This document shows positions 1-64,000 of a DNA stretch of 64,000 nucleotides, in pieces (position 1 is the stretch's first letter; each line of letters begins with the position of its first letter). The notes beneath the pieces were generated by a model, which did not search any database, was not told the origin of the DNA, and saw only the letters and a program-made list of their open reading frames with translations. The stretch is from contig NZ_PIPR01000001.1 of assembly GCF_003987355.1 (NCBI RefSeq), positions 868,001 through 932,000 on the forward strand, read 5' to 3'. The stretch is from Pseudidiomarina aestuarii (GTDB lineage: Bacteria > Pseudomonadota > Gammaproteobacteria > Enterobacterales > Alteromonadaceae). Both the position numbers and the translations under genes were made by a program.

Positions 1-364
1 GTCATAGTTCCCAACCAATTTGACTTAACTTTATGCAGAACGACACTACGTCGTCAGCATCCCAGTTATTTGAGTGACGAAAAGAGTTTAATCAACACTT
101 GCAGCTATTGCAGCTAATAATAAAGCTGCAATAATGCTTCAATACTCCCACGATTGAACGGAACCTGTCAACAGCCGATATCGTATCCAAACAGACTATT
201 TTAGCTTACTCAAAAGCTTCACAGATTTATAACAGAGCGTGGATTTACTGGAGCGCTACTGATGCATATTTGAACACTTGTATAGAACAAAGTTCCGCGT
301 CTTTACAATTTACTGACGGCGGTCGAGAACTCGTTTAAGCTGCGCGCAGTATTGGGAGAAAGTA
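1..364. other. Left-edge region with no supported gene
   Basis: I see no gene here. Plus-strand frame 1 is open from the window edge to a TAA at 115-117. It could be the tail of an upstream gene, but its 38 residues resemble nothing I know. A 9-bp direct duplication of TTGCAGCTA lies at 99-116. Its second copy can pair with AGCTGCAA at 124-131 to form a small hairpin, but no T-run follows. The rest is AT-rich leader for the PriC-like ORF, with GGGAGAAAGTA just before its ATG. Confidence 0.4.
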
Positions 365-658
365 ATGGCAACAACGATTACGGTAGAGTTAATCCAGCGG
401 CTTGAGAAAACTCTAGAAGAATTTGAACAACAAATTAACGCGATGCAGATCCATCGCGATAACTTTAGTCCTTGGTTTGACGATAATTTGTTCCACGGTG
501 ATGCCGAACATCCACTCGATTATCCACGTGAAATACGCCGTCATTTGCAGCGCTTACAACGCACCGAAGATGCAACGCAGCGAGAGTGGCTGGCCACGAA
601 AATGAGTGACCAAATCACCGCGCTGCATCAAGCATTGAGTCGCAATCAGAAGAAATAG
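365..658 (+). CDS. PriC-like primosomal replication protein, half length
   Basis: The 97-residue product is hydrophilic and helical. Its pattern LIQRLEKTLEEFEQQ, then FDDNLFH, then an Arg/Gln-rich helix with REWLATKMSDQITAL resembles the N-terminal part of PriC (primosomal replication protein N''), which helps reload DnaB at stalled forks. PriC proteins are usually about 170-190 residues, so this one lacks the C-terminal half or is a short variant. A good ribosome site (GGGAG) sits 8 bp before the ATG. It stands alone, convergent with the tryptophan dioxygenase gene, with only 9 bp between the two stops. The family call rests on remembered pattern and could be wrong. Confidence 0.5.
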   Translation: MATTITVELIQRLEKTLEEFEQQINAMQIHRDNFSPWFDDNLFHGDAEHPLDYPREIRRHLQRLQRTEDATQREWLATKMSDQITALHQALSRNQKK

Positions 659-667
659 CTGTGGCCC

Positions 668-1762
668 CTAACGCCGCTTAGTACGGGCAAAACCTAGTTC
701 GCTGCGCACTGCATTCGGTAAGTCTGGTAAAGCGCTTTTGGGAAGCAAATAAGTTGCCATAGCAAAGAAGTCTTTAAATACCCTGTTTTGCTCAGTTGTG
801 CGGCGCAAATAATCATGTCCCGAAGAACCACCCGTCCCAATTTTCGTGCCGAGCATTCGCTGCACCATCATGGCGTGCTTATATCGCCAAATCGTCAACT
901 TTTCATCCAGCTCTGCAAATGCAGTGATGACTTGAAATGCCAATTGAAATGCAGGTTCCTCGCGATATTGAGTAATGAATAGCGCACTCAACATAGCGGA
1001 CTGTGACAATCGGACTGCACCTTCTTTTTGCAAATCTTTATAACGATTGTTATCGAAAAGCGCCTCAAACATGCTTCGATTGGACTGCAAAGTTGCCAAT
1101 TCCTGAGCCAATTGTTCTTCGCTAGCTGAATTTTCTCGAATGATCGCCTCATCACGAGCGAAGGCGTCTGTAACAGCAGCTTGGTAATGTTCCCAAAAGC
1201 GAAAGTCCTCAAACTCGAGGAATGGCATCCGAGCTAACCACGCGTCCACACAATCGAATAAGCTCGGTAATTGTTCGAGTGCCTCGAGATGCTCTTGGTC
1301 AGCAGGTTTCAGTCGGTTGTAAAAAGACTCTTGATCAAAGGCTATCCGCTTGCCGCGCGTGAGTCCCAGAATGATTTCGAGTTCCTTAAATTGCACACTC
1401 TGAAATCCGGATGCTGGTACTAAGTAGTCGCGAAACTCAAGGAATTCCTGCGGCGTCATCGTTTCAATAACACCAACTTGGTCATTCATCAAATCTTGAA
1501 TCGTCAGGACTCGCTGCAACCGGTGTCCAACCATGTATAAATCGGCATCTCCTAGCTCGGGTTGCTGAAACAAACGATGAATCGAACGCAGTTCATGGAG
1601 GACTTGCTTAAACCAGAGCTCATACACTTGATGCACAATAATAAACAACATTTCATCATGCGCTTCAGCACCATAGCGCGGGCTGTGCGGATTCTGCGCA
1701 GTTAATAACTGGTCGAGCGAGAGGTATTCGCCGTAATAGACGGGTTGAGGATTCTTGGGCAT
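668..1762 (-). CDS. kynA: Tryptophan 2,3-dioxygenase
   Basis: This heme enzyme opens the indole ring of L-tryptophan to give N-formylkynurenine, the first step of the kynurenine route. The family signature is clear in the N-terminal third: YGEYLSLDQLL, then HDEMLFIIVHQVYELWFKQ with the distal His, and later YRFWEHYQA-type and GTGGSSGHDYL motifs for substrate contact. I start it at the ATG encoding MPKNPQ, which has AGGGAAG 8 bp upstream. A longer reading of 22 more residues would translate the heptad repeat element at 1781-1895 and is unlikely. No kynureninase or formamidase is nearby, so the rest of the pathway must lie elsewhere or be missing. Confidence 0.93.
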   Translation of the reverse strand: MPKNPQPVYYGEYLSLDQLLTAQNPHSPRYGAEAHDEMLFIIVHQVYELWFKQVLHELRSIHRLFQQPELGDADLYMVGHRLQRVLTIQDLMNDQVGVIETMTPQEFLEFRDYLVPASGFQSVQFKELEIILGLTRGKRIAFDQESFYNRLKPADQEHLEALEQLPSLFDCVDAWLARMPFLEFEDFRFWEHYQAAVTDAFARDEAIIRENSASEEQLAQELATLQSNRSMFEALFDNNRYKDLQKEGAVRLSQSAMLSALFITQYREEPAFQLAFQVITAFAELDEKLTIWRYKHAMMVQRMLGTKIGTGGSSGHDYLRRTTEQNRVFKDFFAMATYLLPKSALPDLPNAVRSELGFARTKRR

Positions 1763-1780
1763 AACACACTTCCCTGCTGT

Positions 1781-1895
1781 GAACTTCGTTGTTCGTTGTT
1801 CGTTATTCGTTGTTCGATTCAACAACAATAGTGGAGGAAAGTCGAGGGGGCTTTGTCGAATAACGAGTAACGACAGCGAAGCGTTCGAGTAACGC
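1781..1895. repeat. Heptad inverted-repeat element 1
   Basis: The left arm (1781-1820) is a run of 7-bp units of the form GTTCGTT, GTTCGTT, ATTCGTT, GTTCGAT. The right arm (1855-1895) carries the inverse units (CGAATAA, CGAGTAA) and ends in a small perfect hairpin, AAGCGTT-CGAGT-AACGCTT. The core holds AAAGTCGAGGGGGCTTT. The element sits 16 bp past the 3' end of the SRP RNA and just upstream of the kynA ribosome site, so it may act as terminator or leader. It belongs with the six other heptad elements of this window. Confidence 0.75.
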
Positions 1896-1911
1896 TTTTG
1901 GTTTTAGATTG

Positions 1912-2024
1912 GGTGGCGGCCCTACCAGCCACACCTCGGCACCCACATCCCCAACTACGGCTGCTCCCTTCCGGGCCTGACCGGGTTCGCTAGTTCGTGT
2001 TGCGAGGGGACCAATAGAGCCACC
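1912..2024 (-). ncRNA. ffs: Signal recognition particle 4.5S RNA
   Basis: Read on the minus strand, the sequence begins GGTGGCTCTATTGGT and ends GGTAGGGCCGCCACC, so its termini pair. In between it contains the universally conserved SRP domain IV: GGTCAGGCCCGGAAGGGAGCA, with the GGAA tetraloop and asymmetric internal loop that Ffh binds. Its length of 113 nt matches the 114 nt of the E. coli 4.5S RNA. With Ffh and FtsY it targets nascent membrane proteins to the translocon. A strong stable-RNA type promoter lies immediately upstream (2037-2065). Confidence 0.96.
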
Positions 2025-2036
2025 ATAACGGCGCGC

Positions 2037-2065
2037 ATTATGCAGTATTGCACCCGAGGACACAA
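2037..2065 (-). promoter_or_regulatory. Probable sigma-70 promoter of the SRP RNA
   Basis: On the minus strand there is a TTGTGT -35 hexamer, a 17-bp spacer and a CATAAT -10 hexamer. A GC-rich discriminator (GCGCGCC) follows, with the mature RNA starting about 12 bp downstream. The -10 plus discriminator block is nearly identical to that of the tRNA operon promoter at 37696-37724. The GC-rich discriminator is typical of stringently controlled promoters. Confidence 0.7.
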
Positions 2066-2095
2066 GGTATGCGCCCTCAAGTGCTGGCTTTTTAA

Positions 2096-2842
2096 TCAGC
2101 TTTTCTTTTTCATTCTTGCAGCGATAGCTGCTTTCGCTTCGGGTGACACCAGCGCTTTCGCGAATACTTTCGCTTCTCGAGCAATTCGATCAGCAACCGG
2201 TTCTGCAGGTTCCTTCATTAATCTCTTGGCAGCTCGAAGTCCAGCTACGGGTCGCTTCGCTAATTCTGTCGAGACCTCTGCCACGGTCGCCTCAAGTTCA
2301 TCTGCAGCAACAACTCGATTGACCAAACCGTAAGTCAACGCTGTACTGGCATTAATCGCATCACCTAATAGGAGCATCTCCGCCGCCCGTAAATGTCCAA
2401 TTTGTTGCGGTAATAGCAAACTAGACGCGGCTTCCGGAACGAGGCCAAGATGAATGAAAGGTAACGAAAACTGCGCATCACTGCTGGCATATACCAAGTC
2501 GCAATGCAGCAATATGGTGGTGCCAATGCCAATCGACAGGCCATGCACCGCCGCAATCACTGGCACGGATAATTGGCTCAATGTGTACAAAAACGCAAAT
2601 GGTGGCGCTGAATCATCAAGCTTCTCAATCGCCAAAAAATCATTCAAGTCATTGCCCGCGGTAAAACTATCGCCACTTCCGGTCAACACGACCGCAGCTA
2701 CGGATTGGTCTGCTTCGGCATCCTGCAAGGCCGCAGTCATTGCACGATACATATCTTGGGTTAGCGCATTTTTCTTGTGGCTACGATTCAGTCGAATCCA
2801 AACAACCGCATCGCGTTTTTCAACGTTGACAAACTCACTCAC
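2096..2842 (-). CDS. Enoyl-CoA hydratase/isomerase family protein
   Basis: This is a crotonase-fold protein of about 248 residues. It shows the family features: NALTQDMY near residue 26, the oxyanion-hole segment SGDSFTAGNDLNDF, and AAVHGLSIGIGTTILLHCDLVYAS for the second half of the CoA pocket. The sequence most resembles PaaG-like enoyl-CoA isomerases or hydratases; the exact reaction cannot be read. The start is a GTG. Two GTGs are adjacent, and I prefer the second because GGGAG then lies 7 bp away. The start overlaps the stop of the upstream KAS III gene, so the two are translationally coupled and probably act on the same acyl thioesters. Confidence 0.85.
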   Translation of the reverse strand: MSEFVNVEKRDAVVWIRLNRSHKKNALTQDMYRAMTAALQDAEADQSVAAVVLTGSGDSFTAGNDLNDFLAIEKLDDSAPPFAFLYTLSQLSVPVIAAVHGLSIGIGTTILLHCDLVYASSDAQFSLPFIHLGLVPEAASSLLLPQQIGHLRAAEMLLLGDAINASTALTYGLVNRVVAADELEATVAEVSTELAKRPVAGLRAAKRLMKEPAEPVADRIAREAKVFAKALVSPEAKAAIAARMKKKS

Positions 2843-3923
2843 CACGTTTCTCCCAAGCTGCTTTCGTTTGCAAATGTAGCGGCAAAATTAGATCGAGTGC
2901 GCTTTGACCGTTGCTGGGTAATTGCATTGTGTTGTCGCGCTTTGGAGTGACACGTTGCCCCCAACGGATAATACCCGCGCCACAAGTTAAGCCGCCACCA
3001 AAGACTGCCGAGACAATGGTATCGCCGGGTTTCACAATGCCCTGTTCAACTGCTTCGCAGAACGCAATGGGTAGTGTTGCCGACGACGTATTGCCGTATT
3101 TTTGGATGTTGATGACCGTTTTTTCTTCCGGAACATGACACATTTTGGCGAGAAAATCGATAAGTCGCTTGTTTGCTTGATGCGGAATCAATGAGTCAAT
3201 GTCAGCAGTCGTCAATCCGGTTTCAGCAAATACCTTTTCCACCGCAAGGCTCATGCCTTTGACAGCACGCTTGAAGATTTCCTGACCGACAAAATTAAAC
3301 GGCATAATGCCGTCAAAACCAAAACGATCGAAACTCATACCAAATTCGAGGGCTAGAACATCACGGGCATCAGCATCACACGTAACATGCGATGCTAATA
3401 ATCCGACTTCTTCAGTGGTTGCTTCAAGTACCATTGCACCAGCACCATCACCGAATAGCACCGCGCTCTCCCGCTGCGTCCAATCGAGAATTCGCGTGAG
3501 TCGTTCTGCACCGATAATCAAAACCTTTTTGTGCACACCGGTACGAATCGCCTGCGTCGCATAATGCATGCCATATAGAAAGCTGCTGCAAGCTGCATTC
3601 AAATCAAAAGCCGCCGCGTACTTCGCACCGATATCACGCTGAACCGCAGATGCCACGTTTGGAATGATTTCATCAGCAGTACAAGTTCCGACTATGATCA
3701 GATCCAGTTCATTTGGATCAAGATCGGCTGCGGCAAGCGCGTTACGAGCGGCAACAGTTGCGAGATGCGAAGTACCAACATGGCTCACGCGACGCTCTTC
3801 AATTCCCGTACGAGTGCGAATCCATTCATCGGACGTATCCAAGAAAGTCGCAAGATCGTCGTTGGTCATAATCGCAGGTGGCAAACATTTGCCCCACCCG
3901 GTAATCTCTGCATATATTTTCAC
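2835..3923 (-). CDS. Beta-ketoacyl-ACP synthase III family protein
   Basis: This is a FabH/KAS III-type thiolase-fold condensing enzyme, which normally joins an acyl-CoA to malonyl-ACP. The full triad is visible: Cys112 in AACSSF, His248 in PHQANKR and Asn278 in YGNTSS, with the GDGAGAMVLE motif and a glycine-rich FGGGLTCGAG end. It is longer (362 residues) than typical FabH (about 320) because of a C-terminal tail of some 35 residues after IIRWGQR. The start is GTG. It is not in a fab cluster. Coupling to a crotonase gene suggests a specialised acyl chain or degradation role rather than primary fatty acid initiation; that is inference. Confidence 0.9.
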   Translation of the reverse strand: MKIYAEITGWGKCLPPAIMTNDDLATFLDTSDEWIRTRTGIEERRVSHVGTSHLATVAARNALAAADLDPNELDLIIVGTCTADEIIPNVASAVQRDIGAKYAAAFDLNAACSSFLYGMHYATQAIRTGVHKKVLIIGAERLTRILDWTQRESAVLFGDGAGAMVLEATTEEVGLLASHVTCDADARDVLALEFGMSFDRFGFDGIMPFNFVGQEIFKRAVKGMSLAVEKVFAETGLTTADIDSLIPHQANKRLIDFLAKMCHVPEEKTVINIQKYGNTSSATLPIAFCEAVEQGIVKPGDTIVSAVFGGGLTCGAGIIRWGQRVTPKRDNTMQLPSNGQSALDLILPLHLQTKAAWEKRGE

Positions 3924-3996
3924 GTGATAAAACCTATAGTCACTGGTCGTTTTTCGCTATCATAGCATGATTGTTCCACAGTGAAATGTCCGACCT

Positions 3997-5217
3997 ATGC
4001 CAAGATCTCCTGTTCGTCCCCCACGTCAGCCGAATAAATCGTCGAACCAAGGCGACACTTGGACCCGCACCGCAGCACCCCATCTCTGGGATAGCCCCAG
4101 TGGACGCTTGGATTTGAAGCGCTTTCCACCCAGAAACAACGCTACTTTGCAGGCTTGGGATGCAGGTGATACGTGGTTGCTTGAACGCTTAAAAACGACA
4201 GAACGGCCGGAGCATCTGTTACTGGTCAATGATAGCTGGGGCGCGCTGTTGTGTGGAGCCCAACAGCTATTCTCGAACGCGAACTCAGTAACCATAAGTC
4301 TAGTGACCGATTCGTACTTAGCCGATCAAGCCTATCACCAGAATACCGCTGCGAACGCGCTGAAAGGTGCCTATTCGACCGTTAGCCCACTCGAGACTCT
4401 GCCTCAGGACATCAATCATGTGCTCATGAAGCTGCCGAAATCGCAAAGTTTACTCGAACGTCAATTAGCACAGCTGAGTCGAGACCTAGCGCCGGGAACT
4501 CTGCTGCAAGTAGCCGCCAAGAGTCAGTTATTTACACCCGGTGTTCGGGAAATTTTTGCACACTATTGCGATTCGGTTGAGGTCTCCCTCATTCAGCGTA
4601 AACATCGATTGTTAACGGCTCGAATCCGAGCACAGTCGTGGCCAGAACACGATTTTCAAACAACTTGGCAAGAACTGGGATTAACACTAACCCAGCATGC
4701 TGGGGTCTTTGCTCGCAATCAACTCGATATTGGTGCCCGCTTTATGATTGAAGTCATGGAGCGACATCTATCGTCACACCCAACTGGAGCGAAAGTCGCC
4801 GATTTGGGCTGCGGCAACGGTATTCTTGGTTTAATTTATGCACAATGGCATCCTGACGCTCAGGTCACGTGGTTTGACGAATCGAAACTGGCCGTTGCAT
4901 CTTGCACTAGAAATATAGAGCAGAACTTGGGCACGTCAGAACGTTATCAAGTTCTTCTCGATGATTGCCTGAGCAGCGTTGCCACGAGCTCTTTCGATCG
5001 CGTGCTGTGCAATCCACCATTCCATCAAGAGCATGCCATGACCGATCACATTGCGAAGCAAATGATTCGTGACTCACGTCGAGTGCTGAAACCTGGCGGT
5101 GAATTATGGCTAGTCGCTAACCGTCATCTTCCGTATTATTTGATTTTGCAAAAGACATTTCGACTGGTAGAGCCAGTTGAACAGAATAGTAAATTTGTGG
5201 TGTACCGAGCGGTTTAA
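3997..5217 (+). CDS. rlmG: 23S rRNA (guanine-N2)-methyltransferase RlmG
   Basis: RlmG methylates G1835 of 23S rRNA with S-adenosylmethionine. The product has the two-domain layout of RlmG/RsmC. A degenerate N-terminal methyltransferase-like half is followed by an active C-terminal half with the SAM loop VADLGCGNGILGL (about 268-280), the catalytic NPPFHQ motif and the RlmG-type ending ANRHLPY...NSKFVVYRAV. The first 35 residues are basic and proline-rich and extend past the E. coli protein, so the start could lie further in. It is divergent from the KAS III gene across a 73-bp gap. RlmG is preferred over RsmC because of its length and C-terminal end. Confidence 0.88.
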   Translation: MPRSPVRPPRQPNKSSNQGDTWTRTAAPHLWDSPSGRLDLKRFPPRNNATLQAWDAGDTWLLERLKTTERPEHLLLVNDSWGALLCGAQQLFSNANSVTISLVTDSYLADQAYHQNTAANALKGAYSTVSPLETLPQDINHVLMKLPKSQSLLERQLAQLSRDLAPGTLLQVAAKSQLFTPGVREIFAHYCDSVEVSLIQRKHRLLTARIRAQSWPEHDFQTTWQELGLTLTQHAGVFARNQLDIGARFMIEVMERHLSSHPTGAKVADLGCGNGILGLIYAQWHPDAQVTWFDESKLAVASCTRNIEQNLGTSERYQVLLDDCLSSVATSSFDRVLCNPPFHQEHAMTDHIAKQMIRDSRRVLKPGGELWLVANRHLPYYLILQKTFRLVEPVEQNSKFVVYRAV

Positions 5218-5262
5218 GCCGAGTACTACGTTCGTCCACTAGTTTGAATGAAGGGAGTATTT

Positions 5263-5862
5263 ATGCGCTATGTAGTAAAGCTAGCGGCCATTTTAGCCGG
5301 ACTCATGTTGATGTCCCCCGCTACCTCAGCGAATGGAATTCAGCCAGATAATCCATTCCCACGTTTGCGTTTCGTAACCTCTCTCGGCAATCTCGAGATC
5401 GAGTTGGACCGCTATAAAGCGCCGCTTACTGCCGAAAACTTTCTCGACTACGTCAAAGCGGGTAGCTACAACAATACGATATTTCACCGTTTAGTTCCGG
5501 GTTTCGTCCTGCAAGGTGGCGGTTATGACGAGAACTTCGAAGCGAAAACTATCTTTAAGAAGATACCCAATGAATCGGGCAACGGCTTGAAGAATGTTTA
5601 TGGGACTATTGCGATGGCTCGTGAAAGTGACCCACATACCGCAACTCGACAATTTTTCTTTAACCTGAACGACAATACATCACTCGATCCGTCGAGCAAG
5701 GGTTGGGGCTATGCGGTTTTTGGTTGGATCGTAAGTGGCGAAGAAACGCTTGAAAAGCTTGCAGCACTCGAATCAGTGCCCTTCGACGAGAAAACATTAT
5801 GGCGCGATGTCCCTAAAGATCCGCCCGTACTCATTCGTATCGAAGTCGTACCACAATCATGA
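5263..5862 (+). CDS. Periplasmic peptidyl-prolyl cis-trans isomerase (cyclophilin)
   Basis: This is a cyclophilin-type isomerase of about 199 residues, similar to PpiA. A Sec signal peptide (MRYVVKLAAILAGLMLM, cleaved near TSANG) sends it to the periplasm. The cyclophilin core follows, with NFLDYVKAGSYNNTIFHRLVPGFVLQGGG holding the catalytic Arg, then RQFFFNLNDN and GYAVFGWIVSG. I chose the ATG at 5263, not the upstream in-frame ATG at 5248, because GAAGGGAG lies 5 bp before it and the signal peptide then starts properly. Its stop overlaps the AmpG-like gene (ATGA), so both are on one transcript. Confidence 0.9.
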   Translation: MRYVVKLAAILAGLMLMSPATSANGIQPDNPFPRLRFVTSLGNLEIELDRYKAPLTAENFLDYVKAGSYNNTIFHRLVPGFVLQGGGYDENFEAKTIFKKIPNESGNGLKNVYGTIAMARESDPHTATRQFFFNLNDNTSLDPSSKGWGYAVFGWIVSGEETLEKLAALESVPFDEKTLWRDVPKDPPVLIRIEVVPQS

Positions 5863-7217
5863 CCGATTCGCAGACCAGCGCTGCACAACCATGGTACCGA
5901 GACCTCGCGGTCTATCGCGAGGCTCGTGTTTGGCAAATCTTTGGGTTCGGGATTATCAGCGGTTTCCCTTGGGTCCTGATTGGTTCAATGTTGTCGGCAT
6001 GGCTACAAGAAGAAGGACTTTCGCGCGGTTCGATTGGTCTCTTCGGAATTGTGTTTGTCGCCTACAGCATCAATGCACTGTGGTCACCCTTGGTTGATCG
6101 CTTTCGCCTACCGTTGTTGCATCGATGGCTTGGTGCCCGCCGCAGCTGGATCGTTCTGTGTTTGAGTGGTCTCGCACTCGCAACTCTCTTCATGAGCACA
6201 CTCGATGTGCAGAATAATTTGTATTGGATAGCGGTTGCCGCTGTTGCGATAAGTTTTTTTTCAGCAACGCAAGATATCGCGATAGACGCCTTTCGAATCG
6301 AAAGTTTTGCCGCCAATGAATCACGATTACAATCAGCCGGCGCTGCCATGGCTACTGCTGGCTGGTGGACGGGCTACAGCGGTCTGGGTGCGATTCCATT
6401 CTACCTAGTCGACGGCGTTACCTACTCGTGGCAAGACGCCTACTGGGTTTTGCTCGGCGTGCTTGCGGTGCAACTGCTCTTTGTCATTATGGTTGCCGAA
6501 AGCAAACGCTACCACGCCATTAAGCAAGTTCGCGTGCAGGGCTTTCGCTGGTGGACGTGGGTACAACAAACCTTTGTCGCGCCCGTAGTTGAATTTTTTA
6601 CGCGCAATGGCTGGCAACTTGCTACAGCGCTCTTAACTTTTGTCTTTGTCTTTAAGCTCGGTGAAGCCTTTTTGGGCCGGATGTCGATTGTCTTCTACAA
6701 AGAAATTGGCTTCACCAACGACCAGATTGCAACCTATTCTAAAGTGATTACTTGGTGGGTCACGATTGTTTTTGCGGTTCTGGGAAGTATTGTCAATATT
6801 CGTATCGGTATTGTTCGCGGCTTGCTCATCGGTGGTGCAGCCATGGCAGCGAGCAATCTCCTCTTCGCCTGGATAGCGCTAGTCGGCGCCGATACCGACT
6901 TGTTGCTCGCTGCGGTACTGATCGATGGGTTTACCAGTGCTTGGTCAACAGTTGCCTTTGTGGCCTTTATTAGCTTGCTCTGTAATCGCACATTTACCGC
7001 ATCGCAATACGCCTTGCTGGCATCACTCGGCAATCTCGGTCGAACCTTAGTCTCCTCCTATAGCGGTTTTGTGGTCGATTGGCTGGATGGCAACTGGAGT
7101 TTGTTCTTTATTTTAACCAGTGTCATGGTGATACCCGGCTTATTGATTCTGTTGGCGCTTCGCAAACGCTTGGGTGAACTCGAAGCCGACTATCATCGTC
7201 ATCAAGAGGCTGATTAA
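5859..7217 (+). CDS. ampG: AmpG-like major facilitator permease
   Basis: A 452-residue inner-membrane MFS protein with about 12 hydrophobic segments. The signature SATQDIAIDAFRIE (about 127-140), WLGARRSW after the second helix pair and the N-terminal WQIFGFGIISGFPW match AmpG. AmpG imports anhydro-muropeptides released from peptidoglycan turnover for recycling and, in some species, beta-lactamase induction. It is translationally coupled to the upstream cyclophilin, a pairing seen in other gammaproteobacteria. The PanE-like gene starts 2 bp after its stop. The substrate assignment is by family only. Confidence 0.87.
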   Translation: MTDSQTSAAQPWYRDLAVYREARVWQIFGFGIISGFPWVLIGSMLSAWLQEEGLSRGSIGLFGIVFVAYSINALWSPLVDRFRLPLLHRWLGARRSWIVLCLSGLALATLFMSTLDVQNNLYWIAVAAVAISFFSATQDIAIDAFRIESFAANESRLQSAGAAMATAGWWTGYSGLGAIPFYLVDGVTYSWQDAYWVLLGVLAVQLLFVIMVAESKRYHAIKQVRVQGFRWWTWVQQTFVAPVVEFFTRNGWQLATALLTFVFVFKLGEAFLGRMSIVFYKEIGFTNDQIATYSKVITWWVTIVFAVLGSIVNIRIGIVRGLLIGGAAMAASNLLFAWIALVGADTDLLLAAVLIDGFTSAWSTVAFVAFISLLCNRTFTASQYALLASLGNLGRTLVSSYSGFVVDWLDGNWSLFFILTSVMVIPGLLILLALRKRLGELEADYHRHQEAD

Positions 7218-7219
7218 AC

Positions 7220-8143
7220 ATGCGCTGGTTAGTCTATGGTGAGGGGGCATTGAGTGGGTTGATTGCGGCAAAATTGCAACAGCAACATCAACACGTGATG
7301 GTCGCTACTCGCTCTGGAACGCCACCACAAGCCTTTATCCTTAATCAAGAAAGCACCATTGAACTCGATGCATTCGATCCGGCTCAAGCGCCTGACGTTG
7401 TGATTGCAGCGCTCAAAGCCTACGATATTGAAGCCTGGTTAGAGCAAGTTCAAGAACACTCTTGGTACCGCCACATCCCGCTTATTCTGAGCTATAACGG
7501 TATGCTTGTAGCCGAGGAGTCCGTGTTGCCAGCAAATAGCTTTCATTGGGTGACCACACAGGGTGCATTTCGTCATGGTGCGCAACTCAATCATGCTGGA
7601 CAAGGTGAGAGTTGGTTAGGAGCGCAGCAACGCGACCGTGCCTGTCCTGCAGAAATGTTGGCAACGCTAAATCGCAGTTTGCCGCCGTTTGAATGGCTAC
7701 CAAATATTCAGCTCAAACGTTGGCAAAAATTGGCGATCAATTGCTTAATCAATCCTCTAACGGTTCTCTATAACTGCAACAACGGTGAATTACTCAATCA
7801 CCCTATTGCAGAACCTCAACAACAATTAGCCAATGAGTTCGTTGCACTCGCAAAGCAGTTGGGGATGCAATGGTCGGCTGCTGAATTAGTTGCAGATGCG
7901 CAAAGAGTTATTCAGGCGACAGCAAATAACCGTTCGTCGATGCTGAGTGACATCATTCGGCATCGCCGTACTGAAATAGATTATCTAAATGGCTTTGTTG
8001 TTCAGCAATGCGAGCAACTCGGGCTGTCTGCTCCCACCCATCGTTGGCTATGGGAGCATGTCAAAGCGGTTGAAAATCGCCCTCAGCTCTCGTCTTCAAT
8101 AAAGTCAACGACTTCAAGACCGAATCCAGACAGGGCTGAATAG
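7220..8143 (+). CDS. panE: Ketopantoate reductase family protein
   Basis: This NADPH-dependent enzyme of the ApbA/PanE family would reduce 2-dehydropantoate to pantoate for coenzyme A. The N-terminal Rossmann segment reads [17 protein letters not shown], a slightly altered GxGxxG. The C-terminal half has the family [22 protein letters not shown] motif with the catalytic Lys and the later [23 protein letters not shown] motif with substrate contacts. Length is normal (307). The last 20 codons overlap the 3' end of the opposing riboflavin gene by 61 bp, a fully coding convergent overlap. It is in a plus-strand operon with the cyclophilin and AmpG genes. Confidence 0.87.
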
Positions 8144-9210
8144 CGCTTCGGCGAGCTCATCAGATGCATTTGGTGAATGCCTAAATCAGCCAATATTTGC
8201 GAGCCAATACCGACATTTCGCGATGCGTTTGAGGCCGCTGCAGATACGCGCTTTTCACCACGATCTTCAGCGGCGAAGCTTTGCACTTGCTCCAAAATAT
8301 CTGCTGAACTTTGCTGCCGACCGATCACGACTAATACCCCACCGTGCTCACCAATATACTGCATCGCGTGGCCCAAGGGCCAACTGCGCTTAGCAGCACG
8401 TTCGGTAGCAAACAGGTCATTGAAGGTGTCTTGCAAATGGACACGTACATTGACCGGTTCTGCAGCAGAAATCTCACCTTTGACCAAGGCATAATGCACT
8501 TGGTTGTCGATTGTATCTTGATACGTGATCAGCTCAAATTCACCGTGCGCAGTAGGCAATTTACAATGCGCTTTGCGCTCAATCGTTTTTTCTTTTAGCG
8601 AACGGTACTCAATCAAATCCGCAATGGTGCCGATTTTTAAATCGTGCTCCGCAGCAAATTTTTCTAAGTCGGGGCGCCGCGCCATGGTGCCGTCTTCATT
8701 CAAGATTTCAACAATCACTGCCGCGGGTTCAAAACCTGCTAATCGCGCTAAATCACAACCGGCCTCGGTATGCCCCGCTCGGTTTAATACGCCACCGGCT
8801 TTCGCTTTCAATGGAAAGATGTGCCCAGGCATCACCAGATCCGTTGGCTTGGCATCCTTCGCAACCGCGGCCTGAACTGTGCGAGCGCGATCTGCCGCTG
8901 AAATCCCAGTCGTCACACCTTCAGCTGCTTCAATAGATACAGTAAAGTTAGTGGCATAGGGTGAGTGATTTTGATCGACCATAAGTGGGAGACGCAGTTG
9001 TGTGCAGCGCTGCTCAGTCAGGGTTAAGCAGATTAATCCACGTCCAAACCGTGCCATGAAATTGATTGCAGCGGGTGTGACACACTCCGCCGCCATAATC
9101 AAATCACCTTCATTTTCGCGATCTTCGTCATCCATCAGAATGACCATTTTACCTTGCCGGATATCGTCGATAATCTCAGCAGCGCTATTCAGCGTTGTCA
9201 CGATGTTCAT
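8083..9210 (-). CDS. ribB: 3,4-dihydroxy-2-butanone 4-phosphate synthase fused to a degenerate GTP cyclohydrolase II-like domain
   Basis: Residues 1 to about 205 form an intact DHBP synthase: the acidic loop [11 protein letters not shown], then [10 protein letters not shown] and [14 protein letters not shown]. It makes the four-carbon unit of riboflavin from ribulose 5-phosphate. Residues from about 215 look like RibA, but the zinc-binding Cys cluster of real GTP cyclohydrolase II is gone: the matching stretch reads [21 protein letters not shown]. This is the RibBX type known from Shewanella relatives, so GTP cyclohydrolase II must be encoded elsewhere. It overlaps ribD (ATGA) and has AGGAGA before its ATG. 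No riboflavin synthase or ribH gene follows. Confidence 0.9.
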
Positions 9211-10298
9211 TCTCCTAAGCCAGTATCTGGCTTCGCTATAATGCGGATGTCAGCACCAATTTGGCGAACATCCGTGAAAATACATTTGGGGGCATCCGCG
9301 ATATTGCTAAAGATCGGTATTTCGACCAGACCGCGACCTGTTGCACCGAAAAACTTGGGGGCGACATAGATCACCCATTCATCAATCAGACCTTCTTGCA
9401 TTAAACTTCCCGCCAGCTCAGCTCCACACTCCGTCCAAACATCATTGATTTGGCGACGCCCCAATTCTGCGACTAATGCCTGCAGATCAACCCGACGCTC
9501 TGTGCTCGGCGCTGTCCATACCTCAACGTGTTGAGGCCACTGCACCGCACGATCTGGAGTTGCGGCTGTCTGTACCAGCAAAATAGGTGATGACTCTTGA
9601 AAAAGGCTCGCGGTCGGTTCCAGTAGCCCTTGGCTGTCAATAATGACGCGTAACGGTTGCTGTTCGCACCGCTCTGTGCGTGCCGTTAATCGAGCATTGT
9701 CACGTAACACCGTTCTCGCTGTACTCAAAATTGCCCCGCTACGAGCGCGAAAGTCATGTACATCAGCTCGTGCAGCAGTACCCGTGATCCATTGACTGGC
9801 GCCGTTAGCCAACGCGGTACGGCCATCTACAGTGGCTGCTAACTTGACGCGTAACCACGGTCGACCGCGCTCCATTCGACTACGAAAGCCACAATTCATT
9901 GTGCGCGCAGCAGATTCTAAGACTCCGACTTCCACAGCTATACCCGCGGCCTTTAACTTCTCGACACCACGCCCAGCAACCAATGGATTTGGATCGAGTT
10001 GGGCAATGACGACACGACTAATTGCAGCGTCAATCAGTGCGTCAGCACAGGGAGGAGTACGGCCAAAATGGCTACAAGGTTCAAGTGTCACATACGCAGT
10101 GGCGCCACTTGCTAACGCCCCAGCTTCACGCAATGCATAGACTTCGGCATGCGGCTCGCCCGGGCGCTCGTGCCAGCCGCGGCCGACAACTTGACCGTCG
10201 GCAACAATAATGCAGCCGACTTGTGGGTTGGGAGCGGTTGAATAGGAACCACGAGCAGCTAGATCGAGTGCCATCTGCATATACTGCTGATGTGTCAT
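9207..10298 (-). CDS. ribD: Bifunctional riboflavin deaminase-reductase RibD
   Basis: RibD carries out two successive steps of riboflavin synthesis: deamination of the pyrimidine and reduction of the ribosyl side chain with NADPH. The N-terminal cytidine-deaminase-like zinc site is plain (PHAEVYAL near residue 50, then [11 protein letters not shown]). The C-terminal reductase domain starts near 145 with [18 protein letters not shown] and holds the GSGA-like ASQWITG loop. Length (363) matches the family. It sits between nrdR (20 bp away) and ribB (4-bp overlap). Confidence 0.95.
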
Positions 10299-10318
10299 GA
10301 GAGTGCCCCGTGAATCAG

Positions 10319-10768
10319 TTAATCGTTCAGCCGTGCAATCTCTTCGCCGAATTCTCGAATATCATCAAATGCACGATAAACAGATGCGAATCGAATATAA
10401 GCCACCTTGTCGATAGCCTTGAGGTTTTCCATGACCAGCGCCCCAATTGCTTGACTCGTCACCTCGCGCTCACCGGTGGCCCGCAACGAGGATTTCACGT
10501 TATTGATGGCCTGCTCCATCATTTCTAAGCTAACTGGACGTTTCTCCAGCGCTCGAAGCAAACCATTTCGAAGTTTATCCTCGTTGAACGGTTCACGGGT
10601 GCCATCCGTTTTAATGACACGTGGCATAATCAACTCAGCGGTCTCGAAAGTCGTAAACCGCTCTTTGCAGTCGGTGCATTCACGACGGCGGCGCACAGAC
10701 GCGCCCTCTGCAACCAAACGGGAGTCGATAACTTTGGTATCTAACGTGCCACAAAACGGACAATGCAT
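10319..10768 (-). CDS. nrdR: Transcriptional repressor NrdR
   Basis: NrdR binds ATP/dATP and represses ribonucleotide reductase genes at NrdR boxes. The product has the N-terminal zinc ribbon ([15 protein letters not shown], then [12 protein letters not shown]) and the ATP-cone domain ([20 protein letters not shown]). Length (149) equals that of E. coli. In many bacteria it heads the riboflavin genes, as here: the order is glyA, nrdR, ribD, ribB on one strand with gaps of at most 28 bp. No NrdR box or reductase gene is in this window. Confidence 0.96.
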
Positions 10769-10796
10769 AGAGTTTCTCGTTCTTTAACGCAAATAG

Positions 10797-12053
10797 TTAG
10801 CCGTATACCGGAAATCGTTTGCACAACGCTTTGACTTCACCGCGAACGCGCTCAATCACAGCATCATTGCCGATATCATCCAGCACGTCACAAATCCAAT
10901 TCGCGACTTGCTCTGCTTCTGCAACTTTGAATCCACGACGGGTAATGGCCGGTGTTCCCAAACGCAAACCTGATGTGACGAAGGGTGAACGCGGATCATT
11001 TGGAACCGAATTCTTATTCACCGTGATGTAAGCATTGCCTAAAGCGGCGTCCGCATCTTTACCGGTAATATCTTTATCGATTAAATCGACCAAAAATAAA
11101 TGGTTCTGCGTACCACCCGAGACAATCTTATAGCCGCGCTCTTGCATCACACGAACCATCGCATTGGCGTTATCGAGGACTTGCTGTTGATAGGCTTTGA
11201 ATGCCGGCTCCATTGCTTCTTTAAAAGCCACGGCCTTCGCTGCAATCACGTGACACAGTGGGCCACCTTGACTGCCAGGGAACACACCACTGTTAAGTTT
11301 CTTATGCAGGGTTTCATCGTCTTTACCTGACAAAATCAGACCGCTACGAGGGCCAGCTAAGGTCTTATGCGTGGTCGTGGTGACTACATCTGCAATAGGG
11401 ACTGGATTCGGATATAAACCCGCGGCAACAAGCCCGGCAACATGTGCCATATCAACTAGGAAGTAGGCGCCAACTTCATCCGCGATATCACGGAAACGTT
11501 GCCAATCCACTACACCTGAGTAGGCAGAAAATCCAGCCACAATGAGCTTCGGCTTATGTTCTAATGCCAATTTACGCACTTCTGCGTAATCAATTTCCCC
11601 GGTACTTTCATCTAAACCGTATTGCACTGCTTTATAAAGTTTACCGGAGAAGTTGACACCTGAACCATGCGTCAAGTGCCCCCCATCGGCCAGACTCATT
11701 CCTAAGACGGTATCACCTGCCTCTAACAGTGCTAGAAATACTGCGGAGTTGGCTTGTGAACCGGCATGCGGCTGGACGTTGGCATATTTAGCACCAAACA
11801 ACTGCTTGGCCCGCTCAATGGCAAGGTCTTCGACCACATCAACGTACTCACAACCGCCATAATAACGCTTGTGCGGATAGCCTTCGGCATATTTGTTGGT
11901 TAACTGCGAACCTTGCGCCTCAAGTACACGTGGGCTGGTGTAGTTTTCAGACGCAATCAGTTCAATATGCTCTTCTTGGCGCTGAACTTCGTTTTGCATG
12001 GCTTGCCAAAGATCGGCATCATAATCGGCAATGGTCATTTCATGCTTTAACAT
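10797..12053 (-). CDS. glyA: Serine hydroxymethyltransferase
   Basis: This PLP enzyme converts serine and tetrahydrofolate to glycine and methylene-tetrahydrofolate, the main source of one-carbon units. The sequence is very close to E. coli GlyA from [19 protein letters not shown] onward, which also fixes the start (TCAGGAG lies 6 bp upstream). The PLP lysine is in [13 protein letters not shown], and [12 protein letters not shown] and [15 protein letters not shown] are intact. The 418 residues are full length. It is the first gene of the glyA-nrdR-ribD-ribB operon. Confidence 0.97.
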
Positions 12054-12149
12054 CGGGGCTCCTGACATCTTGAGGCGGGTGCCATAACGCAGGCTCAGTA
12101 GCGTTGGCACAATTCATTTAAGAAACTGGTCGCTAGTTTACCAATATAC

Positions 12150-12179
12150 TTGGGTTAGCGCCAACTTCAGGGTTAAAAT
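12150..12179 (+). promoter_or_regulatory. Possible sigma-70 promoter of ettA
   Basis: A TTGGGT hexamer, an 18-bp spacer and a TAAAAT hexamer lie 40 bp before the ettA start, in the divergent gap with glyA. The sequence after the -10 (AGCGCC) resembles that after the predicted miaB -10 at 40841-40846. This is a pattern match only. Confidence 0.4.
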
Positions 12180-12219
12180 AGCGCCATTCAATTTGCTGCA
12201 TAAAGGATTCCTTGTCGTT

Positions 12220-13887
12220 ATGGCACAATACATCTACTCCATGTCTCGGGTGAGTAAAGTCGTCCCACCCAAAAAGACAATTCTGAAAGATATTTCCTTA
12301 TCCTTTTTCCCCGGTGCAAAAATTGGTGTGCTTGGTTTAAATGGTGCAGGTAAATCCACACTGCTGCGCATCATGGCCGGTATCGACACCGAGATTGACG
12401 GCGAAGCACGCCCGCTTGCGGGTATCCAGATTGGCTACCTCCCCCAAGAGCCGCAGCTTGACGAATCGAAAACGGTTCGGGAAACCGTTGAAGAAGCCGT
12501 TGCTGAAGTCAAAAACGCGCTGGCTGAGCTCGATCAAGTGTATGCTGCATACGCAGAAGAAGACGCTGATTTTGACGCCTTAGCCAAAAAGCAGGGGCAA
12601 CTCGAAGCTATTATTCAGGCCAAAGATGGGCATAACATCGACAATATGTTGGAGCGTGCCGCCGACTCATTACGATTACCACCTTGGGATACCAAAATAA
12701 AAGTATTGTCGGGTGGTGAGCGCCGCCGCGTTGCAATTTGCCGACTGTTATTGAGTAAGCCCGACATGTTGTTGCTTGATGAACCGACGAACCACTTGGA
12801 TGCAGAATCTGTCGCTTGGCTTGAGCGCTTCCTGCACGACTACGAAGGCACCGTGGTCGCTATTACCCACGACCGTTACTTCCTCGATAATGTAGCCGGT
12901 TGGATTCTTGAATTAGACCGTGGCTACGGCATTCCATGGGAGGGTAATTATTCCTCCTGGTTGGAGCAAAAAGAGAAGCGTCTGGAGCAAGAAGAGAAAG
13001 GCGAGCGTGCTCGACAACGCAGTATCAAACAGGAACTCGAGTGGGTGCGGACCAATCCTAAAGGGCGTCAGGCGAAAAGCAAGGCGCGGATGGCTCGATT
13101 TGAAGAGCTCCAAAGCGGTGATTACCAGAAACGCAATGAGACCAACGAACTCTTCATTCCACCAGGTCCACGGCTCGGCGATAAAGTTCTTGAAGTGAAC
13201 CACCTCAAGAAAGCCTACGACGGCCGCGTGTTGATTGATGATCTCAGTTTCAGCGTTCCCAAGGGAGCCATCGTCGGTATTATCGGTCCGAATGGTGCCG
13301 GTAAGTCGACACTGTTCCGCATGATTACCGGTCAGGAACAACCTGATTCAGGTACTGTAGAACTCGGTGATACCGTGCAATTAGCCAGCGTCGACCAGTT
13401 CCGTGACAACATGGATGCGAAGAACAACGTGTGGCAAGAGATCTCCGATGGTCAAGATATCATTCGTATTGGTAATTTTGAGATCAACAGCCGTGCTTAT
13501 GCGGGACGTTTTAACTTCCGTGGTAACGACCAACAGAAAATTATCGGTGAACTATCCGGTGGTGAGCGCAACCGCGTTCATTTGGCCAAACTATTGAAGG
13601 CTGGCGGTAACCTGTTGCTTCTCGATGAGCCAACCAATGACTTGGATGTTGAAACCCTCCGCGCGTTGGAGGAAGCACTATTGGAGTTTCCGGGGTCAGC
13701 AATGGTGATTTCGCACGACCGTTGGTTCCTCGATCGGGTCGCGACCCATATCCTCGATTATCGAGATGAAGGTAAAATCAACTTCTATGAGGGGAACTAC
13801 ACTGATTACGAAGAGTACATGAAGAAAACCCATGGCGAGCAAGCTATGGAACCACATCGTACTCGTTACAAGCCAATTGGCGTGTAA
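12220..13887 (+). CDS. ettA: Energy-dependent translational throttle protein EttA
   Basis: EttA is an ABC-F ATPase that binds the ribosomal E site and gates the first peptide bond according to the ATP/ADP ratio. It has two ABC domains with Walker A loops GLNGAGKST and GPNGAGKST and signatures LSGGERRRVAI and LSGGERNRVHL. Between them are the basic linker and the EttA arm. There are no membrane segments. Starting at MAQYIYSMSRVSKVVPPKKT gives 555 residues, as in E. coli; the upstream in-frame start would add nine residues before the AAAGGA ribosome site is used. A strong terminator follows directly. Confidence 0.96.
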   Translation: MAQYIYSMSRVSKVVPPKKTILKDISLSFFPGAKIGVLGLNGAGKSTLLRIMAGIDTEIDGEARPLAGIQIGYLPQEPQLDESKTVRETVEEAVAEVKNALAELDQVYAAYAEEDADFDALAKKQGQLEAIIQAKDGHNIDNMLERAADSLRLPPWDTKIKVLSGGERRRVAICRLLLSKPDMLLLDEPTNHLDAESVAWLERFLHDYEGTVVAITHDRYFLDNVAGWILELDRGYGIPWEGNYSSWLEQKEKRLEQEEKGERARQRSIKQELEWVRTNPKGRQAKSKARMARFEELQSGDYQKRNETNELFIPPGPRLGDKVLEVNHLKKAYDGRVLIDDLSFSVPKGAIVGIIGPNGAGKSTLFRMITGQEQPDSGTVELGDTVQLASVDQFRDNMDAKNNVWQEISDGQDIIRIGNFEINSRAYAGRFNFRGNDQQKIIGELSGGERNRVHLAKLLKAGGNLLLLDEPTNDLDVETLRALEEALLEFPGSAMVISHDRWFLDRVATHILDYRDEGKINFYEGNYTDYEEYMKKTHGEQAMEPHRTRYKPIGV

Positions 13888-13907
13888 TCCGTACAGGGAA
13901 TCCGCAC

Positions 13908-13939
13908 AGGGCGCTGTTGAATCCAGCGCCCTTTCTTTT
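13908..13939 (+). terminator. Rho-independent terminator of ettA
   Basis: A perfect 9-bp stem AGGGCGCTG / CAGCGCCCT with a 7-nt loop is followed by TTCTTTT. It lies 20 bp after the ettA stop and just before the convergent fadE stop. The T-run is only on the plus-strand side, so it mainly serves ettA. Confidence 0.88.
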
Positions 13940-13948
13940 CAAGCGGTC

Positions 13949-16255
13949 TCAGCCAGGTTCCTTCGGTTGTCGCCGCAGCGTCTCCGGAGCAAATTGATCA
14001 ACCGCTACTGCGGTTATTCGCAATCCCTCGCAAGCTGTTAATGATTCGGCTTCGGCGCCGTCAATGAGCTTCGCATCTAATGCGGCAGCCACCAGAGCCT
14101 CTCCATTCAAATCCGGTGGAATATCACCCCGTTTTTCCGCTTTGCTGAGTTTTTTATACAGCTCACGATTCGACTTCATTGCTCGAAATGCAAGTTCCAT
14201 ATGCCCCGTCACATCGTTCGGATCATCTTTCCAATAACACAGAAAGGTATGTCGCTCACGAGTTACACTGGGTTCCATCATACTCTCTGCGATTGCTTGA
14301 TAGAGCTGATCAGCTGGACGTTTATAGTGGTTCCCAACTGGGAAAATCAACAATCGTAGCGTCCACGCCAACCACCGATTGGGGAAATTCGCGAAAAACT
14401 CCTGAAATGCACGGCCTATCTCATACAGATGATGCGTCAATGCCCATGTCACATAGTCATGATCGCCCGCTTGACGCCCTTCATCCTCATAGCGTTTCAA
14501 TACAGCCGAAGCCATATATAAATGACTCAATACATCACCGAGACGTGCCGAGAGCATTTCTTTGCGCTTTAAGTCACCGCCCAAAGACAGCATGGCAACA
14601 TCCGCTGTGAGCGCGAGTGCCCGGCTCATTCGCGTCAATTGCTGATAGTAGCGACCCGTCCAACCACTGACTGGTGATTTCACCCACCGCGCAGCCGTCA
14701 ATCCCATGAGCAGCGAACCACCGGCATTGGCCAGGCCAAAGCGAATGTGTCGAAACAATAATGCGTCAAAGTCGAGCAAGCCCTGATCCTGATTCGGATT
14801 CGATGCCGCCTCCATTTCAGCAAGTACATAAGGGTGGCAGCGCGTAGCCCCCTGCCCAAAAATCATCAAACTACGGGTGAGAATATTGGCACCTTCAACG
14901 GTAATCGATACCGGAGTTGCCATAAAACCATGTCCGAGATAATTCTTCGGGCCGAGCTGAATGCCTTTACCCGCATGGATATCCATGGCTGCATCCATCA
15001 CCTGCCGGCCCATTTCGGTCATGTGATATTTAGTCATTGCTGTGATCACCGAAGGACTTTTCCCCGCCATCAAGGCGGTGACCGTCAATCGCCGCATCGA
15101 TTCCAAGATGTAATTGGTGCCGCCAATTTTTCCCATGGCCGCTTGAACGCCCTCAAACTTCCCTATCGGTAAGCCAAACTGCCGACGCACATAGGCGTAA
15201 GCACCGGTCATGCGTTCGGTCAAATGACCGGTTGCCGCCGCTAACGCAGGCAACGAAATACCGCGTCCAGCGGACAGACACTCCATCAGCATTTGCCAAC
15301 CTTTACCGGCATAATCGGATCCACCAATAATCCAATCAAGCGGTACAAAGACATCTTTACCGTAAGTAGTACCGTTCATGAACGCTTGATTCAGCGGTAA
15401 ATGGCGTGCTCCAGTCTCAACACCCGGATGTGAAGTAGGAATCAATGCACAGGTAATGCCGAGCTCTTGTTGATCACCAAGCAGCCCATCTGGATCATAG
15501 AGTTTGAACGCTAGCCCCAATACCGTAGCGACGGGCGCGAGTGTGATATAGCGTTTATCCCAATTCAGCCGAATACCGACCACTTCTTTACCATCGTGCT
15601 CACCGCGACAAATGATACCGGTATCTGGAATCGAGCCCGCGTCGGAGCCAGCTTCAGGTCCTGTTAATGCAAAACAGGGAATCTCTTCACCTGATGCCAG
15701 CCGCGGTAGCCAATAGTCTTTTTGTTCACTCGTACCATAGTGCGTCAGTAGCTCACCCGGGCCTAAAGAATTTGGCACCATTACAGTTACGGCAGCACTG
15801 ATTGAGCGCGTTGCAATACGCGACACAATATGTGAATTAGCCGCTGGTGAAAAATCTAAACCGCCAAACTCACGCCCAATGATCATTGCGAAGAACTTCT
15901 CTTTTCGCAGGTATGCCCATACCGCTTCCGGCAAATCGCAATCTTCCTGCACGATCTCAAAATCATCGAGCATGGCAAGCAATGTTTCTAGCTGGTTATC
16001 AATGAAGTCTTGTTCTTCAGGAGTAAAATGTGGCGCATTAGTTTGCAAAAATGCGTGCCAATTGGGCCGTCCTTGAAATAACTCTGCATCCCACCAGGTA
16101 TCGCCAGCTTGCATCGCTTCGCGCTCCGTCGGTGACAACGGGGGCAACACGCGCTGGAAGAAAGCAAACACGGGTCTCGTGATCAACGCTCGACGAATAT
16201 CGCCGATAGCGAGAAGCAGCAGCAGTGCAATGAGAACAATGATTAAAATTTCCAT
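13949..16255 (-). CDS. fadE: Acyl-CoA dehydrogenase FadE
   Basis: FadE performs the first, FAD-dependent oxidation step of fatty acid beta-oxidation. The protein has the FadE-specific layout: an N-terminal membrane helix (residues 3-20), the dehydrogenase core with FALTGPEAGSDAGSIPDTG and WDKRYITLAPVATVLGLAF, GGTNYILESMRRLTV in the helical domain, and the long C-terminal FadE extension (HLYEIGRAFQEFFANFP...). It has 768 residues against about 814 in E. coli. A PsrA/FadR-like repressor gene lies 63 bp upstream on the same strand, which suggests control by long-chain acyl-CoA. Confidence 0.95.
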   Translation of the reverse strand: MEILIIVLIALLLLLAIGDIRRALITRPVFAFFQRVLPPLSPTEREAMQAGDTWWDAELFQGRPNWHAFLQTNAPHFTPEEQDFIDNQLETLLAMLDDFEIVQEDCDLPEAVWAYLRKEKFFAMIIGREFGGLDFSPAANSHIVSRIATRSISAAVTVMVPNSLGPGELLTHYGTSEQKDYWLPRLASGEEIPCFALTGPEAGSDAGSIPDTGIICRGEHDGKEVVGIRLNWDKRYITLAPVATVLGLAFKLYDPDGLLGDQQELGITCALIPTSHPGVETGARHLPLNQAFMNGTTYGKDVFVPLDWIIGGSDYAGKGWQMLMECLSAGRGISLPALAAATGHLTERMTGAYAYVRRQFGLPIGKFEGVQAAMGKIGGTNYILESMRRLTVTALMAGKSPSVITAMTKYHMTEMGRQVMDAAMDIHAGKGIQLGPKNYLGHGFMATPVSITVEGANILTRSLMIFGQGATRCHPYVLAEMEAASNPNQDQGLLDFDALLFRHIRFGLANAGGSLLMGLTAARWVKSPVSGWTGRYYQQLTRMSRALALTADVAMLSLGGDLKRKEMLSARLGDVLSHLYMASAVLKRYEDEGRQAGDHDYVTWALTHHLYEIGRAFQEFFANFPNRWLAWTLRLLIFPVGNHYKRPADQLYQAIAESMMEPSVTRERHTFLCYWKDDPNDVTGHMELAFRAMKSNRELYKKLSKAEKRGDIPPDLNGEALVAAALDAKLIDGAEAESLTACEGLRITAVAVDQFAPETLRRQPKEPG

Positions 16256-16318
16256 GCATAAACCTCTATCGTCAATTGTACGACGGTGTGACTGTCTCAG
16301 TGATTAGGTAAGCATAGC

Positions 16319-16954
16319 TCAAGCAGGACTGACCGCGTCAACGCCACCAGCTAAAAACGGAATCAATTTATCGACTATTTGATCGGCGCGCACGGTCTCG
16401 CCAAAGTCAGCCGCTGCAATTTCACGCAGCGCGGGACCCGACACCTGCGTGAAAACGGTCGCGCCCAGAACAAAATGCAGTCGCCAAAACATATCGACCG
16501 GACTCAGCTGCGGATTTGCCATATGCAAGACCGCCAACAAACGCTCCATAACGGCACCAAAATGATCCATGGTATAGCGCCGTAAATGCCCTTGAATTTC
16601 AGCATAAGCAAAACCCAGCAGACTTAAAAAAAGTGTTGGCCCGCCCTTTCGCACGCTACTCAACTGCTTGAGCGGCTCGCGAAAGCAATCAAACACTTGG
16701 CGAGTGGAAATTAAGGATTGTTGTTGTAATTGAGCAAGCTGCTGATCCAACGCTGGCATGAAGACTTCGAGATAGCGCGCCATCACCGCCTGAATCAAAG
16801 CTTTTTTTGAGCCGAAATGGTAATTAACGGAGGCTAGATTAACCTCTGCCAGTGCAGTGATTTGCCGCAGTGACGTTTGTTCAAAGCCATGTTCGGCGAA
16901 CAACGCTTCTGCGGCATTAAGGATCTTATCTTTGGTGGTGGCACGCTTCGCCAT
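16319..16954 (-). CDS. psrA: TetR-family regulator, PsrA-like
   Basis: The N-terminal TetR helix-turn-helix (residues 8-52, TKDKILNAAEALFAEHGFEQTSLRQI...VNYHFGSKKALIQAV) closely follows PsrA, a long-chain fatty acid sensing repressor of beta-oxidation genes in Pseudomonas and Shewanella. The C-terminal ligand domain holds a VDMFWRLHFVLGA segment typical of that group. It stands immediately before fadE, its likely target. A perfect dyad with arms TTAAAAC and GTTTTAA lies 19 bp upstream of its start and is a candidate autoregulatory operator. The function is inferred from similarity and context. Confidence 0.82.
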   Translation of the reverse strand: MAKRATTKDKILNAAEALFAEHGFEQTSLRQITALAEVNLASVNYHFGSKKALIQAVMARYLEVFMPALDQQLAQLQQQSLISTRQVFDCFREPLKQLSSVRKGGPTLFLSLLGFAYAEIQGHLRRYTMDHFGAVMERLLAVLHMANPQLSPVDMFWRLHFVLGATVFTQVSGPALREIAAADFGETVRADQIVDKLIPFLAGGVDAVSPA

Positions 16955-16972
16955 AATTTACCCATACATAGT

Positions 16973-16990
16973 TTAAAACATGCGTTTTAA
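16973..16990. promoter_or_regulatory. Palindromic operator candidate upstream of the PsrA-like gene
   Basis: The arms TTAAAAC and GTTTTAA are perfect inverted repeats around ATGC. They sit within a wider imperfect dyad bounded by CATAC (16961-16967 region) and GTATG. The size and placement in the leader of a TetR gene fit autorepression. No matching dyad was seen in the short gap before fadE. Confidence 0.55.
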
Positions 16991-17023
16991 TTTATAGTAT
17001 GTTCAGAGGCGGCGCAAGCGCTG

Positions 17024-17902
<879 letters not shown>

Positions 17903-17906
17903 TCAC

Positions 17907-19154
17907 TTAACCTACCGCGATGAGTCGTAACACTTGACCACAGAAGTAAGCGACGTAGGTTCCTACTGCATAGCCTAGCACAGCTAGCAGCACGCCGACC
18001 GAAGCCAAAGAAGGATGGAATGCTGACGCGACCACCGGAGCTGAAGCAGCTCCTCCAACATTGGCTTGGCTAGCCACCGCCATGTAAAACGTCGGTGCTT
18101 TAATAAGTCGAGCAACCACCACAATCAAGCCAGCATGGATGATCATCCAGATTGCGCCTAAAACAAAATACTTAGGCACATCGGCAATGGCGGTGATGTC
18201 CATGGAAAGGCCGATACTTGCCACTAAGAAGTAAATCATTACCGAGCCGATTTTTGACGCGCCCGCACCTTCTAACTTACGTACTCGCGTAAACGACAGT
18301 GCAATACCAACAGCGGTAGCCACCATGATGACCCACAAGAATTTCGCGTCCAAACTCATTTGTTTGAGCGCTGGATAATTTTCACCGATATACGGCGCAA
18401 TCAGATCAGCTGCAAAGTGACCGATGCCAGCAGCACCAAATGCCGCGGCGAGAATGAAAATATACTCAGGTACGCCAGCATTGCGTTTATGTTCCGCTTC
18501 ATAATGCTCGACCCGTCGCCGAATGTCGTCAATGGCAGACACATCAGCACCAAGATTCGCATCAATACGTTTGTGGTTCGCAGCTAAATAAAGGAGTACA
18601 GCCATCCAAATATTGGCAATAATGATATCGACAGTCACCATAGCCGAAAAAATATCATTGCCAACTTCATAGGTCTCTTTCATGGCTAACTGATTCGCGC
18701 CACCGCCAATCCAACTCCCAGCTATGGTGGTCATGCCCCGCCATACAGCCTCTGGACCATCGACACCGATCAGTTCAGGAAATATCGCCGAACCAATCAG
18801 CAAGGCAATAGGACCGCCAATGAGTATGCCAAAGGTACCCACAAAAAAGAGCACGACAATACGCCAACCGAGCTTAGAAATAGCTTTTAAATCAAGACTC
18901 AACGTAAGCAGAACCAAACAGGCCGGTAATAAATAGGTTTTCACGACCTTGGCAACGCCAGAGGTCTCACCATTGACGATATCGAAGGTATTGAGTAACG
19001 AGGGAATGAAATAACACAACAATAACGCTGGAACAACGCGGTAAAATTTCTGCCAAAATGAGTGAGAGCTATTCTGCGTATAAAATACTGCGGCCAGTAT
19101 CAACGCTAGTAAGCCGAGAACGATTCCCTCATTCGTAATCAACGCCGTATCCAT
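17907..19154 (-). CDS. DUF819 family inner-membrane protein
   Basis: A 415-residue polytopic protein with about ten hydrophobic segments, a charged middle loop (about 205-230) and the DUF819 hallmarks GSWIGGGANQLAMKE and ASQANVGGAASAPVVASAF, a two-repeat layout like that of carboxylate or amino acid transporters. The substrate is unknown. The ribosome site AAGGAGA is strong. It lies between sirB1 and kdsA, which are adjacent in E. coli, so it seems to have been inserted into a conserved block. Nothing in its neighbours tells its job. Confidence 0.8.
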   Translation of the reverse strand: MDTALITNEGIVLGLLALILAAVFYTQNSSHSFWQKFYRVVPALLLCYFIPSLLNTFDIVNGETSGVAKVVKTYLLPACLVLLTLSLDLKAISKLGWRIVVLFFVGTFGILIGGPIALLIGSAIFPELIGVDGPEAVWRGMTTIAGSWIGGGANQLAMKETYEVGNDIFSAMVTVDIIIANIWMAVLLYLAANHKRIDANLGADVSAIDDIRRRVEHYEAEHKRNAGVPEYIFILAAAFGAAGIGHFAADLIAPYIGENYPALKQMSLDAKFLWVIMVATAVGIALSFTRVRKLEGAGASKIGSVMIYFLVASIGLSMDITAIADVPKYFVLGAIWMIIHAGLIVVVARLIKAPTFYMAVASQANVGGAASAPVVASAFHPSLASVGVLLAVLGYAVGTYVAYFCGQVLRLIAVG

Positions 19155-19214
19155 GGATTCTCCTTATTATTATTCTTCACTGGGAAAGCGCATCACTGGT
19201 GCTTAGCCACTCCG

Positions 19215-20018
19215 TCAGTGGAGTGTATGAACCGGCGCAGACCAGGTTTCAAGCTGTAAGCGCAATAACTGTGCGCTGGGGTCATCGGGGCATTGTTCGA
19301 CAAAATACTGGTAGTCGTCAACAGCTGCCTGTTGGCAATCGAGTTCTTCCAAGACATAACCGCGATCGCGAATTTCATAAGGATCATCGGGCAACACGGT
19401 CAGTAGCATGTGTACCGTGGTCAATGCGTTAGCAAATTCATGGTCGTTGATAAAAGCATGTTTCAATTCGGTCAAATAGCGCACCAAAATCGTCTTTTGT
19501 TCAGCACTTTCGAGCAAGTCCCAAGCGAAATCGATTTCATGATCGGTTACGTCTTCAAAACGTTCTTGCACTTGCTGGTCTTCGAGCAATTCTCCATTCA
19601 TAGGATCGACAAAATAACTACTTTCACCATGATCAAAGCGCAATAATGGATAACCGGGAAAATCAACCAAATCTAACTGCAAACCAGCATAGGCACAGGC
19701 CTCTTGTAATAAGATAGCCATACTCACGGGAAGGCCGGTGCGATAACTAATCACCCGATCCAACAAAATGCGTTTCGCACCAACAACAGGTTCAGGCGCA
19801 TCACTAAAACCGAGCTCTAAATAAAATTGCTCCGTGATGCGTTCTAATTTCTCTAACCCTACGAGCTCTCGATTCTTTTCCGAGAGTTCTCGAATCAGCT
19901 GATAGTAATCGGCAACGTAAGTGTCGCTGTCACTATGAAACGTGCGACTCACCTCCCACAAGATTTCTATGGTTGGTAAAATTTCACGTTCAACATGCTG
20001 TAAATACGAAAACTGCAT
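19215..20018 (-). CDS. sirB1: SirB1 family protein (transglutaminase-like and TPR)
   Basis: A soluble 267-residue protein of the SirB1/YchA family. The N-terminal part carries a transglutaminase-like core (RTGLPVSMAILLQEACAYAGLQLDLVDFPGYPLLRF); I do not see a clear Cys-His-Asp catalytic triad in it. A TPR-like C-terminus follows (DPYEIRDRGYVLEELDCQQAAVDDYQYFV). Its biochemical role is unknown. It is normally next to sirB2 and kdsA; here heptad element 2 separates it from sirB2. AGGAAT precedes the ATG. Confidence 0.87.
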   Translation of the reverse strand: MQFSYLQHVEREILPTIEILWEVSRTFHSDSDTYVADYYQLIRELSEKNRELVGLEKLERITEQFYLELGFSDAPEPVVGAKRILLDRVISYRTGLPVSMAILLQEACAYAGLQLDLVDFPGYPLLRFDHGESSYFVDPMNGELLEDQQVQERFEDVTDHEIDFAWDLLESAEQKTILVRYLTELKHAFINDHEFANALTTVHMLLTVLPDDPYEIRDRGYVLEELDCQQAAVDDYQYFVEQCPDDPSAQLLRLQLETWSAPVHTLH

Positions 20019-20033
20019 TCAATTCCTCATTGA

Positions 20034-20116
20034 CTAGCTACTAGCTAATAGCTAATGGCTATTTGAAACGACAATCCCACGCTCTTCGAGTAACTAGTAG
20101 CTAATAGCCAGTAACG
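20034..20116. repeat. Heptad inverted-repeat element 2
   Basis: The left arm (20034-20064) is made of 7-bp units TAGCTAC, TAGCTAA, TAGCTAA, TGGCTAT. The right arm (20088-20116) is the inverse series TAACTAG, TAGCTAA, TAGCCAG. The core reads, on the minus strand, GAAGAGCG-N11-TTTC, the same pattern and length as in element 5. The element begins 5 bp past the sirB2 stop and fills the gap to sirB1. Both genes are on the minus strand, so the element would be transcribed between them. Confidence 0.85.
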
Positions 20117-20121
20117 TTCTT

Positions 20122-20493
20122 TTAAATCAGTGCGGTTTTGCTGAACGCTACATGAACCAAGAACATAATCCATGCTAATGCGCCAACGAACCCAACATAA
20201 CGAATCCAGGCTACGGTGGCCTTCATGGCAATTAAGCCGAACACGATATAGCCGACTAGTCCGATTAATTTGTTTATCAACCACGGGGTTTCCCATGGCC
20301 ATTGTTGCCAATGTAACAACAGTCCGACAATCGATAGCAATAACAGCGTATCAATAATGTGTGGAACAATTTTCACCCACTTTTTAGCGGCCATGCTGGA
20401 GCCTGTGGCGCGCCAGAAAAAGCGAACCACAAATAATAACACACTTACAGCAACGATGGTGACATGGAGATGTTTCAATGCTTCGTATGGCAT
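20122..20493 (-). CDS. sirB2: SirB2 family inner-membrane protein
   Basis: A 123-residue protein with four predicted membrane helices (about 9-27, 46-64, 74-92 and 98-118), starting MPYEALKHLHVTIVAVSVLLF, which matches the SirB2/YchQ family. Its function is not established. Its ATG follows directly on the stop of the response regulator gene (TAAATG), so the two are translationally coupled. In E. coli it comes straight after prmC. Confidence 0.87.
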   Translation of the reverse strand: MPYEALKHLHVTIVAVSVLLFVVRFFWRATGSSMAAKKWVKIVPHIIDTLLLLSIVGLLLHWQQWPWETPWLINKLIGLVGYIVFGLIAMKATVAWIRYVGFVGALAWIMFLVHVAFSKTALI

Positions 20494-21120
20494 TTATGTA
20501 TCCTTGGTTGGTGGTTGCATCCATAACTCGAGTTCGGGCCGCTGTGTCACAGCGTCCTGCCAGCAGTCTGGATAGTTGGTTTGGAGTAGTTGAGTTAATG
20601 CCATCAACGTCTGTTCACGGCTCTGTAATTGGGCTTCAACACGAATAATATCGCGATATGAACGCAAGGCCGACATGACACATGTGAACAACTTCTGCGA
20701 GGTCAGCTCGGTCTTCGATTTATAATCGTTGATATCATAATTGAGTACCACAGTGCGCTCAGGTGCTTGTCCGGGTTGTCCGGTGCGCAAGATGATCCGC
20801 GCTTTTTGATTATGTGCCTCATCGCGAATGAATCGAGCTACTTGGAGACCCGCATCGTCGGTGTCCATCACCACATCCAGCAGCACAATAGCAATATCCG
20901 GGTGCTGCAGCACCAATTCTTCAGCCTCAGCCCGGGTATGTGCGCTCAGAAAGTGCAACCCACGGCCTTCGAAACTCAACTCCATCAGAGCCAGCCGAGT
21001 CACCGCATGCACCTCTCGTTCATCATCAACAATGAGTACCTTCCAACCGTCCGCGTTCGAGCGACGAGGTGGTACAGGCTGATTGTCGATCTCATCGGCA
21101 AAGATAAAATCGTTGGACAT
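20494..21120 (-). CDS. Orphan response regulator (receiver domain only)
   Basis: Residues 26 to about 155 form a CheY-like receiver with the acidic pair Asp32-Asp33, the phosphoacceptor Asp82 (VLLDVVMDTDDAG), Thr113 (LRTGQPGQAPE) and Lys134 (DYKSK). The sequence is the receiver type found at the front of DUF3369/HD-type regulators. Here nothing recognisable follows; the C-terminal 50 residues form a short helical stretch with no output domain. It may therefore act through protein contacts. The gene lies between prmC (5 bp) and sirB2 (0 bp), with no kinase nearby. Confidence 0.85.
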   Translation of the reverse strand: MSNDFIFADEIDNQPVPPRRSNADGWKVLIVDDEREVHAVTRLALMELSFEGRGLHFLSAHTRAEAEELVLQHPDIAIVLLDVVMDTDDAGLQVARFIRDEAHNQKARIILRTGQPGQAPERTVVLNYDINDYKSKTELTSQKLFTCVMSALRSYRDIIRVEAQLQSREQTLMALTQLLQTNYPDCWQDAVTQRPELELWMQPPTKDT

Positions 21121-21125
21121 AGTCC

Positions 21126-21974
21126 TTACCTCTTGGGCGACGACATGGTCGCAATTTGACCGCAGGATACGCGTTCCAGATTACCATAATCTCGGCGACT
21201 GTGAACCTGCTCAAAACCGTTCTCCACTAGCAGTTCACGAACCGCCGCTGCTTGCTGCCAACCGTGTTCGAGCGCCAGCCAACCGTTAGGTTCTAAAAAT
21301 TCAGCTGCCTGCTCTACAATCACACGTAAGTCTGCCAATCCAGCCTGTTCAGCAACCAAAGCTGAGGCTGGCTCAAACCGCACATCACCCTGCGACAAGT
21401 GCGGATCTTCGGCATCAATGTAAGGTGGATTACTGACAATCAGATCGAACTGCTGTCCTCTTAATGCAGCAAACCAATGACTCTCCAATACCTGAATAGG
21501 CAAATTAAGGCGACGGCTATTCGAGCGAGCTAAAGCCAATGCCGCGGGAATTCGATCGACAGCTGTAATCTCCCACTCTGTTCGCTCTGACTTCAAAGCA
21601 AGCGCTATAGCTCCCGTACCCGTGCCTAAATCCAGCACCCGTGATCGCCGTGACAGATCCAATTGCAGCGCGGTCTCGACAAGGACTTCGGTATCGGGAC
21701 GAGGAATCAACGTCGTGTTGTTTACTTCGAGATCCAATGACCAGAATTCTCTCGAGCCCAACAGGTACGCAATAGGCACACCATTTTTACGCTGCAGCAC
21801 CCAGTGTTGAAGTTGTTCGAGTTCCGCGGCAGACAATTCTTGCTCCGGCCAGGTATGGAGGTAAGTTCGAGAGCGCTGCATGGCTGCAGCCACCAACACT
21901 TCAGCATCCATTTGCTGGCTGTCACTGTCTGTGAGTTCAGTTCGTGCCCATTGCAACGCTGCTCGAATGATCAT
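21126..21974 (-). CDS. prmC: Peptide chain release factor N5-glutamine methyltransferase
   Basis: PrmC methylates the glutamine of the GGQ motif in release factors RF1 and RF2. Its SAM-binding loop [15 protein letters not shown] and the catalytic NPPYI motif are present, with an N-terminal helical substrate-recognition domain ([25 protein letters not shown]). Length is 282 (277 in E. coli). Its start overlaps the stop of prfA, the gene for its substrate RF1 (ATGA), the usual gammaproteobacterial arrangement. Confidence 0.95.
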
Positions 21975-23062
21975 TGCTGTTCGGAGAGTGCCGCCAATTG
22001 GTCCGCATGATGCTCCTGAACAATCGCGTCCAGCAGCAAGTCCAATGCACCGCCTAGCACCTCATCAAGCCGATATAACGTTAAATTGATACGGTGATCA
22101 CTGACCCGTCCTTGCGGGTAGTTGTAGGTTCGGATGCGCTCTGAACGATCCCCGCTTCCGACTAATGAACGACGGGTTGATTGTTCCTGCTCACGCACTT
22201 TATCGACTTCAGCTTGGTTCAAACGTGCTTGCAAGACAGACATCGCTTTGGCGCGATTTTTGTGCTGCGAACGTTCATCCTGACACTCGACGACAAAACC
22301 GGACGGTATGTGCGTAATTCGAATGGCAGAATCCGTTCGGTTGACGTGCTGACCACCAGCACCTGATGCACGATAAGTATCAATCCGCAAATCCGCTGGG
22401 TTGATCTCAACAGCCTCAGCTTCCGGCACTTCTGGTAACACCGCCACGGTGCAGGCTGATGTATGCACGCGACCTTGTGATTCTGTTTCAGGGACTCGCT
22501 GAACGCGATGTCCGCCGGATTCAAACTTCATGCGACCGTAAGCGCCATCACCGGAAACATGGGCAATCACCTCTTTATAGCCGCCATGCTCACCATCACT
22601 AGCACTAACTATACTGACTTTCCAACCTTTCTGTTCTGCGTAGCGGCTATACATCCGAAAGAGATCGCCGGCAAAAATAGCGGCTTCATCACCACCTGCC
22701 CCAGCCCGGATTTCGAGGTAGCACGGATGGTCATCGTTGGGATCGCGCGGCAGTAACAAAATTTGCAGTTCATGCTGCAAGGATTCTAATTGCTCTTGTG
22801 CGGATTCCAGCTCATTCTTCGCCATTTCACGAATTTCAGCATCATCCTCTTGCAACATCTCTTTGGCGCCAGCTTCATCTCGCTGTGCCTTTTGATAGGC
22901 TGTAAAACAATCCACCAGCGCTTCTAGTTGCGAATACTCTCGCGACAGCGCTCGAAACTTCTCTTGATCACCAATTATTTGTGGATCACTGAGGAGTTGT
23001 TGGACTTCTTCATATCGTTCAAGCAACGCTTCGAGCTTGCGAACGATGGACGGATTCATCAT
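21971..23062 (-). CDS. prfA: Peptide chain release factor 1
   Basis: RF1 ends translation at UAA and UAG codons. The GGQ loop ([10 protein letters not shown], near residue 236) and the stop-codon reading PxT-type motif ([15 protein letters not shown] region) are intact. The protein aligns along its length with E. coli RF1 (360 residues). Two adjacent ATGs are possible starts; the first has AGG at 8 bp, while the second gives the N-terminus MNPSIV that aligns with MKPSIV. It follows hemA by 9 bp and is coupled to prmC. Confidence 0.96.
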
Positions 23063-23071
23063 GGAGTTAAC

Positions 23072-24325
23072 CTATTTCGAGTCTTCTTGGTTGAGTTGTT
23101 GGAGTACAGCTAAGGTTAAATAATCGCCGTTCGCTCCGGCATCACGCAGGAGTTTGGTCGGTTGATGCAGGAACTGTTTGGTTAAACGTTGGCTCAATTC
23201 CTCAAGCACCTCACTGGGGTCTTTCCCAGCTTGCAGTTGCGTGCGCGCCCGCGCCAGTTGTTCACTCGCCATTGCTTCTGTACGTTGCCGAAAATCCCGG
23301 ATCACATCCACCGAATCGAGGCTGCGCAACCATGCTACAAAGCCACCGGTCTGCTCTTTGATAATGGAGCGTGCTTCAGCAGCAGCATCCTCACGGTTCT
23401 TCAAATTTTCGGTAATGATGCCCTGCAAATCATCGACCGTATAGAGATAAGCATCATTTAAATCATTTACTTGCGCTTCAATGTCGCGCGGTACCGCCAA
23501 GTCTATGAGTAACATCGGGCGACGCTTGCGACTTTTCAATGCAGATTCAATCAAGCCCTTACCAATAATTGGCAATGTGCTGGCTGTCGAACTAATCACG
23601 ATATCCGCTTGCGGCAATAACTCAGGTAGTTCACCGAGCGTGTGTGCCTGACCGCCAAACGCGGTGGCTACCGCTTCAGCGCGAGCCAAAGTGCGATTCG
23701 CTACCAATAACCGAGCGACACCTTGCTCTTTCAAATGCTGTGCCGCTAGCTCCGCGGTATCTCCCGCACCAACCAAGAGGACGGTCGCGCGCTCTAACTC
23801 AGCAAAAATATGCTTGGCCAGATTGACTGCAGCATAGGCGACCGATACGGCATTTTCGCCCACTCGTGTCTCACTACGCACCGTTTTGGCAACTCGGAAT
23901 GTTTGTTGAAATAGGCGTTCTAAAACACCACCCACACTGGTTTGGTTCTTCGCAAACTGATACGCCTGCTTCACTTGTCCGAGAATCTGTGGCTCGCCTA
24001 AAACCAGCGAATCGAGACCGCTGGCTACCGCCATCAAATGTTCGATTGCCGCATCATCTTCGTAGCTGTAACTATGGGCTTGCAACTGTTCGGCGCTGAT
24101 CCCATGGTAGCCCGCCAACCACCCCATTAAGAGGTCACTGGACACGTTGCCATGACAATAGAGCTCAGTGCGGTTACAGGTTGATAGAATGACCGCTTCT
24201 TGCACACCGGTGTCCGCGCGCAGGCGTGCTAGCGCCTGATGCAGTTGCTCAGGCGAGAAGGCGACACGTTCACGCAAATCGACCGAAGCCGTTGTATGGT
24301 TAACACCCAGTGCAAAAATGGTCAT
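23072..24325 (-). CDS. hemA: Glutamyl-tRNA reductase
   Basis: HemA reduces glutamyl-tRNA(Glu) to glutamate-1-semialdehyde, the entry step of heme synthesis by the C5 route. The catalytic Cys50 lies in STCNRTELYC, followed by the NADPH-binding VLLVGAGDTAELAAQHL and the dimerisation helix with DFRQRTEAMASEQLARA. Starting at MTIFALGVNH gives 417 residues, as in the family; the longer upstream reading lacks similarity. It heads the hemA-prfA-prmC operon and is divergent from lolB. Confidence 0.96.
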   Translation of the reverse strand: MTIFALGVNHTTASVDLRERVAFSPEQLHQALARLRADTGVQEAVILSTCNRTELYCHGNVSSDLLMGWLAGYHGISAEQLQAHSYSYEDDAAIEHLMAVASGLDSLVLGEPQILGQVKQAYQFAKNQTSVGGVLERLFQQTFRVAKTVRSETRVGENAVSVAYAAVNLAKHIFAELERATVLLVGAGDTAELAAQHLKEQGVARLLVANRTLARAEAVATAFGGQAHTLGELPELLPQADIVISSTASTLPIIGKGLIESALKSRKRRPMLLIDLAVPRDIEAQVNDLNDAYLYTVDDLQGIITENLKNREDAAAEARSIIKEQTGGFVAWLRSLDSVDVIRDFRQRTEAMASEQLARARTQLQAGKDPSEVLEELSQRLTKQFLHQPTKLLRDAGANGDYLTLAVLQQLNQEDSK

Positions 24326-24434
24326 AATATCGGGAACAGACAAGCCCTTCGCTACTGCAAAACGGTGGTAATTGTACGTGAAACCCCGCATGATGGAAAG
24401 CAATCTAGCACCGCGAACGAACTGGACGACCCGA

Positions 24435-25070
24435 ATGAGAAAGTTGTGGATAAGCATATGGATACTGCTGGTTGCAGGCTGTGTCAGCATTCCGGAGAGT
24501 GAAATGCTTGATTCGATTCCAGCAATCGATCGCGCCGCTTATCAGCGTCATCAACAACAACTTGATTCGGTTGATTCGTGGCGGCTACAAGGTCAGATTG
24601 CTCTGTTCAATCTCCGTGACGATTCGCGCGATGCCGTTTATATCGATTGGCGTTGGACTCCAACAACAACCTCAATGCGCTTCTCTCATCCGCTGAAAGG
24701 CACGCTAGCTCGTCTCGAACAAACCACTGCAGGCGCGGTGTTAATCGATGAAGACCAAAACGAATACCGAGCAGCGACTATGACGACGTTGTTGCAAACC
24801 TATTTTGGGATCTCTATTCCCGTTGACGCACTCCCGGGCGTTGTGCTGGGCAGATTGCCGCAGCGCGCAGAGAACATCACCGTCGTCCGGCCCAGTACCA
24901 TTGATGACGTGGTTGTTTTATCCAGCTACAAGGTGATTGCTGATGAAGAACCTTGGCAAGCAGAGTTATCACTCTTTACAGCAGTCAATACTATCTATGT
25001 TCCGAGCAGTATTGAGATAAACGCGACAGACTGGCGCATCAAACTTCGCATCACGGATTGGTCATTATGA
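24435..25070 (+). CDS. lolB: Outer-membrane lipoprotein insertion factor LolB
   Basis: LolB takes lipoproteins from the periplasmic carrier LolA and inserts them in the outer membrane. The 211-residue product starts MRKLWISIWILLVAGCVSIP with a lipobox (LVAGC), so it is itself a lipoprotein. Then come the LolB features VDSWRLQGQIALFN, RFSHPLKGTLARLEQ and the hydrophobic YFGISIPVDALPGVVLGR. I used the ATG that puts the signal peptide at the N-terminus. Synteny (divergent hemA, downstream ispE-prs) is conserved. The stop overlaps the ispE start. Confidence 0.92.
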   Translation: MRKLWISIWILLVAGCVSIPESEMLDSIPAIDRAAYQRHQQQLDSVDSWRLQGQIALFNLRDDSRDAVYIDWRWTPTTTSMRFSHPLKGTLARLEQTTAGAVLIDEDQNEYRAATMTTLLQTYFGISIPVDALPGVVLGRLPQRAENITVVRPSTIDDVVVLSSYKVIADEEPWQAELSLFTAVNTIYVPSSIEINATDWRIKLRITDWSL

Positions 25071-25942
25071 TGACACCACTAACCTTACCTGCACCAGCCA
25101 AGCTGAACCTGTTTTTACATGTGGTCGGCCGCCGTCCCGATGGGTACCATGCACTGCAAACGCTATTTCAGTTCCTCGACTTCGGTGATTCACTGAATTT
25201 TACTCCGATCGCTGAGCCGAAGGTGACTATTCAATGCAGCCAAACTGACTTGGCTGGACCGAACAATCTTGTCAATCGAGCCGTAGCTCTGGTGCAAAAT
25301 GAGTTCCCAAAGCATTGGCGCGGACTCCGCATCGACATCGATAAGCGCTTACCGACAGGCGGTGGCCTGGGTGGCGGTTCCTCTGATGCCGCGACCACAT
25401 TACTGGCGTTGAGGCATTTTTGGCAACTACCGTTGAGTATGACTGACTTAGCCAGTCTCGGACTTCAGCTTGGTGCCGATGTCCCGGTTTTTGTAAATGG
25501 TCAGGCTGCTTTTGCAGAGGGTATCGGTGAGCAACTCACACCCTGCCAGCCGCAGTCGCCTTGGTATTTGGTGATCCATCCTGGAGTCTCGGTTAGCACC
25601 CAGTCGATTTTTCAGCATCCTGACCTACCGCGTGCCTCAGCATTGATTCAACCGCAGCATTGGACCTGGGAAAACACGCGCAATGACTGCGAACCACTGG
25701 TCCGTCAATTGCATCCTGAAGTTGCCAACGCCCTCGACTGGTTGGTAGAATACGCGCCGTCGCGGCTGACCGGCACCGGAGCCTGTATTTTCGGACGTTT
25801 TGACAGCCAGACCGCAGCAACGGATACGCTTGCACAATTGCCTGCACCATGGACAGGGTTCGTCGCCCGCGGGCTCAATGAATCTCCGGTCTGCTCGCTA
25901 CTGCGGCAGGCTTCAACTGTGAACCTGACCAAACAATATTGA
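25067..25942 (+). CDS. ispE: 4-diphosphocytidyl-2-C-methyl-D-erythritol kinase
   Basis: IspE phosphorylates CDP-methylerythritol in the MEP route to isoprenoids. It is a GHMP kinase: the start [20 protein letters not shown], the glycine-rich ATP loop [17 protein letters not shown] and the late [10 protein letters not shown] motif are all present. Two ATGs in tandem overlap the lolB stop; I give the first. Its end lies 8 bp from the GTG start of prs, in the standard lolB-ispE-prs order. Confidence 0.95.
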
Positions 25943-25950
25943 GGTTTAGT

Positions 25951-26898
25951 GTGCCTGATATGAAGCTTTTTGCTGGCAATGCCACGCCAGAACTCGCCCA
26001 GAAAATTGCCGACCGTTTATACATCAAGTTGGGTGATGCCAATGTGGGTCGCTTTAGCGATGGTGAGATCAGCGTCATGATTAATGAAAATGTCCGTGGT
26101 TCGGACGTCTTCATCATTCAATCGACCTGCGCCCCCACCAACGATAACCTGATGGAACTGATAGTCATGGTTGATGCGCTTCGGCGCGCCTCAGCTGGCC
26201 GTATCACTGCCGTGATGCCCTACTTCGGCTATGCACGCCAAGATCGACGCGTCCGCTCTGCCCGTGTCCCTATCACAGCGAAAGTTGTCGCCGACTTCTT
26301 GTCCAGCGTCGGTGTTGATCGTGTACTGACGGTCGACCTCCATGCCGAACAGATTCAGGGCTTCTTTGATGTGCCAGTGGACAACGTATTCGCAAGCCCT
26401 GTGTTAATGGAACATTTGCGTCAGCAAGCATTCCATAATCCAGTTGTGGTATCACCCGATATCGGCGGTGTAGTTCGTGCACGAGCTATCGCGAAGTTAC
26501 TCAACGATGTCGACCTCGCCATTATCGATAAACGCCGTCCGCGCGCGAATGAATCGCAAGTCATGCATATTATTGGGGATATCAACGACCGCGATTGCAT
26601 TATTGTTGACGACATGATCGATACCGGCGGTACGCTGTGTAAAGCTGCAGACGCCTTGAAAGCCAATGGCGCACGCAGAGTCTTTGCCTATGCAACGCAC
26701 CCGGTGTTTTCTGGCAATGCGGTCGAGAATATTCGCGACTCGCAAATTGACCAAGTCATCGTTACCGATAGCATTCCATTGAGCCAAGGTATGAAAGCCT
26801 TAGATAAGGTGCATCAGTTGACTCTCAGTGGCATGTTGTCTGAAGCCTTACGCCGTGTCAGTAACGAAGAATCTATTTCTGCGATGTTCGAATATTAA
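25951..26898 (+). CDS. prs: Ribose-phosphate pyrophosphokinase
   Basis: Prs makes PRPP from ribose 5-phosphate and ATP for nucleotide, histidine, tryptophan and NAD synthesis. It is nearly identical in outline to E. coli Prs (315 residues): [49 protein letters not shown] and the PRPP loop [16 protein letters not shown] start with GAGG 6 bp upstream gives the matching N-terminus (M)[10 protein letters not shown] hairpin and a strong terminator follow. Confidence 0.96.
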
Positions 26899-26917
26899 GA
26901 TTCAGATTACCGTTAGC

Positions 26918-26940
26918 TTGTGAGCTCAAATAGCTCACAA
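26918..26940. other. Perfect hairpin after prs
   Basis: TTGTGAGCT and AGCTCACAA pair perfectly (9 bp) around CAAAT. No T-run follows. It lies 19 bp after the prs stop and 10 bp before a true terminator. It could stabilise the 3' end of the mRNA, or be a protein-binding dyad. Confidence 0.5.
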
Positions 26941-26950
26941 CACATCTTGA

Positions 26951-26991
26951 AAATAAAGGGCGCGAGTGCTAGTATTTCGCGCCCTTTATTT
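26951..26991 (+). terminator. Rho-independent terminator between prs and rplY
   Basis: A 15-bp stem, AAATAAAGGGCGCGA with its complement TCGCGCCCTTTATTT, encloses an 11-nt loop. Its GC core with flanking A and T tracts makes it work in either direction; on the plus strand it ends the lolB-ispE-prs transcript. Confidence 0.92.
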
Positions 26992-27095
26992 ATGGGGTTT
27001 CTAAATAGTTCGTTCATGTCGAATCGTTGGTCGCGACGAGTCGGCTAATATCAATTAATTACCGCAGCTATCAGTCGCGGTATTGGAGTGACGTT

Positions 27096-27773
27096 ATGTC
27101 TACAATCGATTTTACTCTGCAGGCAGAACTTCGCACTGACACAGGGAAAGGTGCGAGCCGCCGCCTGCGTCGCGAAGACAAAGTGCCAGCAATTATTTAC
27201 GGTGGCAAAAAAGACGCCGTTTCTATTACTTTGCAACACAGCAAAGTGAACAATATGGCTGACTACGAAGCCTTCTATTCTCATATCCTCACGTTAGTAG
27301 TTGATGGTAAGAAGCAACAGGTGATTTTGAAAGACGTACAGCGTCACCCGTTCAAGCCAAAATTGACTCACTTGGATTTCCAACGTGTTGAGAAAGGTCA
27401 GAAGTTACACACCAACATTCCACTTCACTTCATCAATGAGAAATCTTCGATTGGTGTGAAGACCGAAGGCGGTGTTGTCGTTCACCACATTGCTGACGTT
27501 GAAATTCACTGTTTGCCACAAGACTTACCAGAGTTCTTGGAAGTCGACGTTGCCAACATGCACTTGGGTGATACCTTGCACTTAACTGACCTCGCAGTAC
27601 CTAAGGGTGTTGAGTTGGTTGAGCTCACTAAAGGTGAAGATCACGACCAAGCAGTAGTCTCTATCGTCGCACCACGCGTCGAGAAAGAGGAAACTGATGA
27701 AGAAGAAACTTCAGCAGAAGTTCCAACTACGAAAGAAACTGAAGCGAAAGCTGAAGACGACGACGCCGAATAA
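27096..27773 (+). CDS. rplY: 50S ribosomal protein L25, long (CTC) form
   Basis: L25 binds 5S rRNA. Residues 1 to about 95 form the L25 domain ([26 protein letters not shown]...[15 protein letters not shown]). A C-terminal TL5/CTC domain follows ([27 protein letters not shown]) and then an acidic tail from about 195 ([10 protein letters not shown]...EDDDAE). E. coli has only the first domain (94 residues), so this is the general-stress-protein CTC-like form common in marine gammaproteobacteria. The start is set by TTGGAGTG before ATG and by the N-terminus [11 protein letters not shown]. Confidence 0.95.
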
Positions 27774-27779
27774 GGTTTC

Positions 27780-28373
27780 ATGTCAACCATTCGCTTACTC
27801 GTGGGCCTGGGTAATCCAGGCCCCGAATATTCTCAAACTCGCCATAACGCCGGCTTCTGGCTGGTAGAAGCATACGCTCGTCAACACGCTGTCTCCTTAC
27901 AACCTGAATCCAAGTTTTTCGGTCACACTGCGCGAATTCAACGCGGTGCGCTAGATTTGCGTTTATTAATGCCGATGACCTACATGAATCGCAGTGGTCA
28001 AGGGGTTGCAGCACTGGCGAACTTCTACAAGATTAAACCAGAAGAAATTTTGGTCGCTTATGACGAATTAGATTTACCACCCGGTACCGCCAAGCTCAAG
28101 ACAGGTGGTGGCGCTGGTGGCCATAATGGTATTAAAGACATTATTGCACAGCTTGGAAGTCCGGACTTTCATCGCTTACGCATTGGTATCGGTCATCCTG
28201 GTCATAAGAGCCAAGTCACTGGCTTTGTACTAGGTAAAGCTCCTGCGCTAGAGCAGAGCTGGATGGACGATACCATTGCGCAAGCGTGCCGCAGTATTGA
28301 TTTGCTTATTGAGCAAGATATGCGTGCGGCACAACAGCACCTTCATAGTTTTAAAGCACAGAGCGAGAGCTAA
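27780..28373 (+). CDS. pth: Peptidyl-tRNA hydrolase
   Basis: Pth frees tRNA from peptidyl-tRNAs that drop off the ribosome. The catalytic segment [19 protein letters not shown] with the essential His, [19 protein letters not shown] and [13 protein letters not shown] are all present in the normal order. Length is 197. It is 6 bp after rplY and 2 bp before ychF, the standard trio. Confidence 0.97.
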
Positions 28374-28375
28374 TC

Positions 28376-29467
28376 ATGGGATTCAAATGCGGCATAGTCG
28401 GCCTGCCTAACGTCGGTAAATCGACCCTTTTCAATGCATTAACAAAAGCAGGTATTGAGGCAGCTAACTTTCCATTCTGTACCATTGAACCCAATACGGG
28501 TGTCGTTGCCGTTCCTGACGAACGACTGAATCAATTGGCTGAAATCGTCAATCCACAGCGAATTGTTCCGACAACTATGGAGTTCGTAGACATAGCGGGC
28601 TTGGTTGAGGGTGCATCCAAAGGCGAAGGCCTTGGCAACAAATTCTTAGCCAATATTCGCGAAACCGATGCTATTGGTCATGTCGTGCGCTGCTTTGAGA
28701 ACGACAATATCGTGCACGTGGCTGGACGAGTGAGTCCGTCTGCTGATATTGAAATTATCAACACTGAGCTGGCTCTTGCCGATCTCGATAGCGTTGAGAA
28801 AGCTATTCATCGTCAAGGTAAAAAAGCAAAGGGCGGCGATAAACAAGCAGCTGCTGAAATAGCCGTTCTGCAAAAGCTCCTACCCGCTTTAGAAAACGGC
28901 GATATGGCTCGTTCTGTAGCATTATCAGATGATGAACGGGCAGTCATTCGCTCCTACAATTTATTGACTCTGAAGCCGACCATGTACATTGCCAACGTCA
29001 ATGATGACGGCTTCGAGAATAACCCCTACCTCGATGAAGTTCGTGCTATCGCGGCTAAAGAAGATGCGATTGTGGTTCCAGTTTGTGCCGAAATCGAATC
29101 GGAAATTGCTGAACTCGATGAAGCTGAAAAAGCTGAATTTATGACCGATTTAGGCTTAACCGAGCCAGGTTTGAACCGCGTTATTCGCGGTGGCTATCAA
29201 CTTCTCAACTTACACACCTATTTCACCGCTGGTGTGAAAGAAGTGCGCGCATGGACTATTCCGATTGGTTCGACCGCTCCACAAGCCGCTGGCAAGATTC
29301 ACACCGATTTCGAGAAAGGCTTCATTCGAGCCGTCGTCGTCGGATTTGACGACTACGTTCAGTATCGTGGTGAACAGGGTGCGAAAGAGGCTGGGAAGCG
29401 CCGCGAAGAAGGCAAAGAGTATATCGTCAAAGACGGTGACGTCATCCTATTCCGGTTTAACGTCTGA
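28376..29467 (+). CDS. ychF: Redox-regulated ATPase YchF
   Basis: YchF (Ola1 family) is a P-loop NTPase of the Obg group that prefers ATP and associates with ribosomes in stress responses. The P-loop is [14 protein letters not shown], the G3 region is [20 protein letters not shown], the specificity loop reads YIANVND in place of NKxD, and the C-terminal TGS domain starts near [18 protein letters not shown]. The 363 residues match E. coli exactly in length. Heptad element 3 begins 4 bp after its stop. Confidence 0.97.
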
Positions 29468-29471
29468 AGAC

Positions 29472-29574
29472 ACAGTGAGCAGTGAAAGGTTAACAGTGAA
29501 TAGAAAGGGCTAAGCCAAAAAGGAGCGCTCTTTTTAATCTTTGCTGTTCCCTATTCACTGTTCACTGTTCAATG
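29472..29574. repeat. Heptad inverted-repeat element 3
   Basis: The left arm (29472-29503) is AGTGAGC, AGTGAAA, GGTTAAC, AGTGAAT. The right arm (29544-29574) is the inverse of AGTGAAC-type units. The core includes AAAAAGGAGCGCTCTTTTT, giving AAGAGCGC on the minus strand, the same octamer as in elements 2 and 5. It fills the whole gap between the convergent stops of ychF (4 bp) and the YfcC gene (3 bp), so it could act as a two-way terminator. Confidence 0.85.
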
Positions 29575-29577
29575 TAA

Positions 29578-30948
29578 CTAGTAGCCGATGCTGACTGCGA
29601 TAAGTAGCGCTATAGCACAGGCAACTAGAAGTTTTAGCATCAGCGGCGCGACGAACTTAAACCAGCGCTCGTAGGGAACTCCAGCGAGACCGAGAATCCC
29701 CATCAATACCGGATTAGTCGGTACAATCATATTCATCAAGCCATCCCCCATCTGGAATGCCATGACAGCAACTTGGCGACCAATGCCTGCAGCGTCCGCA
29801 ATCGGAACCATAATTGGCATGGTGACAAATGCCTGACCACTTCCCGATGGAATAAAGAAGTTGAGCATGCTCTGAATGACCAGCATCGCAACGGCACCGA
29901 AATGACCACCCAGCGCCTCAACCGGCATGGATAAATAATAAATCACTGTATCCAGCACTTGGCCCTGCTCGAGAATCATCGCAATAGAGCGAGCAAAGCC
30001 GATTAATAAGGCGGTTGCGGTGAGTTCAGCTGCACCTTCGATAAATCGCTGGGCCGCGTCGCCACTCGGCATTTTAGCAACAATCGCTGCGAACAAGCCA
30101 AAACCAAGGAACAAAGCACTCAATTCAACCAAATACCAGCCATGAACTTTAATCCCCCAAACGAGAACACCGAGTACGACAACGAATCCTGCGAGAATAA
30201 TTTTGTGGCGATTGGTCAGTGTTGGGTACTCGGTAACTGCCGTATTGTCTTTAGGCTGTACATCCGCGAGCAAAGACGCGGAAGGATCCGTTGCGACGCG
30301 TTTGGCATAGCTGTATACGTGATGGAAGCCGATAGCGATAAAAAACGGCCACAATATCAACCGATATTCTAATCCTGATGCGGGTGGCACCTCCGCGATA
30401 GATTGAGCAATCAGCAAAGTAAACGGATTGAACAGCGATAAGCCATAACCAATGCCGTAACCCACGATGAGAATGCCCATGGCTGTAATACCATCAAGCT
30501 TGAGTGCACGGCATAAGGCCACGAGCATCGCGACAAAGATAAGATATTCCTCAGCAACACCGATCAATGCTGAAAAAATACCGAAAGTCAGCATGCCACC
30601 TAGGATCAACCAACCGGTCTTATCCGCAAACTTTTGCAGTAAGATTCCGATCACTGCGTCCAACATCCCAGTTGCCCGCAAAATCCCCATGACACCGCCA
30701 ATCAAGAGCACAAAGAAGATCACGCCTTGGGCATCGGCTAATGCTTCAGGAATCACCAGCAACAATTGTAATGGACTTAAATAGTCAGCATCTTCAAGTT
30801 GTGCATAACTGCACGGCACAACCGTTGTCTGACCGATGTCATTGACGGTGCGTTCAAACTCGCCAGAGGGAATAAGCCAAGTCATCACTAACGCGGCGAT
30901 CATCAAATAGGCCATTAAGACTAATGTGTGGGGTACCTTGATTCTCAT
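29578..30948 (-). CDS. YfcC family integral membrane transporter
   Basis: A 456-residue inner-membrane protein with about 11-12 helices, of the YfcC / C4-dicarboxylate carrier DcuC-like family. Marks include the start KVPHTLVLMAYLMIAALVMTWLIPSGEF, FSALIGVAEEYLIF and the C-terminal NFFIPSGSGQAFVTMPIMVPIAD followed by GDGLMNMIVPTNPVLMGILG, which has the form of a substrate and ion binding hairpin. Members are linked to peptide, amino acid or carboxylate uptake; the substrate here is unknown. AGGGAAG precedes the ATG. Its promoter must lie in or next to heptad element 4. Confidence 0.85.
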   Translation of the reverse strand: MRIKVPHTLVLMAYLMIAALVMTWLIPSGEFERTVNDIGQTTVVPCSYAQLEDADYLSPLQLLLVIPEALADAQGVIFFVLLIGGVMGILRATGMLDAVIGILLQKFADKTGWLILGGMLTFGIFSALIGVAEEYLIFVAMLVALCRALKLDGITAMGILIVGYGIGYGLSLFNPFTLLIAQSIAEVPPASGLEYRLILWPFFIAIGFHHVYSYAKRVATDPSASLLADVQPKDNTAVTEYPTLTNRHKIILAGFVVVLGVLVWGIKVHGWYLVELSALFLGFGLFAAIVAKMPSGDAAQRFIEGAAELTATALLIGFARSIAMILEQGQVLDTVIYYLSMPVEALGGHFGAVAMLVIQSMLNFFIPSGSGQAFVTMPIMVPIADAAGIGRQVAVMAFQMGDGLMNMIVPTNPVLMGILGLAGVPYERWFKFVAPLMLKLLVACAIALLIAVSIGY

Positions 30949-30984
30949 CTATCTTCCCTGTTTTGATAATAACTACGGACTATT

Positions 30985-31065
30985 AGTAAATAGTAAATAG
31001 TGAATAGCGAACAGTGGATGGTGAAAAGTGAACAGTTAACTGTTTACCGTTCACTATTTACTGTC
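30985..31065. repeat. Heptad inverted-repeat element 4
   Basis: This is a clear 7-bp register: AGTAAAT, AGTAAAT, AGTGAAT, AGCGAAC, AGTGGAT, GGTGAAA, AGTGAAC, AGTTAAC (30985-31040), then the inverse units up to 31065. The turn is the palindrome AGTTAACT. It begins 7 bp past the hemoglobin stop and occupies two thirds of the gap to the YfcC gene downstream on the same strand, so it could end one transcript or shape the leader of the next. Confidence 0.82.
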
Positions 31066-31072
31066 AGTTTCA

Positions 31073-31492
31073 TTAGAGGCCCACGACTTCGGAGTGCATT
31101 TCAGCTAACGCGGCAAGCAGCCGATTCTGAGTGGTCACCGGCACTTCCTCTTGTTCCATCGCGGTCATTAAGTCTTCGACCAATGCGTTGAATTCTGCGC
31201 GGGTAATGTTCATTCCGGTGTGCACGGTCACCATATCTTCACCGGTGTACTCACAAGGCCCACCGGCAATCACACAAACCTGTTCGGTCAGCAGTCGGTG
31301 CAAGCGTTCGATGTCCGTCTTTTCGAAGTGGTGAATAATACGATCGTCGCTGGCTATTTCAAGCACAAAGGTTTCCATCAGTTGGCTGATACCAGCCTGT
31401 CCACCGAGCTCTTGGTAGAGCGAGTCATCAGCATGACTGGGGGTGCTTGCGCAAAGGAGCGCAACGGCGAATATAATGCTTTTGATAGACAT
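31073..31492 (-). CDS. Exported group I truncated hemoglobin
   Basis: The 139-residue product has a Sec signal peptide (MSIKSIIFAVALLCASTPSHA, cut near ADDS) and a truncated globin: LYQELGGQAGISQLM, then GGPCEYTG, then VHTGMNITRAEF with the proximal heme His. The helix-B position that is Tyr in oxygen- or NO-binding trHbN reads Val in TFVLEI, as far as the alignment by eye allows. Group I globins are mostly cytoplasmic, so a periplasmic one is notable. It is last of the operon after cupredoxin, GGDEF/EAL and DUF3034 genes (15-bp gap), which suggests a role in sensing or handling O2, NO or redox in the envelope. Confidence 0.87.
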   Translation of the reverse strand: MSIKSIIFAVALLCASTPSHADDSLYQELGGQAGISQLMETFVLEIASDDRIIHHFEKTDIERLHRLLTEQVCVIAGGPCEYTGEDMVTVHTGMNITRAEFNALVEDLMTAMEQEEVPVTTQNRLLAALAEMHSEVVGL

Positions 31493-31507
31493 AGTCTCGA
31501 TTCCTAC

Positions 31508-32353
31508 TTAAAACGTTGCTTGCAAAGATAAATACCAACCTGTTTGATCAGCGAGACCCGCAATAGAATCGAGGTCAGCATAGGCCGCGACCACGCTCAC
31601 AGATTTAGTCGGGAAATACGCGACAAAAATGTCATACCAATCGTGTTCTTCTGCAAAACCCAAATTATCTGGCTTGGTCCGGTATTCAGCACCTACCGCC
31701 CAATTCCGATTGATAAACATGCCGACAGCAACCTCAGGTTGTATTTCATAGTCATTATTTTGATCACCACCAAAGCCCAACAATCCAATCTGATTTGCTT
31801 TCGTCGCTCGTAACGTAATGTTGGCAAGCCAGGTCCGATGAAAAGGACCATCGAGCCAGACTTTGGCCGCGCTTACATAGTAATCCGTACCTGAGTCACT
31901 TTGTGCACCAACAGCGGACGGCAAGGCAAACGTGCTATTTCGCTTATGCTGCAATCCGACACTAAACTGCGGTAAATCACCGTAAATTAAATCACCGGCA
32001 ACACGGTACTTCACACCAAATACGTCTTGCTTCAACTCTCCGCCAATCGTGCTCAGATCGAACGTTTGCTTCGCTGCTGAGAGCTCAAATCTATTGTCAT
32101 AAGTGAGACTAACGCCCAATACCGATAGTCGAAAATCATCGACGCTCACTTCGGTAACCGCCGCAGTAGCACCCCATTGACCTTCTTCAGCGTAACTTGA
32201 CAGTGTTGCCCAAGGTACAATTCCGCCACCTGCGCTGCCCTCGATAGAGGTGGCGCCGCCGGTTGCGATAAATCGGCCTTGGTCAGCCTCTGCAGGCATC
32301 GCAATAAACGCTGCAGATGCCAGCAAGCTAGAAATGAGAAGGTTATGTCTCAT
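31508..32353 (-). CDS. DUF3034 family outer-membrane protein
   Basis: The 281-residue product has a signal peptide (RHNLLISSLLASAAFIAMPAEA). It continues as alternating polar and hydrophobic beta strands and ends in Phe (WYLSLQATF), as expected for an outer-membrane barrel. It matches the DUF3034 pattern (GRFIATGGATSIEGSAGGGIVPWATLSSYA...). Function is unknown. It overlaps the GGDEF/EAL stop by 11 bp, so the two are translationally coupled. I recall the same order (cupredoxin-like, GGDEF/EAL, DUF3034) in other Alteromonadales. Confidence 0.8.
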   Translation of the reverse strand: MRHNLLISSLLASAAFIAMPAEADQGRFIATGGATSIEGSAGGGIVPWATLSSYAEEGQWGATAAVTEVSVDDFRLSVLGVSLTYDNRFELSAAKQTFDLSTIGGELKQDVFGVKYRVAGDLIYGDLPQFSVGLQHKRNSTFALPSAVGAQSDSGTDYYVSAAKVWLDGPFHRTWLANITLRATKANQIGLLGFGGDQNNDYEIQPEVAVGMFINRNWAVGAEYRTKPDNLGFAEEHDWYDIFVAYFPTKSVSVVAAYADLDSIAGLADQTGWYLSLQATF

Positions 32354-34661
32354 GAGCTAATCCTTGTTGATAACGTCGTGTCCACTGTTCGAATTCAGTC
32401 GCAGTCAATGGCCGACTAAAATAAAATCCTTGCATGGTTTGACAGCCAAGCTCTTGCAATCGACGCCATGATGCTTCATCTTCCACACCTTCGGCAACCG
32501 TTGTCAACTGCATATCTCTCGCTAAAGCCAATGTTGAACGCACAATCGTTTGGTCGGCTTGGTTATGATCCAACTCACGGATAAACGATCGATCCAATTT
32601 CAATTCATCGACTGGTAAGCGTTTCAACTGTGCTAGCGAGGCATAACCGGTACCGTAATCGTCGATGGAAATCCGCATACCGCTGCTGCGCAACTCAGTC
32701 AGACGTTCAATAGCCTGTTCAATATCGGCCATAATCGCTGACTCGGTAACTTCTAATGTCACGGATTCAGGCTTTAAGCCACGTTGTTCAATCAATCCGC
32801 GAATAAATGCGGACAAATCGTCTTGCTGCAGATCAATCGCAGAGAGGTTGATCGCGACCATAAAGGGTAAGCCCGCCTCGTGCCACATTTGCAATTGGTC
32901 AAGCGCCGCAATACAAACCCATTGCGTAATGCGATGAATTTCTCCGGTTTGCTCAGCAAGTGGAATAAACTCATCCGGTCGGATAATACCAAACTCTGGA
33001 TGACGCCAACGAATCAACGCCTCTGCACCAATAACTTCACCTGACGCCACATTTAATTTCGGCTGGAAGTGTAATTGCAGCTCTTGCTTATCGACTGCGT
33101 CGGGCAACGCTTGCAGGATGCGCAGTCGGTGTAGGTAATCCTCATCCATACCCTCGCGATAGGCGAGCATGGGCAGCTTCTGTTGTTTTGCCTGTGCAGC
33201 GCACATCTGCAGGCGGCGCACTAAGGTATCAAAACTATCCCCATCATCGGGGAATCGCACTACTCCAGCGCGAAAATGCAATAAATAGCGTGAACCACCA
33301 AGATTAAAAGGCTGTTGTAGCTGGTCCATGAGTTTGACCACAAACTGGCGCCAGTTATCGTCGCGGATATTTTCCGTTACCATAATAAATTCATCGCCAG
33401 CCAATCGCGCCAACCACCATGCATCGGTCAGCTGCTGTTGTAGACGCGTTGCGACCAATTGCAGAATTTGGTCACCAATACGTTGTCCAAGTCGATCGTT
33501 CAGTTCTCGAAAGCGCGCAATATTGATCAGCACCATCACCCCCAAACCACCGTTGGAGAGACGTTCTGTGAGCCGACGACTAAGCAATGAACGATTCGGT
33601 AAATCCGTTAGCAAGTCATATTCGGCTTGATGAACGATTTGTTCTTCACGTTTTGAAATGGCGACTCGCATGCCATCAAATACTTCGCCCAAATGCCCGA
33701 ACTCATCTTCACGAGCTAAGCGAATGGGGCTCTGATAATCACCACGCTTGAGCTGTTCAGCAGCGTCGCTTAACTGCGCTAAAGGCTGGTTGATGCGACG
33801 TGCTGTAATTCCAGCAAATACCAGCGCCATCAGCAAAGTGGCCAAGCCTATACCAATATACTGCTGACGCAGGACATTAAATTCCGCCGCTGCGGCTTCA
33901 CGATCAGCACTAAAAATAAGAAAAATTTCTCGCTCACTGACATAAGAGAGTTGAGTAGTATCGAGTTCCAACCAATGCGCTGCCAAACCATGCTCCTCTA
34001 ACCAAGCTAGCCAGGGCTCCATGCCCAAGCCAATCAGTGGTGCAAGACTGGACTGCAACGACGATTCGAGACTCGAGGCTATGAGGCGATTGGCCCCCAT
34101 ATCCACCAACGTAATGTCGGCATTGGTCAGTTCTCGTAAATTCGTCGCGAGTTCATCATCAATCGCAAATCCGAGCGTGGCCCAAGCAATTAAATCGGGA
34201 GACTGTACAGGCGCTGTCACCAACTGATACATAGTGTCATCAGCAAATACCAACACTGAGGTATTCATTTCTTCTGTGAGAATGGACAACGGTGGGAGTA
34301 ACTCTAAGTCATGTGTTGCGGCAATTTCTGCACCGGAGGGTGATTGCAACACCATCAAATCGGTATTGATGCGTTGACCGTGATTGACCAGCGCCGAAAT
34401 AATCGTGTCTTCATCACCGCTGGCAACCGCTTCGCGAAAGCCAAAGTCATTCGTCAGTACCTCTGCGGCTTGCAGTAACTGCTCACCACGAACAGCCATC
34501 AACTCACCAAATACCCGTTCGGATACCTCTAGCTCACGGTTGACGGTACGCTCGGACTGGTTGTTTGTCGCCAACCAAACGGCGACCAATGAAATAATTA
34601 AAGCGCCACCGGCTAACGTGGCGAACAATACGATCAGGCGGCCGCGAAACGTTCTAATCAT
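32343..34661 (-). CDS. Membrane GGDEF/EAL protein, likely c-di-GMP phosphodiesterase
   Basis: Domains in order: TM helix (8-30), periplasmic sensor (about 32-267), TM helix (268-287), HAMP (288-340), GGDEF (about 347-505), EAL (about 515-765). The EAL domain keeps its metal and catalytic residues: Glu547 (EALIRW), Asn605 (INLS), Glu637 (EVTE), Asp667-Asp668 (DDYGTGYAS), Lys688 and Glu724 (AEGVE). The GGDEF motif is AGDEF (421-425), but the metal-binding DLD upstream reads NIA (380-382), so cyclase activity is doubtful and the domain may be regulatory. The start shares one base with the cupredoxin stop (TAATG). The periplasmic sensor probably listens to the exported partners of the operon. Confidence 0.93.
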   Translation of the reverse strand: MIRTFRGRLIVLFATLAGGALIISLVAVWLATNNQSERTVNRELEVSERVFGELMAVRGEQLLQAAEVLTNDFGFREAVASGDEDTIISALVNHGQRINTDLMVLQSPSGAEIAATHDLELLPPLSILTEEMNTSVLVFADDTMYQLVTAPVQSPDLIAWATLGFAIDDELATNLRELTNADITLVDMGANRLIASSLESSLQSSLAPLIGLGMEPWLAWLEEHGLAAHWLELDTTQLSYVSEREIFLIFSADREAAAAEFNVLRQQYIGIGLATLLMALVFAGITARRINQPLAQLSDAAEQLKRGDYQSPIRLAREDEFGHLGEVFDGMRVAISKREEQIVHQAEYDLLTDLPNRSLLSRRLTERLSNGGLGVMVLINIARFRELNDRLGQRIGDQILQLVATRLQQQLTDAWWLARLAGDEFIMVTENIRDDNWRQFVVKLMDQLQQPFNLGGSRYLLHFRAGVVRFPDDGDSFDTLVRRLQMCAAQAKQQKLPMLAYREGMDEDYLHRLRILQALPDAVDKQELQLHFQPKLNVASGEVIGAEALIRWRHPEFGIIRPDEFIPLAEQTGEIHRITQWVCIAALDQLQMWHEAGLPFMVAINLSAIDLQQDDLSAFIRGLIEQRGLKPESVTLEVTESAIMADIEQAIERLTELRSSGMRISIDDYGTGYASLAQLKRLPVDELKLDRSFIRELDHNQADQTIVRSTLALARDMQLTTVAEGVEDEASWRRLQELGCQTMQGFYFSRPLTATEFEQWTRRYQQGLAHET

Positions 34662-35326
34662 TAGCCACCTTTGCGGCGATTGAAACGTTGCTGTAACGGT
34701 GACAACTCCGGCGTTTCCTGACGTTGAATCGTGACTGGCAACTGGACGGTTAGCTCCGTTGCCGCGTCGGTCAATTCGCGCTGGAATTCCTCAGTAATGG
34801 TCTCACTGAGGCCCGGATACCAAACTCGCAGCGTGGCCGAATCTGCTGCAGCCCACGTCAACTGCGCTTGCCCTGCAGCATTAGTAACTTGCGATTCCGT
34901 ATGCGGGGTCACGTAAATATAAGCACGCATGTGGTCATGAATATTACAGCCTAAGACCACGATTCCAGCTTCATTGAAATCAATTGTAGGTGCTTCACGG
35001 TTTGAATAGAGCGGTAATTCAAAGGGCTTTGCAGCAGAAAATGAATAGACTTGATGTCGAATATTATCTGAATTAGGAAAGCGAACGGTGGTTCCAGCTG
35101 GAACCGTTAATACAAACGGGTTAAACAAGGTGTCAACTTGGTCCATGATAGCGCCACCTGCCAAGGGCTGCTGGGTCTGCCCCGTATCGATACTAACCAC
35201 AGCATCTGCGAGTGGCTGACCTTGTTGATCAAGGACCGTCACCGTTAGCGTTTGCGCATTCGCAATCGATAAACCGGCCAGGATAAAACCGACCACTAAA
35301 GTCGACGCGATTTGAAATTTCAGCAT
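34661..35326 (-). CDS. Exported cupredoxin-like protein (methylamine-utilisation type)
   Basis: A 221-residue exported protein with signal peptide MLKFQIASTLVVGFILAGLS, cut near ANAQ. It has a cupredoxin fold: PAGTTVRFPNSDNIRHQVYSF with His91, and VVLGCNIHDHMRAYIYV with Cys127, His130 or His132 and Met133, a probable type 1 copper site. A beta-rich, Ig-like region (TLTVTVLDQQGQPLADAVVSIDTGQ) precedes it. The start at 35326 has GGGGG before it. It is the first gene of the cupredoxin, GGDEF/EAL, DUF3034 and hemoglobin operon and is divergent from fumC. The natural electron partner is unknown. Confidence 0.85.
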   Translation of the reverse strand: MLKFQIASTLVVGFILAGLSIANAQTLTVTVLDQQGQPLADAVVSIDTGQTQQPLAGGAIMDQVDTLFNPFVLTVPAGTTVRFPNSDNIRHQVYSFSAAKPFELPLYSNREAPTIDFNEAGIVVLGCNIHDHMRAYIYVTPHTESQVTNAAGQAQLTWAAADSATLRVWYPGLSETITEEFQRELTDAATELTVQLPVTIQRQETPELSPLQQRFNRRKGG

Positions 35327-35445
35327 AGTGCCCCCATGCTCTGGTGAGAGATGCAATCTTGCGCATCGCCAAACGAGTCACGATTGTTATACGCTCATTA
35401 GAGCAGATGCGATCGCAAGATACCAATCATTTACAGGGGGAAGCA

Positions 35446-36816
35446 ATGTCAAAATTTCGTACTGAAAGTGACAGCATGGGCAACGTAGAAATTCCCGCAA
35501 CTGCAATGTGGGGCGCACAAACGGAGCGTGCACGACAAAACTTCCTACTGAGCAGCTATCGTTTTCCTAAGGCATTTATAACTGCGTTAGCTCGGGTAAA
35601 GTATGCGGCTGCACACGCCAATGCCGAACTCGAAGTGATTCAACCTGAGCAAGCCCAAGCCATCAAAACTGCCGCGGGACAAATCATCGCCGGACAGCAT
35701 CACGACCAGTTTCCGCTGGATATCTTCCAAACCGGCTCGGGTACCAGCACCAATATGAACATGAACGAGGTGATCAGTCAGCTCGCCAAGAATTCTGGAG
35801 CGTCAATTCATCCCAATGACCAAGTGAATGCCAGTCAAAGCAGTAATGATGTGATACCCACGAGCATTTTGGTCAGTGTTGCGACGACGCTCGTGCACGA
35901 TCTCATCCCTGCACTGCAACATCTTAGAAGCGTGATTCAATCCAAAGCAGACTCGCTGCAAGATGTTGTCAAAACGGGACGAACGCATTTGATGGATGCG
36001 ATGCCGATAACGCTCGCTCAAGAACTTCTCGCTTGGGATTCACAAGTCGCTCATTGCCAAGCGCAACTGGAGCAACAAATGAAGCTCGTGTGCACGCTGC
36101 CGCAGGGAGGTACCGCCGTTGGTTCTGGTATCAATGCCGATCCGCAGTTTGGCAAACTCGTTTGCAGCATGCTAGCGGATACCACAGGAATACCTTTTAC
36201 ATCAGCTGAGAATAAATTTGCCGGTATTGCTGGCCAAGAAGTAAATTTGCTGGTGGCGGGCACCTTCAATAGCCTTGCGGCGGTGCTACTTAAAATCAGC
36301 AATGATTTGCGTTGGATGAATAGTGGTCCGCTCGCCGGCTTAGGCGAAATTAGTCTCACCGCACTGCAACCTGGCAGCAGCATTATGCCGGGCAAAGTCA
36401 ATCCGGTGATTCCAGAGGCTGTTGCAATGATCGCAGCACACGTCAACGGCAACTATGCTGCGGTGAGCACCGCCGCGCAACAAGGTAATTTCCAACTTAA
36501 TGTGATGCTGCCGCTGATCGCGCTGAAACAGTTGGAGAGTATTGAGTTACTGAGCAATGCGGCGCGTTCGCTGGCTGATCAGGCGATTGCAGATTTCAGC
36601 ATCAATCAATCTCGGATCGATGAGGCCTTGGCAAGAAATCCGATCCTCGTCACAGCACTGAATAGTCACATCGGCTATGACCAAGCGGCCAAAATCGCCA
36701 AACAGGCGTATCAAGAACAGCGGCCAATCATCGATGTTGCGGCAGAAATGACCGACATCCCACGCAGCGAACTCGAGCAACTACTGGACCCCAAAAAACT
36801 CACCAACAGCCAATAA
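35446..36816 (+). CDS. fumC: Class II fumarate hydratase
   Basis: FumC hydrates fumarate to malate in the citrate cycle; class II enzymes are iron-free and stable to oxidants. The 456-residue product has the superfamily signature GSSIMPGKVNP with the catalytic Ser, as well as TGSGTSTNMNMNEV, NDQVNASQSSNDVIPTS and GRTHLMDAMP. The start at MSKFRTESDSMG follows AGGGGGAAGCA; a longer reading has no support. Heptad element 5 begins 7 bp after the stop. Confidence 0.96.
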   Translation: MSKFRTESDSMGNVEIPATAMWGAQTERARQNFLLSSYRFPKAFITALARVKYAAAHANAELEVIQPEQAQAIKTAAGQIIAGQHHDQFPLDIFQTGSGTSTNMNMNEVISQLAKNSGASIHPNDQVNASQSSNDVIPTSILVSVATTLVHDLIPALQHLRSVIQSKADSLQDVVKTGRTHLMDAMPITLAQELLAWDSQVAHCQAQLEQQMKLVCTLPQGGTAVGSGINADPQFGKLVCSMLADTTGIPFTSAENKFAGIAGQEVNLLVAGTFNSLAAVLLKISNDLRWMNSGPLAGLGEISLTALQPGSSIMPGKVNPVIPEAVAMIAAHVNGNYAAVSTAAQQGNFQLNVMLPLIALKQLESIELLSNAARSLADQAIADFSINQSRIDEALARNPILVTALNSHIGYDQAAKIAKQAYQEQRPIIDVAAEMTDIPRSELEQLLDPKKLTNSQ

Positions 36817-36823
36817 CTTCTCG

Positions 36824-36930
36824 AAGGGCGCTAGATGGCGAACGCTACTAGTTATTAGCTACTAGAAGAGCGCAGATCTGGGTTTTCTAATAACTAGTAA
36901 CTAGTAACTAGTAACTAGTAACTAGTATCG
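36824..36930. repeat. Heptad inverted-repeat element 5 with five AACTAGT copies
   Basis: A flank GGGCGCTAGATGG (shared, inverted, with element 6) leads to the left arm (36845-36865, TACTAGT/TATTAGC-type units), then a core AGAAGAGCGCAGATCTGGGT ending in TTTTC, then five perfect copies of AACTAGT (36892-36926). The core matches that of element 2 at GAAGAGCG-N11-TTTC. It starts 7 bp after the fumC stop and ends about 20 bp before the SDR ribosome site. Confidence 0.9.
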
Positions 36931-36953
36931 AATTTTGTTTATCAGGAGGTTTT

Positions 36954-37613
36954 ATGCATATTTTGATTACAGGTGCCAACCGTGGCATCGGTCTTGCCCT
37001 CACCCGTCAATATCTCGACCGGGGTGATGAAGTCACAGCCGTGTGTCGGCAGGCATCCGCGGAACTACGCAAACTAGACTGCAACGTTATCGAAGGCATC
37101 GATGTTACGGACACTGACGCATTACAGAAGCTCAGTGCCGAGTTAAAGAATACGTCTATTGATATTCTAATCAACAATGCCGGGTTATTGAGCCGCGAAT
37201 CGCTTGGTGACCTGAGTGTCGAGTCCATCCGCAAGCAGTTCGATGTCAATGCAGTCGGCCCACTGTTGGTCACGGATACACTGCGGCCGCATCTGAAGCG
37301 TGGTAGCAAAGTTGCCTTAATCACCAGCCGCATGGGCTCAATGGCTGACAACGGCTCGGGTGCCTACTATGGCTATCGAATGAGTAAAGCGGCGCTGAAT
37401 GCCGCGGGCGTGTCACTTGCCAATGATTTAAAAGACGATGGAATTGCAGTAGGCCTGCTACATCCCGGATTTGTCCAAACCGATATGGTGAATCATGCGG
37501 GTGATATCAGTGCCGATGAAGCAGCACAAAGATTGGTTCAGCGCATTGACGAATTGACGCTTGAAAATACCGGTTCGTTTCGTCACAGCAACGGCGAGTC
37601 TCTCCCATTTTAA
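36954..37613 (+). CDS. Short-chain dehydrogenase/reductase family protein
   Basis: A 219-residue classical SDR: the nucleotide loop TGANRGIGLALT (residues 6-17), NNAG (92-95 region), the catalytic Ser in LITSRMGSMA and the YxxxK motif in YGYRMSKAALN. It is close to C-factor-like SDRs, which use NAD(P)(H). The substrate cannot be told. AGGAGGT lies 5 bp before the ATG, a very strong ribosome site. It stands alone between heptad element 5 and the tRNA operon. Confidence 0.85.
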   Translation: MHILITGANRGIGLALTRQYLDRGDEVTAVCRQASAELRKLDCNVIEGIDVTDTDALQKLSAELKNTSIDILINNAGLLSRESLGDLSVESIRKQFDVNAVGPLLVTDTLRPHLKRGSKVALITSRMGSMADNGSGAYYGYRMSKAALNAAGVSLANDLKDDGIAVGLLHPGFVQTDMVNHAGDISADEAAQRLVQRIDELTLENTGSFRHSNGESLPF

Positions 37614-37695
37614 GCTTTCGCCGTTGATAAAATAATCAATTATTCGCTTTTTTGAGCAATCGCACGTGAGGCGCGGTTATTTTGCGAAAAAGAGG

Positions 37696-37724
37696 TTGAC
37701 GCTGCGCCCCCTGATTTGCATAAT
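37696..37724 (+). promoter_or_regulatory. Strong sigma-70 promoter of the tRNA operon
   Basis: TTGACG, a 17-bp spacer and CATAAT are followed by the GC-rich discriminator ACGCGCC. The first tRNA begins 44 bp after the -10. The -10 plus discriminator resembles that of the SRP RNA promoter and fits growth-rate and stringent control. Confidence 0.8.
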
Positions 37725-37767
37725 ACGCGCCGCACTCACAGAGCGCAGTTTGTGATGTTTTTGATAT

Positions 37768-37844
37768 GGCTACGTAGCTCAGCTGGTTAGAGCACAGCAC
37801 TCATAATGCTGGGGTCGCAAGTTCGAATCTCGCCGTAGCCACCA
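37768..37844 (+). tRNA. tRNA-Met (CAT)
   Basis: A 77-nt cloverleaf with encoded CCA. The acceptor stem GGCTACG pairs with CGTAGCC. The anticodon stem-loop is CAGCA-CTCATAA-TGCTG with CAT, and the T loop is GTTCGAATC. The D-arm and the absence of initiator features (the 1-72 pair is G-C, and the anticodon stem lacks GGG/CCC) make it an elongator Met tRNA. It is first of a five-gene array. Confidence 0.95.
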
Positions 37845-37861
37845 TTCAAAAAGCCCTTTGG

Positions 37862-37946
37862 GCGGACGTGGTGGAATTGGTAGACACGCTGGATTTAGGT
37901 TCCAGTGCCTCACGGCGTGAGAGTTCAAGTCTCTCCGTCCGCACCA
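37862..37946 (+). tRNA. tRNA-Leu (TAG)
   Basis: An 85-nt class II tRNA with a long variable arm and encoded CCA. The acceptor stem is GCGGACG/CGTCCGC, and the anticodon loop is TTTAGGT with TAG. It reads CUN leucine codons. The same isoacceptor lies in the E. coli array next to ubiF. Confidence 0.95.
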
Positions 37947-37975
37947 ACTCAAACTGACAGGCGATTAACACCAGT

Positions 37976-38050
37976 TGGGGTATAGCCAAGCGGTAAGGCA
38001 GCGGGTTTTGATCCCGCCATTCCCAGGTTCAAATCCTGGTACCCCAGCCA
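37976..38050 (+). tRNA. tRNA-Gln (TTG), copy 1
   Basis: A 75-nt cloverleaf with encoded CCA. The acceptor stem is TGGGGTA/TACCCCA, and the anticodon loop is TTTTGAT with TTG. The weak first pair (U-A) is a hallmark of glutamine tRNA. It is identical over its length to copy 2. Confidence 0.95.
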
Positions 38051-38081
38051 TTCGCCACTCTCTTCTTGATGCACCCAGTGT

Positions 38082-38156
38082 TGGGGTATAGCCAAGCGGT
38101 AAGGCAGCGGGTTTTGATCCCGCCATTCCCAGGTTCAAATCCTGGTACCCCAGCCA
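38082..38156 (+). tRNA. tRNA-Gln (TTG), copy 2
   Basis: Identical over all 75 nt to copy 1, separated from it by 31 bp of unrelated spacer. This is a tandem duplication kept identical by recent origin or gene conversion. Confidence 0.95.
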
Positions 38157-38174
38157 TTTTTACCTCTGCTTGTT

Positions 38175-38261
38175 GCGGGGGTGGCGGAATTGGTAGACGC
38201 ACTAGCTTCAGGTGCTAGCGAGCGCAAGCTCGTGGGGGTTCAAGTCCCCCCCTCCGCACCA
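38175..38261 (+). tRNA. tRNA-Leu (CAG)
   Basis: An 87-nt class II tRNA with encoded CCA. The acceptor stem is GCGGGGG/CCTCCGC-type, the anticodon loop is TTCAGGT with CAG, and the variable arm contains CGAGCGCAAGCTCG. It reads CUG. It is the last gene of the array, and a terminator follows. Confidence 0.95.
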
Positions 38262-38291
38262 CTTATGGTGGTGATCAACAAGCAAACAAAG

Positions 38292-38312
38292 AACCGCTCA
38301 CGCGGTTTTTTT
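38292..38312 (+). terminator. Rho-independent terminator of the tRNA operon
   Basis: AACCGC-TCAC-GCGGTT followed by TTTTT. It lies 30 bp after the last tRNA and 5 bp before heptad element 6. Confidence 0.9.
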
Positions 38313-38316
38313 GTAT

Positions 38317-38407
38317 CTAGCTGCTTGCTATTGGCTACTGGTTACTAGAAAACCTAGGTCTGTATTTTTCCAGTAACTAATATCTAATGGCGCTCCTCAT
38401 CTAGCGC
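38317..38407. repeat. Heptad inverted-repeat element 6
   Basis: On the minus strand it aligns end to end with element 5: flank GCGCTAGATG, left arm (TTAGATA, TTAGTTA, CTGG...), core ACAGACCTAGGTTTTCT against GCAGATCTGGGTTTTCT, then right arm TAGTAAC, CAGTAGC, CAATAGC. The element fills the gap between the tRNA terminator (5 bp) and the ubiF stop (5 bp). Confidence 0.85.
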
Positions 38408-38412
38408 TTTTC

Positions 38413-39549
38413 TCAGTATCCCGTTGCCAGTTCGATCAGCTTTCTTTTCAACGGTGTTACTTGTTCCAGAATTTTCATCCCACCCGCTATAGCCAGTCTC
38501 GGTAGCAGCTGTTGACTGCTAAATCCGAAGTGGATCAAGTCCATTGCTCGCATCATGCGCTGATTGGCTGACACCCGCATTTGACTGTATTCAGAGAAAG
38601 CTCGTTCGAGAGTATCATCGCTGGCACTTTGCAACACTTGTACCAGAGCCTGCGCGTCCGCAAAACCAAGATTAACGCCTTGTCCAGCCAACGGGTGAAT
38701 ACTGTGTGCGGCATCACCGACTAACACTGCGCAACCCTGTGCATGGTAGCGCAAGGCTCGCTGCCGGCGTAATGGAAAGTGCCCCCATTGCTGCAGATGA
38801 AAATCACCAATGTGCGAGCGAAACTGCCTTTGCAGTCGTTCTTTGACGTCGTTTTCAGTCTGTGGGTGATGTCCTTGTGGCGCGTAATCAATTAAGCAAG
38901 CTTGGTGCGTAGTCAGTGGTAACAACGCATATGGGCCCGACTGGCGGAATACTTCCCACGTCGCAGCGGGTATCTCCTGCTCTGTGGTTACGTTGGCAAG
39001 TAAACAGCGCATGTCATAATCCCAACCGCGTTGCCCAATGCCAGCCAACTTTGCCACCGACGATTGAGCGCCGTCCGCACCAATCACCAGATCAAAAGGC
39101 ATGGAGGCGCCATCTACAGTACGTAATTGTCGCTCGGCCCAATGAATCGACTCAACTGTGGTTTGAGTCTGCACGGTTACATTCGATTCGGTTTGCAAAC
39201 ATCGCCACAATGCATGCTGAAGTGTGAGGTTTTCGATCATCGCCCCAAGAGTTGGCAGTGCGATATCTGACGCATTGAATTCTAACCGTTGGCCGTCTAT
39301 CGACTGTACTGCCAAACTGGAGTAGTTGCACATTTTTGTTGCCGGAATGCAGGCCAGCACGCCCAACATTTCGAGCCAATCTAAGTTCGCGCGATGCACG
39401 GACGAAATGCGAATATCCCACTGCTCTGTTGGCGCTGACTCTAACGGCGAATCACCGGCTTCGATGATAGTCACCTGATGCCCTGTTCGTGCGAGAGCGA
39501 GTGCACAGGCCGCACCGACCATGCCGCCGCCAACAACAACAATTTGCAT
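38413..39549 (-). CDS. ubiF: Ubiquinone biosynthesis FAD monooxygenase, UbiF-like
   Basis: A 378-residue UbiH/UbiF/VisC-family hydroxylase. Residues 3-14 (VVVGGGMVGAAC) bind FAD, DLVIGADGAQSSV is the middle motif and VLVGDAAHSIHPLAGQGVNLGFADA the second FAD motif. UbiF hydroxylates the demethoxy-quinol ring in ubiquinone synthesis. UbiF is preferred over UbiH or UbiI because of its place: beside the Met-Leu-Gln tRNA array and close to miaB, as in E. coli. Sequence alone does not fully separate the three. Confidence 0.82.
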   Translation of the reverse strand: MQIVVVGGGMVGAACALALARTGHQVTIIEAGDSPLESAPTEQWDIRISSVHRANLDWLEMLGVLACIPATKMCNYSSLAVQSIDGQRLEFNASDIALPTLGAMIENLTLQHALWRCLQTESNVTVQTQTTVESIHWAERQLRTVDGASMPFDLVIGADGAQSSVAKLAGIGQRGWDYDMRCLLANVTTEQEIPAATWEVFRQSGPYALLPLTTHQACLIDYAPQGHHPQTENDVKERLQRQFRSHIGDFHLQQWGHFPLRRQRALRYHAQGCAVLVGDAAHSIHPLAGQGVNLGFADAQALVQVLQSASDDTLERAFSEYSQMRVSANQRMMRAMDLIHFGFSSQQLLPRLAIAGGMKILEQVTPLKRKLIELATGY

Positions 39550-39562
39550 ATCGATTCCCTAA

Positions 39563-39916
39563 TTAGCCCGCGAGTTTCCCTCGCATAATAAAGAATACTG
39601 CTCCTAAAATACACAAACCGGCCCACAAGTAATCGAGCGTCAGCTTTTCTTTTAGATAAAATATCGCAAACGGCACAAACACGGTCAGCGTAATCGCTTC
39701 TTGCAGAATTTTTAGTTGAGCAACTGACATGACTTCATAGCCAATACGATTTGCCGGTACTTGCAGCAGGTATTCAAACAGCGCGATACCCCAACTTAAA
39801 AATGCAGCGACAACCCATGGTTTTTCTGCCATGTTTTTCAAATGCGCGTACCAAGCAAACGTCATGAAAACATTGCTCAAAGTTAGCAACGTTATCGTGA
39901 TAATATATCGGTTCAT
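39563..39916 (-). CDS. DUF486 / DMT-superfamily small membrane protein
   Basis: A 117-residue protein with four predicted membrane helices. It shows the DUF486 pattern: TLSNVFMTFAWYAHLK, SWGIALFEYLLQVPANRIGY, QLKILQEAITLTVFVPFAIFYLKE. Its function is unknown; the family is related to small multidrug-type transporters. It is 13 bp upstream of ubiF on the same strand and divergent from the EamA gene, with which it forms an insertion between ubiF and miaB. Confidence 0.85.
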   Translation of the reverse strand: MNRYIITITLLTLSNVFMTFAWYAHLKNMAEKPWVVAAFLSWGIALFEYLLQVPANRIGYEVMSVAQLKILQEAITLTVFVPFAIFYLKEKLTLDYLWAGLCILGAVFFIMRGKLAG

Positions 39917-39942
39917 CAGTGTTTCTCTTCGACAAGGCTGTT

Positions 39943-40809
39943 ATGGACACCCCACAACGTTCGGTGGTGATTGCATCAGTGCTCGTACTCAGCGCAGAAC
40001 TGTGTTTTGCGGGTGTGAGTGCGCTGGTCAAATATTTGAGCACCGATTTACCCTCCGAACAACTCGTATTTTTCCGCAGCTTAATGGCGTTTGTCGTACT
40101 TTTACCTTGGATTTGGCGCAAAGGAACATCAGCTTTCCACACGCAAGCATGGCGCTTCCATCTCACTCGAGGTATTGCCGGCGTGGTGGCTATGTACCTC
40201 TTCTTTTATGCCATTGCACACATACCGCTGGCACAAGCAACCTTAGTTTTACTCTTATCCCCCTTCCTGATTCCGGTGATAGGCAAGTTTTGGTTAAAAG
40301 AGTATGTCAGTCGGCAAACTTGGTTAGCGATTGCGATTGGCTTTGTCGGTGTGTATTTGTTTTTAAATCCAACCGCAGCGGAATTGTCGCCCGTAATTTG
40401 GATTGCCTTTATTGCCGCAGTGCTTGCCGCCTATACCAAAACGCTGATTCGTAAGATGTCCGCCACCGAATCCTCGAGTAAAATCGTGTTTTATTTTTCA
40501 ATGCTAGCAACGGCTATCTCTGCTATTCCATTGCTATGGCGCGGCGAATCTATTGCCAACACGCACTGGTTTGCCATTGCCGTGATGGGGGCCTTAGCGA
40601 TGATTGGTCAGCTCGCAATGACACGCGCATACTCTCTAGCGCCAGCAGCACGAGTCGGTGTATTTACCTATAGTTCTGTGATCTTTGCTTCCTTAATGGG
40701 GTATTGGTTTTGGGACGAACCCATTACCTGGTTTATGCTCGCCGGCGCCGTTGTGATAACACTCGCAGGTTACTTAGCACTGCGGTCGCGCCGCAAAGCA
40801 GAAATATAG
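39943..40809 (+). CDS. EamA/DMT family transporter
   Basis: A 288-residue protein with ten predicted membrane helices and two EamA repeats (about 10-140 and 150-285; note FYAIAHIPLAQATLVLLLSPFLIPVIG and AYSLAPAARVGVFTYSSVIFASLMGYWFWDE). The family exports amino acids, nucleobases or other small metabolites; the substrate here is unknown. The start at MDTPQRS has AAGG 6 bp before it. It is divergent from the DUF486 gene across 26 bp. Confidence 0.87.
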   Translation: MDTPQRSVVIASVLVLSAELCFAGVSALVKYLSTDLPSEQLVFFRSLMAFVVLLPWIWRKGTSAFHTQAWRFHLTRGIAGVVAMYLFFYAIAHIPLAQATLVLLLSPFLIPVIGKFWLKEYVSRQTWLAIAIGFVGVYLFLNPTAAELSPVIWIAFIAAVLAAYTKTLIRKMSATESSSKIVFYFSMLATAISAIPLLWRGESIANTHWFAIAVMGALAMIGQLAMTRAYSLAPAARVGVFTYSSVIFASLMGYWFWDEPITWFMLAGAVVITLAGYLALRSRRKAEI

Positions 40810-40816
40810 GGTAAAG

Positions 40817-40846
40817 TTGGCAGTTCAGTGCGGTTCAGGCTAAAAT
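40817..40846 (+). promoter_or_regulatory. Possible sigma-70 promoter of miaB
   Basis: TTGGCA, an 18-bp spacer and TAAAAT lie 54 bp before the miaB ATG, in the only sizeable gap upstream of the long plus-strand run. This is a pattern match only. Confidence 0.4.
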
Positions 40847-40899
40847 AGCGTCCCTTTGAAGTTCTCCAGCTTGCAGTCAAAATTTGAGTGGCCAAAACA

Positions 40900-42357
40900 A
40901 TGAGTAAGAAGTTATATATCAAAACTTGGGGTTGTCAGATGAATGAGTACGATTCAGCCAAAATGGCCGACCTACTCCATGCAACTCACGGTTATGATGT
41001 CGCAGCAGAACCGGAAGACGCGGATCTGATCTTGCTTAATACCTGCTCCATCCGAGAAAAAGCACAAGAAAAAGTGTTTCATCAATTGGGCCGGTGGAAG
41101 ACACTCAAAGACAAGAACCCTAATTTAGTGATTGGTGTGGGCGGTTGTGTGGCCTCTCAAGAAGGTGAACATATTCGTGACCGAGCGCCTTACGTGGATA
41201 TCGTTTTCGGTCCACAAACATTGCATCGTCTGCCAGAAATGGTGAAGCAGGTGCAAACTGATCACCAACCGATGGTCGACATCTCGTTTCCAGAGATTGA
41301 AAAATTTGACCGGTTGCCAGAGCCCAAAGCAGACGGTCCTTCAGCCTTTGTGTCGATTATGGAAGGCTGCAGTAAATACTGTACGTTCTGTGTCGTTCCT
41401 TATACTCGCGGCGAAGAAGTCAGTCGGCCCGTAGACGATGTCCTGTACGAAATTGCACAACTGGCAGAGCAAGGCGTGCGCGAGGTGAATTTACTCGGTC
41501 AGAACGTCAACGCCTATCGCGGTGAATCATTTGATGGCGGTATTTGTCGCTTCTCTGAACTTCTGCACTTAGTTGCAGCGATTGATGGCATTGACCGGAT
41601 CCGGTACACCACCTCGCACCCAGTCGAATTTACGGACGATATTATCGAGGCTTACGCCACCATCCCAGAATTGGTAAATCATCTGCATTTACCCGTTCAG
41701 AGCGGTGCGGATCGAATCCTGACATTGATGAAGCGCGGCCATACTGCGCTGGAATACAAGTCACAGATCCGTAAGTTGCGTAAAATTCGCCCAGATATCG
41801 CGATGTCGTCAGACTTTATCATTGGCTTCCCCGGCGAGAGTGATGAAGAGTTTGAGCAGACCATGGACCTGATTCAGGCCATTGATTTTGATATGAGTTT
41901 CAGCTTTATCTACAGTGCTCGCCCAGGTACACCCGCGGCCGACTTGCCCGACGATGTCACCGAAGCCACGAAGAAGCAGCGCCTGCAGCTATTACAACAG
42001 CGTTTGAACCAACAAGCTCTGAATCATGCTCGCCGGATGGTCGGAACCGAACAACGCATATTGGTCATAGGTCCTTCGAAGAAAGATCTGATGGAAATGA
42101 GTGGTCGTACTGAGAATAACCGCGTCGTTAACTTTGTCGGAACGCCCGATATGATCGGAACCTTTGTTGATGTTCGTATAACGGACGTTTATGCGAACTC
42201 GCTGCGTGGTGACGTGATTCGTCGTGAGCATGATATGGGCTTGCGCGTTGATACTGCTCCGCAAACTATTTTGGCTCGACAAGCCGTGCAACAACCTGAC
42301 GAACTCGGTGTCGCCACCTTTGTTCCGGGTACGCCGAAGTCGAATCATCTGTCTTAA
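40900..42357 (+). CDS. miaB: tRNA-2-methylthio-N6-isopentenyladenosine synthase MiaB
   Basis: A radical-SAM methylthiotransferase that adds the methylthio group to i6A37 in tRNAs reading UNN codons. The N-terminal cluster domain has [12 protein letters not shown] and [10 protein letters not shown] with its Cys ligands, and the radical-SAM motif is [20 protein letters not shown] domain ends it ([10 protein letters not shown]...). The ATG at 40900 gives [12 protein letters not shown], aligned with E. coli; a GTG four codons upstream is the alternative. Confidence 0.96.
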
Positions 42358-42373
42358 CCAAATTGAGGTTTCA

Positions 42374-43366
42374 TTGAGCTCTGCTATTACTACACAAGAT
42401 ATAAACTTAGAGCCCGTCGATTCGCGGCGTCTTGCCGATTTGTGCGGGCCTTTTGACGAAAACCTAAAACATATAGAACGTCGTCTGGGTGTCGAAATTT
42501 CCTACCGCCAAAATCATTTTCGCTTATTAGGCCCGCGGCATACCGTTGAAGCTGCAGCGAAGTTGCTCCGCGATCTCTACGTCGAAACAGCTACAGTGAA
42601 AGGCGAAGATGGCGCGGTTTCACCGCAGTCTGTGCACCTTGCTATTCAAGAAGCGAATGTGCTTGAGCAGGATGACAGCATCGACCCCGCCGCCGAAAAA
42701 ATGACACACATCAAAACCAAACGCGGCCTCATCAAACCACGGAACCTAAATCAAGCGGCCTATGTGCGCGCCATTTTAAGCCATGATGTGAGCTTCGGAG
42801 TGGGTCCTGCGGGAACCGGCAAAACCTATTTAGCAGTTGCTTGCGCTGTGGATGCACTCGAGCGACAAGAAATTCGCCGTATTTTGCTCACCCGCCCAGC
42901 CGTTGAAGCTGGCGAAAAATTAGGTTTCCTACCAGGCGATTTAGCACAAAAAGTTGATCCCTATTTACGCCCTTTATACGACGCTTTGTTTGAGATGTTG
43001 GGCTTCGAAAAGGTAGAAAAGCTTATTGAGAGAAATGTGATTGAAGTTGCTCCGTTAGCTTACATGCGCGGACGTACGCTCAATGATGCCTTCATAATCC
43101 TCGATGAAAGCCAAAACACGACCTGTGAACAAATGAAAATGTTCTTAACTCGGATTGGATTCAATTCACGTGCGGTTATTACCGGTGATATCACACAGGT
43201 CGATTTACCGCGTGGGCAAAAATCTGGACTCCGTCACGTCATTGAAGTACTCAAAGACGTTGAGGCTGTTCACTTTACATTTTTCCAAGCCGGTGACGTA
43301 GTGCGTCATCCAGTTGTGCAGCGCATCGTACAAGCCTACGATCAGTTTGACGAGCGCAACGCATGA
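42374..43366 (+). CDS. ybeZ: PhoH-like ATPase YbeZ
   Basis: A 330-residue PhoH-family ATPase that works with the endonuclease YbeY in rRNA and RNA processing. The P-loop is [12 protein letters not shown], with the Walker B region in [11 protein letters not shown] and [16 protein letters not shown]. Upstream in-frame codons lie inside miaB and look spurious. The true start is most likely the TTG at 42374, 5 bp after TGAGG, giving [14 protein letters not shown]. It overlaps ybeY (ATGA). Confidence 0.93.
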
Positions 43367-43839
43367 TCGAACTCGATCTCCAATGCGCCTCCACGTCTGA
43401 ACTTCCGGATTTCGATGAATTCGAACGGTGGGTGACTGCAGCCTACCGGGCTGCAGCTCAAGATAGTCCTGCGGAATTGACTATCCGCGTAGTCGATACG
43501 GCGGAAGCACAGCAGCTCAATCAAGCCTACCGGCAACGAGATTATGCGACCAATGTGCTGTCGTTTCCATTTGAAGCGCCAGTGGAGATGCCGATTCAAT
43601 TACTCGGCGATTTAGTCATCTGCGCACCGGTAGTAGAACAAGAGGCCCGCGAGCAAAACAAAGACCCTCTGAGCCACTGGGCGCATATGGTTGTACATGG
43701 AACCTTGCATTTGCTAGGTTATGACCATATAAACGATGCTGACGCGGATACGATGGAGGCGCTCGAAACAACCGTCCTAGCAACGCTTGGATTTGCCGAC
43801 CCATACATAGACCGCACGGATGAAACGAATCGTGTTTGA
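43363..43839 (+). CDS. ybeY: Endoribonuclease YbeY
   Basis: YbeY matures the 3' end of 16S rRNA and takes part in 70S quality control. The zinc motif H3XH5XH is visible as [15 protein letters not shown], and [13 protein letters not shown] is the other family block. Length is 158. It starts inside the ybeZ stop, so the ATPase and nuclease are made together. Confidence 0.96.
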
Positions 43840-43863
43840 TAAAAACCGGAGTTATACACACTC

Positions 43864-44742
43864 ATGAGCGATGACCATCCTCACTCTACCAACGGCTCTT
43901 CACGTAAAACATGGGCAAATAAATTGCTACAGCTGTTTACCGGAGAGCCGAATAGCCGCGAAGAATTGGTTGATCTAATCCAAGATGCCGAAGAACGTGA
44001 TCTGATCGACAATGACACCAAAGAAATGATTGAAGGGGTTTTGGATGTCGCCGAATTGAAGGTTCGCGATATCATGGTTCCACGGTCGCAAATGGTGACT
44101 ATCGATATCAATCAAAACGTCGATTCGTTTTTGCCAATAGTAATTGACTCACAGCATAGCCGTTATCCGGTTGTGAGTGAAAATAAAGACCATATTGAAG
44201 GCATTCTCCTCGCCAAAGATTTGTTGCCCTACGGTTTCGGAATGGCTGATGACGAGTTCACTCTGAATAAAGTCATCCGTCCGGCCGTGATAGTGCCTGA
44301 AGGCAAACGTGTAGATGTTTTGCTCAAAGAGTTTCGCGAGCAGCGCTATCACATGGCGATCGTCGTCGATGAGTATGGTGGTGTATCTGGACTTGTGACG
44401 ATTGAAGATATTCTGGAAGAAATTGTCGGTGAAATTGAAGACGAAACGGATATCAATGAGGACAATAAAGCCGATATTCGGCGCATTAATAAGTCCCGTT
44501 ACTCGGTCAAAGCACTGACGACCATCGAAGATTTCAATGATTATTTCGATACCCACTTTGGTGATGAAGAATACGACACCATTGGAGGGATGGTTGCGCA
44601 CGGTTTCGGCCACTTGCCGCAGCTCGGTGAAGAGCTTTCACTGGGAGGAATCATCTTCAAAGTGACAGCGGCCGATAAACGTCGCATACAACAGTTACAA
44701 GTCACGATTCCAGAGCCTCAACCCTCTACCGACGCTGACTAA
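43864..44742 (+). CDS. corC: CorC/YbeX CBS-domain protein
   Basis: A cytoplasmic 292-residue protein with two CBS domains (about 72-190; RDIMVPRSQMVTID and VDEYGGVSGLVTIEDILEEIVGEI) and the C-terminal CorC/HlyC transporter-associated domain (about 205-285). It is linked to magnesium and cobalt efflux and, in E. coli, to late ribosome assembly with YbeY. Its stop shares a base with the lnt start (TAATG). Confidence 0.94.
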   Translation: MSDDHPHSTNGSSRKTWANKLLQLFTGEPNSREELVDLIQDAEERDLIDNDTKEMIEGVLDVAELKVRDIMVPRSQMVTIDINQNVDSFLPIVIDSQHSRYPVVSENKDHIEGILLAKDLLPYGFGMADDEFTLNKVIRPAVIVPEGKRVDVLLKEFREQRYHMAIVVDEYGGVSGLVTIEDILEEIVGEIEDETDINEDNKADIRRINKSRYSVKALTTIEDFNDYFDTHFGDEEYDTIGGMVAHGFGHLPQLGEELSLGGIIFKVTAADKRRIQQLQVTIPEPQPSTDAD

Positions 44743-46283
44743 TGAAGACCTTGATAAACAAGACGATGACTGCCGGTTGGTCACGATTGGCAGCGCTGCT
44801 ATGTGGCGCCCTACTTGTCTTTGCCTATGCTCCCTTTCAGCAATCTTGGCTGGTCATTCCAATTTTGACTTTCCTGCTGTGGTTAGGGCGGAATAGTTCA
44901 CCTCGCCGAGCTTGGCACTTAGGTTATTTATTTGGGATCGGCTGGTTTAGCGCAGGGTTAAGCTGGATCTATGTCAGTATCGATACCTTTGGTGGTCTAC
45001 CCGTCGTTGCTACCATCGCCGTGCTTGCCGTATTGTTTATGTACTTAAGCCTGTTTCCAGCTCTGGCTTTATGGGCTTGGCGCTCTGCCGCAGCTCGCAA
45101 CTGGCCATGCGCAATCTGGTTAGTGCCGCTGCTTTGGTATCTGGCAGAATGGTTGCGTGGCACGCTACTCACCGGCTTTCCATGGTTAGATCTCGGTTAT
45201 ACACAAACAGATAGCTACCTGGGCCAGTACGCCTCGTGGCTCGGAGGAACGGGCGTTGCCGTGCTGCTTTGGTATTGTGCGGTCGCTATTATTGAATATC
45301 TACGGACTCGGCAAAAGCGCTATGCTGGAGTCGCAATCAGCTTGCTCGCGTTACCCTTCTTGTTACCTTGGTTAAATCCGCTTGAACGCACAGATAACGA
45401 AGCCAACGTGTTGCTGGTACAAGGTAATATTGCCCAATCGAGTAAATGGAATCCTGACCAACATTGGCCAAGCTTGATGACCTATCTGGATCTGAGTCGC
45501 CCCAATTATAGCTCTCACGACATCATTGTCTGGCCCGAGTCAGCGGTGACCATGCCAGAGCCTTATACCGATGACGTGCTGGAGAACATCCATAAGGCTC
45601 TGGTCCAGTCAGATACTGCGCTGATTACCGGCATTCTCGATTACCGTCAGTTCGACTATTACAATAGCCTGATCGCATTGGGAGTCGATGGCGCTGATGA
45701 TGTCGAGGAAGCCTATTATCATGGTCATAGCAACCGATATGAAAAGCATCAGTTACTCCCCATCGGTGAGTTCGTGCCGTTTGAAGACATTCTCCGCCCA
45801 TTGGCTCCGCTATTTGACCTGCCCATGTCATCGTTCAGTCGTGGGGATTATCAGCAAACCAATCTCCGCGCTAAAGGATTTACCCTCAGCGCCGCTATTT
45901 GCTATGAAATCGCGTTTCCACGACAAGTTCGCGCCAATTTATCTGCAACCACAGATTTCCTACTCACCGTCAGTAATGACACTTGGTTTGGTGCGTCTCA
46001 TGGCCCCGCGCAACATATGCAGATCGCTCGTATGCGTGCATTAGAATTGGGGCGGCCGCTATTGCGCGCAACCAACAACGGCATCAGCGCGGTCGTCGAT
46101 GAAACCGGGCATGAAATTGCTCGCGCACCGCAGTTTGAAGAAGCTACAGTCAGCGCTGTCGTGCCGGTCGTCACTGGAACCACACTCTATGCACGTTGGG
46201 GTGAGTGGCTCGCCTTATGGATAGCAGCCTGTGGCGCAATTATCGGGCTGATCAGCATAGTCAAACGCCACCAAAATCAGTAA
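44742..46283 (+). CDS. lnt: Apolipoprotein N-acyltransferase
   Basis: Lnt adds the third acyl chain to lipoproteins in the inner membrane. N-terminal membrane helices (about 10-215) precede a nitrilase-like periplasmic domain with the catalytic Glu in IVWPESAVTMP, Lys in EKHQLLPIGEFVPF and Cys in SAAICYEIAFP. It has 513 residues (512 in E. coli) and a final C-terminal helix. It is in the conserved ybeZ-ybeY-ybeX-lnt order. Confidence 0.96.
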   Translation: MKTLINKTMTAGWSRLAALLCGALLVFAYAPFQQSWLVIPILTFLLWLGRNSSPRRAWHLGYLFGIGWFSAGLSWIYVSIDTFGGLPVVATIAVLAVLFMYLSLFPALALWAWRSAAARNWPCAIWLVPLLWYLAEWLRGTLLTGFPWLDLGYTQTDSYLGQYASWLGGTGVAVLLWYCAVAIIEYLRTRQKRYAGVAISLLALPFLLPWLNPLERTDNEANVLLVQGNIAQSSKWNPDQHWPSLMTYLDLSRPNYSSHDIIVWPESAVTMPEPYTDDVLENIHKALVQSDTALITGILDYRQFDYYNSLIALGVDGADDVEEAYYHGHSNRYEKHQLLPIGEFVPFEDILRPLAPLFDLPMSSFSRGDYQQTNLRAKGFTLSAAICYEIAFPRQVRANLSATTDFLLTVSNDTWFGASHGPAQHMQIARMRALELGRPLLRATNNGISAVVDETGHEIARAPQFEEATVSAVVPVVTGTTLYARWGEWLALWIAACGAIIGLISIVKRHQNQ

Positions 46284-46332
46284 ACTGTGGACTTAACCGT
46301 CCTTCAACTCTTTTGAATGCGTGGAACTTATT

Positions 46333-46527
46333 ATGGAAAATATAATTGCAGCCGCTATTTTTGCCGTGCTTGTTGCCGCAGGTACGCTGGGTGTGAGCAG
46401 TATTGGGATGTTCATTTTTCATCGTAACCCAGACCAGCCTGAAGCGCAGCAACGTGAGCGCTTTGAATATGGCTTTTTCGGTCTAGCGGGTATCGTGGTG
46501 ATGCTACTCATGTGGTACGCCCTGTAA
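46333..46527 (+). CDS. Small two-helix membrane protein of unknown function
   Basis: A 64-residue ORF. It has a first hydrophobic helix (NIIAAAIFAVLVAAGTLGVSSIGMFIF), a charged turn (HRNPDQPEAQQRERFEYGF) and a second helix (FGLAGIVVMLLMWYAL). GGAA lies 8 bp before the ATG; a GTG four codons earlier is an alternative. I do not recognise the family. It fills the gap between lnt and leuS with codon use like its neighbours and is probably a real gene. Confidence 0.6.
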   Translation: MENIIAAAIFAVLVAAGTLGVSSIGMFIFHRNPDQPEAQQRERFEYGFFGLAGIVVMLLMWYAL

Positions 46528-46610
46528 TTCAGCGTTTCTTAATCGCTTTGCCATCCTTTGATTAGTGTCCAGTGTGACGACACACAATAACCATCGAGTC
46601 AGGAATAGAC

Positions 46611-49208
46611 ATGTCGACAGCATTGCCCGAACAGTATGATCCAGCCATCATCGAACCAGCCGTCCAACGTCGTTGGGAGCAGGACCAGGTGTTTTCTGTT
46701 CAAGAAGATCCGAACCAAGAAAAATTTTATTGCCTCAGTATGTTTCCTTACCCCAGTGGCAAACTTCACATGGGACATGTGCGCAATTACACCTTAGGTG
46801 ATGTGGTCTCACGGTTTCAGCGCATGCAAGGCAAAAACGTCCTCCAGCCAATGGGGTGGGATGCCTTTGGTTTACCGGCGGAGAACGCAGCGATTGCGAA
46901 CCGAACAGCACCGGCAAAATGGACCTATCAGAATATCGACTATATGCGTCAGCAACTGAAGTCTCTGGGTTTTGGTTATGACTGGTCACGTGAAATTGCG
47001 ACCTGTACTCCGGAATACTACCGTTGGGAACAGTGGTTTTTCACCAAGCTCTACGAAAAAGGTTTGGTCTATAAAAAGAACGCGACGGTCAACTGGGACC
47101 CAGTCGACCAGACTGTGCTTGCGAATGAGCAAGTGATTGATGGTCGTGGCTGGCGTTCTGGTGCGAAAGTTGAATTGAAGGAAATTCCGCAGTGGTTTAT
47201 CAAAATTACAGCCTACGCGGATGAATTATTAAACGACCTAGATACCTTAGATGGCTGGCCTGAGCAGGTCAAAACCATGCAAAAGAACTGGATTGGTCGT
47301 TCTGAAGGTGTCGAAATTGACTTCTCTGTTGCCGAATCAGATCAGTTATTAACGGTCTACACGACGCGTCCAGACACCCTCTTTGGCGTCACTTATATGG
47401 CCGTGGCGGCACAGCATCCGCTGGCGCAAAAGGCCGCCCAGACACGCCCTGAATTAGCTGCATTCATCGACACTATTAAAAACACGAAGATGGCAGAAGC
47501 TGAACTCGCCACAGCTGAGAAAGTAGGTATGGACACTGGCATTCGTGCCGTGCATCCGCTAACCGGTGAATTAATTCCGGTCTGGGTCGCTAATTTTGTC
47601 TTGATGGATTATGGCTCGGGTGCAGTAATGGCGGTTCCGGGCCATGATGAGCGTGATTGGGAATTCGCGACTAAGTACAAGCTACCGATTCAACAAGTCA
47701 TTGAGCCAAGTGCAGGCAATACGGATCTTTCACAAGCCGCAATTACCGAGAAAGGCACCACGATTAACTCTGGTGCTTACTCTGGGTTAAGCAGTGCTGA
47801 AGCTTTTGAGCAAATTGCCGACTATCTGAGCGAGCAAGGTATTGGCCGCCGCCAAGTGAATTATCGCCTCCGTGATTGGGGTGTCTCGCGCCAACGCTAT
47901 TGGGGTGCACCGATCCCGATGTTGAATTTACCGAATGGTGAATCAGTGCCAGTGCCTGCCGAGGATCTGCCAGTTCGATTGCCGGAAGATGTCGTCATGT
48001 CTGGCAACACGTCTCCACTGAAAGAGAATCCTGAATGGCGTCAAACGACCTATCAAGGTCAGCCCGCAGAACATGAAACCGATACCTTTGATACCTTCAT
48101 GGAATCATCTTGGTATTACGCACGCTATTGCAGTGCGAACTTCCATGACGGCATGTTGGATCCAAAACAAGCCAATTATTGGCTCCCTGTGGATCAGTAC
48201 ATCGGTGGCATTGAGCACGCAATCTTGCATCTACTCTACTCTCGCTTTTTCCATAAACTGTTGCGAGACACGGGTTTAGTTGACTCTTCTGAGCCTTTCA
48301 AACGGTTGTTAACTCAAGGCATGGTGCTAGCCGACTGTTATTATCGCGAAGATGCAAACGGTGGGCAGACTTGGTTCTCTCCCTTAGATGTCGAGTTTGA
48401 GCGTGATGAGAAAGGGAAAATCATCAATCCACGTTTGCGCAGCGATGGCCAACCGGTCATCTACGGTGGCATGACGAAAATGTCGAAATCGAAGAACAAC
48501 GGTATCGACCCGCAAGTCATGATTGACAAATACGGTGCTGATACCGTCCGCTTATTTATGATGTTTGCCGCTCCACCCGAAGCCACTCTCGAGTGGTCAG
48601 ACTCGGGTGTCGAAGGCGCACAACGCTTTTTACGCAGAGTCTGGCGCTTGGCCCTTGACGTAAAAGCCGCTCAAGCCAATGGTATGTCACAAGATTGGAC
48701 ACAATTGAATGACGGGCAACAAGCACTGCGCCGCGAGGTGCACCGTACCATTCAGAAAGTGACCGATGACATGGGGAGACGGCAGAATTTCAATACGGCT
48801 ATCGCCGCTATTATGGAACTCTTAAACCGCTTACAGAAGGCCGACCTCAGTCAACCGTTGGAATGCGGTGTTGTCGCTGAAGCTGTTGACGCTATCGTTC
48901 TGATGCTCGCGCCAGTCACTCCGCACTTAAGCGAGGCACTGTGGCAAGCTTTAGGTCATCAATCAGACGTTGTCTTTGCGGCATGGCCCGACTGCGATGA
49001 ATCGGCCTTGGTCGAGTCGAATGTGCTGATTGTCGTACAAGTGAATGGTAAGGTGCGTGGTAAAATCACAGTGCCTGCTGCGGCAACACAAGAGGATGTT
49101 ATTCAGGTTGCATTAGCGGACGACAACGTCACCCGGTTCCTTGATGGCGTGACGATTCGCAAACAAATTTACGTTCCAGGCAAATTGCTAAATATCGTTG
49201 CAAATTAA
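46611..49208 (+). CDS. leuS: Leucyl-tRNA synthetase
   Basis: A class I synthetase charging tRNA(Leu). It shows the HIGH motif as [11 protein letters not shown], the connective peptide 1 editing domain (about 225-420, with [17 protein letters not shown] and [10 protein letters not shown]), the KMSKS motif in [16 protein letters not shown] and the anticodon domain. It has 865 residues (860 in E. coli). AGGAATAGAC precedes the ATG. Two leucine tRNAs that it charges are encoded at 37862 and 38175. Confidence 0.97.
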
Positions 49209-49231
49209 TCATCAGAGAGCATCATATCGTC

Positions 49232-49738
49232 ATGAAAAAACAGCTAGTAACGCGACCCTCATTTGTACGATGGATGACTCTCGGACTGGCCGCGCTGGTC
49301 ATTTCCAGTTGCGGCTTTCAATTGCGGGATAGTTATCAACTGCCAACGCAACTGGAAACTGTGTACATTCAAGCCGAACCTTTTAGTGAGTTTGCAGAAA
49401 TTTTAGCGTCGCGACTACAACTGGCGGGCGCACAGCTCGACGAACAGCCTCGGCAAACCGTCATACAACTGGTGAGTGATAGCCTCGACCGACGCACATT
49501 GTCGTTATCCAGCAGTGGTCAAGTAGCTGAGTATGAGCTCATTTACACGGTAGAGTATGTGCTGCATAACGGTCCTCAAACCAGTATCCCGCTGCAGGTG
49601 GAAGTATTTCGAGACTACCAAGATGATCCAAACTTTGCACTGGCGAAAACTCGTGAGCGTGAGGTGCTGGTCACTGAAATGCGTGAGGACGCGGCACGTC
49701 AAATACTTCGGCAAATTTCCGCCCAACTGACCCCATAA
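49232..49738 (+). CDS. lptE: LPS-assembly lipoprotein LptE
   Basis: LptE plugs the LptD barrel that inserts lipopolysaccharide in the outer membrane. The 168-residue product has a lipoprotein signal (FVRWMTLGLAALVISSC), followed by GFQLRDSYQLPTQLETVYIQA, as in all LptE. Place is diagnostic: leuS-lptE-holA. Confidence 0.94.
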   Translation: MKKQLVTRPSFVRWMTLGLAALVISSCGFQLRDSYQLPTQLETVYIQAEPFSEFAEILASRLQLAGAQLDEQPRQTVIQLVSDSLDRRTLSLSSSGQVAEYELIYTVEYVLHNGPQTSIPLQVEVFRDYQDDPNFALAKTREREVLVTEMREDAARQILRQISAQLTP

Positions 49739-49750
49739 GCTGAGTTCAGA

Positions 49751-50785
49751 ATGGCTACCGTGAATGCGCAACAACTCAACGATGTCCTCGCAAGTCGCGG
49801 TCTGCCCCCGATTATCTGTATTTTCGGCGACACGCCTCTGCTAGTCGACGACGCTGTGCAAGCGATTCGCAACTACGCCAAGTCACAGGGTATCCATGAG
49901 CGCCAGCGTCTCGTTCAAGATGCACAGTTTGATTGGAATCAGATTTTAGCGTCTGGGGCCAGCATGAGTCTGTTCTCGGAACTGCGCCTGGTCGAACTCG
50001 AATTACCCGATGCGAAACCCGGGCGAGAGGGAGGCGATGCTCTGCGTAGCTATGCCGAGCAACCCAATGTTGACCAGGTTTTCGTTGTCCTCGGGCCAAA
50101 GTTAAAACAAGAACAACTCAAGGCGAAGTGGTATCAGATTCTGACCCGCAACGCGCTGGTTGTTGCGGCCAATGCGCCCGATCGAGCAGCATTACCGCGT
50201 TTCATTGATGCCCGCGCCCGGCGCTACCAACTTGAGCTGGACCGCGAAGCACTGAATTTGTTAGCCGATTGGTACGAGGGCAATCTGCTGGCACTCGACC
50301 AAGAACTCCAAAAACTGGCGCTGATGGGCCTGCCCCAACCCCTCAACCTAACAACGGTTCGCCAAAGTAGCCAAGACCAAAGTCGATTCAGTGTTTTCGC
50401 CTTGCAAGAAGCGCTGCTGCACGGCCAAGTCGATGATGCGTTACATCGTTTACATCGATTGTTCGAAGAGGATGTCGAAATCGCCATTTTGAACTGGATG
50501 TTTCAACGCGAGTGGCAAACGGTTCATGCCTTGCAACAAGCGTTAGGGCGCGGTGAACCTATTGGGCAAGCAGCTCGCACGCTCCCCATTTGGAAGAATC
50601 AAGAAGCCGCTTACCACCAAGTCGCCCAGCGTCTGCAAGGACAACACCGGGCCATTACAGATATGCTCAAACGACTTGAGTTTGCATTCAAACGTGACAG
50701 CGGTGAGGACTATAAAACACTAGCAACACACTTTGTCTTGTTGTGGTGTTTGCCTGACCGTGTCACTCGGTTGTCGCTCACATGA
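49751..50785 (+). CDS. holA: DNA polymerase III subunit delta
   Basis: HolA is the clamp-loader arm that opens the beta clamp. The 344-residue product begins VNAQQLNDVLASRGLPPIICIFGDTPLLVDDAVQAIR, has the clamp-contact region MSLFSELRLVELELPD and the C-terminal collar domain (FSVFALQEALLHGQVDDALHRLHRL). There is no Walker motif, as expected. It overlaps nadD (ATGA). Confidence 0.95.
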   Translation: MATVNAQQLNDVLASRGLPPIICIFGDTPLLVDDAVQAIRNYAKSQGIHERQRLVQDAQFDWNQILASGASMSLFSELRLVELELPDAKPGREGGDALRSYAEQPNVDQVFVVLGPKLKQEQLKAKWYQILTRNALVVAANAPDRAALPRFIDARARRYQLELDREALNLLADWYEGNLLALDQELQKLALMGLPQPLNLTTVRQSSQDQSRFSVFALQEALLHGQVDDALHRLHRLFEEDVEIAILNWMFQREWQTVHALQQALGRGEPIGQAARTLPIWKNQEAAYHQVAQRLQGQHRAITDMLKRLEFAFKRDSGEDYKTLATHFVLLWCLPDRVTRLSLT

Positions 50786-51438
50786 CCGAACTGACGCCAA
50801 CTTGTGGGAGATTACGCCTCATATTAGGTGGGACGTTTGATCCGCTCCATTGGGGACATCTGCGGCCAGCTCTGAATGCTTTGAGTTGGTTACAGGCCGA
50901 TGAATTGCGGTTACTTCCGAGCGCTCAACCCCCGCATCGCGATTACCCCGGTGCCACGGCAGAGCAGCGTCTCAAGATGACCGAGTTAGCAACGGCTGAA
51001 TTCCCACACGTCTATGCGGATGATTGGGAACTGCGACAAAATCGTCCGTCCTATACGGTACAAACGCTGGAAGAACTTAAACAACGTTGGCCACAAGACA
51101 CTCTAGTATTTCTGTTGGGCGAGGACGCCATCGCCAAACTCAATGGGTGGTATCAATGGCAAGATCTTCTCAACCATGCACATTTTGCGATTTTATCGCG
51201 CCCTGATCAGGCACCGACTTGGCAACCTGAGGTGACCGATTTCTTCGCCAATCGTTGGCTAACCTCACCGAGAGAGCTACGCCGATCAGCCCACGGTTGC
51301 GCGATTCGTGTTGCGAATGAAACCTATCCCATTGCCGCGACTACAGTGCGTCACCGAATTCAGCAACAATTGCCATGGGAGTCGCTCGTGCCACCTGCTG
51401 TAGCTGCTTTTATTCAAACAGAAGGCTTGTATCGTTAG
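50782..51438 (+). CDS. nadD: Nicotinate-nucleotide adenylyltransferase
   Basis: NadD joins nicotinate mononucleotide and ATP to make deamido-NAD. The nucleotidyltransferase loop GGTFDPLHWGHL (residues 12-23) and the late AATTVRHRI motif (the usual ISSTxIR) are present, with RPSYTVQTLEEL in the middle. Length is 218. It is coupled to holA and precedes rsfS as in other gammaproteobacteria. Confidence 0.95.
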   Translation: MTELTPTCGRLRLILGGTFDPLHWGHLRPALNALSWLQADELRLLPSAQPPHRDYPGATAEQRLKMTELATAEFPHVYADDWELRQNRPSYTVQTLEELKQRWPQDTLVFLLGEDAIAKLNGWYQWQDLLNHAHFAILSRPDQAPTWQPEVTDFFANRWLTSPRELRRSAHGCAIRVANETYPIAATTVRHRIQQQLPWESLVPPAVAAFIQTEGLYR

Positions 51439-51501
51439 CTGCTTTTCGGGACTTAAACGTGATAAACTGCGCGAACTTTCGACCTATGGAGATTATTTCT
51501 T

Positions 51502-51825
51502 TTGCAAGCTGAACAATTACGCGATTTTGTTATCGAAAAGATAGAAGAGTTAAAAGGCCGCGACATTCGTGTGCTCGACGTCATGGAACAAACCGATGTC
51601 GCTGAATACATGATCGTCTGTTCAGGCAGCTCGAAAACACATGTTCGCAGCATTGCCAATCATGTCGCTACTGAGTCTAAGCATCATGGTGTTGCCCCAC
51701 TGGGTATTGAAGGAAACGAACATTCAGAGTGGGTTTTGGTTGATTTAGGTGATGTGATTGTTCATGTCATGCAAGAACCTATTCGTGACTTTTACGAATT
51801 AGAAAAACTTTGGGGCCGTAAGTAA
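51502..51825 (+). CDS. rsfS: Ribosomal silencing factor RsfS
   Basis: RsfS binds L14 and blocks subunit joining when nutrients are short. The 107 residues follow the family: [55 protein letters not shown] and YELEKLWG. The start is a TTG, with GGAG 10 bp upstream; no in-frame ATG fits. Its stop shares a base with the rlmH start (TAATG). Confidence 0.94.
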
Positions 51826-52295
51826 TGCGTATTCAGCTGATCGCAGTCGGACAAAAAATGCCTGACTGGGTCAGCACTGGTTTTGCAACCTATGCGAAAC
51901 GACTTCCCCCCGAGTGTGCTTTAGACCTCATTGAGATTGCCGCAGGTAAACGTGGCAAAAATGCGGATGTCGCCCGTATCGTCAAACAAGAAGGCGATGC
52001 CATGTTAGCGGCCTGTGGCAAAGGCAATCGAATTGTCACTCTTGAGGTCACGGGCAAGGCTTTCACAACACCCCAGTTAGCTCAACGACTAGACGCATGG
52101 CAAATGGACGGGCGTGATGTGAGCTTGTTAGTTGGTGGTCCCGAAGGACTGTCTTCTGAGTGCACAGCCGCTGCTGAAGAACGCTGGTCATTGTCGCCAC
52201 TGACGCTGCCGCATCCAATGGTCCGTGTGATTCTCGCGGAAAGCTTGTATCGCGCTTGGAGTGTCAACGCAAACCATCCTTATCATCGCGAATAG
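51825..52295 (+). CDS. rlmH: 23S rRNA pseudouridine-1915 N3-methyltransferase RlmH
   Basis: RlmH, a SPOUT methyltransferase, modifies pseudouridine 1915 in helix 69 of 23S rRNA on assembled ribosomes. The knot region [13 protein letters not shown] and the C-terminal [29 protein letters not shown] are typical. Length is 156. It is coupled to rsfS, and mrdA starts 2 bp after its stop. Confidence 0.97.
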
Positions 52296-52297
52296 AC

Positions 52298-54175
52298 ATG
52301 AGATCAAGAAACCGACAGACCATCAGAGATAGCCATGCTGAAGCCGCACTATTTAATCGTCGTGTTGGCTTCGCCATGTTTGTGGTCGTTGTCGTGTTTA
52401 GCGTCTTACTCTACAACATGTACTCGTTACAGGTTGTCCAGCATGAATCCTTTCAAACTCGTTCCAACGACAATCGTATTCGGGTTGTGCCGATAGCGCC
52501 GAACCGGGGATTGATCTATGACCGTAATGGTATTTTGCTCGCAGAAAATCGTCCGGTTTTGAGTTTGGAAATAACGCCAGAGCGCGTCCAAAACCTCGAG
52601 GATACATTGCAACGGCTGCAGCAACTCCTGAATCTTGATGATGAAGCAATCAGCGACTTTTATACGGCGCAAAAACGGGAACGTCGATTCCGCTCCGTGA
52701 TCTTTCTCGACAGTCTCAATGAAGAACAAATTGCGCGCTTTGCTGTGCGTCAACACGAATTCCCGGGAGTCAGTCTCGAAGCGCGCTTAGTTCGTCACTA
52801 CCCTTACGCAGATGCGCTTACGCACGCATTGGGTTACGTCGCCAAGATCAATCGAAACGATGTGATTGAACTCCGCGAAAAAGGCGTGCAAGCCAACTAT
52901 GCAGCTACGCGAACCATTGGTAAGCTCGGCGTCGAAGGCTTCTATGAAGAACTATTGCATGGCACTGTGGGGTATCAGCAAGTCGAAGTCGATATTCACG
53001 GTCGGATGCTGCGCACACTCAGTATTGAGCCACCTATTCCGGGTCAAGATCTGTATCTCGAAATTGATTTACCACTACAACTCAAAGTCGATGAATTATT
53101 AGGTGATCAACGTGGCTCTATTATTGTCATGGATCCACGTGATGGCGGCATCCTCGCCATGGTGAGTAAGCCCAGTTATAACCCCAATTGGTTTGCGCAA
53201 GGGATCTCTGTCGCTCAATATCAGAGTTTGCTGCAATCGCGACATTCACCACTGTTAAATCGCACCACCCAAGGCGGTTACCCGCCGGCCTCGACGATCA
53301 AGCCGCAGCTTGCGATTGTCGGTCTCGAAGAACAAATCATCACACCAGAGACCAAAATTTGGGATCCAGGTTGGTTTCAGATCAAAGGCGTGGACCATCG
53401 CTACCGAGATTGGTTGTCTTGGGGCCATGGGTGGGTCAATGTGACCGATGCTATCGTCGAAAGTTGTGACACATTCTATTATGACCTCGCGTTAAAACTC
53501 GGTATTGATACGATATCCGAATACATGACACAGTATGGCTTTGGCGAATATACGGGTATCGACATTGCGGAGGAAACCGCTGCGGTTATGCCGTCGCGAG
53601 GCTGGAAACGCGCTCGCTTTAATCAACCTTGGTATGCGGGTGAGACTGTATCGATCGGCATTGGTCAAAGTTATTGGACCTCAACACCCATGCAACTCGC
53701 CGTTGCCACCTCAGTCGTAGCGAATCGAGGCAAACGTCCGGTGCCGCGCTTATTGGGTGAGATTGTTGATGGAGATATTCGGCTTCCCGCCGTTGTAGAA
53801 CAGCGCCCCCCAGTTGTCTTAACCAACCCTGAGAATTGGGAAATCGCGCGCGATGCCATGACTAAAGTGGTCGCTTCAGCCAAAGGGACTGCACGCACTG
53901 CGTTTAGAGGAGCTACTTATACGTCGGCCGGTAAAACAGGGACCGCGCAAGTCATTGGAATCGCGCAAGACGCCGAATATGATGCAGAAAGCATTGCAGA
54001 GGAACATCGGGATAATGCCATGTACGTTGGCTACGCGCCGCACGATGAGCCGGAAATTGTGATTGTACTAGCCGTTGAGAACGCTGGTGGTGGCGGTAGT
54101 GTTGCGGCACCATTAGCCAGAAAAGTTATGGACTTCTATTTTAGTCAGGTAAATACCCTTGCAAACAACCGCTGA
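52298..54175 (+). CDS. mrdA: Penicillin-binding protein 2
   Basis: PBP2 is the transpeptidase of the rod-shape elongation complex. It has an N-terminal membrane anchor (about 26-45), a pedestal domain (about 60-230) and the transpeptidase with STIK (in GGYPPASTIKPQLAIV), the SCD motif (VESCDTFYYDLA) and KTG (SAGKTGTAQV). It has 625 residues (633 in E. coli). The ATG after the rlmH stop is the likely start; upstream codons lie within rlmH. It overlaps rodA by 17 bp. Confidence 0.96.
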   Translation: MRSRNRQTIRDSHAEAALFNRRVGFAMFVVVVVFSVLLYNMYSLQVVQHESFQTRSNDNRIRVVPIAPNRGLIYDRNGILLAENRPVLSLEITPERVQNLEDTLQRLQQLLNLDDEAISDFYTAQKRERRFRSVIFLDSLNEEQIARFAVRQHEFPGVSLEARLVRHYPYADALTHALGYVAKINRNDVIELREKGVQANYAATRTIGKLGVEGFYEELLHGTVGYQQVEVDIHGRMLRTLSIEPPIPGQDLYLEIDLPLQLKVDELLGDQRGSIIVMDPRDGGILAMVSKPSYNPNWFAQGISVAQYQSLLQSRHSPLLNRTTQGGYPPASTIKPQLAIVGLEEQIITPETKIWDPGWFQIKGVDHRYRDWLSWGHGWVNVTDAIVESCDTFYYDLALKLGIDTISEYMTQYGFGEYTGIDIAEETAAVMPSRGWKRARFNQPWYAGETVSIGIGQSYWTSTPMQLAVATSVVANRGKRPVPRLLGEIVDGDIRLPAVVEQRPPVVLTNPENWEIARDAMTKVVASAKGTARTAFRGATYTSAGKTGTAQVIGIAQDAEYDAESIAEEHRDNAMYVGYAPHDEPEIVIVLAVENAGGGGSVAAPLARKVMDFYFSQVNTLANNR

Positions 54176-55274
54176 ACGAGAAAGAAATCCCTGGTTACAA
54201 CGCTTCCACATTGATGGACCCTTGTTTGTGGCGCTGCTGGTATTAGCGGCAGTATCACTAGTCACCGTTTATTCCGCCAGCGGTCAGAATGTGGCTATGT
54301 TGGAACGTCAGGTCATGCGTATTGGTGTTGCCTTTGTCGCAATGTTGTTTATTGCGCAAATTCCACTGTCTGCAATACAACGCTGGTCACTCCCGCTATT
54401 TGCGGCAGGCCTCGTACTGTTGCTGGCCGTACTGTTGTTCGGTGAATCCAGCAAAGGCGCGCAACGTTGGCTGAATATTGGTGTCGCAACAATTCAGCCG
54501 TCTGAGCTGATGAAACTTGCGGTGCCTATGACCATAGCCTGGTTTATTGCTGAACAAGGTATTCCGCCGAGAAAACGGCGTCTACTCGCAGCTATGGTCC
54601 TTCTACTCGTGCCAACCCTCATGATTGCCAAGCAACCTGATTTAGGCACCTCGCTTCTGATAGCGAGCTCCGGCATTTTTGTCTTGTTTTTGGCGGGCCC
54701 GAGTTGGCGTTTGATTACCGCCTTCATAGTCGGTATTGGTTCCTTTATTCCGGTGCTCTGGATCTTCTTGATGCGTGATTATCAACGGCAACGCGTTTTG
54801 ACATTGCTAAATCCCGAAAGTGACCCACTCGGGAGTGGTTATCAAATCATTCAATCCAAGATTGCTATTGGCTCCGGCGGTATCGAGGGAAAAGGTTGGC
54901 TTGAAGGCACACAATCGCAACTCGAATTTCTGCCTGAACGTCACACCGACTTTATCTTCGCAGTATTCGCCGAGGAATTTGGTTTGGTCGGCGTCATTGG
55001 ATTGCTGCTGTTATATAGCTTCATTATCTTTCGTGGTCTACAAATTGCGATGCGCGCACAGCAAATCTATCAAAAATTGCTCGCGGGTAGCCTCATTTTG
55101 ACCTTTTTCGTGTACGTTATGGTCAATATCGGCATGGTTTCAGGATTATTGCCGGTGGTTGGTGTGCCATTGCCGCTGATCAGTTATGGTGGTACGTCAA
55201 TGGTGACACTACTGGCCGGATTTGGTTTGTTAATGGCTATCGCCACCAACCAACGACTGGTTATGCACAACTAG
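54159..55274 (+). CDS. mrdB: Rod-shape glycosyltransferase RodA
   Basis: RodA, a SEDS-family peptidoglycan polymerase, works with PBP2. It has about ten membrane helices and the SEDS blocks AQRWLNIGVATIQPSELMKLAVP, QPDLGTSLL, FLPERHTDFIFAVFAEEFG with the catalytic Asp, and PLPLISYGGTSMV. The start is a TTG inside the end of mrdA, with AGG upstream. Its stop codon lies inside the first units of heptad element 7. Confidence 0.95.
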   Translation: MQTTAERERNPWLQRFHIDGPLFVALLVLAAVSLVTVYSASGQNVAMLERQVMRIGVAFVAMLFIAQIPLSAIQRWSLPLFAAGLVLLLAVLLFGESSKGAQRWLNIGVATIQPSELMKLAVPMTIAWFIAEQGIPPRKRRLLAAMVLLLVPTLMIAKQPDLGTSLLIASSGIFVLFLAGPSWRLITAFIVGIGSFIPVLWIFLMRDYQRQRVLTLLNPESDPLGSGYQIIQSKIAIGSGGIEGKGWLEGTQSQLEFLPERHTDFIFAVFAEEFGLVGVIGLLLLYSFIIFRGLQIAMRAQQIYQKLLAGSLILTFFVYVMVNIGMVSGLLPVVGVPLPLISYGGTSMVTLLAGFGLLMAIATNQRLVMHN

Positions 55275-55382
55275 CTACTGGCTACTGGTTACTCGCGAAC
55301 AACGAATAACGAATAACGAATAACGAATAACGAATAACGAATAACGAATAGCTAGTAGCTAATAGCCAATAGCTAGTAACGC
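55271..55382. repeat. Heptad inverted-repeat element 7 with seven AACGAAT copies
   Basis: The left arm (55271-55293) is CTAGCTA, CTGGCTA, CTGGTTA. Then come seven perfect copies of AACGAAT (55301-55349). The right arm (55350-55382) is the inverse series, TAGCTAG, TAGCTAA, TAGCCAA, TAGCTAG, TAACGCG. The core seen in other elements is missing. The rodA stop codon (55272-55274) is part of the left arm, and the mltB ribosome site follows within 15 bp. Confidence 0.92.
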
Positions 55383-55403
55383 GTGTTTTCACAAGGGGGG
55401 AGT

Positions 55404-56369
55404 ATGCTCGCTTATTTGATGGCTTTAGCCATAACTACACCGGTCACTGCAGACCGCGAGGCTTTTATTGATGAGATGGTCAATCAGCACCAATTTGATC
55501 GTGCTGAGGTTACTGCTGTCCTTGAACGTGCAGAGCTCAATCAAGAGGTTTTGGATGCGATTCAACGCCCGTGGGAGGCGAAACCTTGGTATCAATACCA
55601 TCCTATATTCCTGACCGAAAAGCGTTTAGCTGCTGGATTAAAGTTTTGGCAGCAACATGCGGATACGTTAGCGCGTGCCGAGGCTGAATTTGGTGTGCCG
55701 GCAGCTGTCATTGTCGCGATTATTGGCGTTGAAACCTTTTATGGTGAATACAAAGGCAAGTATCCCGTGCTCGATGCGCTGTTCACTCTAGGCTTCCACT
55801 ATCCGCCTCGCGCTAAATTCTTTCGCTCTGAATTGCAGCAGTACCTATTGCTCACCCGTGAAGAAAAACTAGACCTCAATGAACTCAAAGGCTCCTACGC
55901 CGGAGCTATGGGGTATGGCCAGTTCATTTCATCGTCCTATAGACATTATGCAATTGATTTTGATGGTGACGGTGTTCGTGACTTATTGTCCAATCCTGTT
56001 GATGCGATTGGTAGTGTGGCCAACTACTTTGCGCGCCACGGTTGGCAGGCAGGGAAAACCGTCGCTATCGAGTTACCTGAACACAGCACACATGCGGACT
56101 TAGTGACTGCGGGAATGAAACCGGAACAAACCATTGCTGCGCTGCAAGAACAAGGGCTCCAGCTTCCGCAAGGCGCAGTGCTAGATGCTGCGCAACGGGC
56201 TAAAGTGTTTGCCTTTGACCAACCGGATAGCGTTGATTATTGGCTAGGTTTGCAAAATTTTTACGTGATTACGCGTTACAATCATAGCCCTCTTTATGCC
56301 ATGGTTGTGCACCAATTCAGTGAGCAGTTAGCCCGTAACTACCATGACCAAGAATCTTCCCCTGAATAA
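55404..56369 (+). CDS. mltB: Membrane-associated lytic murein transglycosylase B
   Basis: MltB cleaves glycan strands with formation of 1,6-anhydro-muramic acid. The 321-residue product has an N-terminal hydrophobic stretch (MLAYLMALAITTPVTA), here apparently a plain signal peptide without a lipobox Cys, then AAVIVAIIGVETFYGEYKGKYPVLDAL with the catalytic Glu, and SYAGAMGYGQFISSSYRHYAIDFDGDG. The ATG at 55404 follows AAGGGGGGAGT directly. It overlaps rlpA by 26 bp. Confidence 0.94.
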   Translation: MLAYLMALAITTPVTADREAFIDEMVNQHQFDRAEVTAVLERAELNQEVLDAIQRPWEAKPWYQYHPIFLTEKRLAAGLKFWQQHADTLARAEAEFGVPAAVIVAIIGVETFYGEYKGKYPVLDALFTLGFHYPPRAKFFRSELQQYLLLTREEKLDLNELKGSYAGAMGYGQFISSSYRHYAIDFDGDGVRDLLSNPVDAIGSVANYFARHGWQAGKTVAIELPEHSTHADLVTAGMKPEQTIAALQEQGLQLPQGAVLDAAQRAKVFAFDQPDSVDYWLGLQNFYVITRYNHSPLYAMVVHQFSEQLARNYHDQESSPE

Positions 56370-57159
56370 GAGCCGAACACTCATTGTGGTCGGCTTAGTC
56401 TGCACGTTACTGGCTTGCTCAAGCAAGCCAGCAAGTCGTTATAGCCAGCAACATGACAGTATTCCAACGCGTCTGCCAACTGCGGCTGAACTACTGGAGC
56501 CGACACCGAAAACGCTGCCACCTAGCCGGCAAGGTAATCGTACCTATGAACTCTTTGGTCGCACCTGGGAGGTGATGGGGGATGCGAGAGGATATACCGA
56601 GACAGGCACAGCCTCGTGGTATGGAGAAAAGTTTCATGGCCATCTCACCTCGAACGGTGAGATTTATGACATGTATGCCATGAGTGCGGCGCATAAGACG
56701 CTGCCACTGCCCACTTATGTGCGGGTGACGAACCTCAACAACAACAAGAGTGTTGTCGTTCGAGTCAATGATCGCGGCCCATTCCATGGCGATCGCATCA
56801 TAGATTTATCGTACGTAGCTGCCTATAAACTTGGATTCTTAGCGAACGGTACCGCACCGGTTCAGATTGAAGCTTTGCATCCTGCCACCGACAATCAAGA
56901 GCTCGCGACTACCACACCGATTGCTGCGACCACAACGCAACAATTTTATATTCAAGTGCACTCCGGACGTGATCTTACGCGGTTAACCGCAGCTGCCGAG
57001 CAACTGACCGAAATTTATCAGGTTCCTGCAACTACCCAACCAAACAACGGTCTACATCGAGTAGTTCTTGGACCTTTTGCAGAAGCACAGACTAACCGCC
57101 TTCTGCAGCAACTCAAAGCTGATGGTTATGCCGACGTTTTTCGCGTTTCTGCCGAGTAA
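56344..57159 (+). CDS. rlpA: Septal-ring lytic transglycosylase RlpA
   Basis: The 271-residue lipoprotein has a signal with lipobox (VGLVCTLLAC), the double-psi barrel domain (about 80-170; GTASWYGEKFHGHLTSNGE, VRVNDRGPFHGDRIIDLS) and a C-terminal SPOR domain (about 195-270; FYIQVHSG...LHRVVLGPF) that binds denuded glycans at the septum. In Pseudomonas RlpA cleaves such glycans. The start lies inside mltB. Confidence 0.94.
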   Translation: MTKNLPLNKSRTLIVVGLVCTLLACSSKPASRYSQQHDSIPTRLPTAAELLEPTPKTLPPSRQGNRTYELFGRTWEVMGDARGYTETGTASWYGEKFHGHLTSNGEIYDMYAMSAAHKTLPLPTYVRVTNLNNNKSVVVRVNDRGPFHGDRIIDLSYVAAYKLGFLANGTAPVQIEALHPATDNQELATTTPIAATTTQQFYIQVHSGRDLTRLTAAAEQLTEIYQVPATTQPNNGLHRVVLGPFAEAQTNRLLQQLKADGYADVFRVSAE

Positions 57160-57235
57160 GGTTCTGCCTTAGCGCTTTAAACGTGGTAGGATCGCAGCCG
57201 TTTTAAACTTTACGACAACAAAGAGATTGGAGCCC

Positions 57236-58396
57236 ATGCATCGTCTGGTAAAGCAATTCGTCATCACATTCACTTTGGCCGCCATTTTTGCCTCTGCGGC
57301 ACACGCTGCAATAGTCCCACCAGCACCCACCATTAATGCCCGCGGTTATATCCTCATGGATTATGATACGGGTACTGTCTTGGTTGAGGGCAATGCAGAT
57401 GAGCAACTGGCACCCGCTAGCCTAACCAAAATGATGACCAGTTATATTATTGGTCGTGAAATGCAGGCAGGCCGAATTTCGAACGATGATCTGGTCACCG
57501 TCAGCGAAAATGCTTGGGCTAAAAATTACCCTGACTCTTCAAAGATGTTTATTGAAGTGGGCAAACAAGTGAGCGTAGCCGACTTAAATCGCGGCATTGT
57601 GATTTCTTCTGGCAATGACGCTTGTGTCGCCATGGCAGAACATATTGCCGGTTCTGAAGATGCGTTTGCTGACCTCATGAATACCTATGCAGCAGAACTG
57701 GGTCTCTCTGGCTCCAACTTTACGAACAGCCATGGTCTTCCTGACCCCGATCAATATACCACCGCTCGCGATATGGCGAATTTAGGTATGGCTTTGATCC
57801 GTGATGTGCCAGAAGAATATGCTCTGTATGCCGAGCAGTCGTTTACCTACAACAATATCAAGCAATACAACCGCAATTCATTGTTGTGGGATCGCAGCAT
57901 GAATGTCGATGGTATTAAGACCGGCCATACCGAAGAAGCAGGCTATAGCCTCGTATCTTCGGCTACTGAAGGCGATATGCGGTTAGTCGCTGTAGTCATG
58001 GGCACCAGCAGCGAGCAAGCACGTAAAGTCGAAAGTAAAAAGCTATTGAATTACGGATTTCGCTATTTCGAGACCGTAACGGCTTATAAAGCGGGTGAGA
58101 ATTTTGTTGATCATCGTATTTGGGGTGGCGAGACCGATACCATCACCCTGGGTGTCGCTAATGAAATCGTCGTCACTATTCCCCGTGGTCAACGCGACAA
58201 TTTAAAAGCTAATTTTGAACTGAGCCAAGAATTAGAAGCACCGATGGCTGCAGGCATGCAGGTGGGTACGGTGTACTTACAATTAGATGGCAAAGACCTC
58301 GCTAGCTTTCCACTGGTGACGCTGAACGCGGTCGAAGAAGGTGGTATGTTCAAACAACTCATGGATTGGGCAACTCGAAAATTTAGCGAAGAATAA
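57236..58396 (+). CDS. dacA: D-alanyl-D-alanine carboxypeptidase (PBP5/6 type)
   Basis: This enzyme trims the terminal D-alanine of peptidoglycan stem peptides in the periplasm. Signal peptide VKQFVITFTLAAIFASAAHA is followed by the penicillin-binding motifs SLTK (LAPASLTKMMTSY), SGN (VISSGNDACVA) and KTG (VDGIKTGHT), and a C-terminal beta domain ending in an amphipathic helix (QLMDWATRKFSEE) for membrane contact. GGAG lies 3 bp before the ATG. It ends 3 bp before the aminotransferase gene. Confidence 0.95.
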   Translation: MHRLVKQFVITFTLAAIFASAAHAAIVPPAPTINARGYILMDYDTGTVLVEGNADEQLAPASLTKMMTSYIIGREMQAGRISNDDLVTVSENAWAKNYPDSSKMFIEVGKQVSVADLNRGIVISSGNDACVAMAEHIAGSEDAFADLMNTYAAELGLSGSNFTNSHGLPDPDQYTTARDMANLGMALIRDVPEEYALYAEQSFTYNNIKQYNRNSLLWDRSMNVDGIKTGHTEEAGYSLVSSATEGDMRLVAVVMGTSSEQARKVESKKLLNYGFRYFETVTAYKAGENFVDHRIWGGETDTITLGVANEIVVTIPRGQRDNLKANFELSQELEAPMAAGMQVGTVYLQLDGKDLASFPLVTLNAVEEGGMFKQLMDWATRKFSEE

Positions 58397-58399
58397 TGC

Positions 58400-59251
58400 A
58401 TGGCAGGGACTGTTTATCTAAATGGTCAGTGGTTACCTGCCGCGCAAGCACAAGTCTCGGTCTTTGACCGAGGCTTTTTGTTTGCGGATGGGGTTTATGA
58501 GGTCATTCCGGTGTATGGCGGCCGTGCATTTTTGCTCGATGAGCACCTGGCACGCCTGCAACGCTCACTTCAGGCTATTGGCATTGATGGCAATGACGCA
58601 CCATCTTGGCCAACGTGCATAGCCCAACTGATTGCCAAAAATAAGCTTGAGCATGGCACCGTCTATCTACAAATTACGCGCGGTAGTAGCAACCAGCGCA
58701 CGCATTTACCAACAGGTTCGTTGCAACCCACTATCCTTCTAATGACGCAATCGGCGCCGCTTCATTGGGGTACCCCAGTACCAGCTAAAGCTGCATTGTT
58801 GGAGGATATTCGCTGGCTTCGCTGTGACATCAAAAGTATCAGTTTACTCGGTTCCATATTGCTGAAACAAAGCGCCCAAGAGCAACATGCGATTGAACCG
58901 ATGCTGCATCGTGACGGCACGATTACCGAAGGTGCTGCCAGTAATTACTTTGGCGTGAAAAACGGTGTTCTGTATACCGCTCCTGCGAATCATCTCATTC
59001 TTGCTGGCATTACTCGGAACTGGGTGTTGAAATTAGCTCGTGGTAGCGACATCGAAGTGCGAGAAGAGGCCTTTCGAGTGGATGAACTCAGTCAATTAGA
59101 CGAATGCTTTCTGACAAGCACCAGCCGCGAGGTACAGCCGATCGGTAGAATTGATGATATAATTATCAACTCTGGTGGTTGTGGACCGATAACTCAGCAG
59201 TTGATCGAGGCGTTCCACAACAGTAAACGTCACCATTTGGGGATGCAGTAA
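58400..59251 (+). CDS. dat: Class IV aminotransferase, probable D-amino acid aminotransferase
   Basis: A fold-type IV PLP enzyme of 283 residues. It starts with VFDRGFLFADGVYEVIPVYGG; the PLP Lys is in RCDIKSISLLGS, and ITEGAASNYFGVKNGVLYTAP and LTSTSREVQPI complete the cofactor site. It resembles D-alanine aminotransferases more than branched-chain or aminodeoxychorismate enzymes. Its place between dacA, which releases D-alanine, and ybeD is conserved in Pseudomonas-like bacteria and supports a D-alanine recycling role (inference). Confidence 0.87.
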   Translation: MAGTVYLNGQWLPAAQAQVSVFDRGFLFADGVYEVIPVYGGRAFLLDEHLARLQRSLQAIGIDGNDAPSWPTCIAQLIAKNKLEHGTVYLQITRGSSNQRTHLPTGSLQPTILLMTQSAPLHWGTPVPAKAALLEDIRWLRCDIKSISLLGSILLKQSAQEQHAIEPMLHRDGTITEGAASNYFGVKNGVLYTAPANHLILAGITRNWVLKLARGSDIEVREEAFRVDELSQLDECFLTSTSREVQPIGRIDDIIINSGGCGPITQQLIEAFHNSKRHHLGMQ

Positions 59252-59520
59252 TGGAAAAAACCCGATTTGATGAACTGGTCGAGTTCCCCTGCCACTTTAC
59301 TTTTAAAGTGATGGGCGTAGCGACCCCTGATTTGCCTGAAAAAGTCGTAGCTGTAGCGAAAGCGCATGCTCCGCACGATGACTATGCTCCGAGCGTGAAA
59401 CCCAGTAGCAAAGGCAATTATCATTCCGTCTCGATTCGAATCCGCGTCGAGAGTCAGAGTCACATTGAAACAGTCTATCGCGCACTCAGCGATATAGACG
59501 AAGTTCGCTATGTCCTCTGA
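59251..59520 (+). CDS. ybeD: YbeD family protein (DUF493)
   Basis: An 89-residue ACT-like ferredoxin-fold protein: [44 protein letters not shown] and the final VRYVL. Its function is unknown; it always stands before lipB. It shares a base with the stop of the aminotransferase gene and overlaps lipB by 11 bp. Confidence 0.94.
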
Positions 59521-60199
59521 TCCCTCAGTCGCCACATCGTTGATTATTCGTCATCTAGGCCGGCAGCCGTACGAACCGGTTTGGGCCGCCATGCAGCGTT
59601 TTACCGACGAACGAACGGATGCGAGCACGGACGAATTGTGGGTTCTTGAGCACGAACCGGTATTTACTCAAGGCCAGGCCGGCAAAGCTGAACACCTGCT
59701 CGCTCCTGGTGATATCCCGGTCGTCAAGGTCGATCGAGGCGGTCAAGTGACCTATCATGGTCCGGGTCAGCTCGTTGTCTATTTTTTGCTCGATATTCGA
59801 CGTTTAAAGATAGGTGTTCGGCAATTGGTCTCGCATATAGAGGAAACCATTGTCGATCTGATGGCGAGTTATGGCGTCGCTGCCGCTGCTCGGCCTGATG
59901 CCCCAGGGGTTTATGTTAACAATGAAAAACTTTGTTCACTCGGATTGCGTATTAGGAAAGGTTGTTCCTTTCACGGTCTTGCGCTGAATGTGGACATGGA
60001 TTTATCACCCTTTTTACGCATTAACCCGTGTGGTTATGCAGGCATGCAAATGGTCCAATGCCGTGAACTTAATGGACCACAAACCGTTGTCGAAGCTGCG
60101 GAGAAAGTAACGCAATTGTTCTCGCAACGGATCGGTTATACTGCCATTCAAAATTGTACAGGATTTAGCAACGCTTATGTCAAAGCCAGTGAGAGTTGA
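59510..60199 (+). CDS. lipB: Octanoyltransferase LipB
   Basis: LipB moves octanoyl groups from acyl carrier protein to lipoyl domains. Key parts: [41 protein letters not shown] with the catalytic Lys, and [12 protein letters not shown] with the catalytic Cys. Length is 229. It is tightly packed between ybeD and lipA. Confidence 0.96.
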
Positions 60200-61142
60200 A
60201 CCCGGAGTTAAACTACGCGATGCCGATAAAATGGCATTGATTCCGGTCAAAGTAGTTCCAACTGAGCGCGATCAAATGCTTCGGAAGCCAGAGTGGTTGA
60301 AAGTGAAGCTACCGGCATCAACGCAACGCATTGATGAAATTAAGCAGGCCATGCGTAAGCATGGATTGCACTCTGTGTGTGAAGAGGCCTCGTGCCCCAA
60401 TCTGCCAGAATGTTTTAATCATGGGACAGCGACTTTCATGATTCTCGGTGCTATTTGTACCCGTCGGTGTCCATTTTGTGATGTCGCGCATGGTCGCCCA
60501 CTCGCTCCCGATCCAGATGAAGCAGTGAAGCTTGGTCAGACTATTCGCGATATGAAAGTGAAATATGTGGTCGTGACTTCAGTGGATCGCGATGATCTTC
60601 GCGATGGTGGTGCCCAGCACTTTGCCGATTGTATTCGTGAAATCAGAGCACACACACCGAGCATCCAAGTCGAAGTCTTAGTTCCGGATTTCCGCGGTCG
60701 TATGGATATCGCGCTGGATATCCTCACCGGCGAAGCGCCCGATGTGTTTAATCACAACTTAGAAACGGTACCGCGCCTTTATAAAGCAGCGCGTCCTGGT
60801 GCTAACTATCAATGGTCGCTGGATTTATTGCAGCGTTATAAAGAGGCTCGACCGGATATACGTACCAAATCAGGGTTGATGGTTGGACTCGGTGAGACCA
60901 ATGAAGAAATTCTTGATGTCATGCGCGACTTAAGAGCGCATGATGTTGATATGTTGACGATTGGCCAATATTTGCAGCCAAGTCGTCATCATTTGCCGGT
61001 AACACGTTATGTGACGCCTGCAGAGTTTGAGATGTTTCGCGAAGAGGGTGAAGCGATGGGCTTTACTCATATTGCGAGCGGCCCATTAGTGCGTTCGTCT
61101 TATCATGCCGACCTACAAGCGGCAGGCAAGGAGGTTAAATGA
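60177..61142 (+). CDS. lipA: Lipoyl synthase
   Basis: LipA inserts two sulfurs into octanoyl groups. The auxiliary cluster motif [12 protein letters not shown] and the radical-SAM motif CTRRCPFC are intact, and the C-terminal [11 protein letters not shown] with the third cluster ligand Ser is present. Length is 321 (321 in E. coli). The ATG lies in the end of lipB, giving a 23-bp overlap. Confidence 0.97.
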
Positions 61143-61543
61143 GTACCTTGATTTGGTGTTTATTAATAGCTGGTTTGTTGCCGATTGCTGCGAAAGCCCC
61201 AGTCGTTTACTTTCAAAACCGAGATAAAGGGTACGATAATCGTCACCCGCGCGCTCAACAGGCTCGTTTAACTGGCGCTGGAGCTCGTGCGGTAGCTGGG
61301 CACTATAATGCCTATGAAGCCTTTCCTCTGTATGCGGCGGCTATTTTACTCGTCATTGCGACGGAGCAAGTCACCACCACGAATATCACTTTGGCGATGA
61401 GTTTTATTGGTCTTCGTGTAGTCTATCATGTGCTTTACTTGGCAAATTTTGACAAGTTACGTAGCCTCATTTGGTTATTTGCGCTGCTCTGCCCGGTCAT
61501 TATGATTGCCCAAACCGCTACTGCGGTAGTCACTCTCCCTTAA
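61139..61543 (+). CDS. MAPEG family membrane protein
   Basis: A 134-residue inner-membrane protein with four predicted helices and the MAPEG pattern [38 protein letters not shown], followed by [22 protein letters not shown]. The family includes glutathione-dependent and eicosanoid enzymes; bacterial members are mostly uncharacterised. It overlaps the lipA stop by 4 bp (ATGA) and closes the long plus-strand run. Confidence 0.87.
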
Positions 61544-61557
61544 TACTGTTGTCATGC

Positions 61558-61580
61558 GAGCGCAGATTATTGCTGCGCTC
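61558..61580. other. Hairpin at the convergent end of the MAPEG and metzincin genes
   Basis: GAGCGCAG and CTGCGCTC form a perfect 8-bp stem with a 7-nt loop. It overlaps the metzincin stop codon and lies 14 bp past the MAPEG stop. No T-run follows on either side, so its role as terminator is uncertain. Confidence 0.4.
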
Positions 61581-62448
61581 TGCGAATCAGCTCTAAATAC
61601 AATTCTGGCCAGCGATTGGTATCGTGGTATTGCATTGCAGTAAAGTAGCCCACGGGTCGCCAGGCATAGCCCTCTGCATGCGCACAGGTATTGATACTGT
61701 GTAGGCCCACTTGCTGACTGTTGCGAGTACCTAAACGCCAACGTCCGTCACTCTGCACGACGCCAAGTTGCTCCCAACTCGATACTGCGTCGCGCCATGG
61801 CAGTTCAGCCCAAAGCGTTTGTAATTCGAGTGCTGACAACACTTCTCTCTCGGTCACAACCACATTCAAACTATCGCCACGATAGCGCCCCGTGCAAAAG
61901 TTTCTGGCAATACTTGGACTCATTGCATATTCATCAACCAATCCTAGCCAATGACCTATTTCATGGGCCATCAGCATAACGTCAGCTCGTTCGGGTAGCA
62001 TCAGTACACGCGGATCAACACTGGCAATAAAGCTCCCGCGAAACACAATATGTTGCGAGCCTGCCTCACTGGGTAATAACGGTAGCGTGCATCGTTGACG
62101 CTGGCGAACACCCTCGATAGCACAGTCTAAATCCGCTGTCGGATAGCGTTTCACTTGCAAACAAGGCGTAAACTCGGACAAAGGATGGCTTTGCCAATCG
62201 TCTAACAGAGCAGCATAGAAATTGTCATGAGCCTCATGTGGTGGAATCCATATCTGAATTGGGTTCGAACAGGAGGATTCCACATAAGGTGCTAATGGAT
62301 CGAGGAGCTGTCCGGGGAGCCACTGCTGATACCAATCTGTCCGGTCAAACGGTAATTGCCATGGCGGCAGCGTAGTCGCAGCGGTTGCCGAAATACACCA
62401 AACCCAGCAAAGCGTAGCAATAATGAGACGCTGTAAGCACGACGTCAT
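61567..62448 (-). CDS. Secreted metzincin-like metalloprotein of unknown function
   Basis: A 293-residue exported protein: signal peptide near residues 6-24 (QRLIIATLCWVWCISATA) and several cysteines. At 161-174 lies AHEIGHWLGLVDEY, which fits the extended zinc motif HExxHxxGxxD (His162, Glu163, His166, Asp172). The motif points to a zinc peptidase, but I recognise no family for the rest. The start is the ATG at 62448; a TTG three codons upstream is possible. It follows nlpI by 9 bp on the same strand and probably shares its transcript. Confidence 0.75.
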   Translation of the reverse strand: MTSCLQRLIIATLCWVWCISATAATTLPPWQLPFDRTDWYQQWLPGQLLDPLAPYVESSCSNPIQIWIPPHEAHDNFYAALLDDWQSHPLSEFTPCLQVKRYPTADLDCAIEGVRQRQRCTLPLLPSEAGSQHIVFRGSFIASVDPRVLMLPERADVMLMAHEIGHWLGLVDEYAMSPSIARNFCTGRYRGDSLNVVVTEREVLSALELQTLWAELPWRDAVSSWEQLGVVQSDGRWRLGTRNSQQVGLHSINTCAHAEGYAWRPVGYFTAMQYHDTNRWPELYLELIRRAQQ

Positions 62449-62457
62449 AATCGGCAA

Positions 62458-63375
62458 CTACGCAGATGTCGAGGCGGTCGAACGCTGACGCTGTACCTCA
62501 ATAGCTTGCTGCGATCGAAGAATTTCGACTTCAGCAAATCGGTGTTCGAGGAACATAAATACGTTGGTGCTCATCGCTAGACGAAAATAGACCATCGCTG
62601 TAGCATGCTCGCCCTGCTGTTGTTTTAACTTGCCGAGATAGAAATAGGTTTCACACATCCGCTCGGCCATTGTCTCATCAGCACCCAGATTACGCGTTGC
62701 ATACCGATCAATAAAATCTTGTTCTTTGACCACACCGAGCATTAAATCAGTGAGCACCCAACCCCATTCTTCCGTGCCATGACTCACACGGTTTTGTGCA
62801 AGGTGTGTGCGTGCTGCCTCGATATCTACTTCGAACTCGGCGAGATACAGCCAAATAGCTCGATAAGGGTCTTCCGGTGCACGGTCATAAAACAACGTAA
62901 AATCATCCACCGCGAGATCAAACCGGCCATCGTAATAAGCAGTAACGCCCCGATTGAGGTGTGCGTATGGATGTTCTGGATCGAGTTCTAACGCCGCTTC
63001 TAAAGCTTCATACGCAAATTCGAATTCTTCAATCTGCGAGTAGTGAATACCCAAATAATTATAGGCATCGGCTAAGCGTGGGTCATAATCTAGGGCATGG
63101 TTAAAATCAATACGAGCGAGGGCTAACAAGCCCAACGCATCGTGTAAAGAGCCACGACGATAGAGTAATTGTGCTTTGCTTTCCGCATCGAGCTCGAGAT
63201 CATGAGCCAACACTTCATTGAGCTTCGCAATTTCGAGTTGATATCGAATATCGGCTTGTTGTGGTGTGACTACCATCAAATTAGCAAGAATTTTCGACTG
63301 TTCGCTGGCGGGTGCCAGAGCGCAACCTTGCAGTAATGCTAGAACACCGAGAAACCAGCCCCACTGACTTCGCAT
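62458..63375 (-). CDS. nlpI: Lipoprotein NlpI (TPR)
   Basis: NlpI is an outer-membrane lipoprotein that, in E. coli, brings the protease Prc to murein endopeptidases such as MepS and so limits them. The signal ends in a lipobox (ALLQGC). TPR repeats follow: LLYRRGSLHDALGLLALARIDFNHALDYDP, AYNYLGIHYSQIEEFEFAYEALEAALELDPEHPYAHLNRG, and onward. Its place directly downstream of pnp is the conserved one. It is separated from pnp by a terminator. Confidence 0.93.
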   Translation of the reverse strand: MRSQWGWFLGVLALLQGCALAPASEQSKILANLMVVTPQQADIRYQLEIAKLNEVLAHDLELDAESKAQLLYRRGSLHDALGLLALARIDFNHALDYDPRLADAYNYLGIHYSQIEEFEFAYEALEAALELDPEHPYAHLNRGVTAYYDGRFDLAVDDFTLFYDRAPEDPYRAIWLYLAEFEVDIEAARTHLAQNRVSHGTEEWGWVLTDLMLGVVKEQDFIDRYATRNLGADETMAERMCETYFYLGKLKQQQGEHATAMVYFRLAMSTNVFMFLEHRFAEVEILRSQQAIEVQRQRSTASTSA

Positions 63376-63420
63376 GCGTATTTCCTTTTCATTGTCGTCC
63401 TGCCATCATAACGCATGCAG

Positions 63421-63455
63421 CCCCAAAAAAGAAAAGGAGCCAGCGGCTCCTTTTC
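63421..63455 (-). terminator. Rho-independent terminator of pnp
   Basis: GAAAAGGAGCC pairs with GGCTCCTTTTC around a 3-nt loop. On the minus strand the stem runs into TTTTCTTTTTT-like sequence. It lies 23 bp after the pnp stop, in the gap before nlpI. Confidence 0.85.
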
Positions 63456-63478
63456 AAACTTTTTGTAAGCAAAGACAA

Positions 63479-64000
63479 TTATTCGTCGTCAGCTTGCTCA
63501 GTGGGTGCTTCCGCAGCTGGAGCTGGTTCAGCTGCTGGCTTATCAGCAACTTCTTTCATGCTCAAACGGACGCGACCTTGACGGTCAATTTCTAATACCT
63601 TAACGGGTACAGTATCACCCACTTTCAGGTACTCATTCACATCATTCACGCGCTCTTCTGCGATTTGTGAAATGTGAACCAAGCCATCTTTACCCGGTAA
63701 AATAGTCACAAACGCACCGAAATCGACGATACGAGCAACTTTACCTTGGTAGATACGACCCACTTCGACATCAGCAGTAATTTCTTCGATACGCGCAATG
63801 GCTGCGTCAGCAGACGCTTGGTCCGTTGCTGCGATACGAACCGTACCGTCATCGTTGATTTCGATATTCGTGTTGGTTGATTCAGTCAGTTCACGAATGA
63901 CCGCACCACCTTTACCAATCACGTCACGAATCTTATCTGGGTTGATTTTCATGGTGTGATAACGCGGTGCATAGTTTGACAATTCAGTACGCGCACCAGA
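63479..64000 (-). CDS. pnp: Polyribonucleotide nucleotidyltransferase, C-terminal part (gene cut by window edge)
   Basis: This is the 3' end of pnp. PNPase degrades RNA by phosphorolysis and is part of the degradosome. Visible are the KH domain ([27 protein letters not shown]) and the S1 domain ([41 protein letters not shown]), then an Ala/Glu-rich acidic tail. The reading frame runs on past position 64000, so the two RNase PH domains lie outside the window. Confidence 0.96.

Follow-up and report, generated by a model that had tools for sequence, protein, structure and literature searches.

Inverted heptad arrays behind gene ends in Pseudidiomarina aestuarii

Period-7 elements in the window

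Seven gaps within 64,000 nucleotides of the Pseudidiomarina aestuarii genome (contig NZ_PIPR01000001.1, positions 868,001 to 932,000; hereafter the window) hold runs of 7-bp units. Do these runs belong to one family, and what places them where they are? Six of the seven runs described in an initial annotation were recovered at a strict period-7 setting (17/21 matches). The seventh (38317-38407) was found by a unit model, which detected seven elements in the window, one per gap. Zero period-7 runs occurred at the strict setting in 20 Markov shuffles of the window, and a scan of periods 4-15 gave runs at 7 and 14 only.

The unit had been described as differing between elements. This is not supported within this genome: mostly one heptamer, NTRYTNG, is read in other phases or strands, as for AACTAGT, AACGAAT, TAGCTAA and GTTCGTT. 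AGTGAAC is the unit of a second, rarer class (class II), whose units point the opposite way and to which the elements at 29472 and 30985 belong. The elements are listed below with z, the folding score against dinucleotide shuffles.

Element 1, 1781..1895, no strand assigned: period-7 run and unit model (L..R), z -4.4; units TTGTTCG/TTATTCG, arms 1785-1818 and 1856-1873; flanked by the genes for SRP RNA and tryptophan dioxygenase.
Element 2, 20033..20116, no strand assigned: period-7 run and unit model, z -3.2; units CTACTAG/CTAATAG, arms 20033-20066 and 20086-20116 with the core between them; agrees with the 4+4 template, the core having 21 bases.
Class II element, 29472..29574, no strand assigned: period-7 run, z -6.4; left arm of CAGTGAA type, unit model catching the right half only; ychF and a DcuC-family gene converge on the gap.
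Class II element, 30979..31065, no strand assigned: period-7 run and unit model (one arm kind only), z -6.1; left arm TAGTRAA/CAGTGAA, right arm its inverse.
Element 5, 36824..36933, no strand assigned: period-7 run and unit model, z -3.1; arms 36843-36866 and 36886-36933, AGATCT within the core; flanked by a gene of the fumarase/aspartase family and one for a short-chain dehydrogenase.
Element 6, 38317..38407, no strand assigned: unit model, z only -1.4; arms 38317-38349 and 38369-38388; flanked by tRNA-Leu and, in convergent orientation, an FAD-binding oxidoreductase gene.
Element 7, 55270..55382, no strand assigned: period-7 run and unit model, z -5.6; arms 55270-55295 and 55296-55381, with a TTATTCG array lengthening the right one; the upstream RodA/FtsW-family gene takes its stop codon from the element, and an SLT_2 transglycosylase gene comes next.

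An inverse second half, initially claimed for nearly all elements, was seen by eye in all seven. Folding exceeded that of dinucleotide shuffles in six of them (z -3.1 to -6.4) and was weak (-1.4) at 38317, an element that by eye is a full-length relative of the one at 36824 in opposite orientation. All seven are intergenic and adjoin the 3' end of a gene or RNA gene, provided that the tryptophan dioxygenase gene (668) starts at about 1762 instead of TTG 1828 and that the 86-aa ORF 1803-2063 is spurious, as we read it. Rfam gave seven matches in the window at the gathering score, none of them on an element. A scan for the core palindrome returned 8 matches with 5 mismatches against 0 and 1 in two controls, and 27 with 7 mismatches against 3 and 21; hence, only the strict end was used.

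Unit, layout and distribution of the family

With the unit model 121 elements were detected in 2.06 Mb from 23 genomes, compared with 0 in Markov shuffles and 14 on reversed sequence, the model favouring its own conserved positions. The family is commoner than in shuffled sequence, here and in relatives. Its description as dispersed and non-coding with a shared layout is supported. For this genome about 130 copies are estimated, in which the unit is mostly YTAYTRG. The usual layout is CAARAGCG, four heptads, a core of about 21 bases, four inverse heptads and CGCTYTTG. Units point inward in 97 of the 121 elements and outward in one; 80 fit the template CG-U4-core-U4-CG, with a core of 21 in 23, and exactly four units were counted in 138 of 256 arms. 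The common ends outside the arms are terminal inverted repeats (examined on ends reading CG). Outside both ends runs a T-rich tract, which was counted at 51% of 113 ends compared with 12% of 13,261 sites. Between species the unit itself differs, and CTGTTCG/ATGTTCG is found in genome G004. On inspection these units contain no stop codon on either strand, so stop codons in every frame were rejected as a design.

The elements had been proposed to evolve by slippage and conversion. The first part agrees with 7-base steps in unit number, for example 12 versus 5 units by eye behind ychF in two close species. The second part is not supported for this genome, where similarity between arms was 0.522 within elements and 0.555 between them (n=50) and arm-to-arm correction was thus not seen. 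In a related clade, a set that mixes subtypes, the values were 0.733 within and 0.660 between (p 0.005, n=26). Of the canonical elements of this genome 38 were compared, with no near-identical copies seen and a nearest-neighbour identity that peaks at 0.85.

The element model matched 18 of 26 genomes of the genus Pseudidiomarina and was without a match in eight; it misses some elements, as G006, G009 and G021 have no match and yet a hairpin in the pnp gap. Among 294 other genomes of the order weak matches were found in nine, 1 to 8 each. Three of these out-of-genus matches were inspected and turned out to be two other heptamer arrays and one TTATTAG hairpin. The pattern of presence and absence requires four changes on a gene tree. 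At the locus of element 7 the period-7 run was absent in all 20 other genus genomes with an orthologue. Hence, given also the eight genomes without a match, no role at the gap behind the rodA-family gene can be essential.

Gene ends, hairpins and rival explanations

The elements lie at a median distance of 9.5 bases behind the stop codon, are enriched in convergent gaps and are depleted in divergent ones. Orthologous gaps were compared in two regions of six species; the regions were picked for containing elements and the types assigned by simple expressions. More than one repeat type was found in 12 of the 15 repeat-bearing gaps, and six of the 15 hold a REP in some species and a heptad hairpin in others, the REPs being GTAG-headed palindromes. 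Empty cells were few (9 of 83). Between G017 and G011 the flanking genes are about 87-99% identical and the hairpin types in the gaps differ. In aligned slots spacers are exchanged as well, with zero clean filled/empty pairs with exact borders from which a target-site duplication could be read, and at two orthologous sites cores are inverted between species.

The explanation that we hold, with modest confidence, is a non-autonomous palindromic intergenic repeat family, largely confined to Pseudidiomarina and REP-like in its place behind gene 3' ends. The best reading of the arms is that the heptads change by 7-base steps under a sequence constraint. The letters at heptad positions 2, 3, 5 and 7 are steady, which suggests that some factor reads the heptad. 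Copies would reach new gaps by means of enzymes supplied in trans, would take the place of older hairpins and would persist where they are least harmful, right behind the stop codon; no mobile enzyme for them was identified. As RNA, the hairpin may play the part of a REP and form a barrier where the upstream message ends, either against 3' exonucleases or by stalling the last ribosome. Some copies, e.g. between rpsO and pnp, may have been co-opted.

A tenable but unlikely alternative is that selection on RNA structure maintains the hairpins as functional 3' ends or as sites of processing (two-way terminators, RNase III sites). The preference for sites behind stop codons and for convergent gaps, the T-rich tracts outside both ends and the few empty slots are consistent with it. 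The rpsO-pnp gap contains a hairpin in 19 of 26 genus genomes, and from lineage to lineage its unit differs in both arms. In 15 of these 19 leaders, which come from related species and are not independent, folding is better on the sense strand. The covariation score of 0.196 also points in this direction (shuffles gave 0.165, and 3 of 500 reached the observed value), though the 19 aligned elements are mutually non-independent. Against it, no general RNA-strand preference was found among 54 codirectional elements (27 versus 27), the arms of one element are unmatched to each other in this genome, and letters are constrained, not pairing alone. Furthermore, seven of 26 pnp leaders, including that of this genome, are without a heptad element. 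A replacement of intrinsic terminators, suspected by eye behind ychF, failed when counted; canonical terminators were equally frequent with (27/124) and without (107/449) an element.

Less probable still is a DNA docking array, in which an arm offers four sites to a protein stepping 7 bp, inverted arms form facing stacks and the hairpin is a by-product. In the long arms of this genome 197 of 241 differences between neighbouring units fall at heptad positions 1, 4 and 6. Besides this concentration of changes, arms of exactly four units, the missing strand preference and the lack of arm matching within elements of this genome would fit such an array. However, the unit varies between species, as in G004, no protein was found, and the model leans towards its own conserved positions. 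In addition, the fold of 91% of 94 elements is clearly superior to that of shuffles (z < -2; median -5.4).

A simple 7-base satellite arising from replication slippage without further design would account for the variable unit number seen by eye, and among the longer tandem repeats of many prokaryotes heptamers are reported to be the most frequent (PMC4679880 citing Mrazek 2007; PMC6344855), but the fixed polarity, the common ends, the four-unit arms and the place behind gene ends already make it scarcely credible and bear out the initial statement that this is not simple satellite DNA. Equally improbable are REP/BIME sequences moved by a RAYT transposase; they too are palindromic, intergenic and behind stop codons, and GTAG-headed REPs occur in the same gaps of related species, but our element has long heptad arms without a GTAG head, and PF01797 (RAYT, Y1 transposase) has 0 matches in this genome (99.5% complete) and matches in 19 of 26 genus genomes.

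Related repeats and wider meaning

The initial annotation knew no named element of this kind. No title or abstract opening listed by the literature searches describes such a family, but a close parallel in format exists. The nearest known system, according to the accessible parts of the paper, is that of the GGGAATC heptamer repeats of Xanthomonas (PMC4692102), followed by REP/BIME. Xanthomonas repeats have period 7 and mostly four units, are 89-93% intergenic and form pairs of neighbouring inverted arrays in 70 and 75 cases; their mean distance to the 5' neighbouring ORF is 28 nt, and they are rare between divergent genes (PMC4692102). Their unit has fixed and free positions, and their length varies between species (PMC4692102). 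Thus, period 7, mostly four units, frequent inverted pairs and intergenic position are common to both systems. The Xanthomonas unit (GGGANTN), in contrast, is G-rich and was studied as a quadruplex former, whereas NTRYTNG is unrelated and without G tracts. A further difference is that 83% of the Xanthomonas repeats keep the same gene context between two species (PMC4692102). Common ends, a core and hairpin exchange were not encountered for the Xanthomonas repeats in the parts of that paper at hand (PMC4692102). REP/BIME resemble the heptad elements as short palindromes that are intergenic, present in many copies and behind stop codons, as far as the excerpts available describe them (PMC3733652, PMC12306157). 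REPs were taken as palindromes of 20-40 bases with GTAG or CGTC as a tag at the foot; from these the heptad elements differ, having no such tag, the ends CAARAGCG/CGCTYTTG and long tandem-heptad arms.

It is conceivable, though rather doubtful, that the heptad elements and the Xanthomonas repeats belong to a general bacterial class of heptad-armed hairpins, set by format and not by letters, with a reader stepping 7 bases and with 3' ends as slots in which hairpins turn over. The format would be that of a hairpin behind a stop codon, its arms facing inward and having some four 7-base units each, and the AT-rich units of Pseudidiomarina and the G-rich ones of Xanthomonas would then share it. A format common to both needs no quadruplex, since the Pseudidiomarina units lack G tracts. 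If it exists, this class would help to explain why 7 is a common tandem period between bacterial genes. In Pseudidiomarina, the heptamers make up both arms of a hairpin of defined form, in which the polarity is fixed, some unit positions are fixed and others free, and an arm mostly counts four units. The genus thus lends itself to asking what lies behind the period of 7, and whether hairpin slots reflect functional need or landing preference.

Bacterial MITEs such as Correia/NEMIS are about 100 bases long, with terminal inverted repeats, a hairpin and a position near genes. The heptad elements share all of these features, but their arms are tandem heptads. The TAACTGA repeats of marine Beggiatoaceae are likewise intergenic heptamers with similar letters (PMC4679880). 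In the text available, they are described as one exact unit in direct repeats mostly just before start codons, for which the author did not predict an RNA structure (PMC4679880); the heptad elements have another unit, inverted arms and a place behind stop codons. RptR, with the site TAGCTA in the portion available (PMC12255303), was rejected as a reader of the heptad, because this site resembles the units of this species only and not those of other species.

Heptad periodicity and element anatomy

Tandem 7-base units had been described in the initial annotation for seven gaps of the window (1781-1895, 20034-20116, 29472-29574, 30985-31065, 36824-36930, 38317-38407 and 55271-55382). At a strict setting, period-7 runs were detected at six of these seven places and at no other site in the window, which belongs to contig C1 of the 2.64-Mb genome. 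Twenty Markov shuffles of the window gave zero such runs at this setting. When periods 4 to 15 were scanned, runs were found at 7 and 14 only. In 464 kb of this genome (the window and 20 stretches, five of these picked for known hits) period 7 gave 26 runs, and periods other than multiples of 7 gave 0 to 6. A unit-free scan of 60 stretches from 22 congeners yielded 34 runs at period 7, but because periods 6, 9 and 12 also scored (25, 24 and 39 runs), the excess is clear there by layout only.

The claim that the unit itself differs between elements was upheld only in part. AACTAGT, AACGAAT, TAGCTAA and GTTCGTT all reduce to one heptad, N-T-R-Y-T-N-G (mostly YTAYTRG in this species), once phase and strand are allowed for. 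Two of the seven window elements do form a separate, rarer class (class II) with the left arm YAGTRAA and oppositely oriented units. The L handles here and below denote DNA stretches taken from genomes.

Class II elements
Window, 29472-29574: left arm YAGTRAA
Window, 30985-31065: left arm YAGTRAA
L034:8712-8790: AGTGAA type, identified by eye
L043:13118-13247: AGTGAA type, identified by eye

Differences between neighbouring inner units fell mainly on positions 1, 4 and 6 (197 of 241 in this genome, counted in 43 arms of five or more units; 34 of 44 in other genomes), a contrast of fixed and free positions that is overstated to some extent, since the unit model used to cut the arms prefers its own fixed positions. 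In this genome these changes were mostly C/T, C/T and A/G, respectively. The heptad also varies by species: ATATTAG/ATATTGG occurs in genomes G010, G011, G017 and G019, CTGTTCG/ATGTTCG in G004 and TTATTGG in G002 and G003.

With the unit model, 121 elements were called in 2.06 Mb of 23 genomes, compared with 0 in one Markov shuffle of the same bases; the reversed sequence still gave 14. Both arms have inward-pointing units in 97 elements and outward-pointing units in one; 23 hold a single arm kind. The template CG - four units - core - four units - CG scored above 45 bits in 80 of the 121, some longer arrays included, and the core length was 21 in 23 of these 80. Exactly four units were present in 138 of 256 arms. 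Outside the arms, both ends carry CGCTTTTG or similar, with at least four T among the first seven bases at 51% of 113 element ends versus 12% of 13,261 background sites. Many cores in this species resemble the palindrome GAAAACACAGATCTGTGTTTTC. The median folding z of 94 two-armed elements was -5.4, and 91% were below -2. Head-to-tail rows of four (L153:11914-12296, G019) and three elements (L041:2737-2993, G000) indicate that whole elements can also duplicate in tandem.

Number, distribution and genomic place

Twenty-two unselected stretches of this genome (440 kb) hold 22 elements, by proportion about 132 per genome. A covariance model built from 19 elements matched 18 of 26 Pseudidiomarina genomes, with at least 148 matches in this genome (both strands counted, 150 candidates scored). 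Across the order, 10 of 295 genomes matched including this one; each of the other nine gave 1 to 8 matches, all weak. A tree built from three gene pieces requires four changes of the presence/absence label. In other families of the order, the model matches L236, L237 and L238 comprised arrays of the heptamers TAGCTGA/TAGCTAC and GCCATTA, plus a TTATTAG hairpin.

By gene calls from a simple ORF rule, 70 of the 121 elements lie in codirectional gaps, 30 in convergent and 14 in divergent ones, four at stretch ends and three inside called genes. Compared with all gaps 80 bases or longer (346 codirectional, 71 convergent, 162 divergent; element-bearing gaps counted in), convergent gaps are enriched and divergent gaps depleted (p 2.5e-4 each). 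In codirectional gaps the median distances were 9.5 bases after the upstream stop and 26.5 ahead of the next start. An Rfam match to V_AS9, a Vibrio antisense RNA, was also found at 8997-9101 (+) of the window, wholly inside the ORF 8083-9210 and antisense to it.

Probable exchange with other hairpins

Two regions, each about 20 kb long and picked for holding elements, were compared in six related species. Fifteen gaps carried a repeat in one or more of the species, more than one repeat type was found in 12 of them, and 74 of 83 readable slot cells were occupied, some by two or three types together. Eleven of the 12 mixed-type gaps show a heptad element in some species where others have a REP (short palindromic repeat) or a GCGAAGCG-type palindrome, and in six of these eleven the counterpart is a plain REP. 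In the remaining gap the species differ only in heptad subtypes and a composite. The GCGAAGCG type may be related to the TTATTCG heptads, with which it has letters in common. Inverted cores were observed in one gap (G010 and G011 against G022 and G040) and in a second gap of two close species (L137:14954-15070 of G008, L138:17441-17530 of G018); a whole copy inserted backwards would look the same.

These observations fit a non-autonomous palindromic repeat, which would land or persist behind stop codons, change by 7-base steps and swap with other hairpins. Nearest-neighbour identity among the 38 canonical elements of this genome reached a maximum of 0.85; the copies look old, and no fresh jump was seen among them.

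A gene for the REP transposase (RAYT, PF01797) was looked for in this genome and none was found; such genes are present in G010, G011 and G019. The missing transposase in this genome and the missing tag both speak against membership of the heptad element among the REPs. GTAG-headed REP palindromes, and tandem rows carrying CTGATAACAGG or GCAGGCAATAAC motifs, occur in the same gaps in L215, L216, L217 and L218 (G011, G019, G010 and G022).

The closest published parallel in format is the GGGAATC heptamer repeat of Xanthomonas, described as intergenic and closely 3' of the 5' neighbouring gene; two genomes hold 186 and 183 repeats, most with four units, and 70 and 75 inverted pairs were reported (PMC4692102). 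In contrast to the Pseudidiomarina units, which have no G tracts, that unit is rich in G and was investigated for quadruplex formation (PMC4692102). TAACTGA repeats have letters in common with the Pseudidiomarina heptads, but are described as direct repeats ahead of start codons (PMC4679880).

Possible RNA-level roles and the rpsO-pnp locus

A general RNA role of the elements is opposed by several results. Neither strand was preferred in folding among 54 codirectional elements (27 to 27), and terminators are not replaced (27 of 124 with an element, 107 of 449 without). The arms of a single element are not matched in this genome, covariation is only modest (0.196 versus 0.165) and some relatives lack elements. 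Judged by place, fold and the reports on REPs, for which ribosome stalling near stop codons is among the described effects (PMC12306157), the element might form a barrier at mRNA 3' ends.

The gap separating the rpsO terminator from pnp contains a hairpin in 19 of 26 genomes, the copy of G006 being only weakly heptameric; no heptad element was found in this gap in the other seven, this genome included. The unit of the hairpin varies by lineage, in both arms. Folding favours the sense strand in 15 of the 19, the exceptions being G005, G008, G016 and G018. In E. coli the pnp leader is an RNase III site. After ychF, an array was recognized by eye in seven of 26 genomes, with 12 units in G011 and five in G019.
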